Source of the DNA: Undaria pinnatifida
Lineage: Eukaryota; Sar; Phaeophyceae; Laminariales; Alariaceae
Direction: 5' to 3'
DNA length: 64,000 nucleotides
Assembly: GCA_012845835.1 (NCBI GenBank)
Contig: JABAKD010000108.1
Location: 536,001-600,000, forward strand
Shown here: piece by piece, positions 1 through 64,000 of the stretch
Position numbering within the stretch: position 1 is the first letter of the stretch
Layout of the letters: every line of letters begins with the position of its first letter
Notes under the pieces: generated by a model
Told to the model about the DNA's origin: nothing
What the model saw: the letters and a program-made list of their open reading frames with translations, nothing else
Databases searched by the model: none
Made by a program: the position numbers and the translations under genes

Positions 1-1237
1 CATGGGTGCACCGGTCGGTATATGGTGCGTTCAATTCGAATGCTTGTGCTTAGACTATGCATCGCCTCCACAAATGTTTTTCAAGGTGGGTATAGGTATG
101 TGTGTATGTGGGCGGTAGTCGTCGACACAGTTAATCGACCGGAGGAGGCACGTCTGCGGTGAAAATATCGGGTCTCGCTATGAGTAGGATTCTCTAGATC
201 ACCATAATGTGGAAAACACGAACGTGGCCGGTGTTCGACATCTAGTTTGATCGCGTGGAGTAGAATCGTCTCAGATGCTATATGGTCGGATCTCTGATCT
301 CGCGCCTTGATGAACGAGCCAGACCCATTGCTTCAACCGTCGCTTGGGTCACCCATATCATCCATTGCATCACGAACCCCGCGAAAAATTGTCAAACGTA
401 TAGTCACCGTTGTTTCGACGCTCTCAAAGCCGGTTGCACCAAGCGCGTCTGCGTAGGGCAGGATAGCACGTATCCTGTCGCGGGCTTTTTCGTGGCGAAC
501 CTCAATGCTCGAGTTGTTGCCCAAAGCTCGAGAATTGAAACTGACGCGTTTAGGGTAGTGCAAAGCTCTCGCCACATTCATAGGCCTAAGGTTAGCGTGC
601 CAATTTACCGTATAATGCACGAGGTATAATAGGGGAAGGACGTGCCGAGGTTTCAGGCCCTGCGTGTCTGCATCGTTGGAATGCTAACCTTGCCACTTTT
701 TTTGGGCGCCCATCGGACCCGATGGTGGGCGGTTTCCACCGTGTTTCGGAGGATCAAAACCGACCACATCTTCAAGAGCGTTTTTTTTTTCTGTAGCGCT
801 GAAGACGTTAGCTCTGTACTAACCAATTCGGAATCCAGGAATGCAGAGGGGAAAAATGACAAGGGTGTTTTGGTCATCAGCCGCCCTTTCCGGTGTCAGC
901 ACGCCGTACGTGTATGTAAGCTATCATTCAGCGAGGGTGCCGTACATCGCCCTGCACTGAAAAACTTCAGCTGCTTCATCTACTTCGAAATATGATCGAA
1001 TACCTTACCCCAGTGACCCATACCGACCGCCTCATATGGCTGACGCTGTAGTTGTCAACTCGTTCATTGCCACTGTTTCCCTCTGCATTTCCAAAGGGTG
1101 TTCGTTTCGTTTTTGCATGATGGACACGCAAACTGCAGCACTAATCATAACCATCAAAACGGTGTAATGAAACCGGGTTGATCAAAATTGTCTCGTCAAA
1201 ATCGTGTGGATGCCGACCGCATGATGCCGGTACACAG
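1..1237. other. Upstream flank of the spliced gene, no exon recognised
   Basis: Apart from a decayed LINE fragment on the minus strand (about 300-620) I see no convincing coding exon here. Open stretches near 640-995 lack splice sites that would join them to the gene downstream. Because the first exon I accept at 1238 starts in mid-protein, earlier exons probably lie left of the window, although a short one could be hidden here. Confidence 0.4.
300..620 (-). pseudogene. Relic of a LINE reverse-transcriptase C-terminal region
   Basis: Read on the minus strand, this stretch gives words such as LPYADALGATGFESVETTV followed by FRG and MDDMG. These align by eye with the segment after the reverse-transcriptase core in the LINEs elsewhere in this window, which read [19 protein letters not shown] and then FAGFVARMG. 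It is too diverged to be a copy of LINE-A or LINE-B, so it probably belongs to a third related family. There is no intact frame beyond about 95 residues. Confidence 0.5.
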
Positions 1238-1539
1238 GACGATGGCAGCTGCGGGGAGCTTTCGAATCTGGCAGACTGCGCGGGGTCCGACACGGCCAAC
1301 GTGAACGTCGCAGGCGTGGGCTCGTCCTGCTCGTGGGACGAAGACTCGAGGACGTGCTACCTATCCGAACCAGAAGACGACATGGAAACCTCGCTCATCA
1401 TCTCGACCATAGCTCTCATCATCGCGTTGCCTTTCGAGATAGCGATCGTTGCGCTGTTCGCTGCGTTCATCGTCCGTCCTACCATCCGGCGTACCATGCC
1501 TACCATGTCTAGTTGGAGCGACGCGCACCCCGAAAACAG
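1238..1539 (+). CDS. Exon 1 of the model: extracellular Cys-rich stretch and first membrane span
   Basis: The exon encodes residues 1-100 of the partial protein plus two bases of the next codon. It begins after ...TACACAG and ends at CAG|GTGAGT. The first 49 residues contain five Cys, including CSWDEDSRTCYLSEP just before the membrane, the kind of Cys/Trp motif seen next to the first span of REJ/polycystin-like proteins. Residues 52-79 form a hydrophobic span with an internal Pro (ALPFE), followed by a basic stop-transfer run (RPTIRR). The start is the least certain edge: the frame is open back to a TAA at 1148, so the true acceptor could lie slightly upstream. The polypyrimidine tract is weak. 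Confidence 0.65.
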
Positions 1540-4500
1540 GTGAGTGGAGCGAGGGGGCGGGCAAGAGGTGGGCAGCGGTACCGGCGTTACACGGTAGCGA
1601 CTTATAAGGTCGACGAGTGTTCATTTGAAACGCACACCGGGGCCAATGTCTTGCTGTTGCGGAACCTCGGAGTGTCTGTTGCTGTTGACCGGTCATCCCA
1701 CGGTAGGGCTGCGGCAGATTCAAAAAATTTTCTGAGGTCCTAAAATGAGGATGTCAATAATTTTTTCAACATCTCAACATGAACCATCACCCGAATCAGG
1801 ACTTAGAAGGCGTTCGCTCAGGCAACCCGACCAGCATTTCTACGCGCTGTTTCTTATTGATATACCATACTAAGAGTCTTATTAATACAACCATTGCACT
1901 CGTAAAGTTATGATACTAACCAATAGTTCAGCCCTCGAGAAGCCCCACCAGTAGACTACATTATTAGTTATTCCAACAACTGCAACCCCTACAGTGGTAC
2001 GAGTCTGACACTGCACACTACACACTACACACTACACACTACACACTACACACCGCGTAGAGATGATAAATGTAGAACGTTTCTAACTCCGAAGTTTCGC
2101 TCCGACATGTACAACAAGGCACAGCAAAAAAGCCTGCACGCGTAGTATACCCTGGTGGCAATTGCTGCCAAAACGAGCATGCAGCCATCGGCTCCGCTCA
2201 TCACCAAGGCTACGGTTGGGTTGTCACTTTCGTAGCCTCTTTTTTTTTCAAGCGTCTCGGGGTCTCTCGCGCGAGTGACCCCCCGATGTCAAGGTTAGGT
2301 GTTCGCTTTTGGTGTTTGAATAATATTAATATGCGATGTGAATCCCCAATCGAATGGTAGGCAACGCTGCGTCGAACAAAATTGCCTACAAAATATTTTT
2401 GTCCGTGAAGTACAGAGTAACTCGTGCGAGTATGATAGTGTGTATGATATGATATGATATGATATGATATGATATGACATTATATGGTATGATATGATAT
2501 GATACGATACGATATGATATGATATGATATGATACTATATTATATGACATGATATGACATGATATGATATGATATGATATGATATGATATGATACGACAT
2601 GATATGGTATGATATGATATTATGCGATACGATACGATACGATATGACATGATATGAAATGATATGAAATGATATGATATGATATGATATGATATGATAT
2701 GATAGCTCAAACCCAGTAGAGAAAATAGGGGGTATATCATAACATCATGAAAATATCATCATAACATCCCCCTACTATCGCCTTAGTCTCATCCTCCGTG
2801 CCATGGTTGCCATGGTTGACATGTTTGACATGTTTGACGTGTTTGACGTGTTTGACGTGTTTGACGTGTCTCCAATCGCATGTGATGTGCCGGAGAAATC
2901 AGGACGGGTTCAAGCTTGCAAAACTCCATGAGTGCATCCGGAATGTCGCGGCCCGATTCCCCGGGAGGCATCAAGGTGGGTCCAGCTAGGGCGCCTGCGG
3001 CCGTCAATGTGGACGATCGATTGATCTGCTCTGTAAAAGTGATTGGGTCCATCTGTCCGTTTATCTGCTGCCTAACTGTGGACGGCCGATCTGTTCTGCC
3101 GCTTTCGTGTGGATTATCGGTAAATCTGCCGTATACATTTGTATGTTCGATTTATCTGCCGCTTAAGTGTGAACGATCGATTTATCCGCTGGTGATGTGT
3201 GAGGGGTTTGATGAGCCTGCGCCCTGTAAATTGTGAACGATCGATTTATGTCATGGTTTTCAGCGTTAACCGTGGATGATCGATGTATCTGTTGTTGTCG
3301 GCGCGGAGGCCGATAAGCGCCTCTTACAAGCACACTGGTTCGGATATTGGCATTGACATACACATGCCATACGTATCCTAGGGTTAGGGATACCATGTTA
3401 GACCAACGCGGCTCCGATTTATACACAATGTGTAGATTTCCCTTTTTTATGGGTTTCCCTTGGTTCTTTTATTAATACTACCAGCATGATTATGATGAGT
3501 GATCGAGGATGGCTCTATTTCATGCTGCAGATTCAACATCGTTGGATGGCGATATTTCAAGAGTATGTGGAATGCTGTCTGCACGAGCGTGTCAAGCGAG
3601 GGAAGGGGGAAAATTGGCCACCACGATGATACCCCTGGAACAACCGGCGCTTTTCTGTGACCTCACCGAATAAGTTGACAAATCAAACCATTCTAAACAA
3701 GTTGACAAAACCATCGCACTCCAAGCCTGAGGCAGAGACGGCGATGATCGAAAATGTTGACATGGAATATCGAGATATTCACGTCCCCGCGAAAGACCGA
3801 CAAGTGTTTGGTAGAGAGTAGTCGTAATTACCAGGAGTCTTCATGTTTCTGGGACAACCGCGCAACACCACTTTTCAGCCACCGCTTCGGTCTGCGTCTA
3901 ACCGTGCCCGACCCTAACCCTAACCCCAACCCTAACGCTAACGCCAACCCCAATCGACTCATCCGACCGTAGGGGTCGCAAAATTTGGACCAAAGGTTTC
4001 TCACCTTCTCACCTTCTCACCTCCTCACCTTCTCACCGGTTGATAAACTCCTTGATCGGTTAATAAACTCCTTGACTGTGTAACTATCGGTTCCACTATT
4101 GACTGTTTACTGCATGAGAATTTTGCGAATACGCTTGTTTTAGGGCTAGCAAAGGAATGTCTTGGAAGTCGTAGTTAGGGTGATATTGAATGATGATGAT
4201 GATGATGATGATGATGGATGATGATGATGATGATGATGATGGATGATGATGATGATGATGATGATGGTGATGGTGATGGTGATGGTGATGATGATGATGG
4301 ATGGTGATGGTGACACTAAGCTCCTTGTATTAGGATATCAGAAATTCTTAGAGTCTGCTGCATTCCTGGCGTGGCATGGCTCCCAACCTCAACACCAACC
4401 CCAACCTCAACATCAACCCCACGCTAAACCATGTGACACGTGACAGGCGAGGCTGAAAGTTGAGGTGGCGTTTGCGCGAGATGCGGAGCATACACGGAGT

Positions 4501-7500
4501 GGCAGGGTGAGGCAGTGTCAAGCGCGTTGCAGCCATTGCCGCTTGTTCCCGATGGCTACCCTATTTTCGCTCTTCTCAAAGTTTTTGTTCTTGCTCCTGC
4601 TTCAACGCGGAAAAGGCCCATGGGCTGTATCTCGGGTAACCATGAGGCGGCCTGGTCCCGTTATTCTTGAGGGGAAGAACACGAATGACACACATTCACC
4701 AAGATTCTCTGGACCGTGAAGATGTTACTACTGCAGTAGAAAATGGCACTATTCCTACCCGCGTGGGTGGCTCGACACAATAGGCTACATGGGCCTCCCT
4801 CGGTTAGTTTTTAGTAGAAAACCTCCTCGGGAATGTTTATGATTGATCGACGCATTGAACCCTATGCTGCACATTGCCGAATGCCAAACAAAAAATAAAT
4901 TTGGTTAACACGACAGCAATAACCGCTTTTACTTCCCTCGCATCACTTCCACTTCCGTAACCCCCCCCCGCCCCGCGCATACCCCCCCGCATTGTGCGTT
5001 TTGCGCTCAACAATAGCTGACTCACATGTGGAAAGTTTTGTGCTGCGGGTTTTGCACCAGCGAGGAAGCACGCGAAGCTCGCCTTGTTAAGCGAGTTAAG
5101 AACGCCATGGGGCCTGCGATTGAGCTGGAGAAGCGGATGGCCAAGGCAAGCGACATGCACGCGCAGGTAGGTGCCGGCATTGTCGTGATTTTTTGTGAAG
5201 CCAGACGCCTGAGTCGAGGAGATTTTTGACGATGGATGCTCCTGCTCCGGAGTACCTGGTATATATCTAGCAGTATGGAGGTGGCATGATTTTTTGTTAT
5301 TGTTTTGCTCACCCCTTCTATTATCTTCGCACTGTTTATTTGTCCTTCTCTCTCCCTAGTCGTAACTCAGATCCACGGTATCTAAGCAGGCTCTCTTCTC
5401 CCCCCTCCCCAACTACGGTATGCGCCTTTTGCACGCCTTTTACGTACTTGTCGCGACCATATTCCAGCCCTTTCTTCCCTCGTCGACTCGCGTCGAATCA
5501 TCAATGAACCCGTGTACGTAAAAAAGAAAAAAAAATAGTTGGAGTTGTTTACGTTGGTTGCCATCGTCGGCGTGGTCATCATTACTAAGTCAAGAACGTT
5601 AATTAATTTCCGTGTTGGAGTGAGACGATATATTACATAGTACCGCGTGTTCCCATACATAGGGGGGGGGGAGGGGGAAATATAGTCAATTAATAGCTAC
5701 ATAGGATACAGCATTAGTATATAAGATATACTAGGGGTCCCCCCAGTAAGGCATTGGTGTGCCAGAGCAATAGAGAGCAATAGAGAGCAATGTCATCGCC
5801 TTATCGGTAGGAAGCTATCCTATCCGAGCGATCGAGGCGGACTCCCTCGGTCACGCCTATTAATAGCCAAAAGTTTCCTGTAAGAGTTCTTAGCTCTTAA
5901 CATAAGACCTCCAGCATAAACCGAGGATCATCACGTACCACCGAAAGAAACCAAGACAACATTGCACAGGTCAGAGGAGCAAAACCAATTAAGAAATAAT
6001 CGAAAAAACGTTCGAGAATGTATATATATGTCATACAAGTATATGTGGCACATCAATCAATGTCTCCGCCGTTCGCAGGAAGCTATCCTGTTCGAGCGAG
6101 CCGAGGCAGACTCCCTCAGCCACGTGGAACGACAAGTTTTCTTCAAGAGTCGCATCCTCAACTACGGCGAAGAGAGCGACCTGTCTCCCGTCTCGGCATA
6201 CGCGAAAAGTGTGGCCTGGCTCGTCGTCGTGGCGTACGCCGTGGGTATGTCCTTCTACGTGTGTCTCTTCGCGGTTAAAGCTGGGACCGCGACCTCGGTA
6301 CAATGGATGATCTCCTTCTGGTTGGCCTTTTGCGAGGTGAGGCACTACGTGTTCGTTGCGATGTAGTTCTCTTCTCGTGCCCACCGACGTTTGGTGGTTT
6401 TAGTGTTGTGCTGGGTTTTTTAATGTTTTTGGGTCGTCGTCTGCTGGCTTACCGTCATGGCGCAAGCGGTGGGGTTGTCTTTCTATGTGTGTCTGTTCGC
6501 GGTCAAGGCTCGGACCGCAACTCCCGTAAATAAATTTGATTATCTCCTCTAGGCTGGCCCGTTGGGTATGTGGAACTACTCACCAGCCTGCGGAAGTCTA
6601 GCTCTCATCCTAGCCCAATCCCTAACGCAGTAGGGCTTCCCCTTACCCCAACCCCAAAAATAATGCGGTCTAGAAAAGGCGGCGTCGCTATCTAAGGCGG
6701 TCAAAATCGCTCGGCGCGACTGGAGAATTGCAATCATACCCTAGGATTAATAAGGCGGCTTCCCCTCATAAGGCGGTCATACGGTACTGCTTTGTATAGT
6801 GTATAACACACCACCGCCTTACTGAGGGACGGACCCCTACCATATACTGTATTCAGTATGGTTTTCTTACGCTGCTTTATTCTACAAGAAATTTCAAGTG
6901 TAGAGTCGGCAGATCGATCAATCGATACGATCGATACGATATTAAAGTGGTGCACCCGTATCAATACCGGTCAGTACCAGACTGTACCAGACAGTAGGGA
7001 ACAGTAAGAGACAGTACCGTCGCTGCAGGGTTTTCGGAGCGACACACAGGTCGGGTGGTTTGGGGGAATTGACGAGGCGAGCCAAGTGACGATGGGACAG
7101 GTTTACGACTTCCAAATGCTATTCTGGCCAAATGCGGTCGTACCCTGACGAGAGACTAGGAGGAGCTTAGCCTGGTACTTTCCCGGTGTACAGTCGTAAC
7201 ACAACCCCGCACCGATGCCGGCTGCTCATATTCCCCCAAGATACGGTAGCGCGACCCCCAACTGGTCCCGACCACCAATGTTCCCCCAATATTCCCCCAG
7301 TGTTCCCCCAATGTTCCCCCAATGTTCCCCCAATGTTCCCCCAATGTTCTGCCGTAACACGACCCCTCACTAGTACTGTCAAACAACAACCACGGCGTCT
7401 GCTATACACACACATATATATATACCCTTAATGAGGACAAACAACCCGCAATACGCTCGATCGGAATATCGCACACAGGTTGCAAAGATGAGTTTCGACA

Positions 7501-10500
7501 AATCTTCGATCCCACAGCTGGAGTGTATTTTTATTTTCATAATATGCATAGTCTATATAGTATATATGTATATATATACATCCGGTAGTGTTGTTCAGAC
7601 GTCAGCCTACAAGCACAAAGTCAACTGTATGTCCCGGTTCGCTTCAGATTGTCAACCGACATCCACGACGTCTGCTATACACACACATATATATATATAC
7701 ATCCTGGTCGTTTTCAGATTGTCAACCGACATCCACGACGCCTGCTACATATATATACATCCTGGTCGTTTTCAGATTGTCAACCGGCAACCACGATGAC
7801 TGCTATACATATATACACGTATATATTATGTATGTATATATGTATTATGTATATATATTCCGGTAGTCATGAGATGTCAAGCGACGACCACAACGCCTGC
7901 CACATGTCGTATCCCTCAATAGTGCGAAAGAGTTAATGCAGTCAACCCTACCGTATCAATATTAGGAGAACATTTAACCTCCCTCCCCGCACTGCTATTA
8001 ACACCTACATATCGTACATCGTCTCCCTTGAAGGTTAGGAAGAATGATGCCTTGGGTTAGTACAGCGCCATATATATACATAGAATGATGCATCATCTTT
8101 AACTCCGATTCCCCATGCCAATCAATCTAGATTCATTATCCTGATACTCTTGGCTTTTTATCTATTAATAGCTCTCCTCCTCGTCCTCCTCCTCGTCGTC
8201 CTCCTCTTGCTCCTCCTCTTGCTCCTCCTGTGCCGTCGGTAATTCCGGATGACGGTCAACACACCACCCTGAGCAGGATATCTTGCTGTTGATCCCTCTG
8301 AAGCTGGCGTTCGTCTACCTCTTCCTACCAAGCATGATGCGCCACCGCATGCGCCCAGACATGTTCACCCGAATTCCAAAGTACGCCCCGAGCGTACAGA
8401 TTGCGCGTCGCCGGCCGGATTTGCAGGTTCGGTCGTCGGTTCGTTCGTTCGTTCGCTCATTCCGTCGGTCGTTCGCGATGTTTCCTTTGAGCGCTTCCTT
8501 TAGGCGTGTGCGAAGCGTTGGGAAAAGTACCACATACGTCAGGCAAGTAGTTGTGTTCACTCATTTCAAATATGTCAGCTGTGAGTTTCGACCGATACTA
8601 ACGATAACAAGAGACAGAGTGGGAAACGTCCATCGGTGAAAAACAACGCTCGGATTCCGCTCGGACTTGGATTCCGCTGCAAAGTGCTACTTTCGTTTTT
8701 ACGGTTGGTGGAAGTTGGGCAGCGCAAGCCTAGGATTTTCTCGCGAAGGTTGTCATACCAAGTACTCTGGAAATAAACACTGGCGTTCGGTAAACAAGAC
8801 GGATCATGTTTTTCTTCCCCATCATGCTATGATACCAGCATGACAAGAAAAATACGAGCCGGCTATCCTATCCCTACCCTCCCCACGATCGATGCCAGGT
8901 TTCGAGTTTGATACTGGCGGGGACCATTCCTGATGGCAACGAGTACGAGAAGTTTATCCCCCTGTTCCATCCGAAGAGGCGTTGGTTAGCCTGGCTCACA
9001 GGCGCGGCATTTGCCTCCCTCGCTCTCATCATGGTGCTGCCGGATACGCTACAGGCCATGGTGCGTGCGTGCGTGTGTGCGTGGGTGGGTAGGTGGGTGC
9101 GCTCGATTGGTGCTGTGTACAATACTTTGGCTTAGCTTTGTCGATCATCGTATTTGCGGTTGTCGTACATTCTTTTCTTTTCTAGCGCCTTTATTTTGTG
9201 TTTGTTCGTCATTTTTTGTGGTTGGCACTCGCGCTACCCAATTTTGCCGAATTGTTACCGCTGTGTAAAACGTAATTTCCGGTAGTATCAAGGGGAGCAA
9301 CTACGAAGAAAAAGGTTTCCACAATTTTTATTCAAGGAGTCAGACAGGGGGGCGGGGGTTGCTAACACCAAGTAAAACAAAAGTTGGAAACAAAACGTCA
9401 TTTTCTCGATTCGCACAGAATTTTCAACGCTCCGAGTTTGTTCTTGTTTTCAAGCTTTCTGCGAAGAAGGAGTGCGGCTCCGTTTTCTCTTATAAGTGTG
9501 CTCCCCTCTGGTAGTCGCACGATATTTGCAGTCGCCCCTTGGTTGAGCGTCGCCTAATGTCTGCACAACGTTACCATGGCGAACGGCATCGCGAACGGCA
9601 TGGCGAACGGCATGGCGAACGCGATGGTGAACGCCATGGCGAACGCCATGATAGCTACGATTCCCTCGCCAATTTAGGCTCTTGATATTTGATACCTGGC
9701 ACCTGGTATGTTTTGATGAATATTATTACCATCCTACAAGGGGCGGAAGAACAAGCTACCACTGATAAAAGCTATTATTATCAATAATAGCCTCAGCGTC
9801 GATCACACACACATATATATATATTTCGTTTAAACAAACGCCTACTTCGCGGTAGCCCAACGTGTCTCAAATGCATCTCCTGGTACGTGACCTAAAACGT
9901 GCTGGGAAACCGCACGCCCGTCGTTTTCGGGGCAAACTGTTCGAATTCGACTATTGGACCATTAGACTGTTAATATCCATACATAACAGGATGGTAACTT
10001 TGGGGGGGGTGGGAAACGTTCAACGTGTTAATAATGCCATGTCCCTTCAAAAACGGCGAATCCGTGCCGCGTCTCACGAGGTTCTAACCCTAACCTCATG
10101 ACCGGGGTTCTTGCTGGCATGGTGCTGGTATGGTACTGGTGTGGTACTGTTGTGGTACTGGTGTGGTACTGGTGTGGTACTGGTGTGGTACTGGTGTGGT
10201 ACTGGTGTGGTACGGTACATTTGACAAGTGCTCGTACGACGATAGGGAAAATAGTATACTTCAAAGTATATATGTACACTGTACCTATTTTAAGGTGAAA
10301 ATAAATACAGTATTTGTACCTGTTGCTGTACCTTTTGTTGGGTCGATACGTTCCCGACTGGTGGGGTACAGGTACCTCTTTTGGGCATTTTTTTTCTGGG
10401 TGGCGAGGTACAATACCTCTTTTGGGGTCAAAATGTTTCTGACTGGCGGTGTACAGTACCCCTTTGGGGTATTTTTTCTGGGTGGCGAGGTGCGGTACGT

Positions 10501-13500
10501 CTTTTGGGGTCAAATTTTTCTGACTAGCGGGTGTACTGTACTCCTTTTGAGACCAAAAAAAAAGCTGACTGGCGAGGTATTGTACCTCTTTTTGACTGGC
10601 GGTACTATACCAATTCCCATCATCGCTGTAATAGGATAAGTTTTGGCAGTATCATTTGTGTTTCACGATAAGTGTTGTATAATGATTGCAGTATTACTGC
10701 AATTTGGATATGATTTTGATCATTTTCACCTAGGTCATGGGATTCATTGAGCGTTGTTTGCATGTTTGTTTTTCAATTTTGCTCAAAAATCGGTGTTTGT
10801 GTGATTGTGTGATTGTGTGAGGCAGATGTGTTTGTGTTTTGTTAGTATGAGGTAGAGAGCTCCTCAAGTAAAAATTAAAGTCACAAGTTAAGCGCCAGTG
10901 GTAGCATTAGTAGTACCATATACCGTAGCATGAATAAAAAATTTCAGGGATTTTGACAGGTCGGAGATGACTTCTTATCGTGGGTCGAGTCGGATAGGGT
11001 AAGGGTGAGGGTAAGGCTGACCCGACCCATGAGACTCCGAACACCACCGGACCCGACCCGACTCAACCCGTGATTTTGTGAAAAATCTCCAGATCAGACC
11101 CGCAGGCCGGTTCATGACCCGTCAAAAGCCCTGAATAATTCACACATTATGGTACAAGAGCAGGTCCGCTGTTCATGACCCGTGTCTTCCGGGGCTGAAA
11201 CTTCCTCTCTAGTGTGTATAAGCGCATGATCTGCATGGTCTGGAGTATCTTGCCGGATGGGAACCGTGTAATCTGCATAACCTAGGCACATGTATCCACG
11301 GAATACATCTGAACTATATACGCAGATCGTGCACAAAACATCATAACGACAAATATATGGTCTGTATTATCTATATGGTATATGTGATGTATATGATCTA
11401 GATCATGACCTGTCCGGGCTTGTGTTTTTTTTTCCTTGCTGTCCGACGCACCTAAGCCGCATCCATAACCCGCGCTCACTCAGGTGGTTGACGTGATTGT
11501 GGCGGTGGTGGTTGGAGGGGGATTGCTCGGGCTCGGAAAACTGCTCCCCCTGTCCGTGTGGGGCTTCGTGCTCTTCCTTGGGCTCGTCGTGGTGTTTGCC
11601 GTCTCCTGCCGCTACCGGCACAAAGCGATGGTGAGTGAGTGACTGGGCTGTGAGGAGGCAATAGCTTCTTCGCATCGGCGTGAAAAGTTAGTTACCCTTG
11701 GCGCCAGTTGCCAGCTGGCTGTTTTTTTATTTCAAGGCGGCGGATTACCAAGGTCGGACCGCAGATCGGACAAAAAAGTAGCCGAATACATGCGTACATG
11801 GCTTGTCGTCTCTTTTTATGTCTTCCCTCAACCCCGACAAACGCGGTGTTTAGCAGACCCAAATATCCACCTTGAATAATGTATTGGTCCTGGTTGGCAA
11901 GTGTAACAAGATTGAGCAGTATTGACCTAGGGACCGATTTTACCGCTATGCAGGGTGCCCTTTATGATAGCTCTGTAGTGGCCATTCACGCGAGGGTTAC
12001 TTGGATGTTATATCGCTGGTATAAATTGCTTGATGTCCGCCGGATACCTTCTGACAGAAAAGGGGGCGGAGCCGTTCATTCAGGCAGGCGATAACGCCTG
12101 CTAGCTATAAAGGGGGGATTTGTTGAAATCACAACGCCGCAACGGGGGAGAGGGGACAGCATAGCACTAACCCACCCTGAAGGGCCGTATATATATGTAG
12201 ATTCATAGAAATATCAGGTGGAACTAAATCCACCCGGAGAATTCGGAGAATGGATTGAAGATGCGGTGCGTCACAACCCACTTCCACACCTACCTCTAAC
12301 TTGCAAGGCAGAAGCCAATTGGACAGGTGCAACGTACAGCAGGCACCAAACCTCTCACATACCATCGTGGAAGCCAATAGAACGCGTATAATGCGAAGCA
12401 GACACTAAATATCGCACATGTCAATACGTGAAAGAACAGAACGCGTATAATGCGAAGCAGACACCAAAAGTTTCAACATACCGGTACGCGAAGGCCAATG
12501 GAACGCGTTCAAGTCGAATCAGACACCAAAACGTCTGAGCATACTGGTAGTGTACGTAAAATCCGAAAGGGAAAGCTATGATCACCGGATAGCTGAAACC
12601 GAATAACGGCGCTTGGGGGAGCGGTGTTGCTCCTACAACTAGCCACAACAACATGAGCTATGACTGGTCAGGCGCACGTGGGGCGTGGCGTGGCAGGGCT
12701 CCAGCTTCTCGCGCGCTGCGTGATTGTGCGCTTTTCGTAGATTAGCTCTTTTGACAAATTCCAAAACGTGTCCAATCTATTTCCAACTTGTTTGTCCTCA
12801 AAGTCATGTATCCAGTTCTTCAGGAGGAGTTAAGGATGACGCGGAAGACACCAATAACCCTCGGCGCTCCTCTGACGGGGGGGGATATTCATAGCATGGA
12901 AGAGGGGGGAGGGGGAACTCGTTCGTTGCTTGTCTTGATCATTTGACCATTGAACACGTATGTATCCCAGTCGAGACGGAGCACCGTTCCTACTCCTAAT
13001 TGAGATGAACACTCCAACGCTTGGGCCCTCATTGCGTTTCTTCCCTATATTACATTACGTACAAAACAATAGTGGTTGGGGGGGAGCCACTCTCGACATA
13101 AACGAGGTGACAAAGGACGGCGCTGATTGGTGAACGTGGCGCGGCTCGTACAGCATCTGGTGGTGGGACTATCTGTACGCTTGGCATTGCGAATGAGCGG
13201 AAGAAACCCCGCCGTTCCCACGAAAAATAATGACCATGTCAACCACCGTTATTTAGTATCTAGCCTTACAAGGCTACCCCGTGCCGCGCTCCCCTAAATT
13301 TGCGAATTCTGTTCGAGGGGCACGGTATCGTATTAATAGTTGACTACTCATAGTGGAGGGATCCCACTACGATGGTGCTGGTTGAATAGAACCACTGCTC
13401 TTTGTAGTGCCGGTGAATAGTGCCACCGTTCATATTGTGCTGGTGAATCGTTCCCGCTGAATAGTGCCACCGTTCTTTATAGTGTGCAGGTGAATAGGCC

Positions 13501-16500
13501 CGGTTGAATAGTGCCACTGCTCTTTATAGTGCCGGCGAAATTGTTTTGCCCGGTTCAAGGGGCTCTGTACAGTGGGTACCCCGATTTGAGTGCACCCGAG
13601 TTAAGAGTAACACCGCTCACTCGGGAGTCAAGAGCGACCAACTCGGCATGACACATGTCCCGCCACACTAAAGGCTATACACTTCCCACCACATATTCGA
13701 GCGCTTGGTGCTTAACCCCTTTACAACTGAAAACTCGTTTTTGGGGACAAAATCAGTTGGATTTAGTATAGGGAGGGGTTCGGGGGCTCTAAAGGGGTTA
13801 AGAGCGCATGTTTGGACTTAAATGGGGGTACCCAGTGCTGTACCTTTATCGTAATTGAATAGCATGCGTACGGTGGGGGGCTGCCAATAGTGCCGGTTGA
13901 ATAGTACCACTGCTCTCTACTGTGCGGGCGAAATCGTTTTGCGCTATTTGAACTCTCCACAAGTGCAGCAACTAACTCTGTACAGTAGGTATGTTCCCAA
14001 GTAGTGCCGGTGCCCCGAATAGTGCCGGTATATTTTGGCTGGCACTTACCGGTACTATAGGAGCCCCCCAGCAACCGCACGATTACAGTAGGTGGTCCTA
14101 TATAGTAGTGCGGGTCATATAGTGCGGGTGTCCGATATTGTGCGGGTGAAATCGTTTGGCACAATATAGACCCCTCTATAGTGGCCGGTTTGTATATAGT
14201 GCGGGTGCCCGGTATAGTGCGGCTAAATTTTCGTGACACATACCCGCACTATGTAGGGTAAAGCACGCTATCGCATGATTCCTCGATATGGGCAGTCTTA
14301 GAGCTGTGTAATTATTATTAATAGCTGTATTTTGTGTTGTACCTGGTGGGTTGTAGAGAAAAACACCTGCCACCGTGATGTTTAGTCACCCGTACAAAAG
14401 CCGCACAATAGCCGCACAATAGCCGCACAATATCCCGAAACGAAGCGGTCAGCACAAAGTAGGAGGAGTGCACTATCTCTTCCCCCCCCTCTGTGGGAAC
14501 TCCGCAGCATCTGAGCTGTGGGTGTATGGTGCAATGATGCAATGCGCCACCACGAAGGTGAACCAAAGCCCCTGACCGCCTCTGCTTTGACCGGTGCCGT
14601 CTTGATCACGTCAACCTTCCTGAACACCTTTTTCATAGTTAATCCGTTTACTACCGATATTAAAGAAATCCCATACTAATTCCAAGTAGTTTGCCCTCCC
14701 CAAAAAGTGGCAAAAACTTCTGAAATATAATAGATGAACCCGTCGTCACCTACCTGCCCCTTCAATACACTACTACTACCGTATATGCAACGTGTGAACG
14801 TGTTGACAGAGTTTTGGCAACGTGTGAACGTGTTGACAGAGTCTCGGCTCACCAGAGCATTTTTGGCAGAGAGTCACTGAAAACAAGTCTAAAAATCACC
14901 TTGATTGACCAGAGTCATGACAGAGTATTGACAAGAAGAGTCGTGAGTCTTGAGCGAGTTTTGACCAGAGTCGTGCCCACGGGAGCTACGATGCAGCGAT
15001 ATAGGGTGCCCCCCAAAAGGCGTGTGACGAAATCGGAAAGTAAGTGCAACCCGACGCTAGAGGCACCATTTTTTTGCTTTATTTTTGTAAGTGATGGGGC
15101 TCCTCATACAATAATACTATAATAATACTATACTAATACTATATATTACTATAGTATTACTATAATATTACTATACCAATACTATAACAATACTATAATA
15201 TTACTAAAATAATACTATAATACTATACTGATACTACAATAATACTACACTAATTCTACAATAATACTATAATAATACTACACCAATACTATAATAATAC
15301 TATAATAATACTACACTAATACTATAATAATACTATAATAATACTATAATAATACTATAATATTACTATAATAATACTATAATAATACTATAATAATACT
15401 AATAATACTATAATAATACTATAATAATAGCATAATAATACTACAATAATACTACAATAATACTACAATTATACTATGAGATTACTATAAGAGAAATATA
15501 ATACCAGTACTATAAATATACACTATATGATCATTCTTTTTGGGGGATTCGGTGAGGAGTTTTTTTCGTCTCGGGCTCAGTATGCGATTCTCGGAACTGG
15601 AATTCTCGGTCGAATAGCTTCGTTCAAGGGCCGGATTCGGGGGGCGGCTCGAACGCCCCTCGCCCTGCCGTATCCGTTCCGCACGTACCTGGCCGGGATC
15701 GGGTACGTGGGCTGAGCGAGACAAACGAGAAGCGCGCAAATTGTTGGGCGGTATACGCCCGAGCTATTATTGGATCTTCTTGGCATATGCAGAGCTTGAA
15801 CGAAAAAAACATACCGGTACCAGGTATGTATGGGAAAACACTTACTTCCAAGTTCGCGTCACTTCCAAATTGGCTTCTTATTTCGTACCCACCACACTTT
15901 TTTCATGGTCACACCTCGAAGCGTTTGGCCTATAATTGCGCGCATCGTACGACTGACTGCTGTGTCGTTGCTTTTCGATATCGGATTTCAAGGTTAACTA
16001 CTTTTTTTCGAGCGTTCGTTGTCTTCGAGGGCGGCCGTTCCCTACCCAACAACATCATCATTACACCCAGTGTCCGTGCTGAGTCTTCATCCTACATCTA
16101 GACTAGAGATATACAATTTATTATTATGTGATCACAGACTGAGACAGAGTAAACCAAACAATCTCATTTAATCAACAGTATAAAGCAAGTGAAATGCTAG
16201 CGTACCGGGTATGAGAACACAACAAAACAGGCCAGACCACGAAAAAAAAATAGAAAACGAACACAACTCGAACGGAGTGGCTTATAAAAATCGCAGTAGT
16301 ATTAATAGTACGAGAAACAATGCCTTATTGTCAGTCTTTTTCATCGCCGCTCCAAAGAGTCCTTCCGTGTATATTGGTCCACGATCCACCATCTATCTTT
16401 CAGGACCGCATAATAAATACTATGCCACAGTAATTCCATGTATATTTATCCCCACAAATGTGAATGCAGTTCTAAAGGTAGGTGTGACATGGTTCTCAAG

Positions 16501-19500
16501 GTGGTAGTGTTTCGAACGCTTTGTTGTGTGGTTGCAAGAATTGCGCTGGCTGCTGAATGCTGTTGGTAAATACCTGATCAATACGTCGTGTGGGCCAGCA
16601 ATTGATGACAGTTGAGTAAAATATAGGTATATTCTTGAAAATGTCATTTCGTGTTCGCCAAGAACTAACCGGTGATACGAAGTAATAGGGACCTTCTGCA
16701 CAAATATCTCGTGGTACCTATCACTACGCATACGCACGTCAGACGCAAGTCAATTGGAAAAAGAAAAGAATAGAAAAGACAGAGAAGAAAGGAACGGGGT
16801 ATTATATTCCGATTCAAGATCATCACCCTGTTTCAAGCTGAAGCAGGCGCTCATTGCTCTTTATCTGTTGTGGGCAATATTATAAAAAATGAAAATACAC
16901 TCCAGCTGTGAGATCGAAGATTTCGTCGAAACTCATCTTTGCAAGCTGTGTGTGATACTCCGATCGCGCGCATTACGAGTTGTGTGTCCTCATTAAGGAT
17001 ATAGGTCGGCGACTCCCGTTGCAACTACAGTGTAGCTATCAGGGTCAACAGGGTGATGTTAGTCAGTCTGTGCGCGGAAACTATAAACCCCTTTTCTGAG
17101 GGGGACAAAATTTGACAGCTGCGGAAGGAAATGCATCCTTTTATCAAGTGAATCTTGTAAGTCGAATAACCGGTGAGGGGGGTGGGGCGGAGTTTTGAAG
17201 GACGTGGGGGCCTGGTTTTGATCAAAAGCGAGCGGGTTTGGAGGGGGGGGGGAGGGGGGGGGAAAGGGGGCAATTTATGCATGTAAGCTATAAATCCTTT
17301 CGAGGGGATAAATCTGACGGTTTTGGCACCAGTATATTATTGGGGGCGGGGGGGGGGGGGCGTGTGGGGCAGCTCAATATGTGCCTGGAAACTATACATT
17401 ATTTTGAGGGGATAAATGTGACGGTTTTGGAAATAATACATCAGTTTATCATGTATATCCTGGGGTAAGTCGTACAATCAGTGAGTAAAGAGAGGGTGGA
17501 GTGTTCGAGGGGGTGGGGTTGGGATGGGTTGGGGGGGAGGTGGGGGGTGTGGGGGCGGGGGGGGGGGAGGAAGGGCTTTAGGTGAGGGGTTTGTTATACG
17601 TGTGGTGCTAGGTCTAGGCGATGGTGCGGGTGATGGGGAAGAAGGGGGCGTTCGAGGCGGGGGGGGGGGGGGGACACAGCGGCATGGATGGCTCTCGAAA
17701 GATAATGAGGTGATATCCTGTGCGTGAAGTCTTTATTAATGTGGCGGATTTCGATATTTGGTGGGGCGTTTGAGTAAGAGAGAGCAAGAGGGGGGGTGGG
17801 GGGGGGGGGGGGTGGGGGATTTTTTAGGAGGTTTAGGTCACAAATAATATTCAAATACACTTCGGCTGTGAGGTCAAAGATATGTAGCAGCTTGTTATAC
17901 GCGTGGTGCTAGGTCTAGGCGATCGTGTCAATATATATGGCTGCTTTTATGCCGGGACATGTCGATTTGACCGCTCTTCTTACGTCCCGAATGGCATTAT
18001 CGTGGCGCCCTGGGGGCTCTGGGCACCAACTGCATAGATTCATCCCGAGGTCGAGCGTTTGGTACGAATTGCGGTCGCATAGCAATTTTTTGCCCTACGC
18101 GAGTACCAGGTACAGTATGCAAGAAAACCCGCGAAAATATTAGCGAGCTTAGGTTTATTACCCAATAAGCGAATGAAATCGGAATTTTTAACGATTTTCT
18201 TCGGTGCCGCATAAGCAAGTGACAAAGAGTTGATTATTCGGGCACAACAAGCATTCCACAATGATTATTCGACTATTTCGCCAGTGAGTCAAATACGCAC
18301 TGTTTTGGCCTAAATACCCGGGGGGGCCTAAATCCTGCATATAAATGGCTCTAATTCGTCCATTTTAAATTGCATTTGGTGCTGTTGTTGCTGTTCAAGT
18401 GTTTCTCATCCTCATTCCGAGCGTGCTTGCTCGGCACGCCTACATGATATTGTAGGCTCAAAATCGCTTTTTGGTGCGACCTACCATGCAAATAACTCAT
18501 TGAACTGCGCTCGCATTGCAAATGTTTGCCGTATGCGAAAAGTATGCGAAAAAACCCGACTCAGTCGAAATAATTGTGAGCTTATTGGGTCAAAGACTAC
18601 CAGCAAATCACGAGAAATAACCCAATGGAGTCGGGGTTGACACGCCGTGCGGGGAGGCACATCGACCCGGGAGATCATCGTTATAGTTCTCGCGTTGGTG
18701 GGGCTGTAGTCTAGACATTCAGAGGATTTCTTAACCGGGGACGGGGCCCTATCTCCCCCGTGTGCGACGGAACTGCCCCCCATTGGTTGGTGAGCCTCTA
18801 TCATCCTCCTACTAGGGTGGGGGATCGCTGTGGAGCTCAAACCAATCAGCGATTCTAGCCAATGGAACTGGGGGTTCCACATCTTGGGGGGCGGTGTCGA
18901 CCCGAGAGAACTCGGTTTTCTTCCCCCGTTCGTGAATTTTTAGATATATGGAATGACCCCTGGACCGGGGATGGGACCCTATCGTCTCCGGGTGGTGGAG
19001 CTGGCTCTATTGTATAGGAACCCCAGGGGGATTTCCACACTGTGCGGGGGGGTATCAATCCTGGTGATATATAGATTTATACCCCTTAAAGGATTTATAG
19101 CTTCCACGCACAAATTGCCCGCCCGTCCACCCCCCCCACCCGCCCCCCCCCCCCCCTTCCCCCCCCCTCCAAACCCGCTCCCTTTTGATCAAAATCAGGG
19201 CCCCACGTCCTTCAAAAACTCCGCCCTCCCCTCACCGGATATTCGACTTACAGGATTCACTTGTTAAACGGATGCAGTTCCTTCCACAGCTGTCAGATTT
19301 TGTCCCCCTCAGAAGCGGGTTTTATAGTTTCCGCGCACAGACTGACTAGCATCACCCTGTTGACCCTGATAGCTACACTGTAGTTGTAAGGGGAGTCGCC
19401 GACCTATATCCTTAATGAGGACACACAACTCGTAATGCGCGCGATCGGAGTATCACACACAGCTTGCAAAGATGAGTTTCGATAAAATCTTCGATCTCAC

Positions 19501-22500
19501 AGCTGGAGAGTGTATTTTCCTTTTTTATAAAATATCCGTGTTCGTTCCCGGGTTGTCGAAGTTGTACACATGTGAATGGATTATGATTATGGGAATGGAC
19601 CCTATCGTCCTCAGATGACGGTTACTTTATTGTGTACGATCTCCGGCAAATGAGCGACCAGCAATCAGACAAAAAGGCCATACCAGGAATTTTATGTTTA
19701 TGTTTTCGTCTAAACTCGATCGAGCCTGAAATTCTTAACTACCAAATCATTTGTTCAGTGCTATCGCGTACTACTAATATTCCATCGACCAGACGAGAGC
19801 GGTCTACAGCAACAAGTAGAGGCATTATTTTAATTGCATTCGAGGAATTGAATGAAGAAGGCAGCGACACCGTGTTTCACGCCTAGAATACCGTTAGCAA
19901 GTCTCTCCACGATCACTATACACACACAGAGAGACACATACATTCGGTCTGCGAGCCTCGGATCTAGATATTATAGAAGTCAAAATACACTCCAGCTGCT
20001 GTGAGATCGAAGCTTTTGTCGAAACTCATCTTTGCAAGCTATGTGTGATACTCCGATCGCGCGTATTATGTTATGGTACGTATCATGCATGTAGTAGCAG
20101 TAGCTGGCTCAATGCGCGCTTGTCAGTTGCTACGTAGAGAACATGCATCAAACATTTAGCCATCATCCCTCTGCCGGGTTGAGTCGAAAGTCAAAAAACG
20201 CACTCGAAACGACTCTTCGTGGCCAGACTAGAGGGTCAGTCTGCGTGGGCTCGGATTTATCCGATCGAAATACATATGATGAAGCTCGGAATCGGATTCA
20301 CGCAAGAAACGGAGAAACGGAGAAAACGACAGAAGAAGTAAGTAGTCCAGTGTTAGTCTAGTCTATATCAATCTCTTGGCATTACTTTACGTTCTACACG
20401 CGTAGACCATGTGTTTCGTTGGAAACGGTTTTTACTCTCTATCGAATATTGAATCGAACAAGTCGAAGTGCTGCCCTGCCCTAGGGTGCCGGCGTATGCC
20501 GGCACCGATGCGAGTACCGTAAACTACACAAGATAACACACCCCCGGTGATACATTTGAGCGCTTGAAAATATTATCACCGGGTGTGGTATCCTGTGGGG
20601 GGTGTGGTATCTTGTGTAGCCCCGGTGATAGAGTGCTGGTCGCGGCGGCCCCCAGGGGGTGTGATAAACCAGGGGGTGTGATAGCACGTCCGACCTCCCA
20701 CGGGGTACGTTTGGGGGTGTGATAAATATGGGGGTGTGATAAACCAGGGGGTGTGATAGCACGTCCGAACACCCACAGGGTGTGTTTGGGGGTGTGATAA
20801 ATATGGGGGTGTGATAAACCAGGGGGTGTGATAACCTCCGAACACCCACAGGTCGTGCTTGGGGGGGGATACCGAAGCACTCCTTGTAGAGTTGAGCCGC
20901 TGCTGCGGCACACTTGAAGGGGTGTGGTATTGCGGGGGAGTGATACCTGTCCGAACGTCCGCACACACGGTATGTTTTTGCGCCTGCTGTACAGCTGCGG
21001 TCGAAGCAGTTGTCGGAGAAGCGGGGGCACTTGCAGAGGCATTTTGCTCTCCCTCAACGTTCATGTTGTTGGAGGTCTCCACACGGGGTGTTCCCCCCGC
21101 ACACAGGGTGTGGTGTTGTGTGCCCACGGGGCAGATGTTCTATGACCCCGGTGGTAGAAAAGAGGGACCCTGTGAATGTATGCGGCGTAACTAAAATTAT
21201 CACCGGGGTGTGGTATCTTGTGTAGCCCCGGTGATAAATCGATGGTTGCAAAAATGCGCCCAAAATTATCACCGGGGTGTCGTATTCTGTGGGGGGTGTG
21301 GTATCTTATGTGGGTGTGTTATCTTGTGTAGTTTACGGTAGCACCTACTACTACTGCTGTAGGTCCTGCTCATGTTCCTTTCGTTTCTTACCCGTGGGCA
21401 CGTATCATATTAACGAAGGACACTTTTGAATCGAAAATATTTATTTTTTATTAATCGAATTGAATTCGATTCGATTTGTTTGGTGGAAACATACCAGGTA
21501 CGAATTTGGCTCCTATCGGGAAACCACGTGTTGCGTGCTGTCAATGGTTTTTTTTCGATCGTAATAATATTTTGATCTACCGTGACGGCGATGCAGCTAC
21601 CAGCGACGTCTAGAACTATCCCCTTTCTGTGTTTTCGGTAGTTTCGCTTTTTTGTCGCGGCACTTGGCTTTTATCGAGCTGGTGAAAAATATGGACTTGC
21701 GACCGCCATTATTTATTTTGAAGCGCCACAGCCGGGGTATGTATGCTACAAGTATGGTGTGATCTGTTACAGCGCAGTATAGCAGTGAGCGCGGCTGTTG
21801 CCCCGGTCGCCACTCATTGGGCTTCACGATTTATCGCCTCTCTCGGCGGTGATTTTGTCAATAATCATAATTCCCTTAAATAAAGCTACGACAGATTGCC
21901 TCGGGGACATTGGCCCAGTGAGAACATGCCATGCAAGTGTGATTTGCAAGTTGGATGAAATCCTCCACTTCAAATCGAACTCCCCCCTGAGGGGGTGTGC
22001 ATTTACCCGGGTATTACCCGTACCCGGGACTTCTGTAAGTTCTGTAGGACATCCATACCCGTACCTGCAACTTCTGTAAGTTATGTACGCCCGCGCCACA
22101 ATACCCGGAACTTCTAGAAATTCTGTAATAGGACATTCATACCCGTACCCGGAACTTTCCTGTGCCACAATACCCGGGGTGCGGGTACAGCGCCTTTTGC
22201 ACCCGCCCGGAACTTCTGTGAGTTCTCTACGCCCGTGACACAATACCCAGAACTTCTTAATCCACAAACCCTACGGAACATAACCTTGAGATTTTCATCG
22301 TACGTACATATGTTTTGTTTTTTGCAGCATTAAGTTTCATACTTTTTGGGGGGATGGTATGTACCTTTTTTTTGTTTTGTGTGTGTGTTGTTTTGTACCT
22401 CTTTTTGTTTTTGAATACTTGTATAGACTATTGTTCCTTTTGGTTTTCACCCTCTGGTTTTTGTACCATGTTATTTGCTCCGCACAGGTGAAAGCCGAAA

Positions 22501-23393
22501 AGCGTCTCCGGCAGTCTCGAGCTGGCCACAGCATCCTCAACTTCGGTACCACCGGAGGCACCAGATACAGCGGGGTCAACTTCGTCCGATCCAGCCGCTT
22601 CGCCGGAGCAACCCGGGAATTTAACACGCCCCCTCCCTCATCTCCCAGAAAAAACCACGTCGGTCGCTCCGCCATACTATCAGCCAAACCAGGCGAGGTC
22701 GCCACCCAATTGCGTCAAAACCCTGACGCAAGCGTGGGTGCTCTCGAACGATGGGTTTCCACCAAAAAGCCAGACGCACTCGTATCCGGGACCCCGCCAG
22801 GCTCGAGCAGTCCCCGGCCTCAAGTCGCAAGAGGCACTCCGGCGGGTTTCAGGGGGGTTGTGCAGAGAGCCGGGCCCAACTGGCAACACGCCCGTCTTGA
22901 TTCTTGCGCGGCTTCGCGATGGGGGGACCCTCCCGAGAACGAGTCGATGCTCTCGCCGCGGAGCGATATATCAATGGGGTCTGACTGCGGGAAAGAATCT
23001 CGCGCGCACTGGCTCGCGCAGAGCAGCCGCATCCTGCACGGGAGCGAGTGGAACGGTCTCGGGAACACCGCCGGTAGCTTGCGCAGCAACCACGACTTCA
23101 ACGACACCGCGGGCTCTTCAATGTTCTACGGGTTGAGCGGCCTAGGTCCGCAGGAGTCCGTGTCTCAGATGGGGGTAGAGGAGGGGAACGAGGAGGAGGA
23201 AGAGGAGGGGAAAATACAGTCTGTGGGAAGGATGGAACAAACGGAGTCGGCTTGGCAAAACCTCAACTCGAAGTACGCCGGACGGCCACCCGTGGATGGG
23301 GCTGAGGATGGCGACGCTATGTCTTGCTGGGATGGGTCTCCGAAGGTCGCTCCTGCGCCAGGTGCCCCCCCTTCGAAGGGGAGGCATTTCTGA
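1238..23393 (+). CDS. Spliced gene for a large multi-pass membrane protein (5' part missing), possibly polycystin-1-like
   Basis: Gene model covering seven exons: 1238-1539, 5061-5166, 6079-6336, 8277-8426, 8899-9060, 11484-11630 and 22488-23393. The exon sum is 2,031 nt, exactly 676 codons plus TGA. Phases match at every junction: one phase-2 intron, then five phase-0 introns. Donors are GTGAGT, GTAGGT, GTGAGG, GTTCGG, GTGCGT and GTGAGT, and all acceptors end in AG. The partial protein has a Cys-containing outside segment (residues 1-49), a hydrophobic segment at about 52-79, a charged loop, spans at about 181-203, 211-240, 302-319, 327-346 and 350-368, and a 300-residue tail. The order (Cys/Trp motif, first span, long loop, clustered spans, cytoplasmic tail) resembles the C-terminal half of polycystin-1/REJ-type proteins, and a W...SF...PLK...FLP run fits that group. 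The family assignment is tentative, while the exon chain is well supported. Confidence 0.72.
2014..2053. repeat. Microsatellite (CACACTA)n
   Basis: About five and a half perfect tandem copies of a 7-bp unit within intron 1. Confidence 0.9.
2443..2704. repeat. Pentanucleotide array (GATAT)n, about 260 bp
   Basis: A long 5-bp array with point variants GACAT, GATAC, GAAAT and TATAT spread through it. The variants suggest an old array with ongoing substitution rather than a recent expansion. Confidence 0.95.
2816..2870. repeat. 10-bp minisatellite (GTTTGACGTG)n
   Basis: Five tandem units, the first two with CATG in place of CGTG. Confidence 0.85.
3010..3300. repeat. Degenerate minisatellite with GATCGATTTATCTG core
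   Basis: The words GGACGATCGATT, GATTTATCTGCCGCT, GAACGATCGATTTAT and GATGATCGATGTATCTG recur at roughly 45-60 bp spacing. Units are diverged, so this is an old array. Confidence 0.6.
3910..3955. repeat. Short interstitial telomere-like tract (CCCTAA variants)
   Basis: CCCTAACCCTAACCCCAACC followed by CTAACG and CCAACC variants. This fits a TTAGGG-type telomere repeat family. Only about seven units are present, so it is an interstitial remnant and not a telomere. Confidence 0.6.
4190..4316. repeat. Trinucleotide array (GAT)n
   Basis: Over 100 bp of GAT/ATG units interrupted by GGAT and then GGTGAT hexamers. Its Met/Asp-only translations are not coding. Confidence 0.95.
5061..5166 (+). CDS. 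Exon 2: charged cytoplasmic linker
   Basis: The exon is 106 nt. It completes the codon split by intron 1 and then encodes EEAREARLVKRVKNAMGPAI and onward to SDMHAQ at residue 136. It is rich in Lys, Arg and Glu with no hydrophobic span, fitting the cytoplasmic side between span 1 and span 2. It ends GCGCAG|GTAGGT in phase 0, which matches exon 3. The residue pattern suggests an amphipathic helix. Confidence 0.65.
5286..5505 (-). repeat. Dispersed repeat R3, likely LINE-B 3' UTR fragment
   Basis: Matches 37,310-37,510 and 60,060-60,260 in the opposite orientation. All three share GAGCAAAA-type A-rich ends, AACTCAGATCC/CCCGGATCTGAGTTAC, and a GGGGAGG..GAAGAGCCT block. The copy at 60,060 lies directly downstream of a LINE-B coding relic on the same strand, so I infer that R3 is the 3' untranslated end of LINE-B. 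This copy lies in intron 2. Confidence 0.6.
5785..5862 (+). pseudogene. Decayed copy of the start of exon 3 with its acceptor
   Basis: CAATGTCATCGCC...GGTAG|GAAGCTATCCTATCCGAGCG mirrors the genuine CAATGTCTCCGCC...CGCAG|GAAGCTATCCTGTTCGAGCG at 6058. After about 20 bp of exon a one-base deletion shifts the frame. This is a partial intron-exon duplication, not a used exon. Confidence 0.75.
6079..6336 (+). CDS. Exon 3: cytoplasmic loop, second span and start of third span
   Basis: The exon is 258 nt, phase 0 at both ends, after CGTTCGCAG and before GTGAGG. It encodes residues 137-222. A charged segment (EAILFERAEADSLSHVERQV) leads to a hydrophobic span at 181-203 (VAWLVVVAYAVGMSFYVCLF). A short loop follows, and WMISFWLAFCE then begins the next span, which continues in exon 4 across the splice junction. 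The frame-consistent join to exons 2 and 4 and the two decayed homologous copies beside it support a real, selected exon. Confidence 0.82.
6430..6576 (+). pseudogene. Decayed copy of the end of exon 3
   Basis: The translated words GLSFYVCLFAVKARTATPVN correspond to GMSFYVCLFAVKAGTATSVQ in exon 3. Homology runs on to the donor region (CCGTTGGGTATG against TTTTGCGAGGTGAG). A TAG in the equivalent of the third span kills it. The duplicate has no start of its own, and together with the 5785-5862 copy it covers both ends of the exon. Confidence 0.8.
7274..7350. repeat. 11-bp minisatellite (ATGTTCCCCCA)n
   Basis: About seven tandem units, the first ones slightly variant (ATATTCCCCCAG). Confidence 0.9.
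7370..7910. repeat. About 70-bp minisatellite with TA-rich spacers
   Basis: Units of the form TCAGATTGTCAACCGACATC, CACGACGTCTGCTATACACA, then ATATATATATACATCC recur at about 7620-7800. More diverged units flank them at 7375 and 7865. An R1 repeat fragment (7431-7530, minus) is embedded in the array. Confidence 0.8.
7431..7530 (-). repeat. R1 repeat fragment (TIR end of the 16.9-19.5 kb element)
   Basis: AATGAGGAC...GATCGGAATATCGCACACAG then TTGCAAAGATGAGTTTCGAC and CAGCTGGAGTGTATTTTTAT match the outer TIR of the element at 16,881-19,530. It is a solo end without a partner nearby. Confidence 0.75.
8277..8426 (+). CDS. Exon 4: rest of third span and basic loop
   Basis: The exon is 150 nt, phase 0, following CCTGAGCAG. 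Residues 223-272: DILLLIPLKLAFVYLFLPSM completes a long hydrophobic stretch with internal Pro residues, then a strongly basic loop (MRHRMRPD, IARRRPD) marks the cytoplasmic side. The donor CAG|GTTCGG is weak, but it gives the only phase-compatible join to exon 5. The PLK...VYLFLP pattern is what most suggests a polycystin-like relation. Confidence 0.75.
8427..8898 (+). other. Intron 4 (472 bp)
   Basis: Shortest intron of the gene. It contains a TTCG-repeat run just after the donor (8436-8475) and otherwise no recognised feature. Confidence 0.6.
8899..9060 (+). CDS. Exon 5: loop and fourth span
   Basis: The exon is 162 nt, phase 0, after GATGCCAG and before GTGCGT. Residues 273-326: VSSLILAGTIPDGNEYEKFI, then a basic PKRRW boundary and a span at about 302-319 (AWLTGAAFASLALIMVLP), ending DTLQAM. 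It is in frame with both neighbours. Confidence 0.75.
9575..9650. repeat. 12-bp minisatellite (GGCATGGCGAAC)n
   Basis: Six units with CATG/GATG and GGC/GCC swaps, so parts of the array are near-palindromic. Confidence 0.85.
10110..10214. repeat. 11-bp minisatellite (GGTACTGGTGT)n
   Basis: About eight near-perfect tandem units with one GTTGT variant. Confidence 0.9.
10330..10600. repeat. About 50-bp minisatellite with GACTGGCGAGGTAC core
   Basis: TTCTGACTGGCGGTGTACAG, TTCTGACTAGCGGGTGTACT and GCTGACTGGCGAGGTATTGT alternate with CTCTTTTGGGGTC and TTTTTCTGGGTGGCGAGGT. Around five diverged units. Confidence 0.75.
11484..11630 (+). CDS. Exon 6: fifth and sixth spans
   Basis: The exon is 147 nt, phase 0, after CACTCAG and before GTGAGT. 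Residues 327-375: VVDVIVAVVVGGGLLGLGKL and LSVWGFVLFLGLVVVFAV form two adjacent membrane spans with a two- or three-residue turn. They are followed by CRYRHKAM, a basic cytoplasmic boundary. The join to exon 7 (VKAEKRLRQS) continues the basic juxtamembrane region naturally, which supports linking across the 10.9-kb intron. Confidence 0.75.
12290..12560. repeat. About 62-bp minisatellite, four units
   Basis: Recurring words AATAGAACGCGTATAATGCG, AAGCAGACACCAAA and ATACCGGTACGCGAA, with the outer units diverged. Confidence 0.8.
13330..14260. mobile_element. Cluster of related MITEs with AGTGCCGG/AGTGCGGG subrepeats
   Basis: Contains many copies of ATAGTGCCACTGCTCT, AGTGCCGGTGAATAGTGC and TATAGTGCGGGTG. 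The best-defined unit is 14,086-14,258, which starts CAGTAGGTGGTCC after a TA. It matches the complete MITE at 60,510-60,688 but has lost the last bases of its right end. Two longer units (about 13,500-13,590 and 13,900-14,010) share GGCGAAATCGTTTTG and CTCTGTACAGT. Confidence 0.7.
14790..14845. repeat. Two-copy tandem repeat of a 33-bp unit
   Basis: GCAACGTGTGAACGTGTTGA followed by CAGAGT occurs twice in immediate succession. Confidence 0.8.
15108..15482. repeat. AT-rich array of (AATACTATAAT)-type units, about 375 bp
   Basis: ATAATACTATAATAATACTA with CTACACTAAT and TATTACTATAAT variants. The mixture of ATAATACTAT and ATAGTATTAC words gives local palindromes. Confidence 0.95.
16040..16205 (+). 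repeat. Dispersed repeat R5, copy 1
   Basis: Shares CACCCAGTGTCCGTGCTGA, CATCCTACATCTAGACTAGA and GAAATGCTAGCGT with 63,063-63,230 in the same orientation. Function and ends unknown. Confidence 0.7.
16705..16797 (-). repeat. Fragment of LINE-A 3' UTR
   Basis: CTATCACTACGCATACGCAC, then CAGACGCAAGTCAATTGG and a purine-rich GAAAAGAATAGAAAAG run match LINE-A at 28,055-28,140 and 51,695-51,780. Confidence 0.7.
16881..19530. mobile_element. About 2.65-kb element with about 400-bp terminal inverted repeats
   Basis: From TATAAAAAATGAAAATACAC at 16,881 the sequence matches the reverse complement of the right end at about 19,528 nearly base for base for about 400 bp. Shared landmarks are CCAGCTGTGAGATCGAAG, CTTTGCAAGCTGTGTGTGAT, GTCGGCGACTCCC, ACTACAGTGTAGCTATCAGG and AAGGACGTGGGG. 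AATAT occurs just outside both ends and may be a short target duplication. The interior has G-tracts, subrepeats of GAGGGGATAAATGTGACGG, and no transposase frame. Long TIRs without coding capacity fit a non-autonomous Mutator-like or foldback element; the superfamily is inferred. Confidence 0.85.
17230..17820. repeat. G-tract region inside the TIR element
   Basis: Repeated runs of 8 to 14 G on the + strand at 17,240, 17,345, 17,530, 17,560, 17,660 and 17,795. The right TIR carries the complementary C runs near 19,130-19,165. Quadruplex formation is plausible. Confidence 0.8.
19979..20070 (+). repeat. R1 repeat fragment
   Basis: AAAATACACTCCAGCTG, GAAACTCATCTTTGCAAGCT and GATACTCCGATCGCGCG match the outer TIR of the adjacent element, same orientation as its left end. 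It lies only about 450 bp beyond the element's right end. Confidence 0.8.
20515..21340. mobile_element. 826-bp element with 29-bp perfect TIRs and GGGTGTGATAA subrepeats
   Basis: The left end TACCGTAAACTACACAAGAT (20,515 onward) is matched over 29 bp by the reverse complement at 21,312-21,340. If TA is the target duplication, the TIR proper is CCGTAAACTACACAAGATAA plus seven bases. Inside are two or three about 90-bp tandem units containing GTGATAAACCAGGGGGTGTG, CACGTCCGAACACCCACAGG and GGGGGTGTGATAAATATGG, with the same words inverted near both ends. No transposase frame: a non-autonomous element. Confidence 0.85.
21990..22262. repeat. Minisatellite of CCCGGAACTTCTGTAAGTT units before exon 7
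   Basis: Four to five units containing CATACCCGTACCCGGAACTT, CTGTAAGTTCTGTA and CGCCCGTGCCACAATACCC. Contains small inverted words such as CTTCTAGAAATTCTG. Confidence 0.8.
22488..23393 (+). CDS. Exon 7: cytoplasmic C-terminal tail and stop
   Basis: The exon is 906 nt, phase 0, after GCTCCGCACAG, ending TGA at 23,391-23,393. Residues 376-676 have no hydrophobic span. They start basic (VKAEKRLRQSRAGHSILNFG) and become Ser/Pro/Gly-rich (TPPPSSPRK, GSSSPRPQ). An acidic run GNEEEEEEGK lies near residue 620. The C-terminus is KVAPAPGAPPSKGRHF. GC content is clearly above that of the introns. It looks like a disordered regulatory tail with many possible phosphorylation sites; I recognise no domain. 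No clear polyadenylation signal was identified downstream. Confidence 0.75.
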   Translation: MKAEKRLRQSRAGHSILNFGTTGGTRYSGVNFVRSSRFAGATREFNTPPPSSPRKNHVGRSAILSAKPGEVATQLRQNPDASVGALERWVSTKKPDALVSGTPPGSSSPRPQVARGTPAGFRGVVQRAGPNWQHARLDSCAASRWGDPPENESMLSPRSDISMGSDCGKESRAHWLAQSSRILHGSEWNGLGNTAGSLRSNHDFNDTAGSSMFYGLSGLGPQESVSQMGVEEGNEEEEEEGKIQSVGRMEQTESAWQNLNSKYAGRPPVDGAEDGDAMSCWDGSPKVAPAPGAPPSKGRHF

Positions 23394-24125
23394 CACGGGC
23401 AAGAAACCCTGACTGACCCGAGTGTAACCGAAGAGGTTGAGGCGGTCGATTTCTCACCCGCGCCCTGAGTTACCCTTGCTATTAGTTTTACTATTAGTTA
23501 TACTACTATTTGTTTTACTATTAGTATTACTATTGAATAGCGTTCCTCCGACGACGTAACAGTCAGTCGGCGGCATCATTCAGGGAAAACGCATAGTCTA
23601 TACAATGCGTTCGTGTGTGGTTTTGCATAATTTCTCTCACGAGAGTAAGAGCAAATAATCAAAGGGGTAGTCTAGACTTTTACCCGCGCCGTGAGTTTTG
23701 CTGGTGTCCATCCGGCGAACTTGTCAGTAGCAGCAGGCGGCAGCAGGTTGCGGCTGGAGTAGAACTGCCCCGCGATCTGAGTTACTGCTGTGTTTGCGTC
23801 CATCCTGCGAAATATTCGGCAGCAGCAGAGGTGGCATGAGTGGGGATACCCGGAACCTTAGAATGCATTCGATGTTGTGCACGAGGTTGTTGTTTCAGCA
23901 AAGAAGCGGTTGCGGGAGTAGACCTTTACCCTCGCCCTGATTTTCAGGATCGCCCATCCAGGGCAATAATTGGTAGAGGCAAAACGGCAGCCGGGAAAAT
24001 CCACCCATTGCATGTTCGATGTTATGCTGGGGATGCCTGACTAGTAGTAGTTCCACAGTAAACAATTAAGCATTCCATATAGTTTGATATTTGATGTAAC
24101 GGTTCATAACACGCATGTTACTAGC
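23394..24125. repeat. Degenerate long-unit repeat downstream of the gene
   Basis: TTTACCCGCGCC(C/G)TGAGTTT-like words followed by GTCCATCC(G/T)GCGAA recur near 23,450, 23,680, 23,770 and 23,925, with CAGCAGCAG tracts between. Unit size is roughly 90-160 bp. Just after the stop is an (ATTAGT)-rich stretch at 23,478-23,535. Confidence 0.5.
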
Positions 24126-24148
24126 AGTATTATACCTGGTATAATACT
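24126..24148. repeat. Perfect 23-bp palindrome centred on TACCTGGTA
   Basis: AGTATTATACC, a central T, then GGTATAATACT. The arms are exact inverted copies of 11 bp. Confidence 0.95.
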
Positions 24149-24566
24149 AGTTCGCGATAGCACGTTTTTGGGTCAGGTAGGGTCGATCGAGGTTTTGTGT
24201 TCGTACGGTGTATTAGGGGTGTGGAGCCGCCATCAATACGCGCGGCAGTTATTGTGCTACCGAGCTGGACGAGACACGCTGATAACGGGACGGTACGGTA
24301 CATATTTGTTTTTCTTTTTCTTTTGGGTGCCTCTTGCGTCAAACGACTAGTCAGTCCTGTCCGTGTTGCCACGCCAATCCGCCCAAGGCATCACGGTCCC
24401 ACACGCGACTCTTACGCCTTTCGCAGTAGTACAGAAGCCAGCACGAAACACAACCAAGAAGCATTTGGCCTAGAGCGTAGTGCGACAACGCGATAGCGCG
24501 AGCATTTCAGTTATGGATCTATTATATACTCTGCTGTTTCCAAAAGCAGGGAATTAGGGTGTGCAC

Positions 24567-24592
24567 GCGCGGGGGGGGGGGCGGGGGGGGGT
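24567..24592. repeat. G-run pair
   Basis: Two G runs (about 12 and 9) separated by one C; the surrounding 24,150-24,980 shows nothing else recognisable. Confidence 0.8.
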
Positions 24593-24988
24593 CGTCTGCA
24601 ACATGCGGTAGTGCGTTCGGGAGGGTGGTCCGCGTGCAGCTCGGAACAGCCACCTATCTATGTGTGCTAACCATTAGTATGTATTTTGATTTTAAATGCA
24701 CGCAGTATAGTGTCAATAGTTTGCTGTATTGTTCTTTTGACTGAAAACGTTTTTTTATCCGGTCGGGGTGTTATTAACAGTAAATGTAGAAAATATTCAG
24801 GCGACGTTGCAGCACTCACAGCAGTCAGTGAAGTTGGTCGTCTTCGCAAGGCAGTCCGTTGCCAAGTCATCTGCGCGCCATGCAGGAAATAATGGTCGCC
24901 CTCCTCTCTTTGATTTTCCAGCAATGGGGATTACTTGCTGCCAGAGTACTAATCGGGCTAGCACCGCATCACAACTCAGTACAAACAA

Positions 24989-25056
24989 GTAATAGTACCA
25001 ATAATAGTACTAATAATAGTACTAATAATAGTACTAATAATAGTACTAATAATAGT
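24989..25056. repeat. 12-bp microsatellite (AATAGTACTAAT)n
   Basis: Five tandem units, the first with ACC in place of ACT. AGTACT is palindromic. Confidence 0.9.
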
Positions 25057-25173
25057 AGGCTAAGAAGCCCGCGAGCACTCACTCGAGGAGCGGGGGGCAA
25101 GGGGGTGGTGGTTCGAGCAGAAGTTTGCAGCATACACCTGTCGTAGTAGTAGTTGTTGTAGTGCTTTTGGAAA

Positions 25174-25177
25174 CGAC

Positions 25178-25217
<40 letters not shown>
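25174..25217. repeat. Trinucleotide array (GAT)n
   Basis: About fourteen perfect units. Confidence 0.95.
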
Positions 25218-25499
25218 GTGATTTCCTGCGATGTTACCTACAACGGCTGGTCGTCTTTGGAAAGTGGTCGACCGCAAACCGTACACTGCCTGCAACAACT
25301 GTGAGGACCGCGGACATTCGTCGGGACTCCAACAAAAAATGCATGACTTCAACAAGTGAACAAACTCGTGGACCACATACATACGGGCTTCAGGAGCACA
25401 ATGTCACGGGAAATGGTTGACGGGAAAACGCACCGACGTTAACGATACATACAGCAGTTATTTGATACCTGGTATATGGGCAGTCGTAGAGACTTCGGA

Positions 25500-25950
25500 G
25501 CACGTTTCGATCGCGGTGTGTTAGCTACCTGGTGAACGCAAAAACTTGGGGGTTCTCTGTAACATGGTGTCTGGCTAAAACCAACGTGGCAGTACCGGCT
25601 TCTGCATGATTAATCGTTACACGTTCATTCGTGGAGGGGGGGATGAATATTAGCCATGCCCTACTCATCAAGTAGCAAATGATAGCCAAGCCTTCAGCAC
25701 ACACTCCAGTCTCGGGGTGCTGATAGTCTTCGGTTCTCTGCAACATGGTGTTGGGGCGAAGGCTACGGCGGCTGTGCCGGTTTCCGCATGAATTGCTACG
25801 CGTTAGTCGGGGAGGGGACGAACGTTAATCATCCCTTACTCATCGGAACACTAAATAAATGCTAGCCAAGGCTTCAGAACCTAGTTCGGTTGCGAGGTGT
25901 TACCTATTGGCAAGTCTGGGTTCTCTGTAACATGGTGTCCGGCGAAAGGA
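25500..25950. repeat. Tandem repeat with an about 190-200-bp unit
   Basis: GGTTCTCTGTAACATGGTGT or close variants occur near 25,550, 25,733 and 25,918. Between them lie GCATGA(A)TTAATCGTTAC, GGGGAGGGG..GAA and ATGATAGCCAAGCCTTCAG words. Two full units and a third partial one, about 75-80% alike by eye. Confidence 0.75.
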
Positions 25951-25984
25951 AGCTTCGGGCAGCTTGACTCCCATTTTATAACTA

Positions 25985-26080
25985 ATTTTCAAGGACGTCA
26001 GCCGTGAGTTTGACGAATTTCAGGTCAATACTCATCTTTGCAAGCTGCGTTGTTGGCACTCGTAATATACTACAAGGTTC
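25985..26080 (+). repeat. R2 repeat, single end
   Basis: TTTTCAAGGACGTCAGCCGT, GAGTTTGACGAATTTC, AATACTCATCTTTGCAAGCT and ACTCGTAATATACTA match the R2 array at 57,160-57,710 and the copy at 46,580-46,690 (minus). Confidence 0.85.
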
Positions 26081-27744
26081 CCCTTCGGGAGGTGGACACG
26101 TGCCTCCCGGGGGCGACGCAAGTCGAATGACTACAACTGATGATGAAGTATTTATGCAGAAGGTGTATATCGGAGGGATGCGTAGTGGAAAGAATGTGGA
26201 TAATATAAGATATCACAGACATTTGGAGGAGGAGGGTTGGGATATTGCTGAGGCTCGGTGTGATAAGTTATTCGAAAGTCCACTCCGTATAACTGCGTGG
26301 CAGCAATTAATTCTACGTTTGTACTGCTGTCGCTGCTGTTAGAGGAATCATTGGTGTCAATTTGTTGTTTGTTTTCTGTGTCCAGTATTTTTCCCCGCGC
26401 GCTTAAACAGTTAAACAGTTTATACCGATGTTTGTTGCCGATATGGTCTGTTGTGTGCACATCGTTACTTTTGCTTGGGTTGTGTTGCTACTTTATATCT
26501 CTTTATACAGGTTAAGCTACTGCTGTATGGTAACCACCGTGTCAATTGTGAGGGAGAACTCACAGTAATGACATAGTTCACGTCGTTGCAGCGGGTACAT
26601 ATACACCGCGCCCGCGTCTAGCAGTGCGGGAAAATTCTCTCGCAAATACATTTTGATGCCACCCCGATGTACGTGCGAGGACTAAAGTTCCACCGTGTGT
26701 GTAGTAGACGTATTTAAGCCTGACGATATGCCTATATTTTTGGCTCTAAACCAAATTAAGCCCTATCGTGTTTTAAATGTCTAAAAAATAGGTCTATTTT
26801 ATCGACCTAACGACCACGGCAGACCACGGTGAGATGTGGATTTTCCCAAAATATGCACTTGGGCACATTTTGGCCCAAGTGCATATATATTTGAAGCAAT
26901 TTTCCGAGTATTTTCCAGCAAACAACAGCATTTCAGACGACAAAAGCTCGAGGAAACATCAGACACTCTGCAGCAGCAGCACAGCACAACACCCACGCAG
27001 TAATTGCAACGCTCAACCTAGCAAGCCGCTTGGTGTATCCCCAACCCGGGTTAATCAACCTGCGTGTACAACACTATCAGAAACGTTGGCGGTGGTCAGA
27101 GGCGACCCACTCTCGTGGAGCGGCATGCCTCTACGTACTGTTACTTGAAAAGGAGTCCTTGTTCATTCACGAGGATCGAGCGCACACACAACACAACACA
27201 CCACAAAACAAAACAACACAGCACAACACACAGACAACCAGCACCCCAACAGCCAACCCAACTACAGCACAACTAGCCGGTGGAAAACGCCCGCGAGACT
27301 CCTCCTACCCTGGCGTTCTCTGCGGTCAGAGAACTGGGACTCTGACATAGTTCGTCGCGCGCTCGTGCTCCTGCTCTCTCGTCCTGAGAGGCTGTCATTT
27401 TTCGATGACACATTTTTTTTGTTTGGTTTTTGTGCCCGACGTAGCGCATGGCCGGAGCTGCTGCTGCAGTTTACAACCCTGTTGCCTCTTTCCCGCGGAT
27501 GCCTACATTTCGAGGGTGGAAATTGAACCGGGTTGAGGGCCAGTCCTGCTGTGCTGCTGTACTGACTGCCACACTGAGGCACACCGAAGGCGGCAAACGC
27601 CTGCGAGGTATCCTACATATAAAACGAGTATGGAGTACGAAGCACTCAATGTTTTTGCCAGGCACCAGTTATTTGTTTTGGCCGTTTGTTCAAGCTCGCA
27701 CAGCATGGGCAGGGGAGGGTCTTTCTCGAAGTTTCCACCCACTC
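26081..27744. other. Intergenic stretch without recognised genes
   Basis: Short open frames exist on both strands but lack homology I recognise or paired splice signals. A CA-rich run at 27,180-27,265 is low complexity. I see nothing else. Confidence 0.4.
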
Positions 27745-28477
27745 ATGTTGTTGTTGTTGTTGTTGTTCTCACATTAACTCGCATAATCAAGTCCGTGGTC
27801 ACAGGACAGGCTCCAGTCACTCTGGAGCTGAGGAATACCCCAGGGAAAAACACACAACCCAAGGTGGTACACGCATATATCACAGCTGACGCAATTCATG
27901 CCTCCACCAGAAACATATAAAAGTGAAATCGGGAGTCAGTCTACGATGTGCCAGGTCCAGGCCGGTACATACGTCTCACTACTCACGCCTGGAGAAACCA
28001 AATATTCCGATTGCCACCCAAGGAAGACTACCACGTATATATTACACGTAGTATCTATCACTACGCATACGCACGACAGGCATAAGTCAATTGGAGAAAA
28101 AGAAACAAAGAAAAGAAAAAAAGCTAAAGGAAAGGAAAGAAAAGAAAAGAAAAAAACGAAACAAGACGAAAAAGGCAAGCAAAGATAAGAAAAAGACAAG
28201 AAAAGCAAGAAAAGACAAGACAGGAAAGCAAGGAAAGAAGAAGAGAAAAAAAGAAAAAAAAAGAAATAAAAAAAGAAAAGAAAGAAAAATGTCATACTAG
28301 TAGACCCTAGGAACTGGCTAAGAATGGCATTGGACTAACAGAGGGTATCACGTCCATCATCAATGGCACCTGGGAAAGAACGCAACATGGCGAAGAAATC
28401 AGGGCGGTCTTATGCCATCTTGTGATGGCCATTAGAAAGCCCACAACTTTCAATACGATGATGGCCAAACCCAGACT

Positions 28478-30857
28478 TCAGTCTCTTGGGCATGACGCTC
28501 CCCCTTCCGCCCCTCCCCCATTCCTCCCTTTCCCCCTCCCCCCTCCCCCCCTCCCCCACTCCCCTCCCCGCCCCCCCCCCCTTCCCCCTCCCCCCGGCCG
28601 CTTAGAGATGCCAACGGTGGATGACGCTGCCGCAGCCTTTGCGCGTCGCTCTGCAGCTTTGCGTCTCTCCGTTTCATGCCAATTCCGCATGAACAACTCG
28701 GCTCCCTCCTCTACTCTTCGAAACCATCTGCCAGCCTTCTGAGCAGCCTTTCGCCATCCTTCGAATTTCATTCCAAAAACCGACATATCCTCCTTCAGAT
28801 GATCCATCCAGTCTTTCTCTTGCCCCCCTGAGTAGCCTTTACCCCCAACAAACTCCCCAAACATCACCCTCTGTGGCAGACGCTCCTCCCCCATGCGTGC
28901 CACGAATCCCGCAAACAAAATCCTCCGTTTGCGCACTATCACCTCAACGCTCTCGGAATCTGTCTGGGCAAGCGCGTCGGCGTACGATAGGGTGTGGTCG
29001 TCGCGCTTCCGTTTCCGCCATCCAAGGCATCGGAGGAGCATGGAGCGGTGAACCCGTCGTAGCCTGTCATAGTCAGGCTTCTTCGGGCTCCACGTCATGC
29101 AACCGTACAGCAGTGTCTCGACCACCTCAGCTTTCAGCAACCGCACCTTCAACCGTAAACGCACACCCGGGCGATCATAGATTTCCATCTTGTACCGCTG
29201 GAAACACGCCCAGGCCCTCTGAAGACGCCGCGTTATTTCAGTGCTAAGGTTTCTGTCTGCGGTGATAGCCCCGCCCAAGTATACAAACTGGATTGTTTGT
29301 TTGTAAACCTGGCCGGCTGCATTGATCGTGAAGGACACCTTCCCCCCGCTTTTGGTTTCCAGGCACATTATTTCTGTTTTTGCCTCGGATACTGTAAGCC
29401 CGAACGACGAACACGCAGTCACGATCGTCGTCATCATCCTCTCCAGACCTTCTGATGATCGCGATACGATGCCCGCATCGTCCGCGTACAGCATACCCCA
29501 CAATCTCTGCACCCCCTCCCCCTCCTTCCCCCTCCGTCCGTCGACTTTGCCTGTGCGTGAAGTGCCCTTCTCGCCTTCCTTCTTTCGTTGAAGCTGCACC
29601 ATGTTGTCCGTGATGGCTGCATCAGCGAGGAAGCGTTTCTCGGCAACACGCAGTACCGCAGTGAAAAACATGTTGAACAGCAGTGGCGCGAGCACGCATC
29701 CTTGCCTGAGACCTTGCCCCACGTCGAACTTATCCGAGCACTCTCCATCATCCAGCCGCACGCATGCTTGCATACCGTCGTGGAATTGGCGGATGACGGC
29801 GAGCATTCTCGGTGGCACGCCAAAACGAGCAAGGACATCCCACAAAAGGCTTCGGTCGACGGAGTCGTATGCTTTGGTGAGGTCAATAAAGCACATGTAC
29901 AAGGGGGTGTCCTTCTTCCGCGCCATTTCCTGCAGTCGTCGTACTACGAACATCATGTCAACCGTCGAGCGTTGGGGTCTGAACCCACACTGTTCCTCCG
30001 GCAGAATGTTCTCGCGTTCGCAATAGTCACTCAGGCGACCCGCGATGACTTTGAGGAGTACTTTACCGGCGTGAGCCACGAGGGAGATGCCACGATAATT
30101 GCCACACTCAGTCCGATCTTTCTTCTTGTGAAGCACCTTAATCGTAGCATCTTTCCATTGTTGGGGTACGCCACCCCCCCTCCACACAGCGGCGATGATA
30201 TCGTGGAAGTTTCCGAGGGTGTCGAATTCTCCTTCGTCGGCCAAAACCTTCAAGAGCTCGGCCGGGAGACCATCGGGCCCTACCGCCTTTCGGTTCGCCA
30301 GCGCCCGGATCGCCTCCTCTACTTCGTACCTAGACGGGACATCGTCCAGTGGTCTGCACGGGGGCCACTGCTTAAGCTCGCCCACAATGCTTGGATCAAG
30401 GGTCGGCGACTTGGTGTTGAGCAGTTTGTGAAACCACCTCACCCACCGCTCGCGGATGAGGACGTTATCCCGCAGCAATCGACCTTCCTCGTCCTTGATG
30501 TACTGCGAGTTAAACGTCCTCTTCCCTTCCACATCCATCCCCTTGAGGTGTTTGTAGAAGCCAAAATGATCACCTTCTCGGATACGCCCTTCGAGTTGGC
30601 GAACGTAATCTTCGAAGAACCTCTGAACAGCTTCCGCCCGCGTGCGTTTCAGCTGTTTGATGGTCGCCTTCAAGGCTTGCCGTAGACCACGATCGTTTGG
30701 AGCAGAACGGACCCGTTTCCTCGCGTCTTCTCTATCCTGCCATCGTGCATTCAACTCGGCTCTCGTCTCCTCGGTCGCACACCAGCCCCTCGGTACTTGT
30801 TTACGCCGAGTAGGGGGCGCTATGTCGGCGGCGTTTGACAGTATCGTCTCGGTCAGT
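28478..30857 (-). pseudogene. LINE-A reverse transcriptase, open over about 790 codons but missing its endonuclease
   Basis: RNA-dependent DNA polymerase of a non-LTR retrotransposon; it would copy the element's RNA at a nicked chromosomal target. Visible motifs are [15 protein letters not shown] (fingers), [24 protein letters not shown] (motif A, catalytic Asp), [20 protein letters not shown] (motif B) and LYADDAG (motif C, catalytic YADD, near 29,476-29,487). C-terminal words are VKLRL-like ([20 protein letters not shown]), then [20 protein letters not shown]. The frame is open from a TGA at about 30,858 to the stop at 28,478. Upstream of that TGA the same frame continues with SDHNLV, the end of an endonuclease, so the original protein was longer. 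The truncation makes it probably dead despite intact polymerase motifs. Confidence 0.85.
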
Positions 30858-30860
30858 AAT

Positions 30861-31168
30861 CAGGCCATGTCATCAACGCTTCCGGCATTAGTACCGGGTG
30901 TCGGAGAGGCAAGGTTGGCTGCTATCGCATTTGTCAAATTCATCCGTAGATGCGGGTCCGCCATTAATCTTTGTAGATCAATAGCTCGCCGGCTTTTGAC
31001 AACTACCTTTGGACGATTTGGTGCGATGCGGCCTAAGAGGCGAATACTTGCTATCACGAGGTTGTGGTCCGACTCGGCGTTCTCCCTGGGTGGAGTCCGC
31101 TCATGTGCTGACTCATGACATAAATCCTCGTCTTGCCATCTGCGTCTGGAGTAGTGCAGAAATATCAT
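30861..31168 (-). pseudogene. LINE-A endonuclease C-terminal remnant
   Basis: Encodes RENAESDHNLVIASIRLLG, with SDHNLV matching the C-terminal SDH motif of apurinic-like endonucleases. It then reads APNRPKVVVKSRRAIDL, collinear with copy 2. One TGA separates it from the reverse-transcriptase frame. The 5' break near 31,170 is probably the truncation point of reverse transcription. Confidence 0.75.
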
Positions 31169-31170
31169 AG

Positions 31171-31590
31171 TCTATTTTCAAGTAGTTTGATCTTTCCTCG
31201 GCTTTTCTTTTTATGCGTACTGAAAGAGACCACTATTTCGAGTTTTAGACATATGGTGTTTTTTTTATGCGTTTAAGGTCGAAGTATCCAATGGCCTAGC
31301 TCTTCCAGTTGGAAGTACTTAAGACCTAACCTCGAGGCTTAAATACGTCTAGTGTGTGGTTGCCCGGGGACAGAAGCGTCTCATACCCCGCAAAATAGAG
31401 CCAGTCTCGGCGGCTTTCCGCGGCCATAGCTCGCGCCACGGACGTCCCATGAGCCCGGCACACGGCTGATAATATACCGACGGGTAGTCTGATCGCATTG
31501 CAGAAGAAAGCACACCAAAAAACTCTGCGCCGGCGGAGAAAAAGGGACGGACTAGGCAAAAAAATCAAAATGGTACATATGCATATATGA
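31171..31590. other. Intergenic stretch, nothing recognised
   Basis: A minus-strand open stretch (31,326-31,568) has no recognisable domain. Confidence 0.4.
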
Positions 31591-31760
31591 TGAGTGAGTT
31601 TTTATTGGGAGGGGTCCTATTTTTTGTCCACTGTAATGGTAAGTATTGGTATTTATACTTTAGAAGGGGAATTTTGAGCTAGATCTAACATCACATCTAT
31701 TTTATAAATTAATTACTACTGTAGTTTCCAGTATACTGCTTTTATTCTTACTCTCGGCCC
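31590..31760 (+). repeat. R2-associated repeat segment
   Basis: GAGTGAGTTTTTATTGGGAG, TTTTTTGTCCACTGTAATGG, GAGCTAGATCTAACATCA and TTATAAATTAATTACT match the minus strand of 46,425-46,575. There they continue directly into an R2 end. Here the R2 core itself is missing. Confidence 0.8.
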
Positions 31761-32930
31761 TACTACGGCTAGCTACCACACATCATCACCGTATTTGTGG
31801 TATCCGATCATCTCGCCGCCGAAACAATGCCACTCAATCTCAAAGAAACTCGATGCAATGAGGGGGTTCAGCCCGCCAATGCCAGGTACATGTTGGCGCT
31901 GCACTCAAGTATTAGTCTAGTGCCCTCTACCAGGTATAATTTACTGCTCGTGGCAGGTCCCTAAGCTACGAGGTGGACCAACACTTGTTTGCGGATTAGG
32001 AACAAGGCGCGAAGGAATGTACAGTATTTTCGCTTGGTACATTAAACATAACTATTTAGTACGTGTCATATAGTACATATTTCGGTTCCCCGATTAGGGT
32101 AGTGTACTACTGCAGTGCAGCGCCAACGGGTGGCGTTGGCCTGCTTTTCCCCAGTAGTGTAATTCGTATGCAAAGTTTTTTTTTTCTTTTTTATCCTCCG
32201 GCGGATGGGGTGGGAAAAATAAAGCTTTAGCTCACCACACTTCCATGTATTTTCATACGCGTCGTGTGTCGATTTAACTCAGTTGCTTTCGCAGCCCAAC
32301 GCTAGCTGGCGCACCCTTCGGATCCCACTGTAGGTATAGCGTAAGCTGTCCCTATCAGTGGTCTTCGTGTAAAGTTGGATGGGGGCATTGGTTTTCCGGG
32401 CTTGAAAGTGCATATTTCGATTCCTCGACTACTAGGCTGGTTTAACTCTTCTTTGAGAATCAATCTTCATTTAGCCCACACAAACGCACTGGGGCATGCT
32501 GTAGATAGAGCTTCGCCAAAACTGATGATCAAACTGAACGGTGCCATTGCTACTTGGCGTTCCCCAATGTGCCACTGGGCTCTCTGTGAAGAAAACTAAA
32601 ATCCCCTGTTCGTCGATGTTCCTTTTCTTCAATATCCACGTTTCGTTATTCCCTTTTTTTTAGGCGGTTCGAAGCCATTTTCTGACGATTCTGCGATCTG
32701 TCCATCTATCTAGTCGATGAAAACCTTTGCGTAAACCTTTACCACTGCTGCCGCTACGAGTGTTTACTGTTCCAACACTGATGCGCTCCACCTGGACCTG
32801 GTACCTGCTACACAATGGGGAAGTTACCCTCGCAGAAGAGGCGCCTGGATTACCTACTTCGAAGTATATCTCTGTATGTGCAAGTGTGGGAAGTGGCTCG
32901 TACGAGTGTTAATTGTATGGATGGTATTTC
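31761..32930. other. Intergenic stretch without recognised features
   Basis: Contains one TACCAGGTA (31,928) and one TACTTCGAAGTA (32,855) word. The open stretch 32,375-32,599 is unrecognised. Confidence 0.4.
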
Positions 32931-32934
32931 TAAA

Positions 32935-33005
32935 TTATTCGAACGTCAGCTGTGAGTTCGACAAGTTTGGGGTCAATATCCATCATTGCAAGCTGCGTAG
33001 TCTAA
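32935..33005 (+). repeat. Diverged R2 fragment
   Basis: GAACGTCAGCTGTGAGTTCG, then GGTCAATATCC and TTGCAAGCTGCGTAGT. The homology stops at a TACCTGGTA word (33,006), where other R2 copies continue TTGTTGGTACT. Confidence 0.7.
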
Positions 33006-33015
33006 TACCTGGTAC

Positions 33016-35410
33016 ACCGGTCGGCCGTTCTTAGCAAGTAGTCGTGACTCAAAACCTAATCGATATTAAATCCATATTATATGTTACTAATATTTACACG
33101 GCTTCAAAACCTCGGAAAACTGTAGGTAACCGCTATGAATAAAAGCAGTGGACTAAGCAGTTCCCTTCCACTCGTAAGGTGCGCCTGCACATAGCTGGTT
33201 ACCCTGGCGGCGTCATGAGCAGGCAGATTACGTGGCACTTTTCAGCGGCACGACGAGAATGTCGTACAGGTCTAGCATATTGTACGAGGGTGGGGCAAAC
33301 CAGGTACTACGTATATACTACGGAGATCCATTGCTAGCAGGATGAAATTCAAAACAACACGAAAAGAGCGGGAGGTAACTCCCAGCCAGTCTTTTGCAGT
33401 AGTTTCCACTCGTGAGTGTCTCAGCGCATCAAACGTACCGTGGTGCAACGGCACCTTCATGGGGAGGCGTCCAAGTCATTCGTGCGCTCGCACACATTGG
33501 TATAATAGGTGTTTAGCATTACTACATAAATATATATATATATAACGCAGCCCGCCCCCCCGTCCTTCTCCACGCTACAATACCGTAGACTATGCCCTAG
33601 CTCATGCCAGCGTCGCGCGATGGGTCGGCGCTCTCACAACCTCCCTTCGCTTGTCGACTGCCTCACGCTAAAACCGCGTAAACTCGCTTCATGCGCTGCC
33701 TATCATAGCTCAAGTGACTTATAGCACACGTGCATTTCGTTCGTCACAACGCCAACAAAAAAGAGGCCCAACACAACGTCTCCAACAATGTTCCACCAAA
33801 ACTCCCTCTGATCAGAACTGCAAGCATTGTTCCACACTATACCCAAGTATTTTTCCCCCGAACACATGAGTGCAGCCTTAAATAGACAGAGATCAAATCA
33901 GGAGCCGCCGCGTTCTGGGATACGAGACTGCCACTTCCAGCTGTACGTAAGTTTACACCCGCAAGGCGATCGGAACAGCCCAACGAAAAAGTCTGGAAGG
34001 CATTAAGCCTAGTCTAGACAAATACTATCCATGTAAAATTATGTACGTCAAACCATTATTGAGAGGCATTCGTGCATGAACAGCGTGTACACAGATCAGA
34101 AGCATTCGCATATTCACCCAAACTACGCGTTCCCCTAACCCATCCCTCGGCTGCCTGTAGCATAACCCACGCCGATGAATAATGATAAATAACGCTATTA
34201 CTGCCACGAATAGAGCCAACGCTTGGAATTGCGCTGTATCACCTCATAGAAGAGAAACGTCCGAGCCAGAAAAAACACAAGAGGCGGCCTGTCGCTTGGT
34301 CGCTGCTCTGCTCGCCCCGCCTACACAGTAACCAAGGCCTACCTATCGTATCTATCTGCGTGAGCCCCCCAGCAGCAATGATACGACACCAGATGTCGGG
34401 CACTCTTACAAGATCGTGGAACGACACCCCTAAATTATTCCGTCTCAAATAGACGGCAGATTACGTCGCTTGCGGTTCTTTCGGCGGCGTAATATGTTTC
34501 CTTCTCTGCAGGATGAGACAACGTACCTTATGGTCACCTAATGGTCACAGGAAGTGGTCGTCGTGCTGGCTCCCACTGTTTTCGGGCTATTTGGAATCCT
34601 CTGACCAGACGGGGGCCTGCACCACACTGGTGCACCCCTTGCAGAAGAAGCGCCAACAAAACACTCCTAACCCCGTGAAGTTGACAGGCGGCGTTGAATA
34701 ACCTACCAAACAAACCATATAAAATATTACCAGTCCGAACGCGAGTTGGACAAACGACGGGTTCACTCTACCGCTAAACCTTGGCCACAAAACAAAACGG
34801 ATGGCCCCGTTTCGCCAACCAAGAGCAAAAAAACCCGTCGAATCCGTGTGCTCAAGACGCCACCCAACAGTAACGGGATCAGGACAACTACGGGGCAAAC
34901 TGAGAGTCCGTACAGTAACCGGGAGACCACGACCAAACCGTGGTCAGGCGTGCCACGACAAACCGTCAAACTCTGCTCTTGCATACCAGGTACAACTGTC
35001 GTACGGAAATGCTGAAGGGGCTAGGAATGCGCTTTGCGGGTTGTGGTCAGCGTTTTCTAACATAAAAAAACACGGGCAAGAACCACTACCATGCCCATAG
35101 CCCTCGACAATAGTCCTCGACAATAGTCCTCGACAATAGACCTCGACAATAGCCATCGACAATAGCCCTCGACAACGGACTTCACCCAACTTCACCCATA
35201 ACGCTTCCAAAAACATACCATACCAGGTACAACACACAATGCCGCCCACTACCATTACTATCATAATAGCGCATCATCAGTAGACAAAAAACACACAACT
35301 TCACACAAAAAAAATGAGTCCAGCTGTACCATGCAATAGACTTCAAAATAACACATGACGCCCATAACGCGCCCAGAAAAACAAGATAACAACATCTCGG
35401 GCACTCTGGC
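33016..35410. other. Intergenic stretch without recognised features
   Basis: Short open frames only. A small array of CCTCGACAATAG(T/C) units (about 12 bp) occurs at 35,100-35,175. Two TACCAGGTA words lie at 34,984 and 35,221. Confidence 0.4.
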
Positions 35411-35417
35411 CGGGGGT

Positions 35418-35464
<47 letters not shown>
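35418..35464. repeat. Poly(G) run of 47 bases
   Basis: An uninterrupted G run, preceded by GGGGGT. It lies 57 bp beyond the stop of the minus-strand exon, so it would be poly(C) in that transcript's sense. Confidence 0.95.
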
Positions 35465-35465
<1 letters not shown>

Positions 35466-35520
35466 CCTTTACACACTGCTGCCACGCGAATGGTGCATGA
35501 TCGCCAGCGCGGCGCGGCTC

Positions 35521-36274
35521 TCACGGTAACCGATATCCCCCCACCTCCGCCGCATCAACCCCCTGCCTAACACCCCCGCTGCCCCCGTCCAACACCGCCT
35601 CTCTTACGTTCGGTGCTGTCCCATCACCAAACATCAACGGCTCCTGCAAATCATTCCCTACCGCGTGCCCCCCCGCCCGAGCAGGACGCACGCTGCCCGC
35701 CTCGTCCGCCCCACTGTACTCTTCCGCTCGTGTCGCTACCGCTGCTTCCACCACATCACCCGCCTCCACCGCCGCCCCGTGCGCCCTCGGTACTCTAATA
35801 GTCAGCTCTGGCTCCATGCGAGGTGCAGCCGGGGCAACCCTGTTTGAGTCGGGGTGTCTCATCGGGGGCGCCAATGAACTCAGAAGAGACTGCGGCATTG
35901 ACGCGACGAAGCCAAACGCGACACCGGAGTCGTCTACGAGACCTGCCACGGGGTATTGCTTCAAATCTTCCTCGTTGTCGGAGAGCTGCGCCCAATGTTG
36001 GTCTTCCCCCTGCCCTCCGGGTAGCATATCGGACGCGGAGAGGGACCTCCCCGGCCACGTGCGGAGTATGGGCATCGCCTGCGGGACAGACCACGCTTCG
36101 GCGAAGGAGATGCCCTTTTTCTTTCGTCGCACTTCAGTGTAGCCGCAGAGCGCGGTGAAGCAGCAACAGAGGCAGACGAAGAACAGCGTAGATGCGTAAA
36201 ACTCCCAGTCTGACTCGAGCACGGTGCACTCGGAGTCAGCCTCGACTGAGCAGCAGCTGCTGCAGGTTCCGTTG
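35521..36274 (-). CDS. Terminal exon of a minus-strand gene: membrane anchor and cytoplasmic tail, unknown protein
   Basis: Open for 250 codons from a plausible acceptor (GTTTAAAACAG|C, read on the minus strand) to a TGA at 35,521-35,523. An in-frame TAA just upstream (36,280-36,282) shows that coding must enter by splicing; CTGCAG and GCTCAG a few bases further in are alternative acceptors. Cys-rich start (NGTCSSCCSVEADSECTV), one span at about residues 25-44 (FYASTLFFVCLCCCFTALCG), a basic stop-transfer (RRKKKG), and then an acidic/Pro/Ala-rich tail. The layout resembles the C-terminus of a type I receptor-like protein. I do not recognise the family and could not find upstream exons. High GC relative to flanks supports coding. 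Confidence 0.55.
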
Positions 36275-36810
36275 CTGTTTTAAACAAGAGAAAAAAACAG
36301 CGACATTTTTTCGGCGGAAAGAGAAGACGGGGCGTGTCAGTAAGTGTGGGCGAACTGCCGCGTTGTTTTGCATACAGCAGGGGTCCCTTTGCATTAGTGC
36401 GGTGGCTTGCCAGACGACGTTAGCAGCACTGAAGCGGCACCCCGCACTATCCCGAGAAGGTGCGGTACAGCACTATATAGGACAAGCAAGGTCATGATAG
36501 GCCATGATGACTGCACTAAACTGGGGCAGCGCACTGAAGTGTGCCGAAATAACGCGGGGCCACCAGTGTACACAGATCATATAGATTACACAGATCATAC
36601 ACTCTGTGCGCATCCAAAGTGTCATTCGATCTATGCCATTATGTGCATATATCAGGTACCAGACCAAGTACCCGGTGTAGCTTTGCAAGGTTGCCACCCG
36701 ATGCACGAAGCGTGGTCCTACAGTGCACTGTACCTGGTATAGTCTAACCTCCAACGCTTCGCTTACGAACCGCCCGCCGTCCACTTTGGGCCACCATCAT
36801 GCGTCACAAG

Positions 36811-36919
36811 TGTGGATCTAGCTTCCAAGCGACGGCATTCCAACTCGTACTACGTCAACCAATTTCCGGTTCCCTACGTCGTGATCAAATCGACCATCGA
36901 ACATGTGTGTGTTATCCTG
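36811..36919 (+). CDS. Possible isolated exon on the + strand
   Basis: The 109-nt segment between GCGTCACAAG and GTACGT reads SYYVNQFPVPYVVIKSTIEH and VCVIL after one leading base. Donor strength and the amino-acid texture suggest an exon, but there is no neighbour to join it to and the acceptor lacks a good polypyrimidine tract. It may be a remnant. Confidence 0.2.
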
Positions 36920-37309
36920 GTACGTATGACACCGATACTGATTGATGTTGTAGACAACCACATCAACATCCGCAGTGTCTGTCCTGATTCTTCGCCATAG
37001 AAAGACTAAAACAAAATGTGGTCACAGACTGCGTGTAGACTGCGTGTGTGTTGTCTCCACAGTAATCCGGTGTTCCTATCCAACGGCATCATCAGCACGC
37101 CTTATTCTTCAGATAAACATTTTGTGGTCAGATTGTGAGACAGAATCAAAACAAAACGTAATGCGATTTTACCTGTAATCCACAGTCCCAAGACAGGTCA
37201 TGCAGCCGGTCAACTCCGCCGTTTCTACGCAAGTGTAAAGCTTGCCAGGAGAAACTTCATGGCCATTCCTGTGACAAACAGCGGTTACATCGAACAGAAC
37301 CCAAACGCG

Positions 37310-37510
37310 CAGTGCACGAGGGAAGAACGTGCTGAATTATTATCGCCGTGAAAAGCGTGCAAAAGGGGCATACCGTAATGGGGAGGGGGGAGAAGAGCCT
37401 GCTTAGTGACCCCGGATCTGAGTAACGTGTACAGTAGGAAGAAAGAAGGAGCGAGAAAAAATGCGAAAATAACAGATGGGATGAGCAAAAAGAAAGAAAG
37501 ATAAAACGCA
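37310..37510 (+). repeat. R3 repeat (likely LINE-B 3' UTR fragment)
   Basis: Matches 60,060-60,260: GTGCAAAAGGGGCATACCGT against AGGCACGCACCGTAG, then GGGGAGG, GAAGAGCCT, CCCCGGATCT and an A-rich end after GAGCAAAAAG. Confidence 0.7.
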
Positions 37511-37696
37511 CCACGCACAACCGCAGTACGCACGTACCGGTCCGGTTAATTGAATTTCCTCAACACCGACGATACATATACCGCGATATACCATCGTACA
37601 TACGAGGTATAATACAACTTCTGTACAATCACAGAAACGTGCTGATAAGTGAGAAATTGCGGCGGCCCGCACAATATGCCATATATTCGCATGCTA

Positions 37697-37997
37697 TTTT
37701 TTTTTCTCACCCTTTTACTTTTCAGTTTTTGGACAAGCCGTGGTCAGAGGTGTCGTCCCTTCTCCCCCCCGGTTCTTGCCTTCAACTTTTATCGCGCATA
37801 GGGTTCAGCAATCCCACTGCTCGTCGATTTTTATCGAGTGTTGCTAACTCACGCTCTCGCGCTTTCTGCAAGTCAATTTGTGCTCAAGAAAAAGTCCCAA
37901 TGAATTTATACGAGTATGCATTCGGCGGGGCTCGAACTCACGAAACTGACGTACACCAGGCTCGAGGATAGCCTGATACGCCACCGGGGCGACCGGC
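37697..37997 (-). mobile_element. tRNA-derived SINE, copy 1
   Basis: Read on the minus strand: GGTCGCCCCGG head, A box TGGCGTATCAGG (37,972-37,983), B box GAGTTCGAGCCCC (37,927-37,939), an about 230-bp tRNA-unrelated body, and a terminal A run seen as nine T at 37,697-37,705. Shares its whole length with copies at 50,376-50,701 and 56,579-56,903. Confidence 0.85.
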
Positions 37998-38221
37998 TAT
38001 CATGGAGCCCCTACGTAGTCCCGTGGAGATCGCAAGTGACGTGGAGATCGCAAGTGACGTGGCAGCTTCATCCCGTTACCGGGACAGCTCGTTGTAACGT
38101 ACCTGGTACAACGTAACCCAATATTTCTTAACACTGCACTCCCGTTTGGGGGACAAAGCGCTTGGAATTAGACCATGCTATCTTTAGGGGTTGGAACAGT
38201 GTTAACAACTATCACTAGGAG

Positions 38222-38335
38222 GGAAATCGAGAGAGTGAGCGAGAGCACCCAGAGGCTCTACAGTAGTAGCTATACAGTAGTAGCTCTACAGCAGTAATAT
38301 ACCCGGTCTCGGCGCATCGTGATCATGAGGTCAAC
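38222..38335 (+). repeat. Direct repeat pair member 1 (with CTACAGTAGTAG insert)
   Basis: AATCGAGAGAGTGAGCGAGA and GCACCCAGAG, then an insert of three CTACAGTAGTAG/CTACAGCAGTA units, then ACCCGG(T/C)CTCGGC. The second member at 39,044-39,112 lacks the insert. Confidence 0.85.
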
Positions 38336-38700
38336 ACGTGCCGAATGTGACGGTTAGCCCGATCATTTTACAACCGGATCCGTGAATCGAAACAGGCCTT
38401 TTCCGACACAACTTTTTTTCTAGTTGATCCATTATTATGAACCTCCTCCTTACCGTCCTCCTTACCGTGTGTCGAGTCGATTTTATAGTTTGGTGCGTTC
38501 TCTGGGGGCGGTTGGTGTGAGGGAATACTGTTGCCTGGCAGTCAAAGGTCGGTTGGAAGCTCTGTGTTCGGTGTGTTCCGCGCGAGCAACGCGTGCTTCT
38601 TCACGCGCGACTAGCCCTCGTCCAACCGAGTCGGTGGCGTTCGACTTGGCCCAAAGCCGCCACATCTACATCAGATGGTAATTTCATCTAGTATCATCGC

Positions 38701-38775
38701 TGAGGATATTACTTCCGATGTATCAGGTACCTGGTATGTATCTTCCCCTGGTATATACACGCGTGACGGTCAGAC
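38701..38775 (+). repeat. Direct repeat pair member with TACCTGGTA insert
   Basis: GATATTACTTCCGATGTAT, then CAGGTACCTGGT, then ATGTATCTTCCCCTGG and GTATATAC. The paralogous stretch at 39,163-39,230 reads GATATTAGTTCCAATGTATC then TTCCC without the insert. Confidence 0.85.
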
Positions 38776-38985
38776 AGAGAACTGGGAATGTCGCCGAATA
38801 TGTCATACGAACAACACAATTGCTCCATTTTGTTTTCTCCCCGATGTTGGTTCGGGTCCAGCTACGAAACTGTGCGTGCAGGCATGCATGCTCGCCCCAT
38901 GGGCTACTGATGAGCTCAGGAATGCTATGAGTGGCGCGCTTCTTCGCGAACACGCCATACCCATACGCACCTCCAGCACATAAAT

Positions 38986-39041
38986 AGCAGATAGATAGCA
39001 GATAGATAGCAGATACATAGCAGATACATAGCAGACACATG
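38986..39041. repeat. 11-bp minisatellite (AGCAGATAGAT)n
   Basis: Five units grading from AGCAGATAGAT to AGCAGATACAT to AGCAGACACAT. Confidence 0.9.
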
Positions 39042-39112
39042 GAGAATCGAGAGAGTGAGCGAGAGCACCCAGAGACCTACCCGGCCTCGGCACATCGGCA
39101 TCAATCATTATG

Positions 39113-41200
39113 TAACCATCTATATGAACAGGACATGGCAGTTAGATGGGAACATCTCGGAACGGGATATTAGTTCCAATGTATCTTCCCTTGATATATA
39201 TATGTATATATATGTATGTGCGTGACGACCAATATTACTGGTGCAGAGGCATTTTTCCAATTTCCTGTCATCCACACAGCACCAGATACAACAAGAAAAT
39301 ATGGATGTCAATCGTTGGACGCATCCATTTAATGTAAAGAACACACAGAGGATATTATATAAAGTACACCAGCAGAGTGCATTTCTAACTTTAAAAAAAC
39401 TACACAAGATTTGGAAAGAACGGTATATCACGTGAAGGGAATGTACACTGACTATGTGGCTCTATTACATAAGGCGTGCAGCTCTCGCACGACTGCTGTC
39501 ACGAGACACACGCCCCACGACGCATAGGCCATAGTAGAGGTAACACCACGTAAATCGCCGTGGCACGTAAACAAAACTATAACGCCATGGTAGAGGTGAG
39601 ACCACTTAAATCGCCTCGGCACGTGAACAAAACTACCACTCGGAATAACCATTACGGGGTTATTTTTTTTTTTTTCTTTAATTAGTACCAGGTACCAGGT
39701 ACTTCGAAGTACTTCGAAGTACAACACAAGACCATACGTAAAAGAAGTAAGACCATCAAAATTGGATTATCATGGGGTGGTCTTGAATTGGGCACGCCAC
39801 TACTGTGTACCAGGTATAACACTTAGTCAAACGCCTTGCTAAAAACACCCATATTCCCGTCGGCTTCTTGATGGCAGAGGTGCAGAGGGCACAGGTGAGA
39901 GGCGTACGATAACACCGCCACACCGCCAAATAAACATCATGAGGCCGAGGTACAACGACATAAAAACCGACTACGAGATCGACACTAGCAAGCGTCTGCA
40001 ATAGGAAGGGCATGGAGCAGCACGAACATCAAAAATGGCAACAGCACGCGTGTGTTACAGCTCCTCCCATTGCAGTTACAAAAAATACGCATCCCTTACC
40101 CCAGCGCTTGGGCCTTTTTTTCTTTCTTAGGTTACGACGGCCAATGAAACCTGAAACCGTCAGGTTGTTTGTCCTTTTCTTCAGAGCTTTTCACGAGTCA
40201 ATATCCTACCAGCGGTTCCGGTCAGCAGGTTTTCAAATTCTCGCAGGTTGAGTCGGGTCGGGTCGGGCCGGGTCGGGTCAGGAGGCGTTTAAACTGCTGT
40301 CGCGGGTCAGCTCAAGAGGTTGTTGGCCATCACGTGTCGCGCCGGGTCAACCTGGCCAGACCGGGCCCACGAGAAGCCACCTGACCAGTGCAAAGCCGTG
40401 CTGTTTCTTGCCTGTGATTTCGTGTGGTCGATGTTGTCGTAATAGTAACTTTTTTTGTGATTTTCGCCATTTTTTCCCTCTTCAAAGTCTTGAAAGGGAC
40501 TAGTAATCCTTTTACTACGTATTGCAAACATATTCACACACTAACTTCAAGCTCATAGCCTGCCCCCCCAAAAAACTCTGAAGAACGTGGGCCCGGTGCT
40601 CAAGGCCGCGGGGGATCCATCGCCAAGGAATACGTTGTCAAGCAGGCGCGAGTAAGCGTTTCGCCAAGAAAAATACAAACGAGTTGGAAATTCGCAATAA
40701 ATTTGGGAGTTTCATAGCAAAGGTCCACTGTTTTCGCATTATGCCAACTCCTGATGCAAACATACGAGAATTCGAACGACAGGGTCGGCGCCCTTTTTGG
40801 CCCTTTGTCGAGCCCAATGATCGATTACCCCAAACGGGAACGTAGTTTGTCTGTCCGCACTTTGTGTTACTGTAGTAGTGCTTCAAAAGATCGACGAAAA
40901 GCCCCGCTAACTGCTGTACGTAGTGGGCAATGTATGGTTTTTACATGGCCTGACACACGTACAGTATAGGCCTGCCAACAAGATTGTCCTATTTGGAATG
41001 AGCCTCAGATTCTTATTAATGACACCACCCTTCAGAACAACCTTGAGCATAGGCCATACTGCCTCAGGCTTTTCGTAGGCGCTTGATTAGATCGCACTCG
41101 TCGCTTTTGGGTGTGTATACTATAACCAAGACTACTATAATCAAGACTTTATACTACAATCAGGGCATAATCAAGTCCCTAACGGGTTAGCTAGTGCGAA
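39113..41200. other. Intergenic stretch with short palindromes
   Basis: Contains a tandem TACCAGGTACCAGGTAC (39,686) directly followed by two overlapping TACTTCGAAGTA palindromes (39,700-39,721), and a GGGTCGGGTCGGGCCGGGTC run at 40,254. A small duplication of CACGTAAACAAAACTA context lies near 39,540-39,640. No gene recognised. Confidence 0.5.
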
Positions 41201-41205
41201 GTACA

Positions 41206-41272
41206 CACACCCATGCGTCACACCCATGCGTCACACCCATGCGTCACACCCATGCGTCACACCCATGCGTAT
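41206..41272. repeat. 13-bp minisatellite (CACACCCATGCGT)n
   Basis: Five tandem units. Confidence 0.9.
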
Positions 41273-41445
41273 TCGGTTAGTTAAGGAATCCCATAAATGC
41301 CGCCCGTGGCCAAAACCACAAGGACACCTTGCTACCACTTGGTCTGTAAACTCTAATAATTCCCGACTGCGGTCGAGGATCACTCCGTACAGCACGACTA
41401 CTGCTGTAACTAACCCTAACCCCATCCCCAATCCAATGAACCATG

Positions 41446-41446
<1 letters not shown>

Positions 41447-41488
<42 letters not shown>

Positions 41489-41489
41489 G
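41447..41489. repeat. Tetranucleotide array (AATC)n
   Basis: About ten perfect units. Confidence 0.95.
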
Positions 41490-41949
41490 TTTAGCGCTAG
41501 TCCTGTTCATTCCGCGCACAGCAGCAGTGCGCGTTAACGTTAGTGGCGACTAGTGGGTAAGACAACTACAGTATCTACCGCCAAGTCCACTGGCGGTGAG
41601 GGGTGAGGGTTTTACCGGAGTCCTGAAAATCACTGCGTCATCGTTGTCGCTTGATGTTGATGTTGCTGTCTTCGCTCTAAAACTACCGGTATGCAAGGCG
41701 GACCTCGTTCCCACCAGCACGTATTGACGATATATCCGAGCGAACAGAGTTTCTGGCCTACGATCGGCACCAAAATCACAGGGGATCCTTTCCAGCCTTG
41801 CATGACCGAATCTTGTTACGGTATTGCCCTGGGGGCCTGGCAATAGCTTAGGTCCAGAACCTTGGGTATGGATATGAGATAAGGGTTTTACATGTCTTTG
41901 AAGGCGTGTGCGCGTATAGGAAAAAGGGATGTAAGGATTGGAAGCGCGC

Positions 41950-43245
41950 CTGGCGCTCGATGCTTCCGTAGTACAAAGAATAACATAGAGAGATTCTAAG
42001 GATCCACAAGTGAGTGAGTACCATGGGGTCTGCGTAGTAGAGACACATGTAAGGAGCTGCTCGTGTCTGTATCCGCGCTTCTTATTCTTTAAATTTATTC
42101 TAACAACGTCAGCGACAAGTAATACATGGCGTCGACGGCAGGGCTGGTTGGTGTACAGTTGCGACAAAGCTATGCGTGTGCTGTCTGTAGCCGACGTCTG
42201 ACCCCTGCTGTGTGTAACCGGAACGCGCGTCTTGCGAGTGGCAGCCGGGGTCGTGTGTATGGCCTTGGCCCTGCTGCCGGCCTGGCCGATTGCGGCTGCC
42301 CTTGCCAGAGCTATGTCCTGTTCCCCCTGTTTTGTTCCCGCGGCGGTAGCGCTGCATGCGTTCCTGCCAGCAACCATACGCGTCACCGTTGTCTCCGAGT
42401 TGACCAAGCTCATTTATGAAGGGGTGTTTACAATACGTCATGAAAGATGAAAGAGTGTCATTAATGTAAAGAACACACATGTCCTAGGGCAGTTCAGACA
42501 TACTTCGAAGTATAAGTTATTGTAGTCCTTTGTTTTCTTGAAGGGCTGCCGCGCGGGCTATTAGGGAAAGCAAACCGATTCATAGGGAAGGGTCGTCGGT
42601 CGAGAGGCCGCCACGTACGGCGCAAACTTCATCACAGTAGTGGAGTGTGAGTCGTAAAAAGTAGCTTCTCCAACGGTGACCGTCCCCCTATGGACCAGTC
42701 TGCTGTCCCCAACAGCCCGCACGGCAGCCTTTCGAGAAAACTACGGACACTGTCTGAGCAGCCATGAGACACGACACTGTTTTCACTGTTTTTTTAAACA
42801 ATGCAAACACACCCTCATAAATGAGCTTGGTCAGCTCCGAAACAACAGGTGACGCCTACCGTTGCTGGCAGGAGCGCATGCTGCTCTACCGCCTCGGGCA
42901 CAAAACAAGGAGAACAAGGGGAACAGGACATTGCGCTCGCAAGGGCCGCCGAAATCGGCCAGGCCGGCAGCAGGGCCAGGACACGCACACAACTCTAGCC
43001 GGCACTCGCAAGACGCACGTTTCAGTGACACAGCAGGCGGCTACGGACAGCACACACATAGCTCTGCCGCAACTGTACACCAACCAGCCCTGCCCTCGAC
43101 GCCGTTAATAACAACAAGCCCTGATACAGACACAGGTGTCTCGATGCAGGTCTCTACTAGGCAGGCCCCATGGTACTCACTCACTTGCGTCTCCTCAGAG
43201 AAGCTCTTTGTATTATTCCTTGTATCACGGAAGCAATGAGCGTTA
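41950..43245. mobile_element. About 1.3-kb inverted repeat (foldback-type)
   Basis: The left arm (about 41,950-42,432) matches the reverse complement of the right arm (about 42,800-43,245) at roughly 80% by eye. Shared landmarks include GCTTCCGT..TACAA, GTGAGTGAGTACCATGGGG, CAGGGCTGGTTGGTGTACAG, CCCTGCTGCCGGCCTGGCCG and GACCAAGCTCATTTATGA. The spacer is about 370 bp. The arms contain no recognisable transposase; the longest open stretch on the minus strand is not conserved between arms. Likely a non-autonomous element or an inverted duplication. Confidence 0.75.
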
Positions 43246-43792
43246 AACGCGCTAAAAAATGCGTAGAAGGGTTTCATGGCGAGGTTTTCACCTATAGCGT
43301 CTTCGACCCCGGCGTTTTGCGCATGTTTAATTACTCACCTGCGTCTCTCGGGTGCAGCCGATCGCCTTTGAACCGCTGGGTTCCCGTTTTTTTTATTTTC
43401 ATGGTTTCCTTTGTTCCAATTCTCCACGTTAGTCTGAGTAGGGCGATAGCTCTCGCGTCTGCCGATTCCGCCGTTACCGCTGAGTTTTCTGCATTCCATT
43501 TCCCGTCTTCCTTTTTTCTGTTGTCGGTGTTTTGATTTAGTATTTTTCCTGAGGTTTCGTAACCTGACAGGGTACATGTGTGGTGAGAGTGGGTTTCGAG
43601 AGCCGCATCTTCCAGCCATGTTCTAGACCGTGGAACCGGTATTTCCCCGAATCCCCCATATTTCTGCATACACGGCTCATCAGGGTGGGCTAGTGTAATG
43701 TTATTTCCCTGGTATTTGCGCCGTATATACGGCTCATCAGGTTTTGTTCAGGATCCAGAAAGTTGGCCTGGTATGAATAAGTGCCGTTGAAA

Positions 43793-43962
43793 GCGGCGCT
43801 CACTGTTTCCGTGATACAAGGAGTAACACAACGAGCTTCTCCAAGGAAACACAAGTGAGCAAACACTGCTGTGGGACCTGCCTATTAATAGAAGAGAGAC
43901 CTGCAAGAAGGCACTTGTGTCTATATCAGGTATAGTAGATGTCGGGGCTTCCTATTACAAAA
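43793..43962 (+). repeat. Third partial copy of the 41.9-43.2 kb arm
   Basis: CGCTCACTGTTTCCGTGATA, CAAGGAGTAACACAACGAGC and ACACAAGTGAGCAAAC follow the outer part of the left arm in the same orientation, then CCTATTAATAGAAGAGAGAC replaces CCTAGTAGAGAC. Confidence 0.75.
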
Positions 43963-46420
43963 CCTCCCGCATGTCCCGCCCGACCACCTGGGATGTCCGA
44001 AAAAGAAAGTGGACTCGTAATCAAATCATTTTTTCTTGCTACAACCAGTACTGAAACCACAGCACCAGTTTACGTCAGCATAGCAGTACGTACCATGTAC
44101 CAGGGCATTAACTATTAATGGGGAAACTGTTGCCATGGATGCGTGAGTAAACGCCGTAAAACCATTTGAGCTATTAATCATATAAATAGCGCATATAGAC
44201 GCCTAAATAATTTGTTTCGTGATGCATTGCATGAGTACACGGCCGTAAACCACTTGGCCAAGTGCGTTCAGACGCGATTATAAAAGTTTTCGCCTATAGC
44301 GCAAACACAAAAGGTGCCTAAAATAAAAATAATCATGCGAAACCAGTCGCGCGGCGCAACACGCCTCCTTGCACCTGTCGCGCAAACGGCAATCCGGACA
44401 AAAAAAAAAGCACGCCCGCGCCACAGTGCAACACCTGACCTATGCCCTGGGTTGCGTTGGGTTGGGCGGACGAAGGGTAAAAATATCCGCCAGTGCGAAT
44501 TCCCAGCTACAGCTACAGCGACAAGCAGCATCTTATATTTCTACCCTTCCCTGCCTTCTTTTGTTTCCTGCGATCTGTCTGATGTGCGTATGTTCTGCAC
44601 GTCGACTCCACTACTTCGGAGTGTGTGTTCTTCACGTTAAACTGTCATTGTCACCCATCGATGTCTAGCACCCCCGGTATCCGTGCAAATGCCCCACCCA
44701 AGGCAGACACACTCTGCGGTCACTAACTACGAGACAGATATTTTTACATGTATCGTAAAGACGGCAGCAAGGGGTTCGGCCGTGCACCGCCAACGTACTG
44801 CACACGAAAGCGGAAAAAACCCAAGACAGAACCCTTCGGAAACACCAAACAACTTGCAGCCCTGGAGAAAGATCAAGGAAAAGATGAAATATGAAAGATA
44901 CACTTCGTACAAAAGGAACAAAGAAAGCAGAAGAAATAAATAAATAAAAAGTTGGTTAATCTCCGCCCTTTGCTACCAGGCACCCAGGGTCTGTATGTTT
45001 TCTCTCTCGTAGTTGTGACCGCAGAAGAGTTGGCAGGAGTCTATAATCAACAGTCACCACGGACGCCGTGTGTGCAAAACATCATATAAGGTACTACTTT
45101 TATGCAACTGTTAAAAGGTGGATATCATAGCAACCCGCGGGACATTGTGGTATGTTTGTATTTGGTCAACAGGCAACAAAGGCGTTTAGGCGCTTGCCAA
45201 TATTATTATCGGCTAGTAGCTCTCTTGCTGCTCGTTTATATGTGTATTATATGCGGTCCATAAAAATATATACATGGGCCGACACCGGTACATAAAACAT
45301 CACACATTGCTGTTCTACCAGGCATGTATGTATGTACGTATGTACCCATGCGCGTTTTCTTTTCCAAGAAACCCGTAAAATTCGCACATGGGCCAAAATC
45401 ACGGCGAATTCGTTGCATCACACCTATCATACCCATCACACCTATCATACCCATCACACCTGGTACATTTGTAGTTCTTGTTACATTTTTACTTTTTCTG
45501 TGCATCTCTATATTCTATTTTCAATCTTCTACGATTTTACAGGAGGATACCTCGTTCTCTTCATTTATTTCTTTTGTTTTCTGCGCTTTGTCCGGATTGT
45601 GGTTTGTGTACGTTTTACCTTACGTCTGCAGAACGCTGGGATTGCGCTCGCTACGATGTATTACACGGCAGCACCCAAGACAGCACACAACACACAACAC
45701 ACTCTGTGCCAGAAATTTCCGAGCAACTTTCGGCAAAACCAACGGGGGTACACACAACCAAACTGCCAGTACCATAGACATACCGGTACAACTATCGTAC
45801 AACTATCAAGCCATAGGTACAACACCAGTGCCTTGTCGAAGAGCTTCCATGAACGCATCGATCCGTGTTTTGTACTCTCCGCGTTGTCGGGAAAATGATC
45901 TTCAAACTACGAACGACGGGGGTTTTGTGTTGCGTATTACACGGGAATCTCGGCAATTTGCCTGTTATTTCATCTTGTCTGGTAGTTTGTGACCGCAGAA
46001 GGGCCGGCACATGTCTAGGATGAACACAGCACGGACACAGGGTGGGCTGGCTGTCCACGAGTGGTGGAAAGAATCAAATAACGAAGGAACGGTTTTAAGT
46101 GTGAATAAGTGCTGTGGATAAGAAGGTCGTAATATCAGCATGCAGATTCAAAATTCGTCGAACTCACACCTGATGTCCGGAGAATACATACATGTATTTA
46201 AATATTAGAGTGACAGCGTATCAATTTGGAACCGTGGGTTCGTGTCGCACAGAGTTTTTATTCCTTGGGGGGTGTGAGTAGTCTGTAGATGACTTTAATT
46301 CTTGAATGCTGTATTAAGAGCAACATATAGATAACTTATACGTAATATTCTGTGTTCGTACTCTTCCCGATATTAAAGCCCCCCGAGGGGAGAAAAACAA
46401 AATAAACCGCCTACCATACA
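43963..46420. other. Intergenic stretch, small repeats only
   Basis: Includes (TATCATACCCATCACACC)-type repeats at 45,420-45,465 and two diverged copies of GTGACCGCAGAAG context (45,015 and 45,988). A diverged R2 piece lies near 46,140-46,190. No gene recognised. Confidence 0.4.
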
Positions 46421-46424
46421 TATG

Positions 46425-46690
46425 ATAAAGTAATATAGTGGAAACTACAGTAATTAATTTATAAAATAGATTTGATGTTAGATCTAGCTCAAAATTCCCC
46501 ACCTAAAGTACAAATACCAATACTTACCATTATAGTGGACAAAAAATAAGACACCTCCCAATAAAAACTCACTCATATAGTATATTACGAGTACCAACAA
46601 CGCAGCTTGCAAAGATGAGTATTGACCTGAAATTCGTCAAACTCACGGCTGACGTCCTTGAAAATAAGTTGTAAAATATCGCCATCAACA
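46425..46690 (-). repeat. R2 element end with extension
   Basis: On the minus strand it reads TTTTCAAGGACGTCAGCCGT, CTCATCTTTGCAAGCTGCGT, GTAATATACTATATGAGTGA, GTTTTTATTGGGAGGTGTC and on to CTAGATCTAACATCAAATC. It is the longest single R2 copy here and links the R2 core to the 31,590 segment. Confidence 0.85.
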
Positions 46691-47205
46691 AATAATCAAG
46701 TTTCATACCGTCACGAAAACGCCTCTTTCTTGCCGTCAAGAACCATCCTCTTTTCATCGTCAACAAATATACCCTTTCTTACCGCCAAGAAAAAAAACAA
46801 TAATGTCGGCCTCTTCCTGATCGTAACTAAACATTAGCACCGCTTTTACCGCAAAACGAAAAAGTTCTATTTTACCGTCAAGACCAATCCTCTTCCTTAC
46901 AGCCAAGACGTGTCCGCCTTCTTATCGTGAAGAAACTGCTGTACCGTCCGTCTTTTCGCAAATAAATGTCCTCTTGTAACAAAATACCTTCCTTCCTTGC
47001 CCTCAAGAAAAAATCTCTTTTTTGCCGCAATAGCCCATATGGTGAAGAACGAAGAAGAAATCGTATAAAATGCTGTGTACGCATTGAGCCGCCCCAAGGG
47101 CGTTGACATTGACAATTAGCACCTAGGGAGGTAGCTACCTTGCGACAAAAAAAAATCAGCAGGCACAGCAAATAACCCTCCCATTCCTTCCGAGAGAACA
47201 CACTA
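46691..47205. other. Low-complexity stretch with TACCGYCAAGA words
   Basis: TCTTTCTTGCCGTCAAGAA, CTTACCGCCAAGAAAA, TTTTACCGTCAAGACC and TTACAGCCAAGACG recur at 30-60 bp spacing: a degenerate minisatellite. No gene. Confidence 0.5.
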
Positions 47206-47209
47206 TTAC

Positions 47210-47480
47210 ACACTCCAAGATATACACTATTACACAATATTACACACTATTACACACTATTACACACCATCACACACTAATACACACTATTACACACCAT
47301 TACACACTATTACTATTACACACCATTACACACTATTACGCACTATTACACACTATTACACACTATTACGCACTATTACACACTATTACACATTTCACGC
47401 ACTATTACACACTATTACACACTATTACACACTCCAAGATACCCTATTACACACTCCAAGATACTCTAGTACACACTACA
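47210..47480. repeat. 10-bp array (ACACACTATT)n, about 270 bp
   Basis: More than twenty units, with ACACCATT and ACGCACTATT variants and a CTCCAAGATAC punctuation repeated near the right end. Confidence 0.95.
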
Positions 47481-47639
47481 AGATACCCTAGTATACAGCA
47501 CACAGCATACAGTAGCTCTCGCTCTAGCCTGTGCCCTCGTTGTCGAAATGAGTACCGTACCAATACTTTCAAGTATTGAAAGTAGTACAAGACGGTACAA
47601 TATGGACTACTACAGCACGCCTAACCCTACAAAAACAGC

Positions 47640-47692
47640 AAGCATCATCCTATCCTATCCTACACTACACTACACTACACTACACTACACCA
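47640..47692. repeat. 5-bp arrays (ATCCT)n and (ACACT)n
   Basis: ATCCTATCCTATCCT grades into ACACTACACTACACTACACT. Confidence 0.9.
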
Positions 47693-47699
47693 GTATTAA

Positions 47700-49960
47700 T
47701 AATAGCCCCCAGCACTTCGTCGCAAAAAACGAGCACACAATTCCATGAAATGCCATAGTCTGAAGGGGCGATGTTTTGACGTCATCTACGGGACGACTGC
47801 AGCGTTGCTCGATTTACCGGGTGACCGTGCTCGGCTTCTAAAGTGATGCTATTTATGGGACGACTTTATGGGACGACTTCAGCGTTGCTCGGATTACGGG
47901 GTGACCGTGAGCAGCTTCCGTCACAAGTGCTAGACACCACCAAGCACTACACACGACTCCGCCATAGAACGCAAGCATTGATAGAATAGCCGGAGGCCAT
48001 GCACCATAACCGTCCATGATACCCGTACCGTACCGGTGCCGTACTGGTACCGTACCGTACGGTACTGCTGTTATGGTAAAAAGAATACCCGTGGAGGAGT
48101 AGAGAAGGGAACCCTCGGCCAAAATACTACCAGGTACAGCAGTAGCATAGTATTAATATATAGTGTAACATCATATTTGCAATGCCTACCGTATCTGTCT
48201 CCTAGTTTATCATCACCGAGCTCGACTCTATTGATAGAAGGCATCGGCGCGGGCATTGAAGGTGCTGGACGTACATGTGCGGAAATATCAGTGTCATGTT
48301 AAGAACACACACATCGGCCACTTTAAGCAGGCTCGCTAAGGTTAACCCCTTCAGAGCCTCAAAATGCCCCCTATACTATCTTCAAGTAAAGTTCTCCCCA
48401 AACACGGGCTTCCAGTCGCAAAGGCGTTAAGGGATGGGGGGTACGCGATTTGTCCGGGGTGCAAGGCAGGGAGCACGGCGTTTCATTAGTATCATTAGTA
48501 TCATTAGTACCATTAGTATCAAGCATGCATGAGCGCGTCACGCGGGAAGCAAGATGACTCATAGCTCATGTCTATTATACTGCCGGACGCTCTTCCTCGA
48601 GCAAAGACTGGTCAGCGGTGACACTGGACAAGGCCGCAATTCCTGTGGTTAAGGATTAGGTCGTTATACAGACTACGGCTCCCTCTATAGACTACAAGCA
48701 GTAGCACTGGTATGTGCAATGTGCCAGCATTTCACAGGCACTATAGCGGCAACCGAGATTACTCCGCATACTCCAGCTAGTTGTTCGTTCTATATGTGCC
48801 AAGCGATTTCGCAGGCACTGCAGCGGGAACAGGCACTACTCAACCGGCACTATCGAGGGAAACCGGTGCAAAAGCCATGGTCATCACAGAAAAACACACA
48901 TCGTCGAAACTCATGTAGCACACTTGGCAAATGACATTATAGCTCATGCAAGCCTTCTCTTCGGGATGTGATGTGGTGGCGTTGAAATTGTCAAAGGGTG
49001 TCTCCAAGTACTTTTACAAGAGAACCATTAGCCACCGGGTGAGTAAACCGGCAAATAACACCGCACCGACTACTAGGATTACTAGCCCACAGGAGTTTAC
49101 ATTTTGGTTTACAAGGTTCCCCTTCGGGAAGTTGGGGTTCCCCTTCGGGAAGTTGTTTGGCATGAGATCCCACGGGTGTCTTCACGTTGAAAAAAGAAAA
49201 AAAAAACTCCAAAACTAAAAGAAAAAACATTAATTTACCACCGCGCAGGTAACCTGCCACCAAGTCAAAGTAAGCAGCACCAACGATTTTACATGATACA
49301 CGTAGGAACAGCTGTTCCCCTTTTTCAACCCGCGACTTGCGACACCCCCGAGAGTTCCCCTGTGGCACATCGCCAAGGGGAACCTTCAGCGCGTGCCTTG
49401 ACTTATTTCGACCTCGCTGGAGCGGTTGGAACGGAACGAGGCTGTTCGCATTCGTTCGTTCCATTCCAACCTGTTTGCCTGTTTGTGTCTGCGTCTGGAG
49501 AATTCGGACAACCTACCGGAACAGATAATAACTCAAACGACTTTGGCGGCGGGCCCAGGCCCGTGCACTTCGGCTCTATAGCAGGGGTGCTGTCACACAG
49601 GCAGTCACACAGGCAGCGAGAACTCCTCACACAGAGAACAGCTTTACACGCAAATTTACCGCCAGGCGAGCCTCACAGAAGACAATTAGCCCTCTAAATG
49701 GCACCGCCGGGACAAATCTAGAAGTTGTCATGTTGTGATGTTGCCGTCATGGCCCGACAAGGACTACTGATAGTTCTATAACACGAACATCGGTACCACA
49801 CCGCTGTTGCCAGAAAATATATCGCCAGAGCCTCGTTCGCAACCCGGTATTTTGCCTCGTGATCCTCCTGGTCAGGCCATGGCGGTATTGCGAGGCTCCT
49901 GCCGCGGGCGAGTCCTACGGCGTCCATATACAATACGCTCCACCTCGTGAGTGTTACGTG
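47700..49960. other. Intergenic stretch without recognised genes
   Basis: Small features: a GTACCG/CGGTAC-rich self-complementary run at 48,020-48,066, (CATTAGTAT)n at 48,483-48,520, and a duplicated GGTTCCCCTTCGGGAAGTT at 49,118-49,156 whose CCCCTTCGGG forms a short hairpin. No convincing exon. Confidence 0.4.
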
Positions 49961-49974
49961 ATCCCATGTGCACC

Positions 49975-50020
49975 TATGATGTCCTATGATGTCCTACGAT
50001 GTCCTATGATGTCGTAGGCC
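49975..50020. repeat. 10-bp array (GATGTCCTAT)n
   Basis: Four units; CATCAAG triplication follows at 50,035-50,056. Confidence 0.85.
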
Positions 50021-50375
50021 GGCCTTCCAGAAGTGCATCAAGCATCAAGCATCAAGCAACACTCCCACATACCAAGCGAAATTCCAGCACCAATCAGTTG
50101 CCGTAAGACTCATTCCAAGCGCGCCGTTCCCTTTTGCTACACAAGACTAACTACGACGACGACTCTAGCTGTGGGACTTCTTCCTCTTCAAAAATCCAAA
50201 ATAAAAGAAATTCGTCATCACGGCGGTGAGAGCGTTACGTGGAACGATAGGAATGAATTCCATTTTGACAACCAATCAGCTGCGAGCCAAGTATAATTTT
50301 GTTCCGGGTTTCACGCGTCCCAATGTCTTTTCGGCGGAGTTAATACACGCCCTCACCTTGCGTACCAGGTTGTCG

Positions 50376-50701
50376 TTTTTTTCACTTCTATACGCTTCTA
50401 CTTTCCAGCTTCTGGACAAGCCGTGGTCACAGGTGCCGTCCCTTCTCCCCCCCCGGTTCTTGCCTTCATTTTTTATCGCGCATAGGGTTCAGCAATCCCA
50501 ATGCTCGTCGATTTTTCATCGGGTGTTGCTAACTCACGCTCTCGCGCTTTCCGCAAGTCAATTTGTGCGCGAGAAAAAGTACCAACGAATTTATACGAGT
50601 ATGCACTCGGCGGGGCTCGAAATCACGAAACTGACCTCGAACTCACGAAACTGACCTGTATCAGGCTCGAGGATAACCTGATACGCCACCGGGGCGACCG
50701 G
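50376..50701 (-). mobile_element. tRNA-derived SINE, copy 2
   Basis: Same body as copy 1: GGACAAGCCGTGGTCA, ATAGGGTTCAGCAATCCCA, CTCACGCTCTCGCGCTTTC. The A-box complement CCTGATACGCCA is intact. Between the boxes the segment CTCGAACTCACGAAACTGAC is locally duplicated, with a first version reading CTCGAAATCACG. A run of seven T at 50,376-50,382 is the tail. Confidence 0.8.
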
Positions 50702-51394
50702 TATACATACCAGGCAATAAATTCGAAAAACGTTCATAGGTACAGCTTTTTACGCTAGTCCATTTTCTCAAATTTTCCTGGCTCACGCTCTCGCGCTTGC
50801 CGCTCAACACTGGTACAAAAGAAAAAGCCACCACGTACATATAATGTGCCAATATGATAATATGATAACAGAATACAATGCACTCGGTGAGACTCCAACA
50901 CACCATCTTCACGTGGGTAGGGACGACATTCACCCTGTACAGACCCAGAAAAATCGAGGCATCCACCATACTACAACCATACCATAATACTCCATCAGGA
51001 ACATCATGCGTAGTGTCGGCGTGATCGTGCCGCCGCATGACCAGCCAGATAACAAACACTCTCGAGCGACTAGATGCTATCATACCATGGCATGATATCA
51101 TAGACGATACGATATACCGGTATTTATCCGAAGCGGGGAGAGCGCAACCGCCCATAAATTATTAGGGATCAACGGCAGATTGATGATAGATGCGTCTACG
51201 CTTGTACAGAAGGGTCGAAGAGATGTTTTTTTCCCACACCAACGCCAACGGTAAACCTTAAGCTTGGGCGTGCCCCGCTTGTTTGGGTGGAAAAAAAAAA
51301 CGGTTCCAAAACTCGCCCTAGAGGGGGTGTCCTACATCATCGTGTATTTTCAACCATGCCCCCAACGCTACCCCTAACTCACTCCTAACCCATG
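50702..51394. other. Intergenic stretch, nothing recognised
   Basis: No feature I can support. Confidence 0.4.
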
Positions 51395-51701
51395 TGTTGT
51401 TGTTCTCACATTAACTCGCATAATCAAGTCCGTGGTCACAGGACAGGCTCCAGTCACTCTGGAGCTGAGGAATACCCTACGGAATAACACAAACAAACCA
51501 ATGGTGGTACACGCATGTCACAGCTGACGCAATTGATGCCTCCACCACAAACATATAAAAGTGAAATCGGGAGTCAGCCTACGATGTGCCAGGTCCATAC
51601 TGGTGCATACGTCTCACTACTCGCCTGGAAAAACCGACTATACCGCTTGCCACCGAAAAAAGACTATAATACCACGTATATATTGCACGTGGTACCTATC
51701 A

Positions 51702-54423
51702 CTACGCATACGCACGACAGACGCAAGTCAATTGGAAAACAGAAAGAAAAGAAAAGAAGATAAAGGAAAGGAAAGAAAAGACAAGGAAGCGAAAAAACGA
51801 AAAAAGGAACCCTCCCCCCTCCCCCCTCCCCCCATCCGCCCTCCCCCCCTCCTCCCCCCTCCCCCCTCCCCCCCTTCCCCCTCCCCCCGCCCGCTTAGAG
51901 ATGCCGACGGTGCATGGCGCTGCCGCAGCCTTTGCGCGTCGCTCTGCAGCTTTGTGTCTCTCCGGTTCATGCCAATTCCGCATAAACAACTTGGCTCCCT
52001 CCTCTACTCGTCGAAACCATCGGCCGGCCTTCTGAGCAGCCTTTCGCCACCCTTCGAATTTCATTCCAAAGACCGACATATCCTCCTTCAGATGAGCCAT
52101 CCAGCCCTTATCTTGCCCCCTTAAATAGCCCTTACCCCCAACAAGCTTCCCAAACATCACCTTCTGTGGCAGACGCTCCTCATACGTGCCACGAATCCCG
52201 CAAACAAAATCCTCCGTTTGCGCACTATAGCCTCTATGCTCTCGGAAGCTGTCTGGGCAAGCGCGTCGGCGTACGATAGGGTGTGGTCGTCGCGCTTCCG
52301 TTTCCGCCATCCAAGGCATCGGAGGAGCATGGAATGGTGAACCCGTCGTAGCCTGTCATAGTCAGACTTCTTCGGGCTCCACGTCATGCAACCGCAAAGC
52401 AGTGTCTCGACCACCTCAGCTTTCAGCAACCGCACCTTCAACCGTAAGCGCACACCCGGGCGATCATAGATTTCCATCCTGTACCGCTGGAAGCACGCCC
52501 AGGCCGTCTGAAGACGCCGCGTTATTTCAATGCTAAGATCTCTGCCGGCGGTGATAGCCCCGCCCAAGTACACAAACTCGATTGCTTGTTGTATGCCTGG
52601 CCGGCTGCATTGATTGTGAACGACACCTTCTCCCCGCATTTGGTTTGCAGACACATTATCTCTGTTTTTGCCTCGGAGACCGCCAGCCCGAACGACGAGC
52701 ACGCAGTCACGATCACTGTCATCATCCTCTCCAGCCCTTCTGATGATCGCGATACGATGCCCGCATCGTCAGCGTACAGCATACTCCACAATATCAGCAC
52801 CTCCTCCTCCTCCGTCCCCCTCCGCCCGTCGACTTTGCCTGTGCGTGCAGTGCCCTTCTTCTCGCCTTTCTCCTTTCGTTGGAGCTGCACCATGTTGTCC
52901 GTAATGTCAGCATCAACGAGGAAGCGTTTCTCGGCCACACGCAGTACCGCCGTGAAAAACATGTTCAACAGCATTGGCGCGAGCACGCATCCTTGCCTGA
53001 GACCTTGCCCCGCGTCGAACTTATCCGAGCACTCTCCATCATCCAACCGCACGCATGCTTGCATGCCGTCGTGGAATTGGCGGATGACGGGGAGCATTCT
53101 CGGTGGCACGCCAAAACGAGCAAGGACATCCCACAGAAGGGTTCGGTCGACGGAGTCATATGCTTTGGTAAGGTCGATCAAGCACAAGTACAAGGGGGTG
53201 TCCCTTTTCCGCGCCAGTTCCTGCAGTCGTCGTACTACGAACATCATGCCCACCGTCGAGCGTTGGGGTCTGAACCCACACTGTTCCTCCGGCACAATGT
53301 TTTCGCGTTCACATTAGTCACTCAGGCGACCCGCGATGGCTTTGAGGAGTACTTTGCCGGCGTGAGCCACGAGGGAGATGCCACGATAATTGCCACACTC
53401 AGTCCGATCTTTCTTCTTGTGAAGCACTTTGATCGTTGCGTATTTCCATTGTTGCGGCACGCCACCTCCCCTCCACACAGCGACGATGATATCGTGGAAC
53501 TTTCCGAGAGTGTTCAATTCTCCTTCGTCGGCCAAAACCTTCAAGAGCTCGGCCGAGAGACCATCGGGCCCTAACGCCTTTCGGTTCGCCAACGCACGGA
53601 TCGCCTCCTCTACTTCGTACCTAGACGGGACATCGTCCAGTGGTCTGCACGGGGGCCACTACTTAAGCTCGTCCACAATGCTCGGGTCAAGGGTCGGCGA
53701 CTTGGTGTTAAGCAGTTTGTGAAACCACCTCACGCACCGCTCGCGGATGAGGGCATTATCCCGCAGCAATCGACCTTCCTCGTCCTTGATGTACTGCGAG
53801 TTGAACGTCCTCTTTCCTTCCACATCCATCCCCTTGGGATATTTGTAGAAGCCATATTGATCGCCTTCTCGGATACGCCCTTGGAGTTGGCTAACGTAAT
53901 ATTCGAAGAATCTCTGTACAGCTTCCGCCCGCGTGCGTTTCAGCCGTTTGGTGGTCGCCTTCAAGGCCCGCCGTAGACCACGATCGTTTGGAGCAGAACG
54001 GACCCGTTTCCTCGCGTCTTCCCTATCCTGCCATCGTGCGTTCAACTCCGCTTTGGTCTGCTCGGTCGCACACCAGCCCCTCGGTACTTGTTTGCGCCAA
54101 ATAGGGGGCGCTATGTCGGCCGCATTCGACAGTAGCTTCTCGGTTAGTACTGAGGTCATGTCATCAATGCTTCCGGCATTAGTACCGGGTATCGGGGAGG
54201 CAAGCTTGGCTACTGTCGTTTCTTGGAAAATCATCCGGTGATGCGAGTCGGCCATCAATCTTGGTAGATCAATAGCTCGCCGGTTTTTGATGACTCTCTT
54301 CGGACGATTTGGTGCGATGCGGCCCAAAAGGCGAATATTCCCGAATACGAGTTTGTGGCCCGACTCAGCGTTCTCCCTGAGTGGGATCCGCACAGTGACA
54401 TTACGTACCAATTGTCTATCCAC
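51702..54423 (-). pseudogene. LINE-A reverse transcriptase, broken by stops and frameshifts
   Basis: Collinear with copy 1. Motifs are still readable: FGPDGL-like [50 protein letters not shown] and LYADDAGIV. Disruptions relative to copy 1 are a CAG-to-TAG change at 53,659-53,661, a Tyr-codon-to-TAA change at 53,314-53,316, and frameshifts near 52,590 and 52,170. The upstream endonuclease SDH motif is changed to SGH (ESGHKLV). It is dead as a source but useful for aligning copy 1. Confidence 0.85.
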
Positions 54424-54700
54424 TTGCCGTGTCAGTATGTGGCCAAGCCTGTACTGGGCCTTTCCTCGGTTAGGACTCTGGACGCGTACGATATACCACG
54501 AGCAGGTGTAGCATAGTACGTGTTGAGGAGGGCGAGTTTGTCATCAGTTGCGTGAATCAACAGTCGCTCTCCGTTGTCGTTCAGCTCAACCAATACCTGC
54601 TGTCGGTCCACCCGATCCCTCTCATGCCTGTACGAGCATTTGTGTCCATCACGACAAGGAGGTGGTCCCTACTGGGTACCCCCTTGACCACCTCGTCAAG

Positions 54701-55519
54701 TCAACTCCAAAAGTAATCCTTTTCGCTGGTGCTTTTATCGAGAGTGGGAGCATAGCCTACAATAAAACACACAGCGTTAGATTTCCCTTTGCGTTGGATG
54801 CGAACCTTCATCAATCTAGCATTGATGCACTCAACCGCGACGTCACCCTTACCCTTCCCTGCCACGATAGACTCTCTAACAGCTAAGCCTACCCCGTGGT
54901 TCCCCTTCTTTTCGTGCGTTCCTCCGTCTTCTCCCGAGCAAAACACAACATACCCCGCCGCCGTAAAAGCACTTTGTCCACTGCGCCCCACCTCCTGTAA
55001 TCCTATGATATCACAACCTGCGTCCTCAGGAGTCTTCAGTATCAACCCGGCGTGGCCTATGCCGTTCGTGCCCTTGAAAGCAAGTGTGCGAACGTTGTAC
55101 GTACCCACGACGAGTTCCCCTGCTCTCGACCTAGCCCTTGCACCTACGCGAATTTTCTGAGCAGCCCTTCGAATCCTCTCGCGTCTCCACCTCTTCTTCC
55201 GAGCATCCGATTTCCTCCCTTCCACCCTCCGTTTTTCCCAGACAGAGGATTTCCCCCTCTCCGTCTCCCTTCGCCCAGCCCGGTTCTTGCCTAGGTTCCA
55301 ACGTGAAGGGGGCAGCAGTTCCGTTGCGCCACGTCCATCTCCTTCCCGACTTTGGTGCTTACCCACGTGGGTTCGATCCTCTCTTCTCTGTTCGATACGA
55401 GCCCCACGCTTTCCGCGGCGGTGATGGGACACTGCGTCCGCAGGCAAGGCTGCTGCGTCAAAAAATTCCGCGAGGAACTTTTTTGCCTTGTCGCTGGCTG
55501 TCACCGCCGGCGCGGCCAT
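54701..55519 (-). pseudogene. LINE-A apurinic-like endonuclease, N-terminal part
   Basis: It would nick genomic DNA to prime reverse transcription. From an ATG (MAAPAVTASDKAKKF) a basic N-terminal region of about 135 residues precedes the endonuclease/exonuclease/phosphatase fold. VVGTYNVRTL (residues 137-146, metal-site Asn), DIIGLQEVG (170-178, catalytic Glu) and IVGYAPT (253-259) are visible. An in-frame TGA after KDYFWS ends it. Downstream of the stop the same frame still reads VVMDTNARTG, an endonuclease motif, so this is a nonsense mutation within the domain and not a natural end. Confidence 0.85.
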
Positions 55520-55795
55520 ACCCGAGCGCTAGTTTAGCGCACGAGTACGGTCGACGCCACACACCCCATCAGGGGCTCTGGCACGTTTTGGGGAAGCCTC
55601 AGGCCCGAGCACCACCCCGGCCGGGGAGCAGTCGAGGGGAGGAAGGAGGTATATACAAAATATCGGTCCAAGCACCCCCTGGTGACATCAGTGGGGTAAA
55701 ATCGCTATTAATATCATAGAAATGTAAAACAACCAATATCTATCACAGTTACTATTACGAGGTAATAGAAGGCAGTAGACTTGACCGCGTGTACA

Positions 55796-55915
55796 AATAA
55801 AAATACACTCCAGCTGTGAGATCGAATATTTCGTCGAATCTCATACTTGCAAGCTGTGTGTGATACTCCCATCGCGCGTATTACTGGGTGTGTGTCCTCA
55901 TTGAGATATTATATT
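55796..55915 (+). repeat. R1 repeat fragment
   Basis: AAATACACTCCAGCTGTGAG, CTTGCAAGCTGTGTGTGATA, CATCGCGCGTATTACTGG and TGTGTCCTCATTGAGATAT match the outer TIR of the 16.9-19.5 kb element. Confidence 0.85.
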
Positions 55916-56065
55916 ATGAATACCAGACATGCCAGATACAGAGTACCAAAAATATTGCGTTTTAGGAGGTGGTGCGCATATTGGTATTCATATCACAGCA
56001 GTATCCAAATCGAGCAGCGCAGCCGCGCGGAGGGTCGTCGCCTTAGCCTGGGATAGGGTATATCC

Positions 56066-56578
<513 letters not shown>

Positions 56579-56903
56579 CCCGGTCGCCCCGGTAGCGTAT
56601 GAGGTTATCCTCGAGCCTGGTATCGGTCAGTTTCGTAAGTTCGAGCCCCCCCGAGTACATACTTGTATAAATTCGTAGGGACTTTTTCTTGTGCACAAAT
56701 TGGCTTGCGGAAAGCGCAAGGGCGTGAGTTAGCAACACTCGATGAAAAATCGACGAGCAGTGAGATTGCTGAATCCTATGCGCGATAAAAAATGAAGGCA
56801 AGAACTGGGGGGGAGAAGGAAGGACACCTGTGACCACGGCTTATCCAAAAGCTAGAAAGTAGAAATGCGTGAAAACAAAAGAGAAAAAAAAAAAAAAAAA
56901 AAA
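56579..56903 (+). mobile_element. tRNA-derived SINE, copy 3
   Basis: Starts GGTCGCCCCGGTAGCGTATG directly at the end of the (AAC)n tail. A-box-like TAGCGTATGAGG (56,593-56,604), B box AAGTTCGAGCCCCC (56,637-56,650), body with ACTCGATGAAAAATCGACGA and GACCACGGCTTATCC, and a 20-base poly(A) at 56,884-56,903. The only copy with a clear long A tail. Confidence 0.85.
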
Positions 56904-56971
56904 GTCTAGGTTAGGAGGTAGAGGGTGACGTATTTAAGGTGTTGACAGATGAACGGCATGATGTGATGGTA

Positions 56972-58543
56972 CAGTCGTCCCCGCTTTGAAGACACTCTTC
57001 TTAATTCAACTCCCCGCTTTAAGGACACAAAAAATACCAGAAGCATGGTGCCCCGCAGATGGGAAAACTTAGGCAAGAGTCGTGCATGAAATCGACGATT
57101 TCACAGGCCGAGGTCCGCTCTCGTCTCGAGGATGTCCGCTTTTATATGATAGAAATATTTCAAGGACGTCAGCCGTGAGTTCGACGAATTTCGGGTCAAT
57201 ACTTATCTTTGAAGCTGCGTTGTTGGTACTTGTAATATACTATTTTATAAAAAATATTTCAAGGACGTCCGCCGTGAGTTCGACGAAATTCGGGTCAATA
57301 CTCATCTTTGCAAGCTGCGTTGATGGTACTTGTAATATACTATATGGGTGAGTTTTTTATTGGGAGGGGTCCTATTATTTTGCTTTAAAAAACAATATAT
57401 ATACCAGTATAATATATAAAAATATTTTAAGGACGCCAGCCGTGAGTTCGACGAATTTCGGGTCAATACTCTTTCTTTTTTTATAAAAATTTCAAGGACA
57501 TCAGCCGTGAGGTCGACGAATTTCGGGTCAATAGTCATCTTTGCAAGCTGCGTTGTTGGTACCTGTAATATACTATGTGGGTGAGTTTTTTCATAATGGG
57601 AGGGGTCATTTTGTTTGGTTAAAAAACAAACACACATAATATATACAAGTGTATACATATTTTATAAAAAATATTTCAAGGACGTCAGCCGTGAGTTCGT
57701 ACGCGAACGGAAGAGACGGCGATTAAAGCGAAACGGCGTACCTTTTTTCCAAGACTGTGGATTCGTTGACTCATGAAACTCAAGTCAAGCCAAGAGCGAA
57801 GGAGGGGGGCGAGGTGCAGGCGACTCTTCGGGATATGGGCGGCGTAGTGTTTTTTTTTAGGATAACTGCACTTTGGATGCCCGCGTTCGTTGTTTGGTGT
57901 ATTTTTGTTTGGCTTGGGTGAAGTCTCGTTTAGCCAAACTTAGAATAATTTGTTTTGTGTTTGCCTCGTTTTTACCTTTGGGAAGGAGCGGTGTCCTCTT
58001 TTTCGGTGTACTTTCCCGATTTTTACGTCTGGTGTGGTCTGCGTTACCAACATTTTACCAAATAGTGTCGTCCCAAGTGTGGCTGGTTTCGTTTGGTCTC
58101 CATGTGGCAGGTAGGTAGCCTGTGCCGTATCAGAGTTCCAAAAACGGACGTGATGTTCACCGTGAGGATAACGCCTCAACAATAATAAAAGCCTACCTGG
58201 TACAACAACACCAGCGCGCTACCGTGCACATTACACTATGTAGGTCGTGCTGCACCCCTTCCCGCGTTTCGGTGGGAGAGGGAAATTCAAACGATGGTAT
58301 GCACGTATTGGCGTACAGCAGCAGTAGTTGCGGCTTTCAAATCACCTTGTGTCGTAGGTTTCAAACAACACCGTTTCGTGGTCACATTCCTGCTGCGAAT
58401 GCGCGTCTTGTGACATATGCTACGTTTACGTTGGCCCCGTGGACGGTAAGTTAGTGGCGCCGGAATCTCAAAGACACTTACTTCCCCGCGTTAAAGACAC
58501 TCGAAAAAAAAAACGTGGTGTGTCTTTAAAGCGGGGTCGACTG
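56972..58543. mobile_element. 1.57-kb TA-flanked element with pogo/Tc1-like inverted ends
   Basis: The left end CAGTCGTCCCCGCTTTGAAG (after TA at 56,970) pairs with the right end CTTTAAAGCGGGGTCGACTG (before TA at 58,544). Subterminal CCCCGCTTTAAGGACAC and CCCCGCGTTAAAGACAC repeats lie near both ends. TA duplication plus CAGTCG ends fit the Tc1/mariner-pogo group. No transposase is recognisable, and the interior carries an R2 array, so it is non-autonomous. Confidence 0.8.
57160..57710 (+). repeat. Array of five R2 units
   Basis: Starts near 57,160, 57,245, 57,420, 57,485 and 57,660. Each opens with TTTATAAAAAATATTTCAAG or a near version, then GACGTCAGCCGTGAGTTCGA. Some units continue to GTAATATACTA and GGGTGAGTTTTTTATTGGGA. 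Unit lengths are uneven, as if internal pieces were deleted. Confidence 0.9.
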
Positions 58544-59069
58544 TACCCAACTATGATTTGATAATATGATACCATGCTGTGGACCGCGGGTGCTGCTCGT
58601 CTGTGTCGTGCCGTCGTGCCGTGGATCATCACGGCTAATACCATTTTCTTCGGTTGCAAGTTGCAAGTCCGAACGTTGATGCGTACGTTGTGAAGCTGTT
58701 GTTTCATACCAGTGGTCTACATCAGCAAGAAGGCTGTACCACCAGTGGTCTCATATCATCGTAACGATATCATGGACCCCTGGCAGCTTCTTGCTTCTTG
58801 TCAACAAGGGTCCGCTTTTTTCGAGCACGACAGCAGCAGAGGAGCTCGCAATAAGAGCACAACTTGGACGAAACAGGACCCACAAGTCACTGAAAGGTGT
58901 GTATGCAGACAGCATACGCGTACAGCACAAGTCCAGATACAGCATGTACGGGCTGGTTGAAGCTCGAAAGCCGTGTTCCTACGTGTTCCAGCAGAGCAGT
59001 ACTGCTGCACTCCTACGTTCGCACTAGGCACCGCCCGCTGTACGTGAGTACTGTCCGTGAATACGCCGA

Positions 59070-59915
59070 GGGCGGGGTATCATACACTCTCATGGTAGAG
59101 ACGGAGACAACGCTGCTGCAAACACGGGGCATGGCACCCCGGGCTCCACTGTCCGCCATCGAAGCAGCAGGTCAGAGGTACAAACAGACAATAAAGTTTT
59201 AGTACCTCGACGGCGTTATCCACGAAGACGCTGAACTTATGGTTGAGATCGAGCGACGGGTCGGAGTCACGAGGGCATGCTACAAGAGGCTTGGGAGTTA
59301 TGCGAAACGACGACCTCCCGGCTCAGTCTGGAGGTCCGCCTGCTCAAGGCAGACGTAATTGAGACCCTGCTGTACGGGTGTGTGATGTGGACCATCAACG
59401 CGACTCATGATGACGAAAAGCGTACATCGCTTTCCTCCGGCGAGTCCTTGGCTTCCAGTCGTGCGTACCACACCAACCTCTCGTACGCCAAGCCCCTCAA
59501 GAAGACAACACGCGAGAGCATCTAAACGATCATCCGGAAACGGCGGCCATAGGTCGCTGGGGCAATGGTAAGAAGGCAAAACAAGGGGCGATTACCCAGT
59601 CGGATGATGTTTGCGTAGATAGACGGTGGAAACAACACGGGACAAGGTGGGCCACCGAGCCACTGGCTCAGAACCCTGAGAGACGACCTCGCCTATTTTC
59701 GATCCACCTAAGGTTGCACGGAGGATTCCCCGCGGCAGTTCGGAGTTGAAACCGTACTGCTGTGGGTCCATACAGCAAAGAAGACGGGCAAGTGGTATCG
59801 GGGGATCCTGGAAGAAGCCGAACGGTTCATGGCCAGGTGGCACGTAGAGAAACTCGGAGCGCCCAGGCCGGATGCGCGACGCGCAAAGCAGAAAGAAGCG
59901 TGGGGGGAGTAGGAA
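59070..59915 (+). pseudogene. LINE-B relic: C-terminal part of a reverse transcriptase
   Basis: Readable words in changing frames: ETETTLLQTRGMAPRAP, EAAGQRYKQTIKF, VEIERRVGVTRACYKRLG, VRLLKADVIETLLYGCVMWT, SYAKPLKKTTRESI, NKGRLPSRMMF and HWLRTLRDDLA, and finally GILEEAERFMARWHVEKLG. The order equals the LINE-A C-terminus ([17 protein letters not shown] and on to [10 protein letters not shown]), but the sequence is a different family. Several stops and frameshifts (for example TAG after QTIKF) show it is dead. R3 follows on the same strand. Confidence 0.8.
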
Positions 59916-60059
59916 AACCGCTGTTGTAGAAAGCAAGAAGGCGACGGCAAACAAGGTGGTAGCAACGCACCCGGCCGACTACAGTACCAGGTAGTTGGTA
60001 GAACCTTTTACGTAACCTCAAGCTAATGCGCCTTGCAGCGTGGGTAGGCGCAATTGGAT

Positions 60060-60260
60060 GCGAATCGACAAGGGAGAGGGAAGAAAGGGCTGAAGTTTTC
60101 TCGCGAAAAAACGAAGGCACGCACCGTAGTGGGGAGGCGGAAGAAGAGCCTTCTTACTAATACGTAGTGGCCCCGGATCTTGAGTTACGTCTAGGAAGGG
60201 AGAAAGAGAAACAAAAGTGCGAACATAATAAATGGGGCGAGCAAAAATCGCTGTCGACGA
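60060..60260 (+). repeat. R3 repeat, inferred LINE-B 3' UTR
   Basis: Lies 150 bp downstream of the LINE-B coding relic on the same strand and matches 37,310-37,510 (plus) and 5,286-5,505 (minus). The A-rich end is GGCGAGCAAAAA. Confidence 0.7.
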
Positions 60261-60509
60261 GACGGTAAGCAGAGGACAGATCAGGCAGCAATGCTCCTAG
60301 CCCGATGGCATTTAATACCTGCTCGTTGCACTCGAAACCCAGTTTGGGTGGTAATCGGTACACCGGTTGAGTGGTATCATCTGCTTTGTTGATGCGTCTT
60401 TGCTTGCTTAATGATTAGGCTTCGTTTTCGCATAGGGGACGGGGGCGAAGGTGGCGGTATGGGGGCCAATATAGTACTACACTGCTGTGTCATCAGACCC
60501 AGATATTAC

Positions 60510-60688
60510 AGTAGGTGGCCCTGTATAGTGCGGTTCATATAGTGCGGGTGTCCGATACTGTGCGGGTGAAATCGTTTGGCACAATATAGACCCCTTTATA
60601 GTGGCCGGTTTTCATATAGTGCGGGTGCCCGGTACAGTGCGGGTAAATTTTCGTGACACATACCCGCACCATATAGGGCCACCTACTG
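60510..60688. mobile_element. Complete 179-bp MITE with TA duplication
   Basis: CAGTAGGTGGCCCTGTATAG at the left pairs with CTATA..GGGCCACCTACTG at the right, each flanked by TA. The interior has three TATAGTGCGGGTG-like words and AAATCGTTTGGCACAATATA. Homologous to 14,086-14,258. Confidence 0.9.
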
Positions 60689-61042
60689 TAAGAGTGCCCA
60701 GGTGATAGACCACGCGGCCATGCTCCGAATCCTACAGTAGTAGTAGGGCCATTCGAACCCAATACGATGTGGTTGCTGCCCCCGATGCTGGTTGGATGGC
60801 CTCAGCTGCTGTGTTGCTACATTGCTGGCGCTTGGTTGTGTTTGTTTTTCATTTTTGTGTTACCCTGTTTCTTTCTTTCCAATCGATGTTTCCCTTTTGT
60901 TTGGGGTTTCTTTCTTAATCATCCTTTTATCTTTTGTCTTTTACTGCAAATAGTCTAGTGTGCTGGCTTGCATGCTCTCGTTTTTTGCCGGCGTGCTCAT
61001 GGGGTTGGCCTTGCATGGCCAAATCACCCTTCTGTACTTGCA

Positions 61043-61250
61043 ATGTGTATATTCTTCACATTATAAACTGATATTATTATGCATGCATCTACATCCACTT
61101 CCAATATGATAAAGCTGTTAGTTTCTGAGTTTGTGACCACCTCGTCGCTCCCATGCTCTTATGACGCATGACGCATCGTCACGGACACTGGTTGCTCTGC
61201 TGTGTGTGGATGGGTGCAGAAGATCAGATTAATGTGAAGAGCACACACAT
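61043..61250. mobile_element. Possible short MITE with TGTGTATATTCTTCACATTA ends
   Basis: Left end TGTGTATATTCTTCACATTA and right end TTAATGTGAAGAGCACACAC are inverted copies. Single ends of the same word occur at 39,331 and 42,461 (TTAATGTAAAGAACACACA) and 44,622 (GTGTGTTCTTCACGTTAA). Confidence 0.45.
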
Positions 61251-61819
61251 AGCGGTGCCGGTGCGGTATCAGTATGGACTGGTGCCAAGTAAAGAGTAAT
61301 AAAACACGTGCATTTGAAAGTTCCAAAACATTTTACTCGAAGTATAAAATAGAAACTCACCCAAAAGGCAAATAAAACGACTCAAACTGCTGTGATTGAT
61401 ACTCAAGCGAACAGCGAAGTCGCAGGGATGCGACCTCGTGCTAAAAAAGTCGAAAAGCAAATCCGTGGGCGAAAGGGTGGGGTACTTGCAGTACTCGCCC
61501 AACAGCGTGCCTTGACGCCGCCCCCTGTCCAGCCCGAATCATCTGCAGCAACTTCCCGTCGGCATCCTCGCTGCTGTGGCTGAGCATTGCCTATTACTGC
61601 TGTAATAATATTAATAGGCGAGGCCTACTGCTGTACTTAAAAAAGTAAAATCCAGCCCCCGCGAAGTTGCACATGCATGCGAGTACGTGCAAGGTATTTC
61701 AGAAATGCACGTAAATTCAATAGCGATTCATGTATGGTGGCTCCTTATGTGCAGGTCCGCGCACAAAATGCCGGTTGCGGTGCCCAGAGCCCAGACCAAC
61801 CCGACGCCAGACCTGACCC

Positions 61820-61862
61820 TAGCACTAATCCTCACCCTAACCCTAACCCCAACCCAACCCAA
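61820..61862. repeat. Short telomere-like tract
   Basis: CACCCTAACCCTAACCCCAA followed by CCCAACCC units: a brief interstitial CCCTAA-type run. Confidence 0.6.
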
Positions 61863-63062
61863 CCCTTCGAGGGGCTCGAGGTCTGCTCTCGAGGTCGGCA
61901 GGGTCAGTATTGAGTTTACGTGCAAACCTGAAAACCTCGCACGAACGTGCAATAATTAAACGCCTGGTCAAAAAAATCCTATGATGAATCTTCGTCAACA
62001 TAATTAGAGGCAATCTGCTGACCGTTCTCGCAAAAATTGTCGTCGTGAAATGTGTGCCCACGATAAACGTAAATATAAGGATCGTTTTGATATTGACATT
62101 GATGAGTACATGGTTCTTACATTTTTACTCAAAGTAGTCGGCAATATACAACATTTTGGACCAAATTTAAGAATCGTTGTGTTATACACATTGGTATAAT
62201 ACCGTCCTTATAATTACGTACACAGTGGAAGAGACGATGGCAAAAGCTACAGATAGCGTGACACGACAAGCAGAAAATGGCTGCAAGTACGGCCTCCGCA
62301 ACTCGCCGTGCATCGCTTCCAAACAGCAACCACTGCCAACCCAACAAAGTCCATAGCCCTGCATGGGAAGGGGGGCACTCACCCTGTGCAATCGAAGAAG
62401 GAGTACGGTTGAACGCAGCAGTTGAACCCTTCCAACCCCTCCACCCCTACCGACTCCACCCCTATCTCGCTTCCAAATAACGCAGCAGCTAGAAGGGCTC
62501 GCCGGAGTAACCTCATAACAGACCACCTCCGCCGACTACCACCTGCAAATGCCGTGAACACCGGAGCAGGCCTTCGCCTTCCTTCACCCTGCGTTGCTCG
62601 CAGTGTCGACTACACGTGCACCCACGCAAACGTGTAGGTCCGCGAACAACCCTGCCTGTGAGATGCAGACACTCGTGGATTTTGAGCAACGTTTTGGCTC
62701 AAACCGACAATTTGCACCATTACCTGGAAAGGCGTTTTTGTAAAGGAGATTTTTTACCAGAGTGGAAAAATCTCAGACCAATCCACGGGGTCAGAATCAT
62801 CAGTTGTGGTGTTTCTGGTCAAGGACGATTCGGCAGCGTCGGAAGTCGGGAGTCGGGAGTCGGGAACGAATGTATGTCCGGATTCCACCGGGCAGTCCTC
62901 ACCAGCCAGCCCTATTTTGTTATCTCGCTGTTACCTTGGGACCTTCCTGTGGAAGTGAGGCAGCCGCATATCTATCTATCAATGCCGGCCGTGTAAAGAA
63001 ACATGAAATTATTGCATACCGTACATGACAGACTAGACTACCTGGTATAGACTAAATTGTGT

Positions 63063-63230
63063 CTACCCAACAACGACATCACAGCAGCACACCCAGTGTC
63101 CGTGCTGATTCTGCATCCTACATCTAGACTAGAGAGATACGAATTCGGTGGTCACAGACTGCTGTGAAGCAGAGGAAACCAACCAGGTCGCAATTCATCA
63201 AGGTAAAGCAAATGGCATGCTAGCGTAGGG
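63063..63230 (+). repeat. Dispersed repeat R5, copy 2
   Basis: CACCCAGTGTCCGTGCTGAT, CATCCTACATCTAGACTAGA, GGTCACAGACTG and GGCATGCTAGCGTA match 16,040-16,205. Confidence 0.75.
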
Positions 63231-63720
63231 CAAAACAAGCCTTAAGGAGCGATTATCCGGTCGGATGATGTTTGCTGCGCAGATAGATCATGGAAAAAAC
63301 CCGGGGGGCCAGGTGGGTCAACGAACATAATAGCTACCTCTGGTGTTAATAACTGGCTCAGAAACCCCGAGAGACTACCTCGCTCGTAAGACAAGTGAAA
63401 TGCTAGCGTGCGGCAAAACAAGGGGCGATTATCCGGTCGGATGAGTTTGCGCAGATAGATGGCGGAAAAAACCCGGGGGACCAGGAGGTGCTGGGTGATG
63501 TGGGTCAACGAACAAATATTTAACTAGCTGGCTCAGAAACCCGTAAGATACGACCGCGCGCGCCGGTTTTCGATCGACGGAAAGCTCCACGGAAGATTGA
63601 AGATTCCCTTCGTACGGCAGTTTGGAGTTGAAACCGCGTACTATTACTACAAGTATTACTACTATGGATGGGTCCATACAGTACAGTAAAGACGGCGGGA
63701 AAGTGATACCGGAGTGTTGA
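63225..63720 (+). pseudogene. LINE-B C-terminal relic with internal duplication
   Basis: Two tandem copies (about 63,225-63,390 and 63,395-63,555) of a segment with GCTAGCGT, GGCAAAACAAG, CGATTATCCGGTCGGATGA and AAAAACCCGGGGG. A single copy of the downstream part follows (CACGGAAGATT, CGGCAGTTTGGAGTTGAAAC, GGGTCCATACAG). The same blocks occur once in the relic at 59,560-59,780. Confidence 0.75.
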
Positions 63721-63832
63721 GGAAGGTGTTAGTGGGGTATTAGTCCGTTTGACCACTTGCAAAAGGTTAACCGATAGCTTACCCAAACTAAGCCGTATAA
63801 CACTCTCCACCCCTGAAACGGCGCGATAGCAG

Positions 63833-64000
63833 GTCGGCCGGATATACGGGCGGACCTGTCAATTATCGAGCCTGGCGACCTTGTCGGGGTCGCCGACGCC
63901 CAACTTTTGCGCATCCTGCTGGGTGCCTTGCAACACCCCATCCAGGCTGCGGGGCCCCACCCTGGTCAGGCTCGGAGCCAATCGGCGCGGGGAACACAGG
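63833..64000 (+). CDS. Possible exon cut by the window end
   Basis: After a plausible acceptor (CTCTCCACCCCTG... GATAGCAG) the sequence turns GC-rich and stays open to the end, reading RPDIRADLSIIEPGDLVGVA, then DAQLLRILLGALQHPIQAAG. Texture and base composition differ from the repeat-rich DNA before it. No family recognised and the donor is outside the window. An opposite-strand frame is also open, so this is only a candidate. Confidence 0.3.

Follow-up and report, generated by a model that had tools for sequence, protein, structure and literature searches.

HIP1, the highly iterated palindrome of cyanobacteria, is a short word far over-represented across the genome, and it is not known to arise through an insertion that duplicates TA. 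Excision of the Sleeping Beauty and Frog Prince transposons leaves the footprint C(A/T)GTA after the TA, and the descriptions consulted give Tc1/mariner overhangs a length of 2 or 3 nt (PMC3878927). The Stowaway MITE footprints in intron 4 of the Triticeae beta-amylase gene consist, in the sections consulted, of short end fragments between TA duplications (PMC1925063). In the brown alga Ectocarpus the Tc1-Mariner elements and MITEs comprise 17 families with almost 12,000 copies, mostly non-autonomous, and are a plausible kind of source for the words described here; neither "footprint" nor "excision" occurs in the main text of that paper, the part consulted (PMC12477816).

The window, a stretch of 64,000 nucleotides from the kelp Undaria pinnatifida, is rich in the 9-bp palindrome TACCWGGTA. 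Compared with the Sleeping Beauty and Frog Prince footprint as described in the part of the source consulted (PMC3878927), it has the same duplicated TA, palindromic residue and A/T centre, and differs in that the main kelp residue CCWGG is 5 bp rather than 3 and that a candidate source element with CCWGG ends is absent from the 141 kb examined. The Sleeping Beauty form TACWGTA is itself in excess in the window (25 versus 9.15). As in the Stowaway case one TA is used repeatedly, with the difference that the sections consulted of that account concern a single intron with several irregular residues of 1-4 bp (PMC1925063), whereas here a uniform 5-bp residue is found at tens of thousands of places. 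The likeness to HIP1 lies in a short palindrome with genome-wide over-representation, and the difference in the TA-duplicating insertion by which TACCWGGTA arises. The string TACCWGGTA has no match in the literature searched, nor does "excision footprint" combined with "brown alga", and the matches listed for TACCAGGTA reveal no connection in their titles or abstract openings.

Abundance of TACCWGGTA in the window and the genome

All 20 exact copies given in the original prediction are present in the window at the coordinates stated there, the second of an overlapping pair being placed at 39693, and the claimed excess of about 40-fold agrees with a Markov expectation of 0.46-0.51. Shuffles of the window that keep its dinucleotides contain a mean of 0.34 and a maximum of 2 copies, with 0 of 100 reaching 20. 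When 17,085 bases of self-similar DNA are masked and low-complexity words left out, TACCWGGTA is the top-ranked 9-mer of the window (18 versus 0.42). The genome-wide count proposed as a check gives 85,263 sites in the 511-Mb genome compared with 3,475 for the reversed word. The A or T at the centre reflects strand orientation only (11:9 in the window), so that TACCWGGTA is one double-stranded word in which the W centre has no further meaning, and a meaningful W as opposed to S centre was rejected. No copy lies in the 17 stop-to-stop frames of at least 200 aa, LINE frames included, and it is against these frames that the earlier claim of avoided exons was checked. The flanks do not align as a single family, in agreement with the earlier statement, and one repeat family as the source of the copies was rejected. 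The "interrupted pair at 9691" corresponds to TACCTGGCACCTGGTA at 9693-9708 and is one mismatch away from a TA-sharing double. The sites are as follows.

5253..5261, no strand, putative TACCTGGTA scar, exact copy
9693..9708, no strand, putative TACCTGGCACCTGGTA double scar whose shared TA differs by one T>C change
15812..15826, no strand, TACCGGTACCAGGTA, TA-CCGG-TA and TA-CCAGG-TA with a common TA
18104..18117, no strand, chain TA-CCAGG-TA-CAG-TA
21492..21500, no strand, putative TACCAGGTA scar, exact copy
24133..24141, no strand, putative TACCTGGTA scar in the middle of a more extended imperfect palindrome (flanks judged by eye)
25466..25474, no strand, putative TACCTGGTA scar, exact copy
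31928..31936, no strand, putative TACCAGGTA scar with TAGTCTA 8 bp away at 31913
34984..34992, no strand, putative TACCAGGTA scar, exact copy
35221..35229, no strand, putative TACCAGGTA scar, exact copy
36731..36746, no strand, TA-CCTGG-TA adjoining TA-GTC-TA
38100..38108, no strand, putative TACCTGGTA scar, exact copy
38721..38736, no strand, putative TATCAGGTACCTGGTA double scar, first unit with one C>T difference
39686..39721, no strand, four-unit chain TA-CCAGG-TA-CCAGG-TA-CTTCGAAG-TA-CTTCGAAG-TA
39808..39816, no strand, putative TACCAGGTA scar, exact copy
48128..48144, no strand, chain TA-CCAGG-TA-CAGCAG-TA
58194..58202, no strand, putative TACCTGGTA scar, exact copy
59980..59993, no strand, chain TA-CAG-TA-CCAGG-TA
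63034..63054, no strand, TA-GAC-TA-CCTGG-TA followed by TA-GAC-TA

Occupied and empty sites

The copy at 33006 lies in a dispersed repeat whose relatives elsewhere in the genome supply the empty site, and the features concerned are as follows.

32942..33069, + strand, dispersed repeat bearing the putative 33006 scar
32998..33004, no strand, TAGTCTA, interpreted as GTCTA (5 bp) inserted at one TA of the repeat
33006..33014, no strand, TACCTGGTA, interpreted as CCTGGTA (7 bp) inserted at the following TA of the repeat

The window repeat reads GCG-TA-GTC-TA-A-TA-CCTGG-TA-CACCGG, and its 12 extra bases are absent from 8 of the 10 relatives fetched, 6 of these 8 retaining TA at both places. The extra bases are best read from this alignment as 5 (GTCTA, at the first TA) plus 7 (CCTGGTA, at the second), and could in principle have been gained as one event. 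Relative L050 has TACAGTA at the same second TA. Relative L047 has a 7-bp insert that is not a simple palindrome. A second comparison is provided by locus L036, where two of three tandem units are empty with GTGCGTACGTTGG and one is occupied with GTGCGTACCTGGTACGTTGG. The occupied unit contains exactly CCTGGTA added at a TA, and to the left of the insertion it has 0 mismatches in 92 positions with the nearest unit. The two comparisons therefore define TACCWGGTA as a 7-bp insertion in which TA is duplicated and a 5-bp palindrome is left; the TA target and TA duplication at both loci are those expected of a Tc1/mariner-type footprint. No relative spanning site 63039 was found as a further comparison, and no empty sites were found inside the window.

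Judged from these alignments and the distribution of the word, the TACCWGGTA copies are most probably healed excision scars of TA-targeting Tc1/mariner-type transposons. Of the three ideas first offered for the excess, support goes to that of an insertion footprint, through the two occupied and empty comparisons and the mixed chains with shared TA described below.

Sister words, chains and candidate source elements

Several sister words are built alike, namely TAGWCTA, TACWGTA and TACTTCGAAGTA. The residues CCWGG, GWC, CWG and CTTCGAAG are palindromic, as expected for self-annealing ends in a Tc1/mariner-type footprint, with TACAGCAGTA and the L047 insert as exceptions that are not simple palindromes. 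Palindromic words are over-represented in the window, and non-palindromic ones far less so, for both TA-N3-TA (2.58 versus 1.27) and TA-N5-TA (3.07 versus 1.22), and the same holds for 70 kb from other parts of the genome (2.14 versus 1.15 and 2.21 versus 1.18). No palindromic excess is found in 101 kb of viral contigs (TA-N3-TA, 0.79 versus 0.93; TA-N5-TA, 0.69 versus 0.96) and, with A/T-only inserts left out, none for TA-N6-TA in the window (1.31 versus 1.34) or for TA-N4-TA outside it (2.12 versus 2.16). The units also join through common TAs, with 8 of the 40 TACCWGGTA sides in the window sharing TA with another unit compared with 21 of 458 control sides. Genome-wide there are 3,654 double copies through a shared TA against 2, and 770 mixed chains TA-GWC-TA-CCWGG-TA against 1.

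Two TA-flanked inverted-repeat elements of the window have ends related to the sister words.

60507..60690, + strand, 184-bp element, MITE-like, ends CAGTAGGTGGCCC
20515..21340, + strand, 826-bp element, ends CCGTAAACTACACAAGATA

A 3-nt overhang CAG from the former would give TACWGTA and a 3-nt overhang CCG from the latter would give TACSGTA, the match to each pair of element ends being limited to three letters. In the 141 kb examined, with ends compared without gaps, no TA-flanked inverted-repeat element has ends that give CCWGG, and by eye the 24 interrupted half-sites have no common continuation as element ends. Traces of Tc1/mariner superfamily transposases are present in the genome, with 8 matches to PF01498 (Tc1-type transposase), 7 of them over the cut-off and some only with neighboring pieces, and 8 matches to PF13358 over about 40 of 146 positions, again 7 over the cut-off. 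A Tc1-like element, termed element E (L044-L046), has exact 32-bp inverted ends, TA-GA-CACTCTG ... CAGAGTG-G-TA, and its frame alone scores 28.5 bits for PF01498, below the cut-off of 31.5. It was rejected as the CCWGG source, as its ends do not predict this residue, and as a source of TAGWCTA it is suggestive only. The DDE_3 locus (L043) has no clear ends. Pfam comparison of 20 further window frames, from 494 of at least 60 aa, gave nothing above cut-off, and an Rfam search gave no match. Relatives sought in viral and prokaryotic collections amounted to 6 and 12 contigs, judged chance matches, and otherwise nothing; TACCWGGTA is absent from both contaminant contigs retrieved.

An enzyme might insert CCWGGTA, 7 bp in all, straight into TA sites with no full element involved, through aborted or end-only transposition or as a tiny self-spreading palindrome. 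This would fit the insertion of exactly CCWGGTA at a TA and the lack of a CCWGG-ended element in the 141 kb. It is nevertheless improbable, as sister words with other inserts are organized around TA in the same manner and form chains with TACCWGGTA, and two of these words have TA-flanked elements in the window with the first three letters matching (CAG and CCG, above). An enzyme that mobilizes a 7-bp unit is not known. The self-propagating micro-palindrome of the original prediction would need such a machine, whereas excision scars are the product of a known process.

Flanks, decay and the proposed excision pathway

The target preference in the flanks of TACCWGGTA is symmetric. Counted outwards from the TA of each half-site in the window, A occurs at +1 in 0/40 and W at +7 in 34/40, and with 14 further sites added the values are 2/68 and 57/68. 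The centre-changed form TACCSGGTA occurs 9,212 times compared with 2,599 for its control, beside the 85,263 exact copies. One-mismatch words exceed expectation more for transitions (12 versus 3.6) than for transversions (15 versus 7.5), and from these counts the decay looks neutral.

In other systems CCWGG is known as a target of methylation, and a site bound or modified by a dimeric protein and maintained by selection would account for a sharp palindromic word whose outer preference is symmetric and lies roughly a helical turn away from the centre. Such a site, also among the ideas first offered, is highly improbable here, since selection does not predict the TA duplication by which the word arises, its chains with other TA words or a neutral-looking decay in which several copies per hundred have a changed centre. 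Purely local mutation, with replication slippage or hairpin-templated correction creating and multiplying the word, is extremely improbable. Tandem doubles do occur, and among those listed on the + strand of C1, 34 of 50 have the same orientation (p 0.015), an excess indicating that some doubles are copies or slippage. The other 16 are opposite in orientation, so that tandem slippage cannot account for them; single copies sit in unrelated flanks, and the identical inserted word at both loci compared is untemplated by their flanks. Composition or chance is dismissed by the window count of 20 against 0.34 and the genome-wide excess.

For excision scars the following pathway is proposed. A Tc1/mariner-type transposon would enter a TA and duplicate it, and on departure the transposase would cut within the element, so that its terminal bases stay behind at each flank in the form of 3' overhangs. 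Identical CCAGG (or CCTGG) overhangs would anneal together because their outer bases are complementary, and the central A.A or T.T mismatch could be repaired either way to give TA-CC(A/T)GG-TA, the palindromic form seen in both orientations. The predicted net gain is exactly the 7 bp CCWGGTA found at one TA in each of the two loci. Since the new TAs would be targets again, scars would chain and mix with the GWC, CWG and CTTCGAAG families, as in the chains observed, and by decaying neutrally would have accumulated to the approximately 85,000 counted. The sister residues CWG, GWC and CSG have 3 bp, and CCWGG has 5 bp, which is non-standard given published overhangs of 2 or 3 nt. Tentatively, the 85,000 scars may reflect a transposase whose cuts are staggered by 5 nt or in some other unusual way and which was extremely active but has few copies left, perhaps with regular, nearly programmed excision in the life cycle of the alga, or else a new TA-directed micro-insertion in which no full element ever took part.

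Excision scars are usually observed singly. If the excision reading is true, about 85,000 uniform scars together with their sister types would make the history of cut-and-paste transposition statistically readable from one assembly, together with the choice of targets, the chemistry of the overhangs and the outcome of repair. A 5-bp residue, if left by a Tc1/mariner-type enzyme, would imply a cleavage geometry absent from the published descriptions consulted (PMC3878927). The scars would also be a sizeable source of small insertions and clean presence/absence markers among strains and related species, and the genome would hold a readable record of past element positions.

Abundance of TACCWGGTA in the window and in the genome

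TACCTGGTA is the reverse complement of TACCAGGTA, so the W centre of TACCWGGTA gives orientation only, with the window copies split 11:9. All 20 copies are present at the positions of the original prediction; 100 dinucleotide shuffles average 0.34 copies and never exceed 2, and the Markov expectations are 0.46 (first-order) and 0.51 (third-order). It is the most over-represented 9-mer of the window (18 versus 0.42) once self-similar DNA (17,085 bases) is masked and words of low complexity are dropped. The excess of TACC/GGTA half-sites is limited to the one-base spacing (n = 22), with 6 pairs at spacing 0 and 0-4 at spacings 2 to 11. The copies are clustered, 10 lying inside 8 kb (P = 0.0018), and their flanks differ as first described, since they do not align. 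The reported absence from exons agrees with 0 copies inside 17 stop-to-stop frames of at least 200 amino acids, these being frames and not predicted exons.

The genome-wide count originally proposed gives 85,263 copies in 511,146,479 bases (68 contigs), far above the 3,475 of the reversed control, which is the same pattern read backwards. A 2.8 Mb Oligoflexales MAG holds 24 copies (reversed control 11), and 101 kb of viral contigs not picked by TACCWGGTA hold none (expected 1.5). No literature match was found for TACCWGGTA, or for "excision footprint" with "brown alga."

A LINE-like element in the window carries a reverse transcriptase (PF00078 match), a sign of eukaryotic DNA. The reverse transcriptases of two MAG contigs, JALZUO010000167.1 and JALZUO010000060.1, share 79% and 57% identity with it (best segments), and these contigs probably represent eukaryotic contamination of the bacterial genome record. 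The LINE-like element looks as if it was inserted into an older palindrome.

Long inverted-arm features of the window
50396-56864, LINE-like element (second copy at about 51.7-55.5 kb) between long inverted-repeat arms
51395-51477 with 56397-56479, one example of an arm pair around the LINE-like element, 98%
16881-19527, element-like inverted-arm pair, 307-nt arms, 92% complementary and 2,033 nt apart, with the TACCWGGTA copy at 18104 inside

Insertion at TA and flank preference

The suggested insertion footprint is supported at two loci, L036 (a fetched genome stretch) and window position 33006, where occupied and empty sites show insertion at TA. L036 contains three tandem units, with GATAAGTGCGTACGTTGGTG in two and GATAAGTGCGTACCTGGTACGTTGGTG in one. 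To the left of the insertion 92 bases are identical to the nearest unit. On the right, identity holds for 57 bases, after which the alignment shows differences including an indel (8/80 mismatches counted ungapped). These near-identical flanks indicate an insertion that is recent relative to the unit duplication. Homology to the first unit is confined to a short left stretch with 35/92 mismatches.

The copy at 33006 lies within a dispersed repeat, for which 40 of 758 candidate places in the genome were scored, one being the window itself; 10 of the other 39 were fetched, chosen where the alignment extends past TACCWGGTA. The window reads CTGCGTAGTCTAATACCTGGTACACCGG, and 8 of the 10 relatives are without 12 bases there. 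TA is kept at both places in six of these empty relatives (L048, L049, L051, L053, L054 and L055), and the second TA is altered in L052 and L056. At this second TA the two remaining relatives carry TACAGTA with 5 extra bases (L050) and a different 7-bp addition (L047). The 12 bases can be split into GTCTA, added at the first TA, and CCTGGTA, added at the second. Two separate insertion events would be the simplest reading, not the only one, as a single event could in principle account for all 12 bases. No relative spanning the site was found for the copy at 63039. It is nearly certain that TACCWGGTA arises by insertion at TA.

Going outward from the TA on either side, 0/40 window half-sites have A as the next base and 34/40 have A or T as the seventh. 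These positions were selected after inspection of the window, and the 14 sites of L036-L042 form the test, giving A at the first position in 2/28 and A or T at the seventh in 23/28 (2/68 and 57/68 combined); a few neighbouring sites share flank bases, making the half-sites partly non-independent. The symmetric preference fits target selection by a dimeric transposase, and a binding protein acting as a dimer would fit it as well. As for age, the centre-changed TACCSGGTA occurs 9,212 times genome-wide versus 2,599 for its control, which it exceeds by 7-8 for every 100 intact copies. One-mismatch words in the window comprise 12 transitions (3.6 expected) and 15 transversions (7.5 expected). Both results match the pattern expected if copies that were once identical decay neutrally.

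Sister words and chains

Other TA-bounded words are enriched in the window, namely TAGWCTA (21 versus 3.7 expected), TACWGTA (25 versus 9.2), TACSGTA (21 versus 8.0) and TACAGCAGTA/TACTGCTGTA (7 versus 0.14; at 21352, 26518, 38287, 41399, 48135, 61595 and 61626). TACTTCGAAGTA occurs 4 times in the window and 4,167 times in the genome versus 16.

Palindromic and non-palindromic TA-N(k)-TA words
k; window palindromic, observed/expected; window non-palindromic, observed/expected; 70 kb of other genome contigs, palindromic versus non-palindromic
3; 112/43.5; 181/142.4; 2.14 versus 1.15
5; 34/11.1; 215/176.2; 2.21 versus 1.18
8; 6/0.8; 256/186.1; 3.60 versus 1.23

In the 70 kb, TA-N4-TA palindromes show no excess over non-palindromic words (2.12 versus 2.16) and TA-N6-TA palindromes are barely raised (1.29 versus 1.07); the latter show no excess in the window with A/T-only inserts excluded (1.31 versus 1.34). 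Words bounded by CG, GC, CA-TG or GA-TC have no consistent excess, and the excess of AT-bounded words probably comes from AT microsatellites. Every palindromic TA-N(k)-TA ratio is below 1 in the 101 kb viral control, where TACWGTA is found 31 times versus 20.5, 12 of the 31 being forced by the contig-picking pattern. TATTAATA (TA-TTAA-TA) is raised in the window (13 versus 0.63) and in L036-L042 (15 versus 0.39, partly L040 microsatellites), and is a poor marker because it is also raised in the viral control (10 versus 2.84).

Units share a TA on 8/40 sides in the window compared with 21/458 control sides (P = 5e-5 by sampling, optimistic as the unit list was made after viewing the data). The genome-wide chain counts depend less on this post hoc choice, with 3,654 doubles of TACCWGGTA versus 2 and 367 + 403 copies of TA-GWC-TA-CCWGG-TA versus 1. 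Sorted by orientation, the first 50 listed doubles of the + strand of contig C1 are 21 A-A, 13 T-T, 9 A-T and 7 T-A. Tandem slippage cannot produce the 16 opposite-oriented ones, and the same-orientation excess (p = 0.015) indicates that part of the doubles arose by copying or slippage. Stowaway elements in one Triticeae intron offer a parallel described in PMC1925063, with TA sites reused, short residues and one insertion beside an older footprint.

Probable excision scars and candidate elements

Tc1/mariner elements insert at TA, which is duplicated, and excise with 2- or 3-bp 3' overhangs, Sleeping Beauty and Frog Prince leaving C(A/T)GTA (PMC3878927). Two such overhangs of identical sequence would anneal solely with complementary outer bases, giving a palindromic residue with a free centre, and by the same rule CCWGG would derive from a 5-nt overhang, CCAGG or CCTGG. 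This 5-bp residue exceeds the 2-3 nt given in that source. TACAGCAGTA and the L047 insert fall outside the simple overhang rule; TACAGCAGTA is not a simple palindrome and would fit only with repair of its two mismatches from the same strand. Two window elements have ends predicting enriched words, each match resting on three letters.

TA-flanked elements of the window
60507-60690, 184 bp, ends CAGTAGGTGGCCC, predicting TACWGTA
20515-21340, 826 bp, ends CCGTAAAC, predicting TACSGTA

The genome has 8 matches to PF01498 (Tc1-type transposase) and 8 partial matches to PF13358, 7 above cut-off in each case. In the Tc1-like element of the fetched stretches L044-L046 the terminal inverted repeats match exactly over 32 bp, and a stop interrupts the transposase frame; taken alone, one frame piece scores 28.5 bits on PF01498 (cut-off 31.5) and the other matches DUF7769 only. 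Family matches begin within 1 base of CACTCTG in 12 of 17 cases (self excluded), and 22 matches to the host repeat stop at the TA that lies two bases ahead of this motif, so that the ends read TA-GA-CACTCTG and CAGAGTG-G-TA. The element might feed the TAGWCTA class and is rejected as the CCWGG source, as these ends do not give CCWGG. No element with CCWGG ends was found in 141 kb (ends compared ungapped). Tandem units of about 300-325 bp surround the Tc1-like element in L045-L046 (G000:C36:5063200-5064599 and 5067001-5068500); the scar is at the same place in the units compared and is therefore older than the duplications.

TACCWGGTA is likely the excision scar of a TA-targeting element. Ectocarpus is described as having 17 Tc1-Mariner families with almost 12,000 copies (PMC12477816). 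The form of the excision scar is already known; its scale here and the 5-bp residue are, as far as seen, new.
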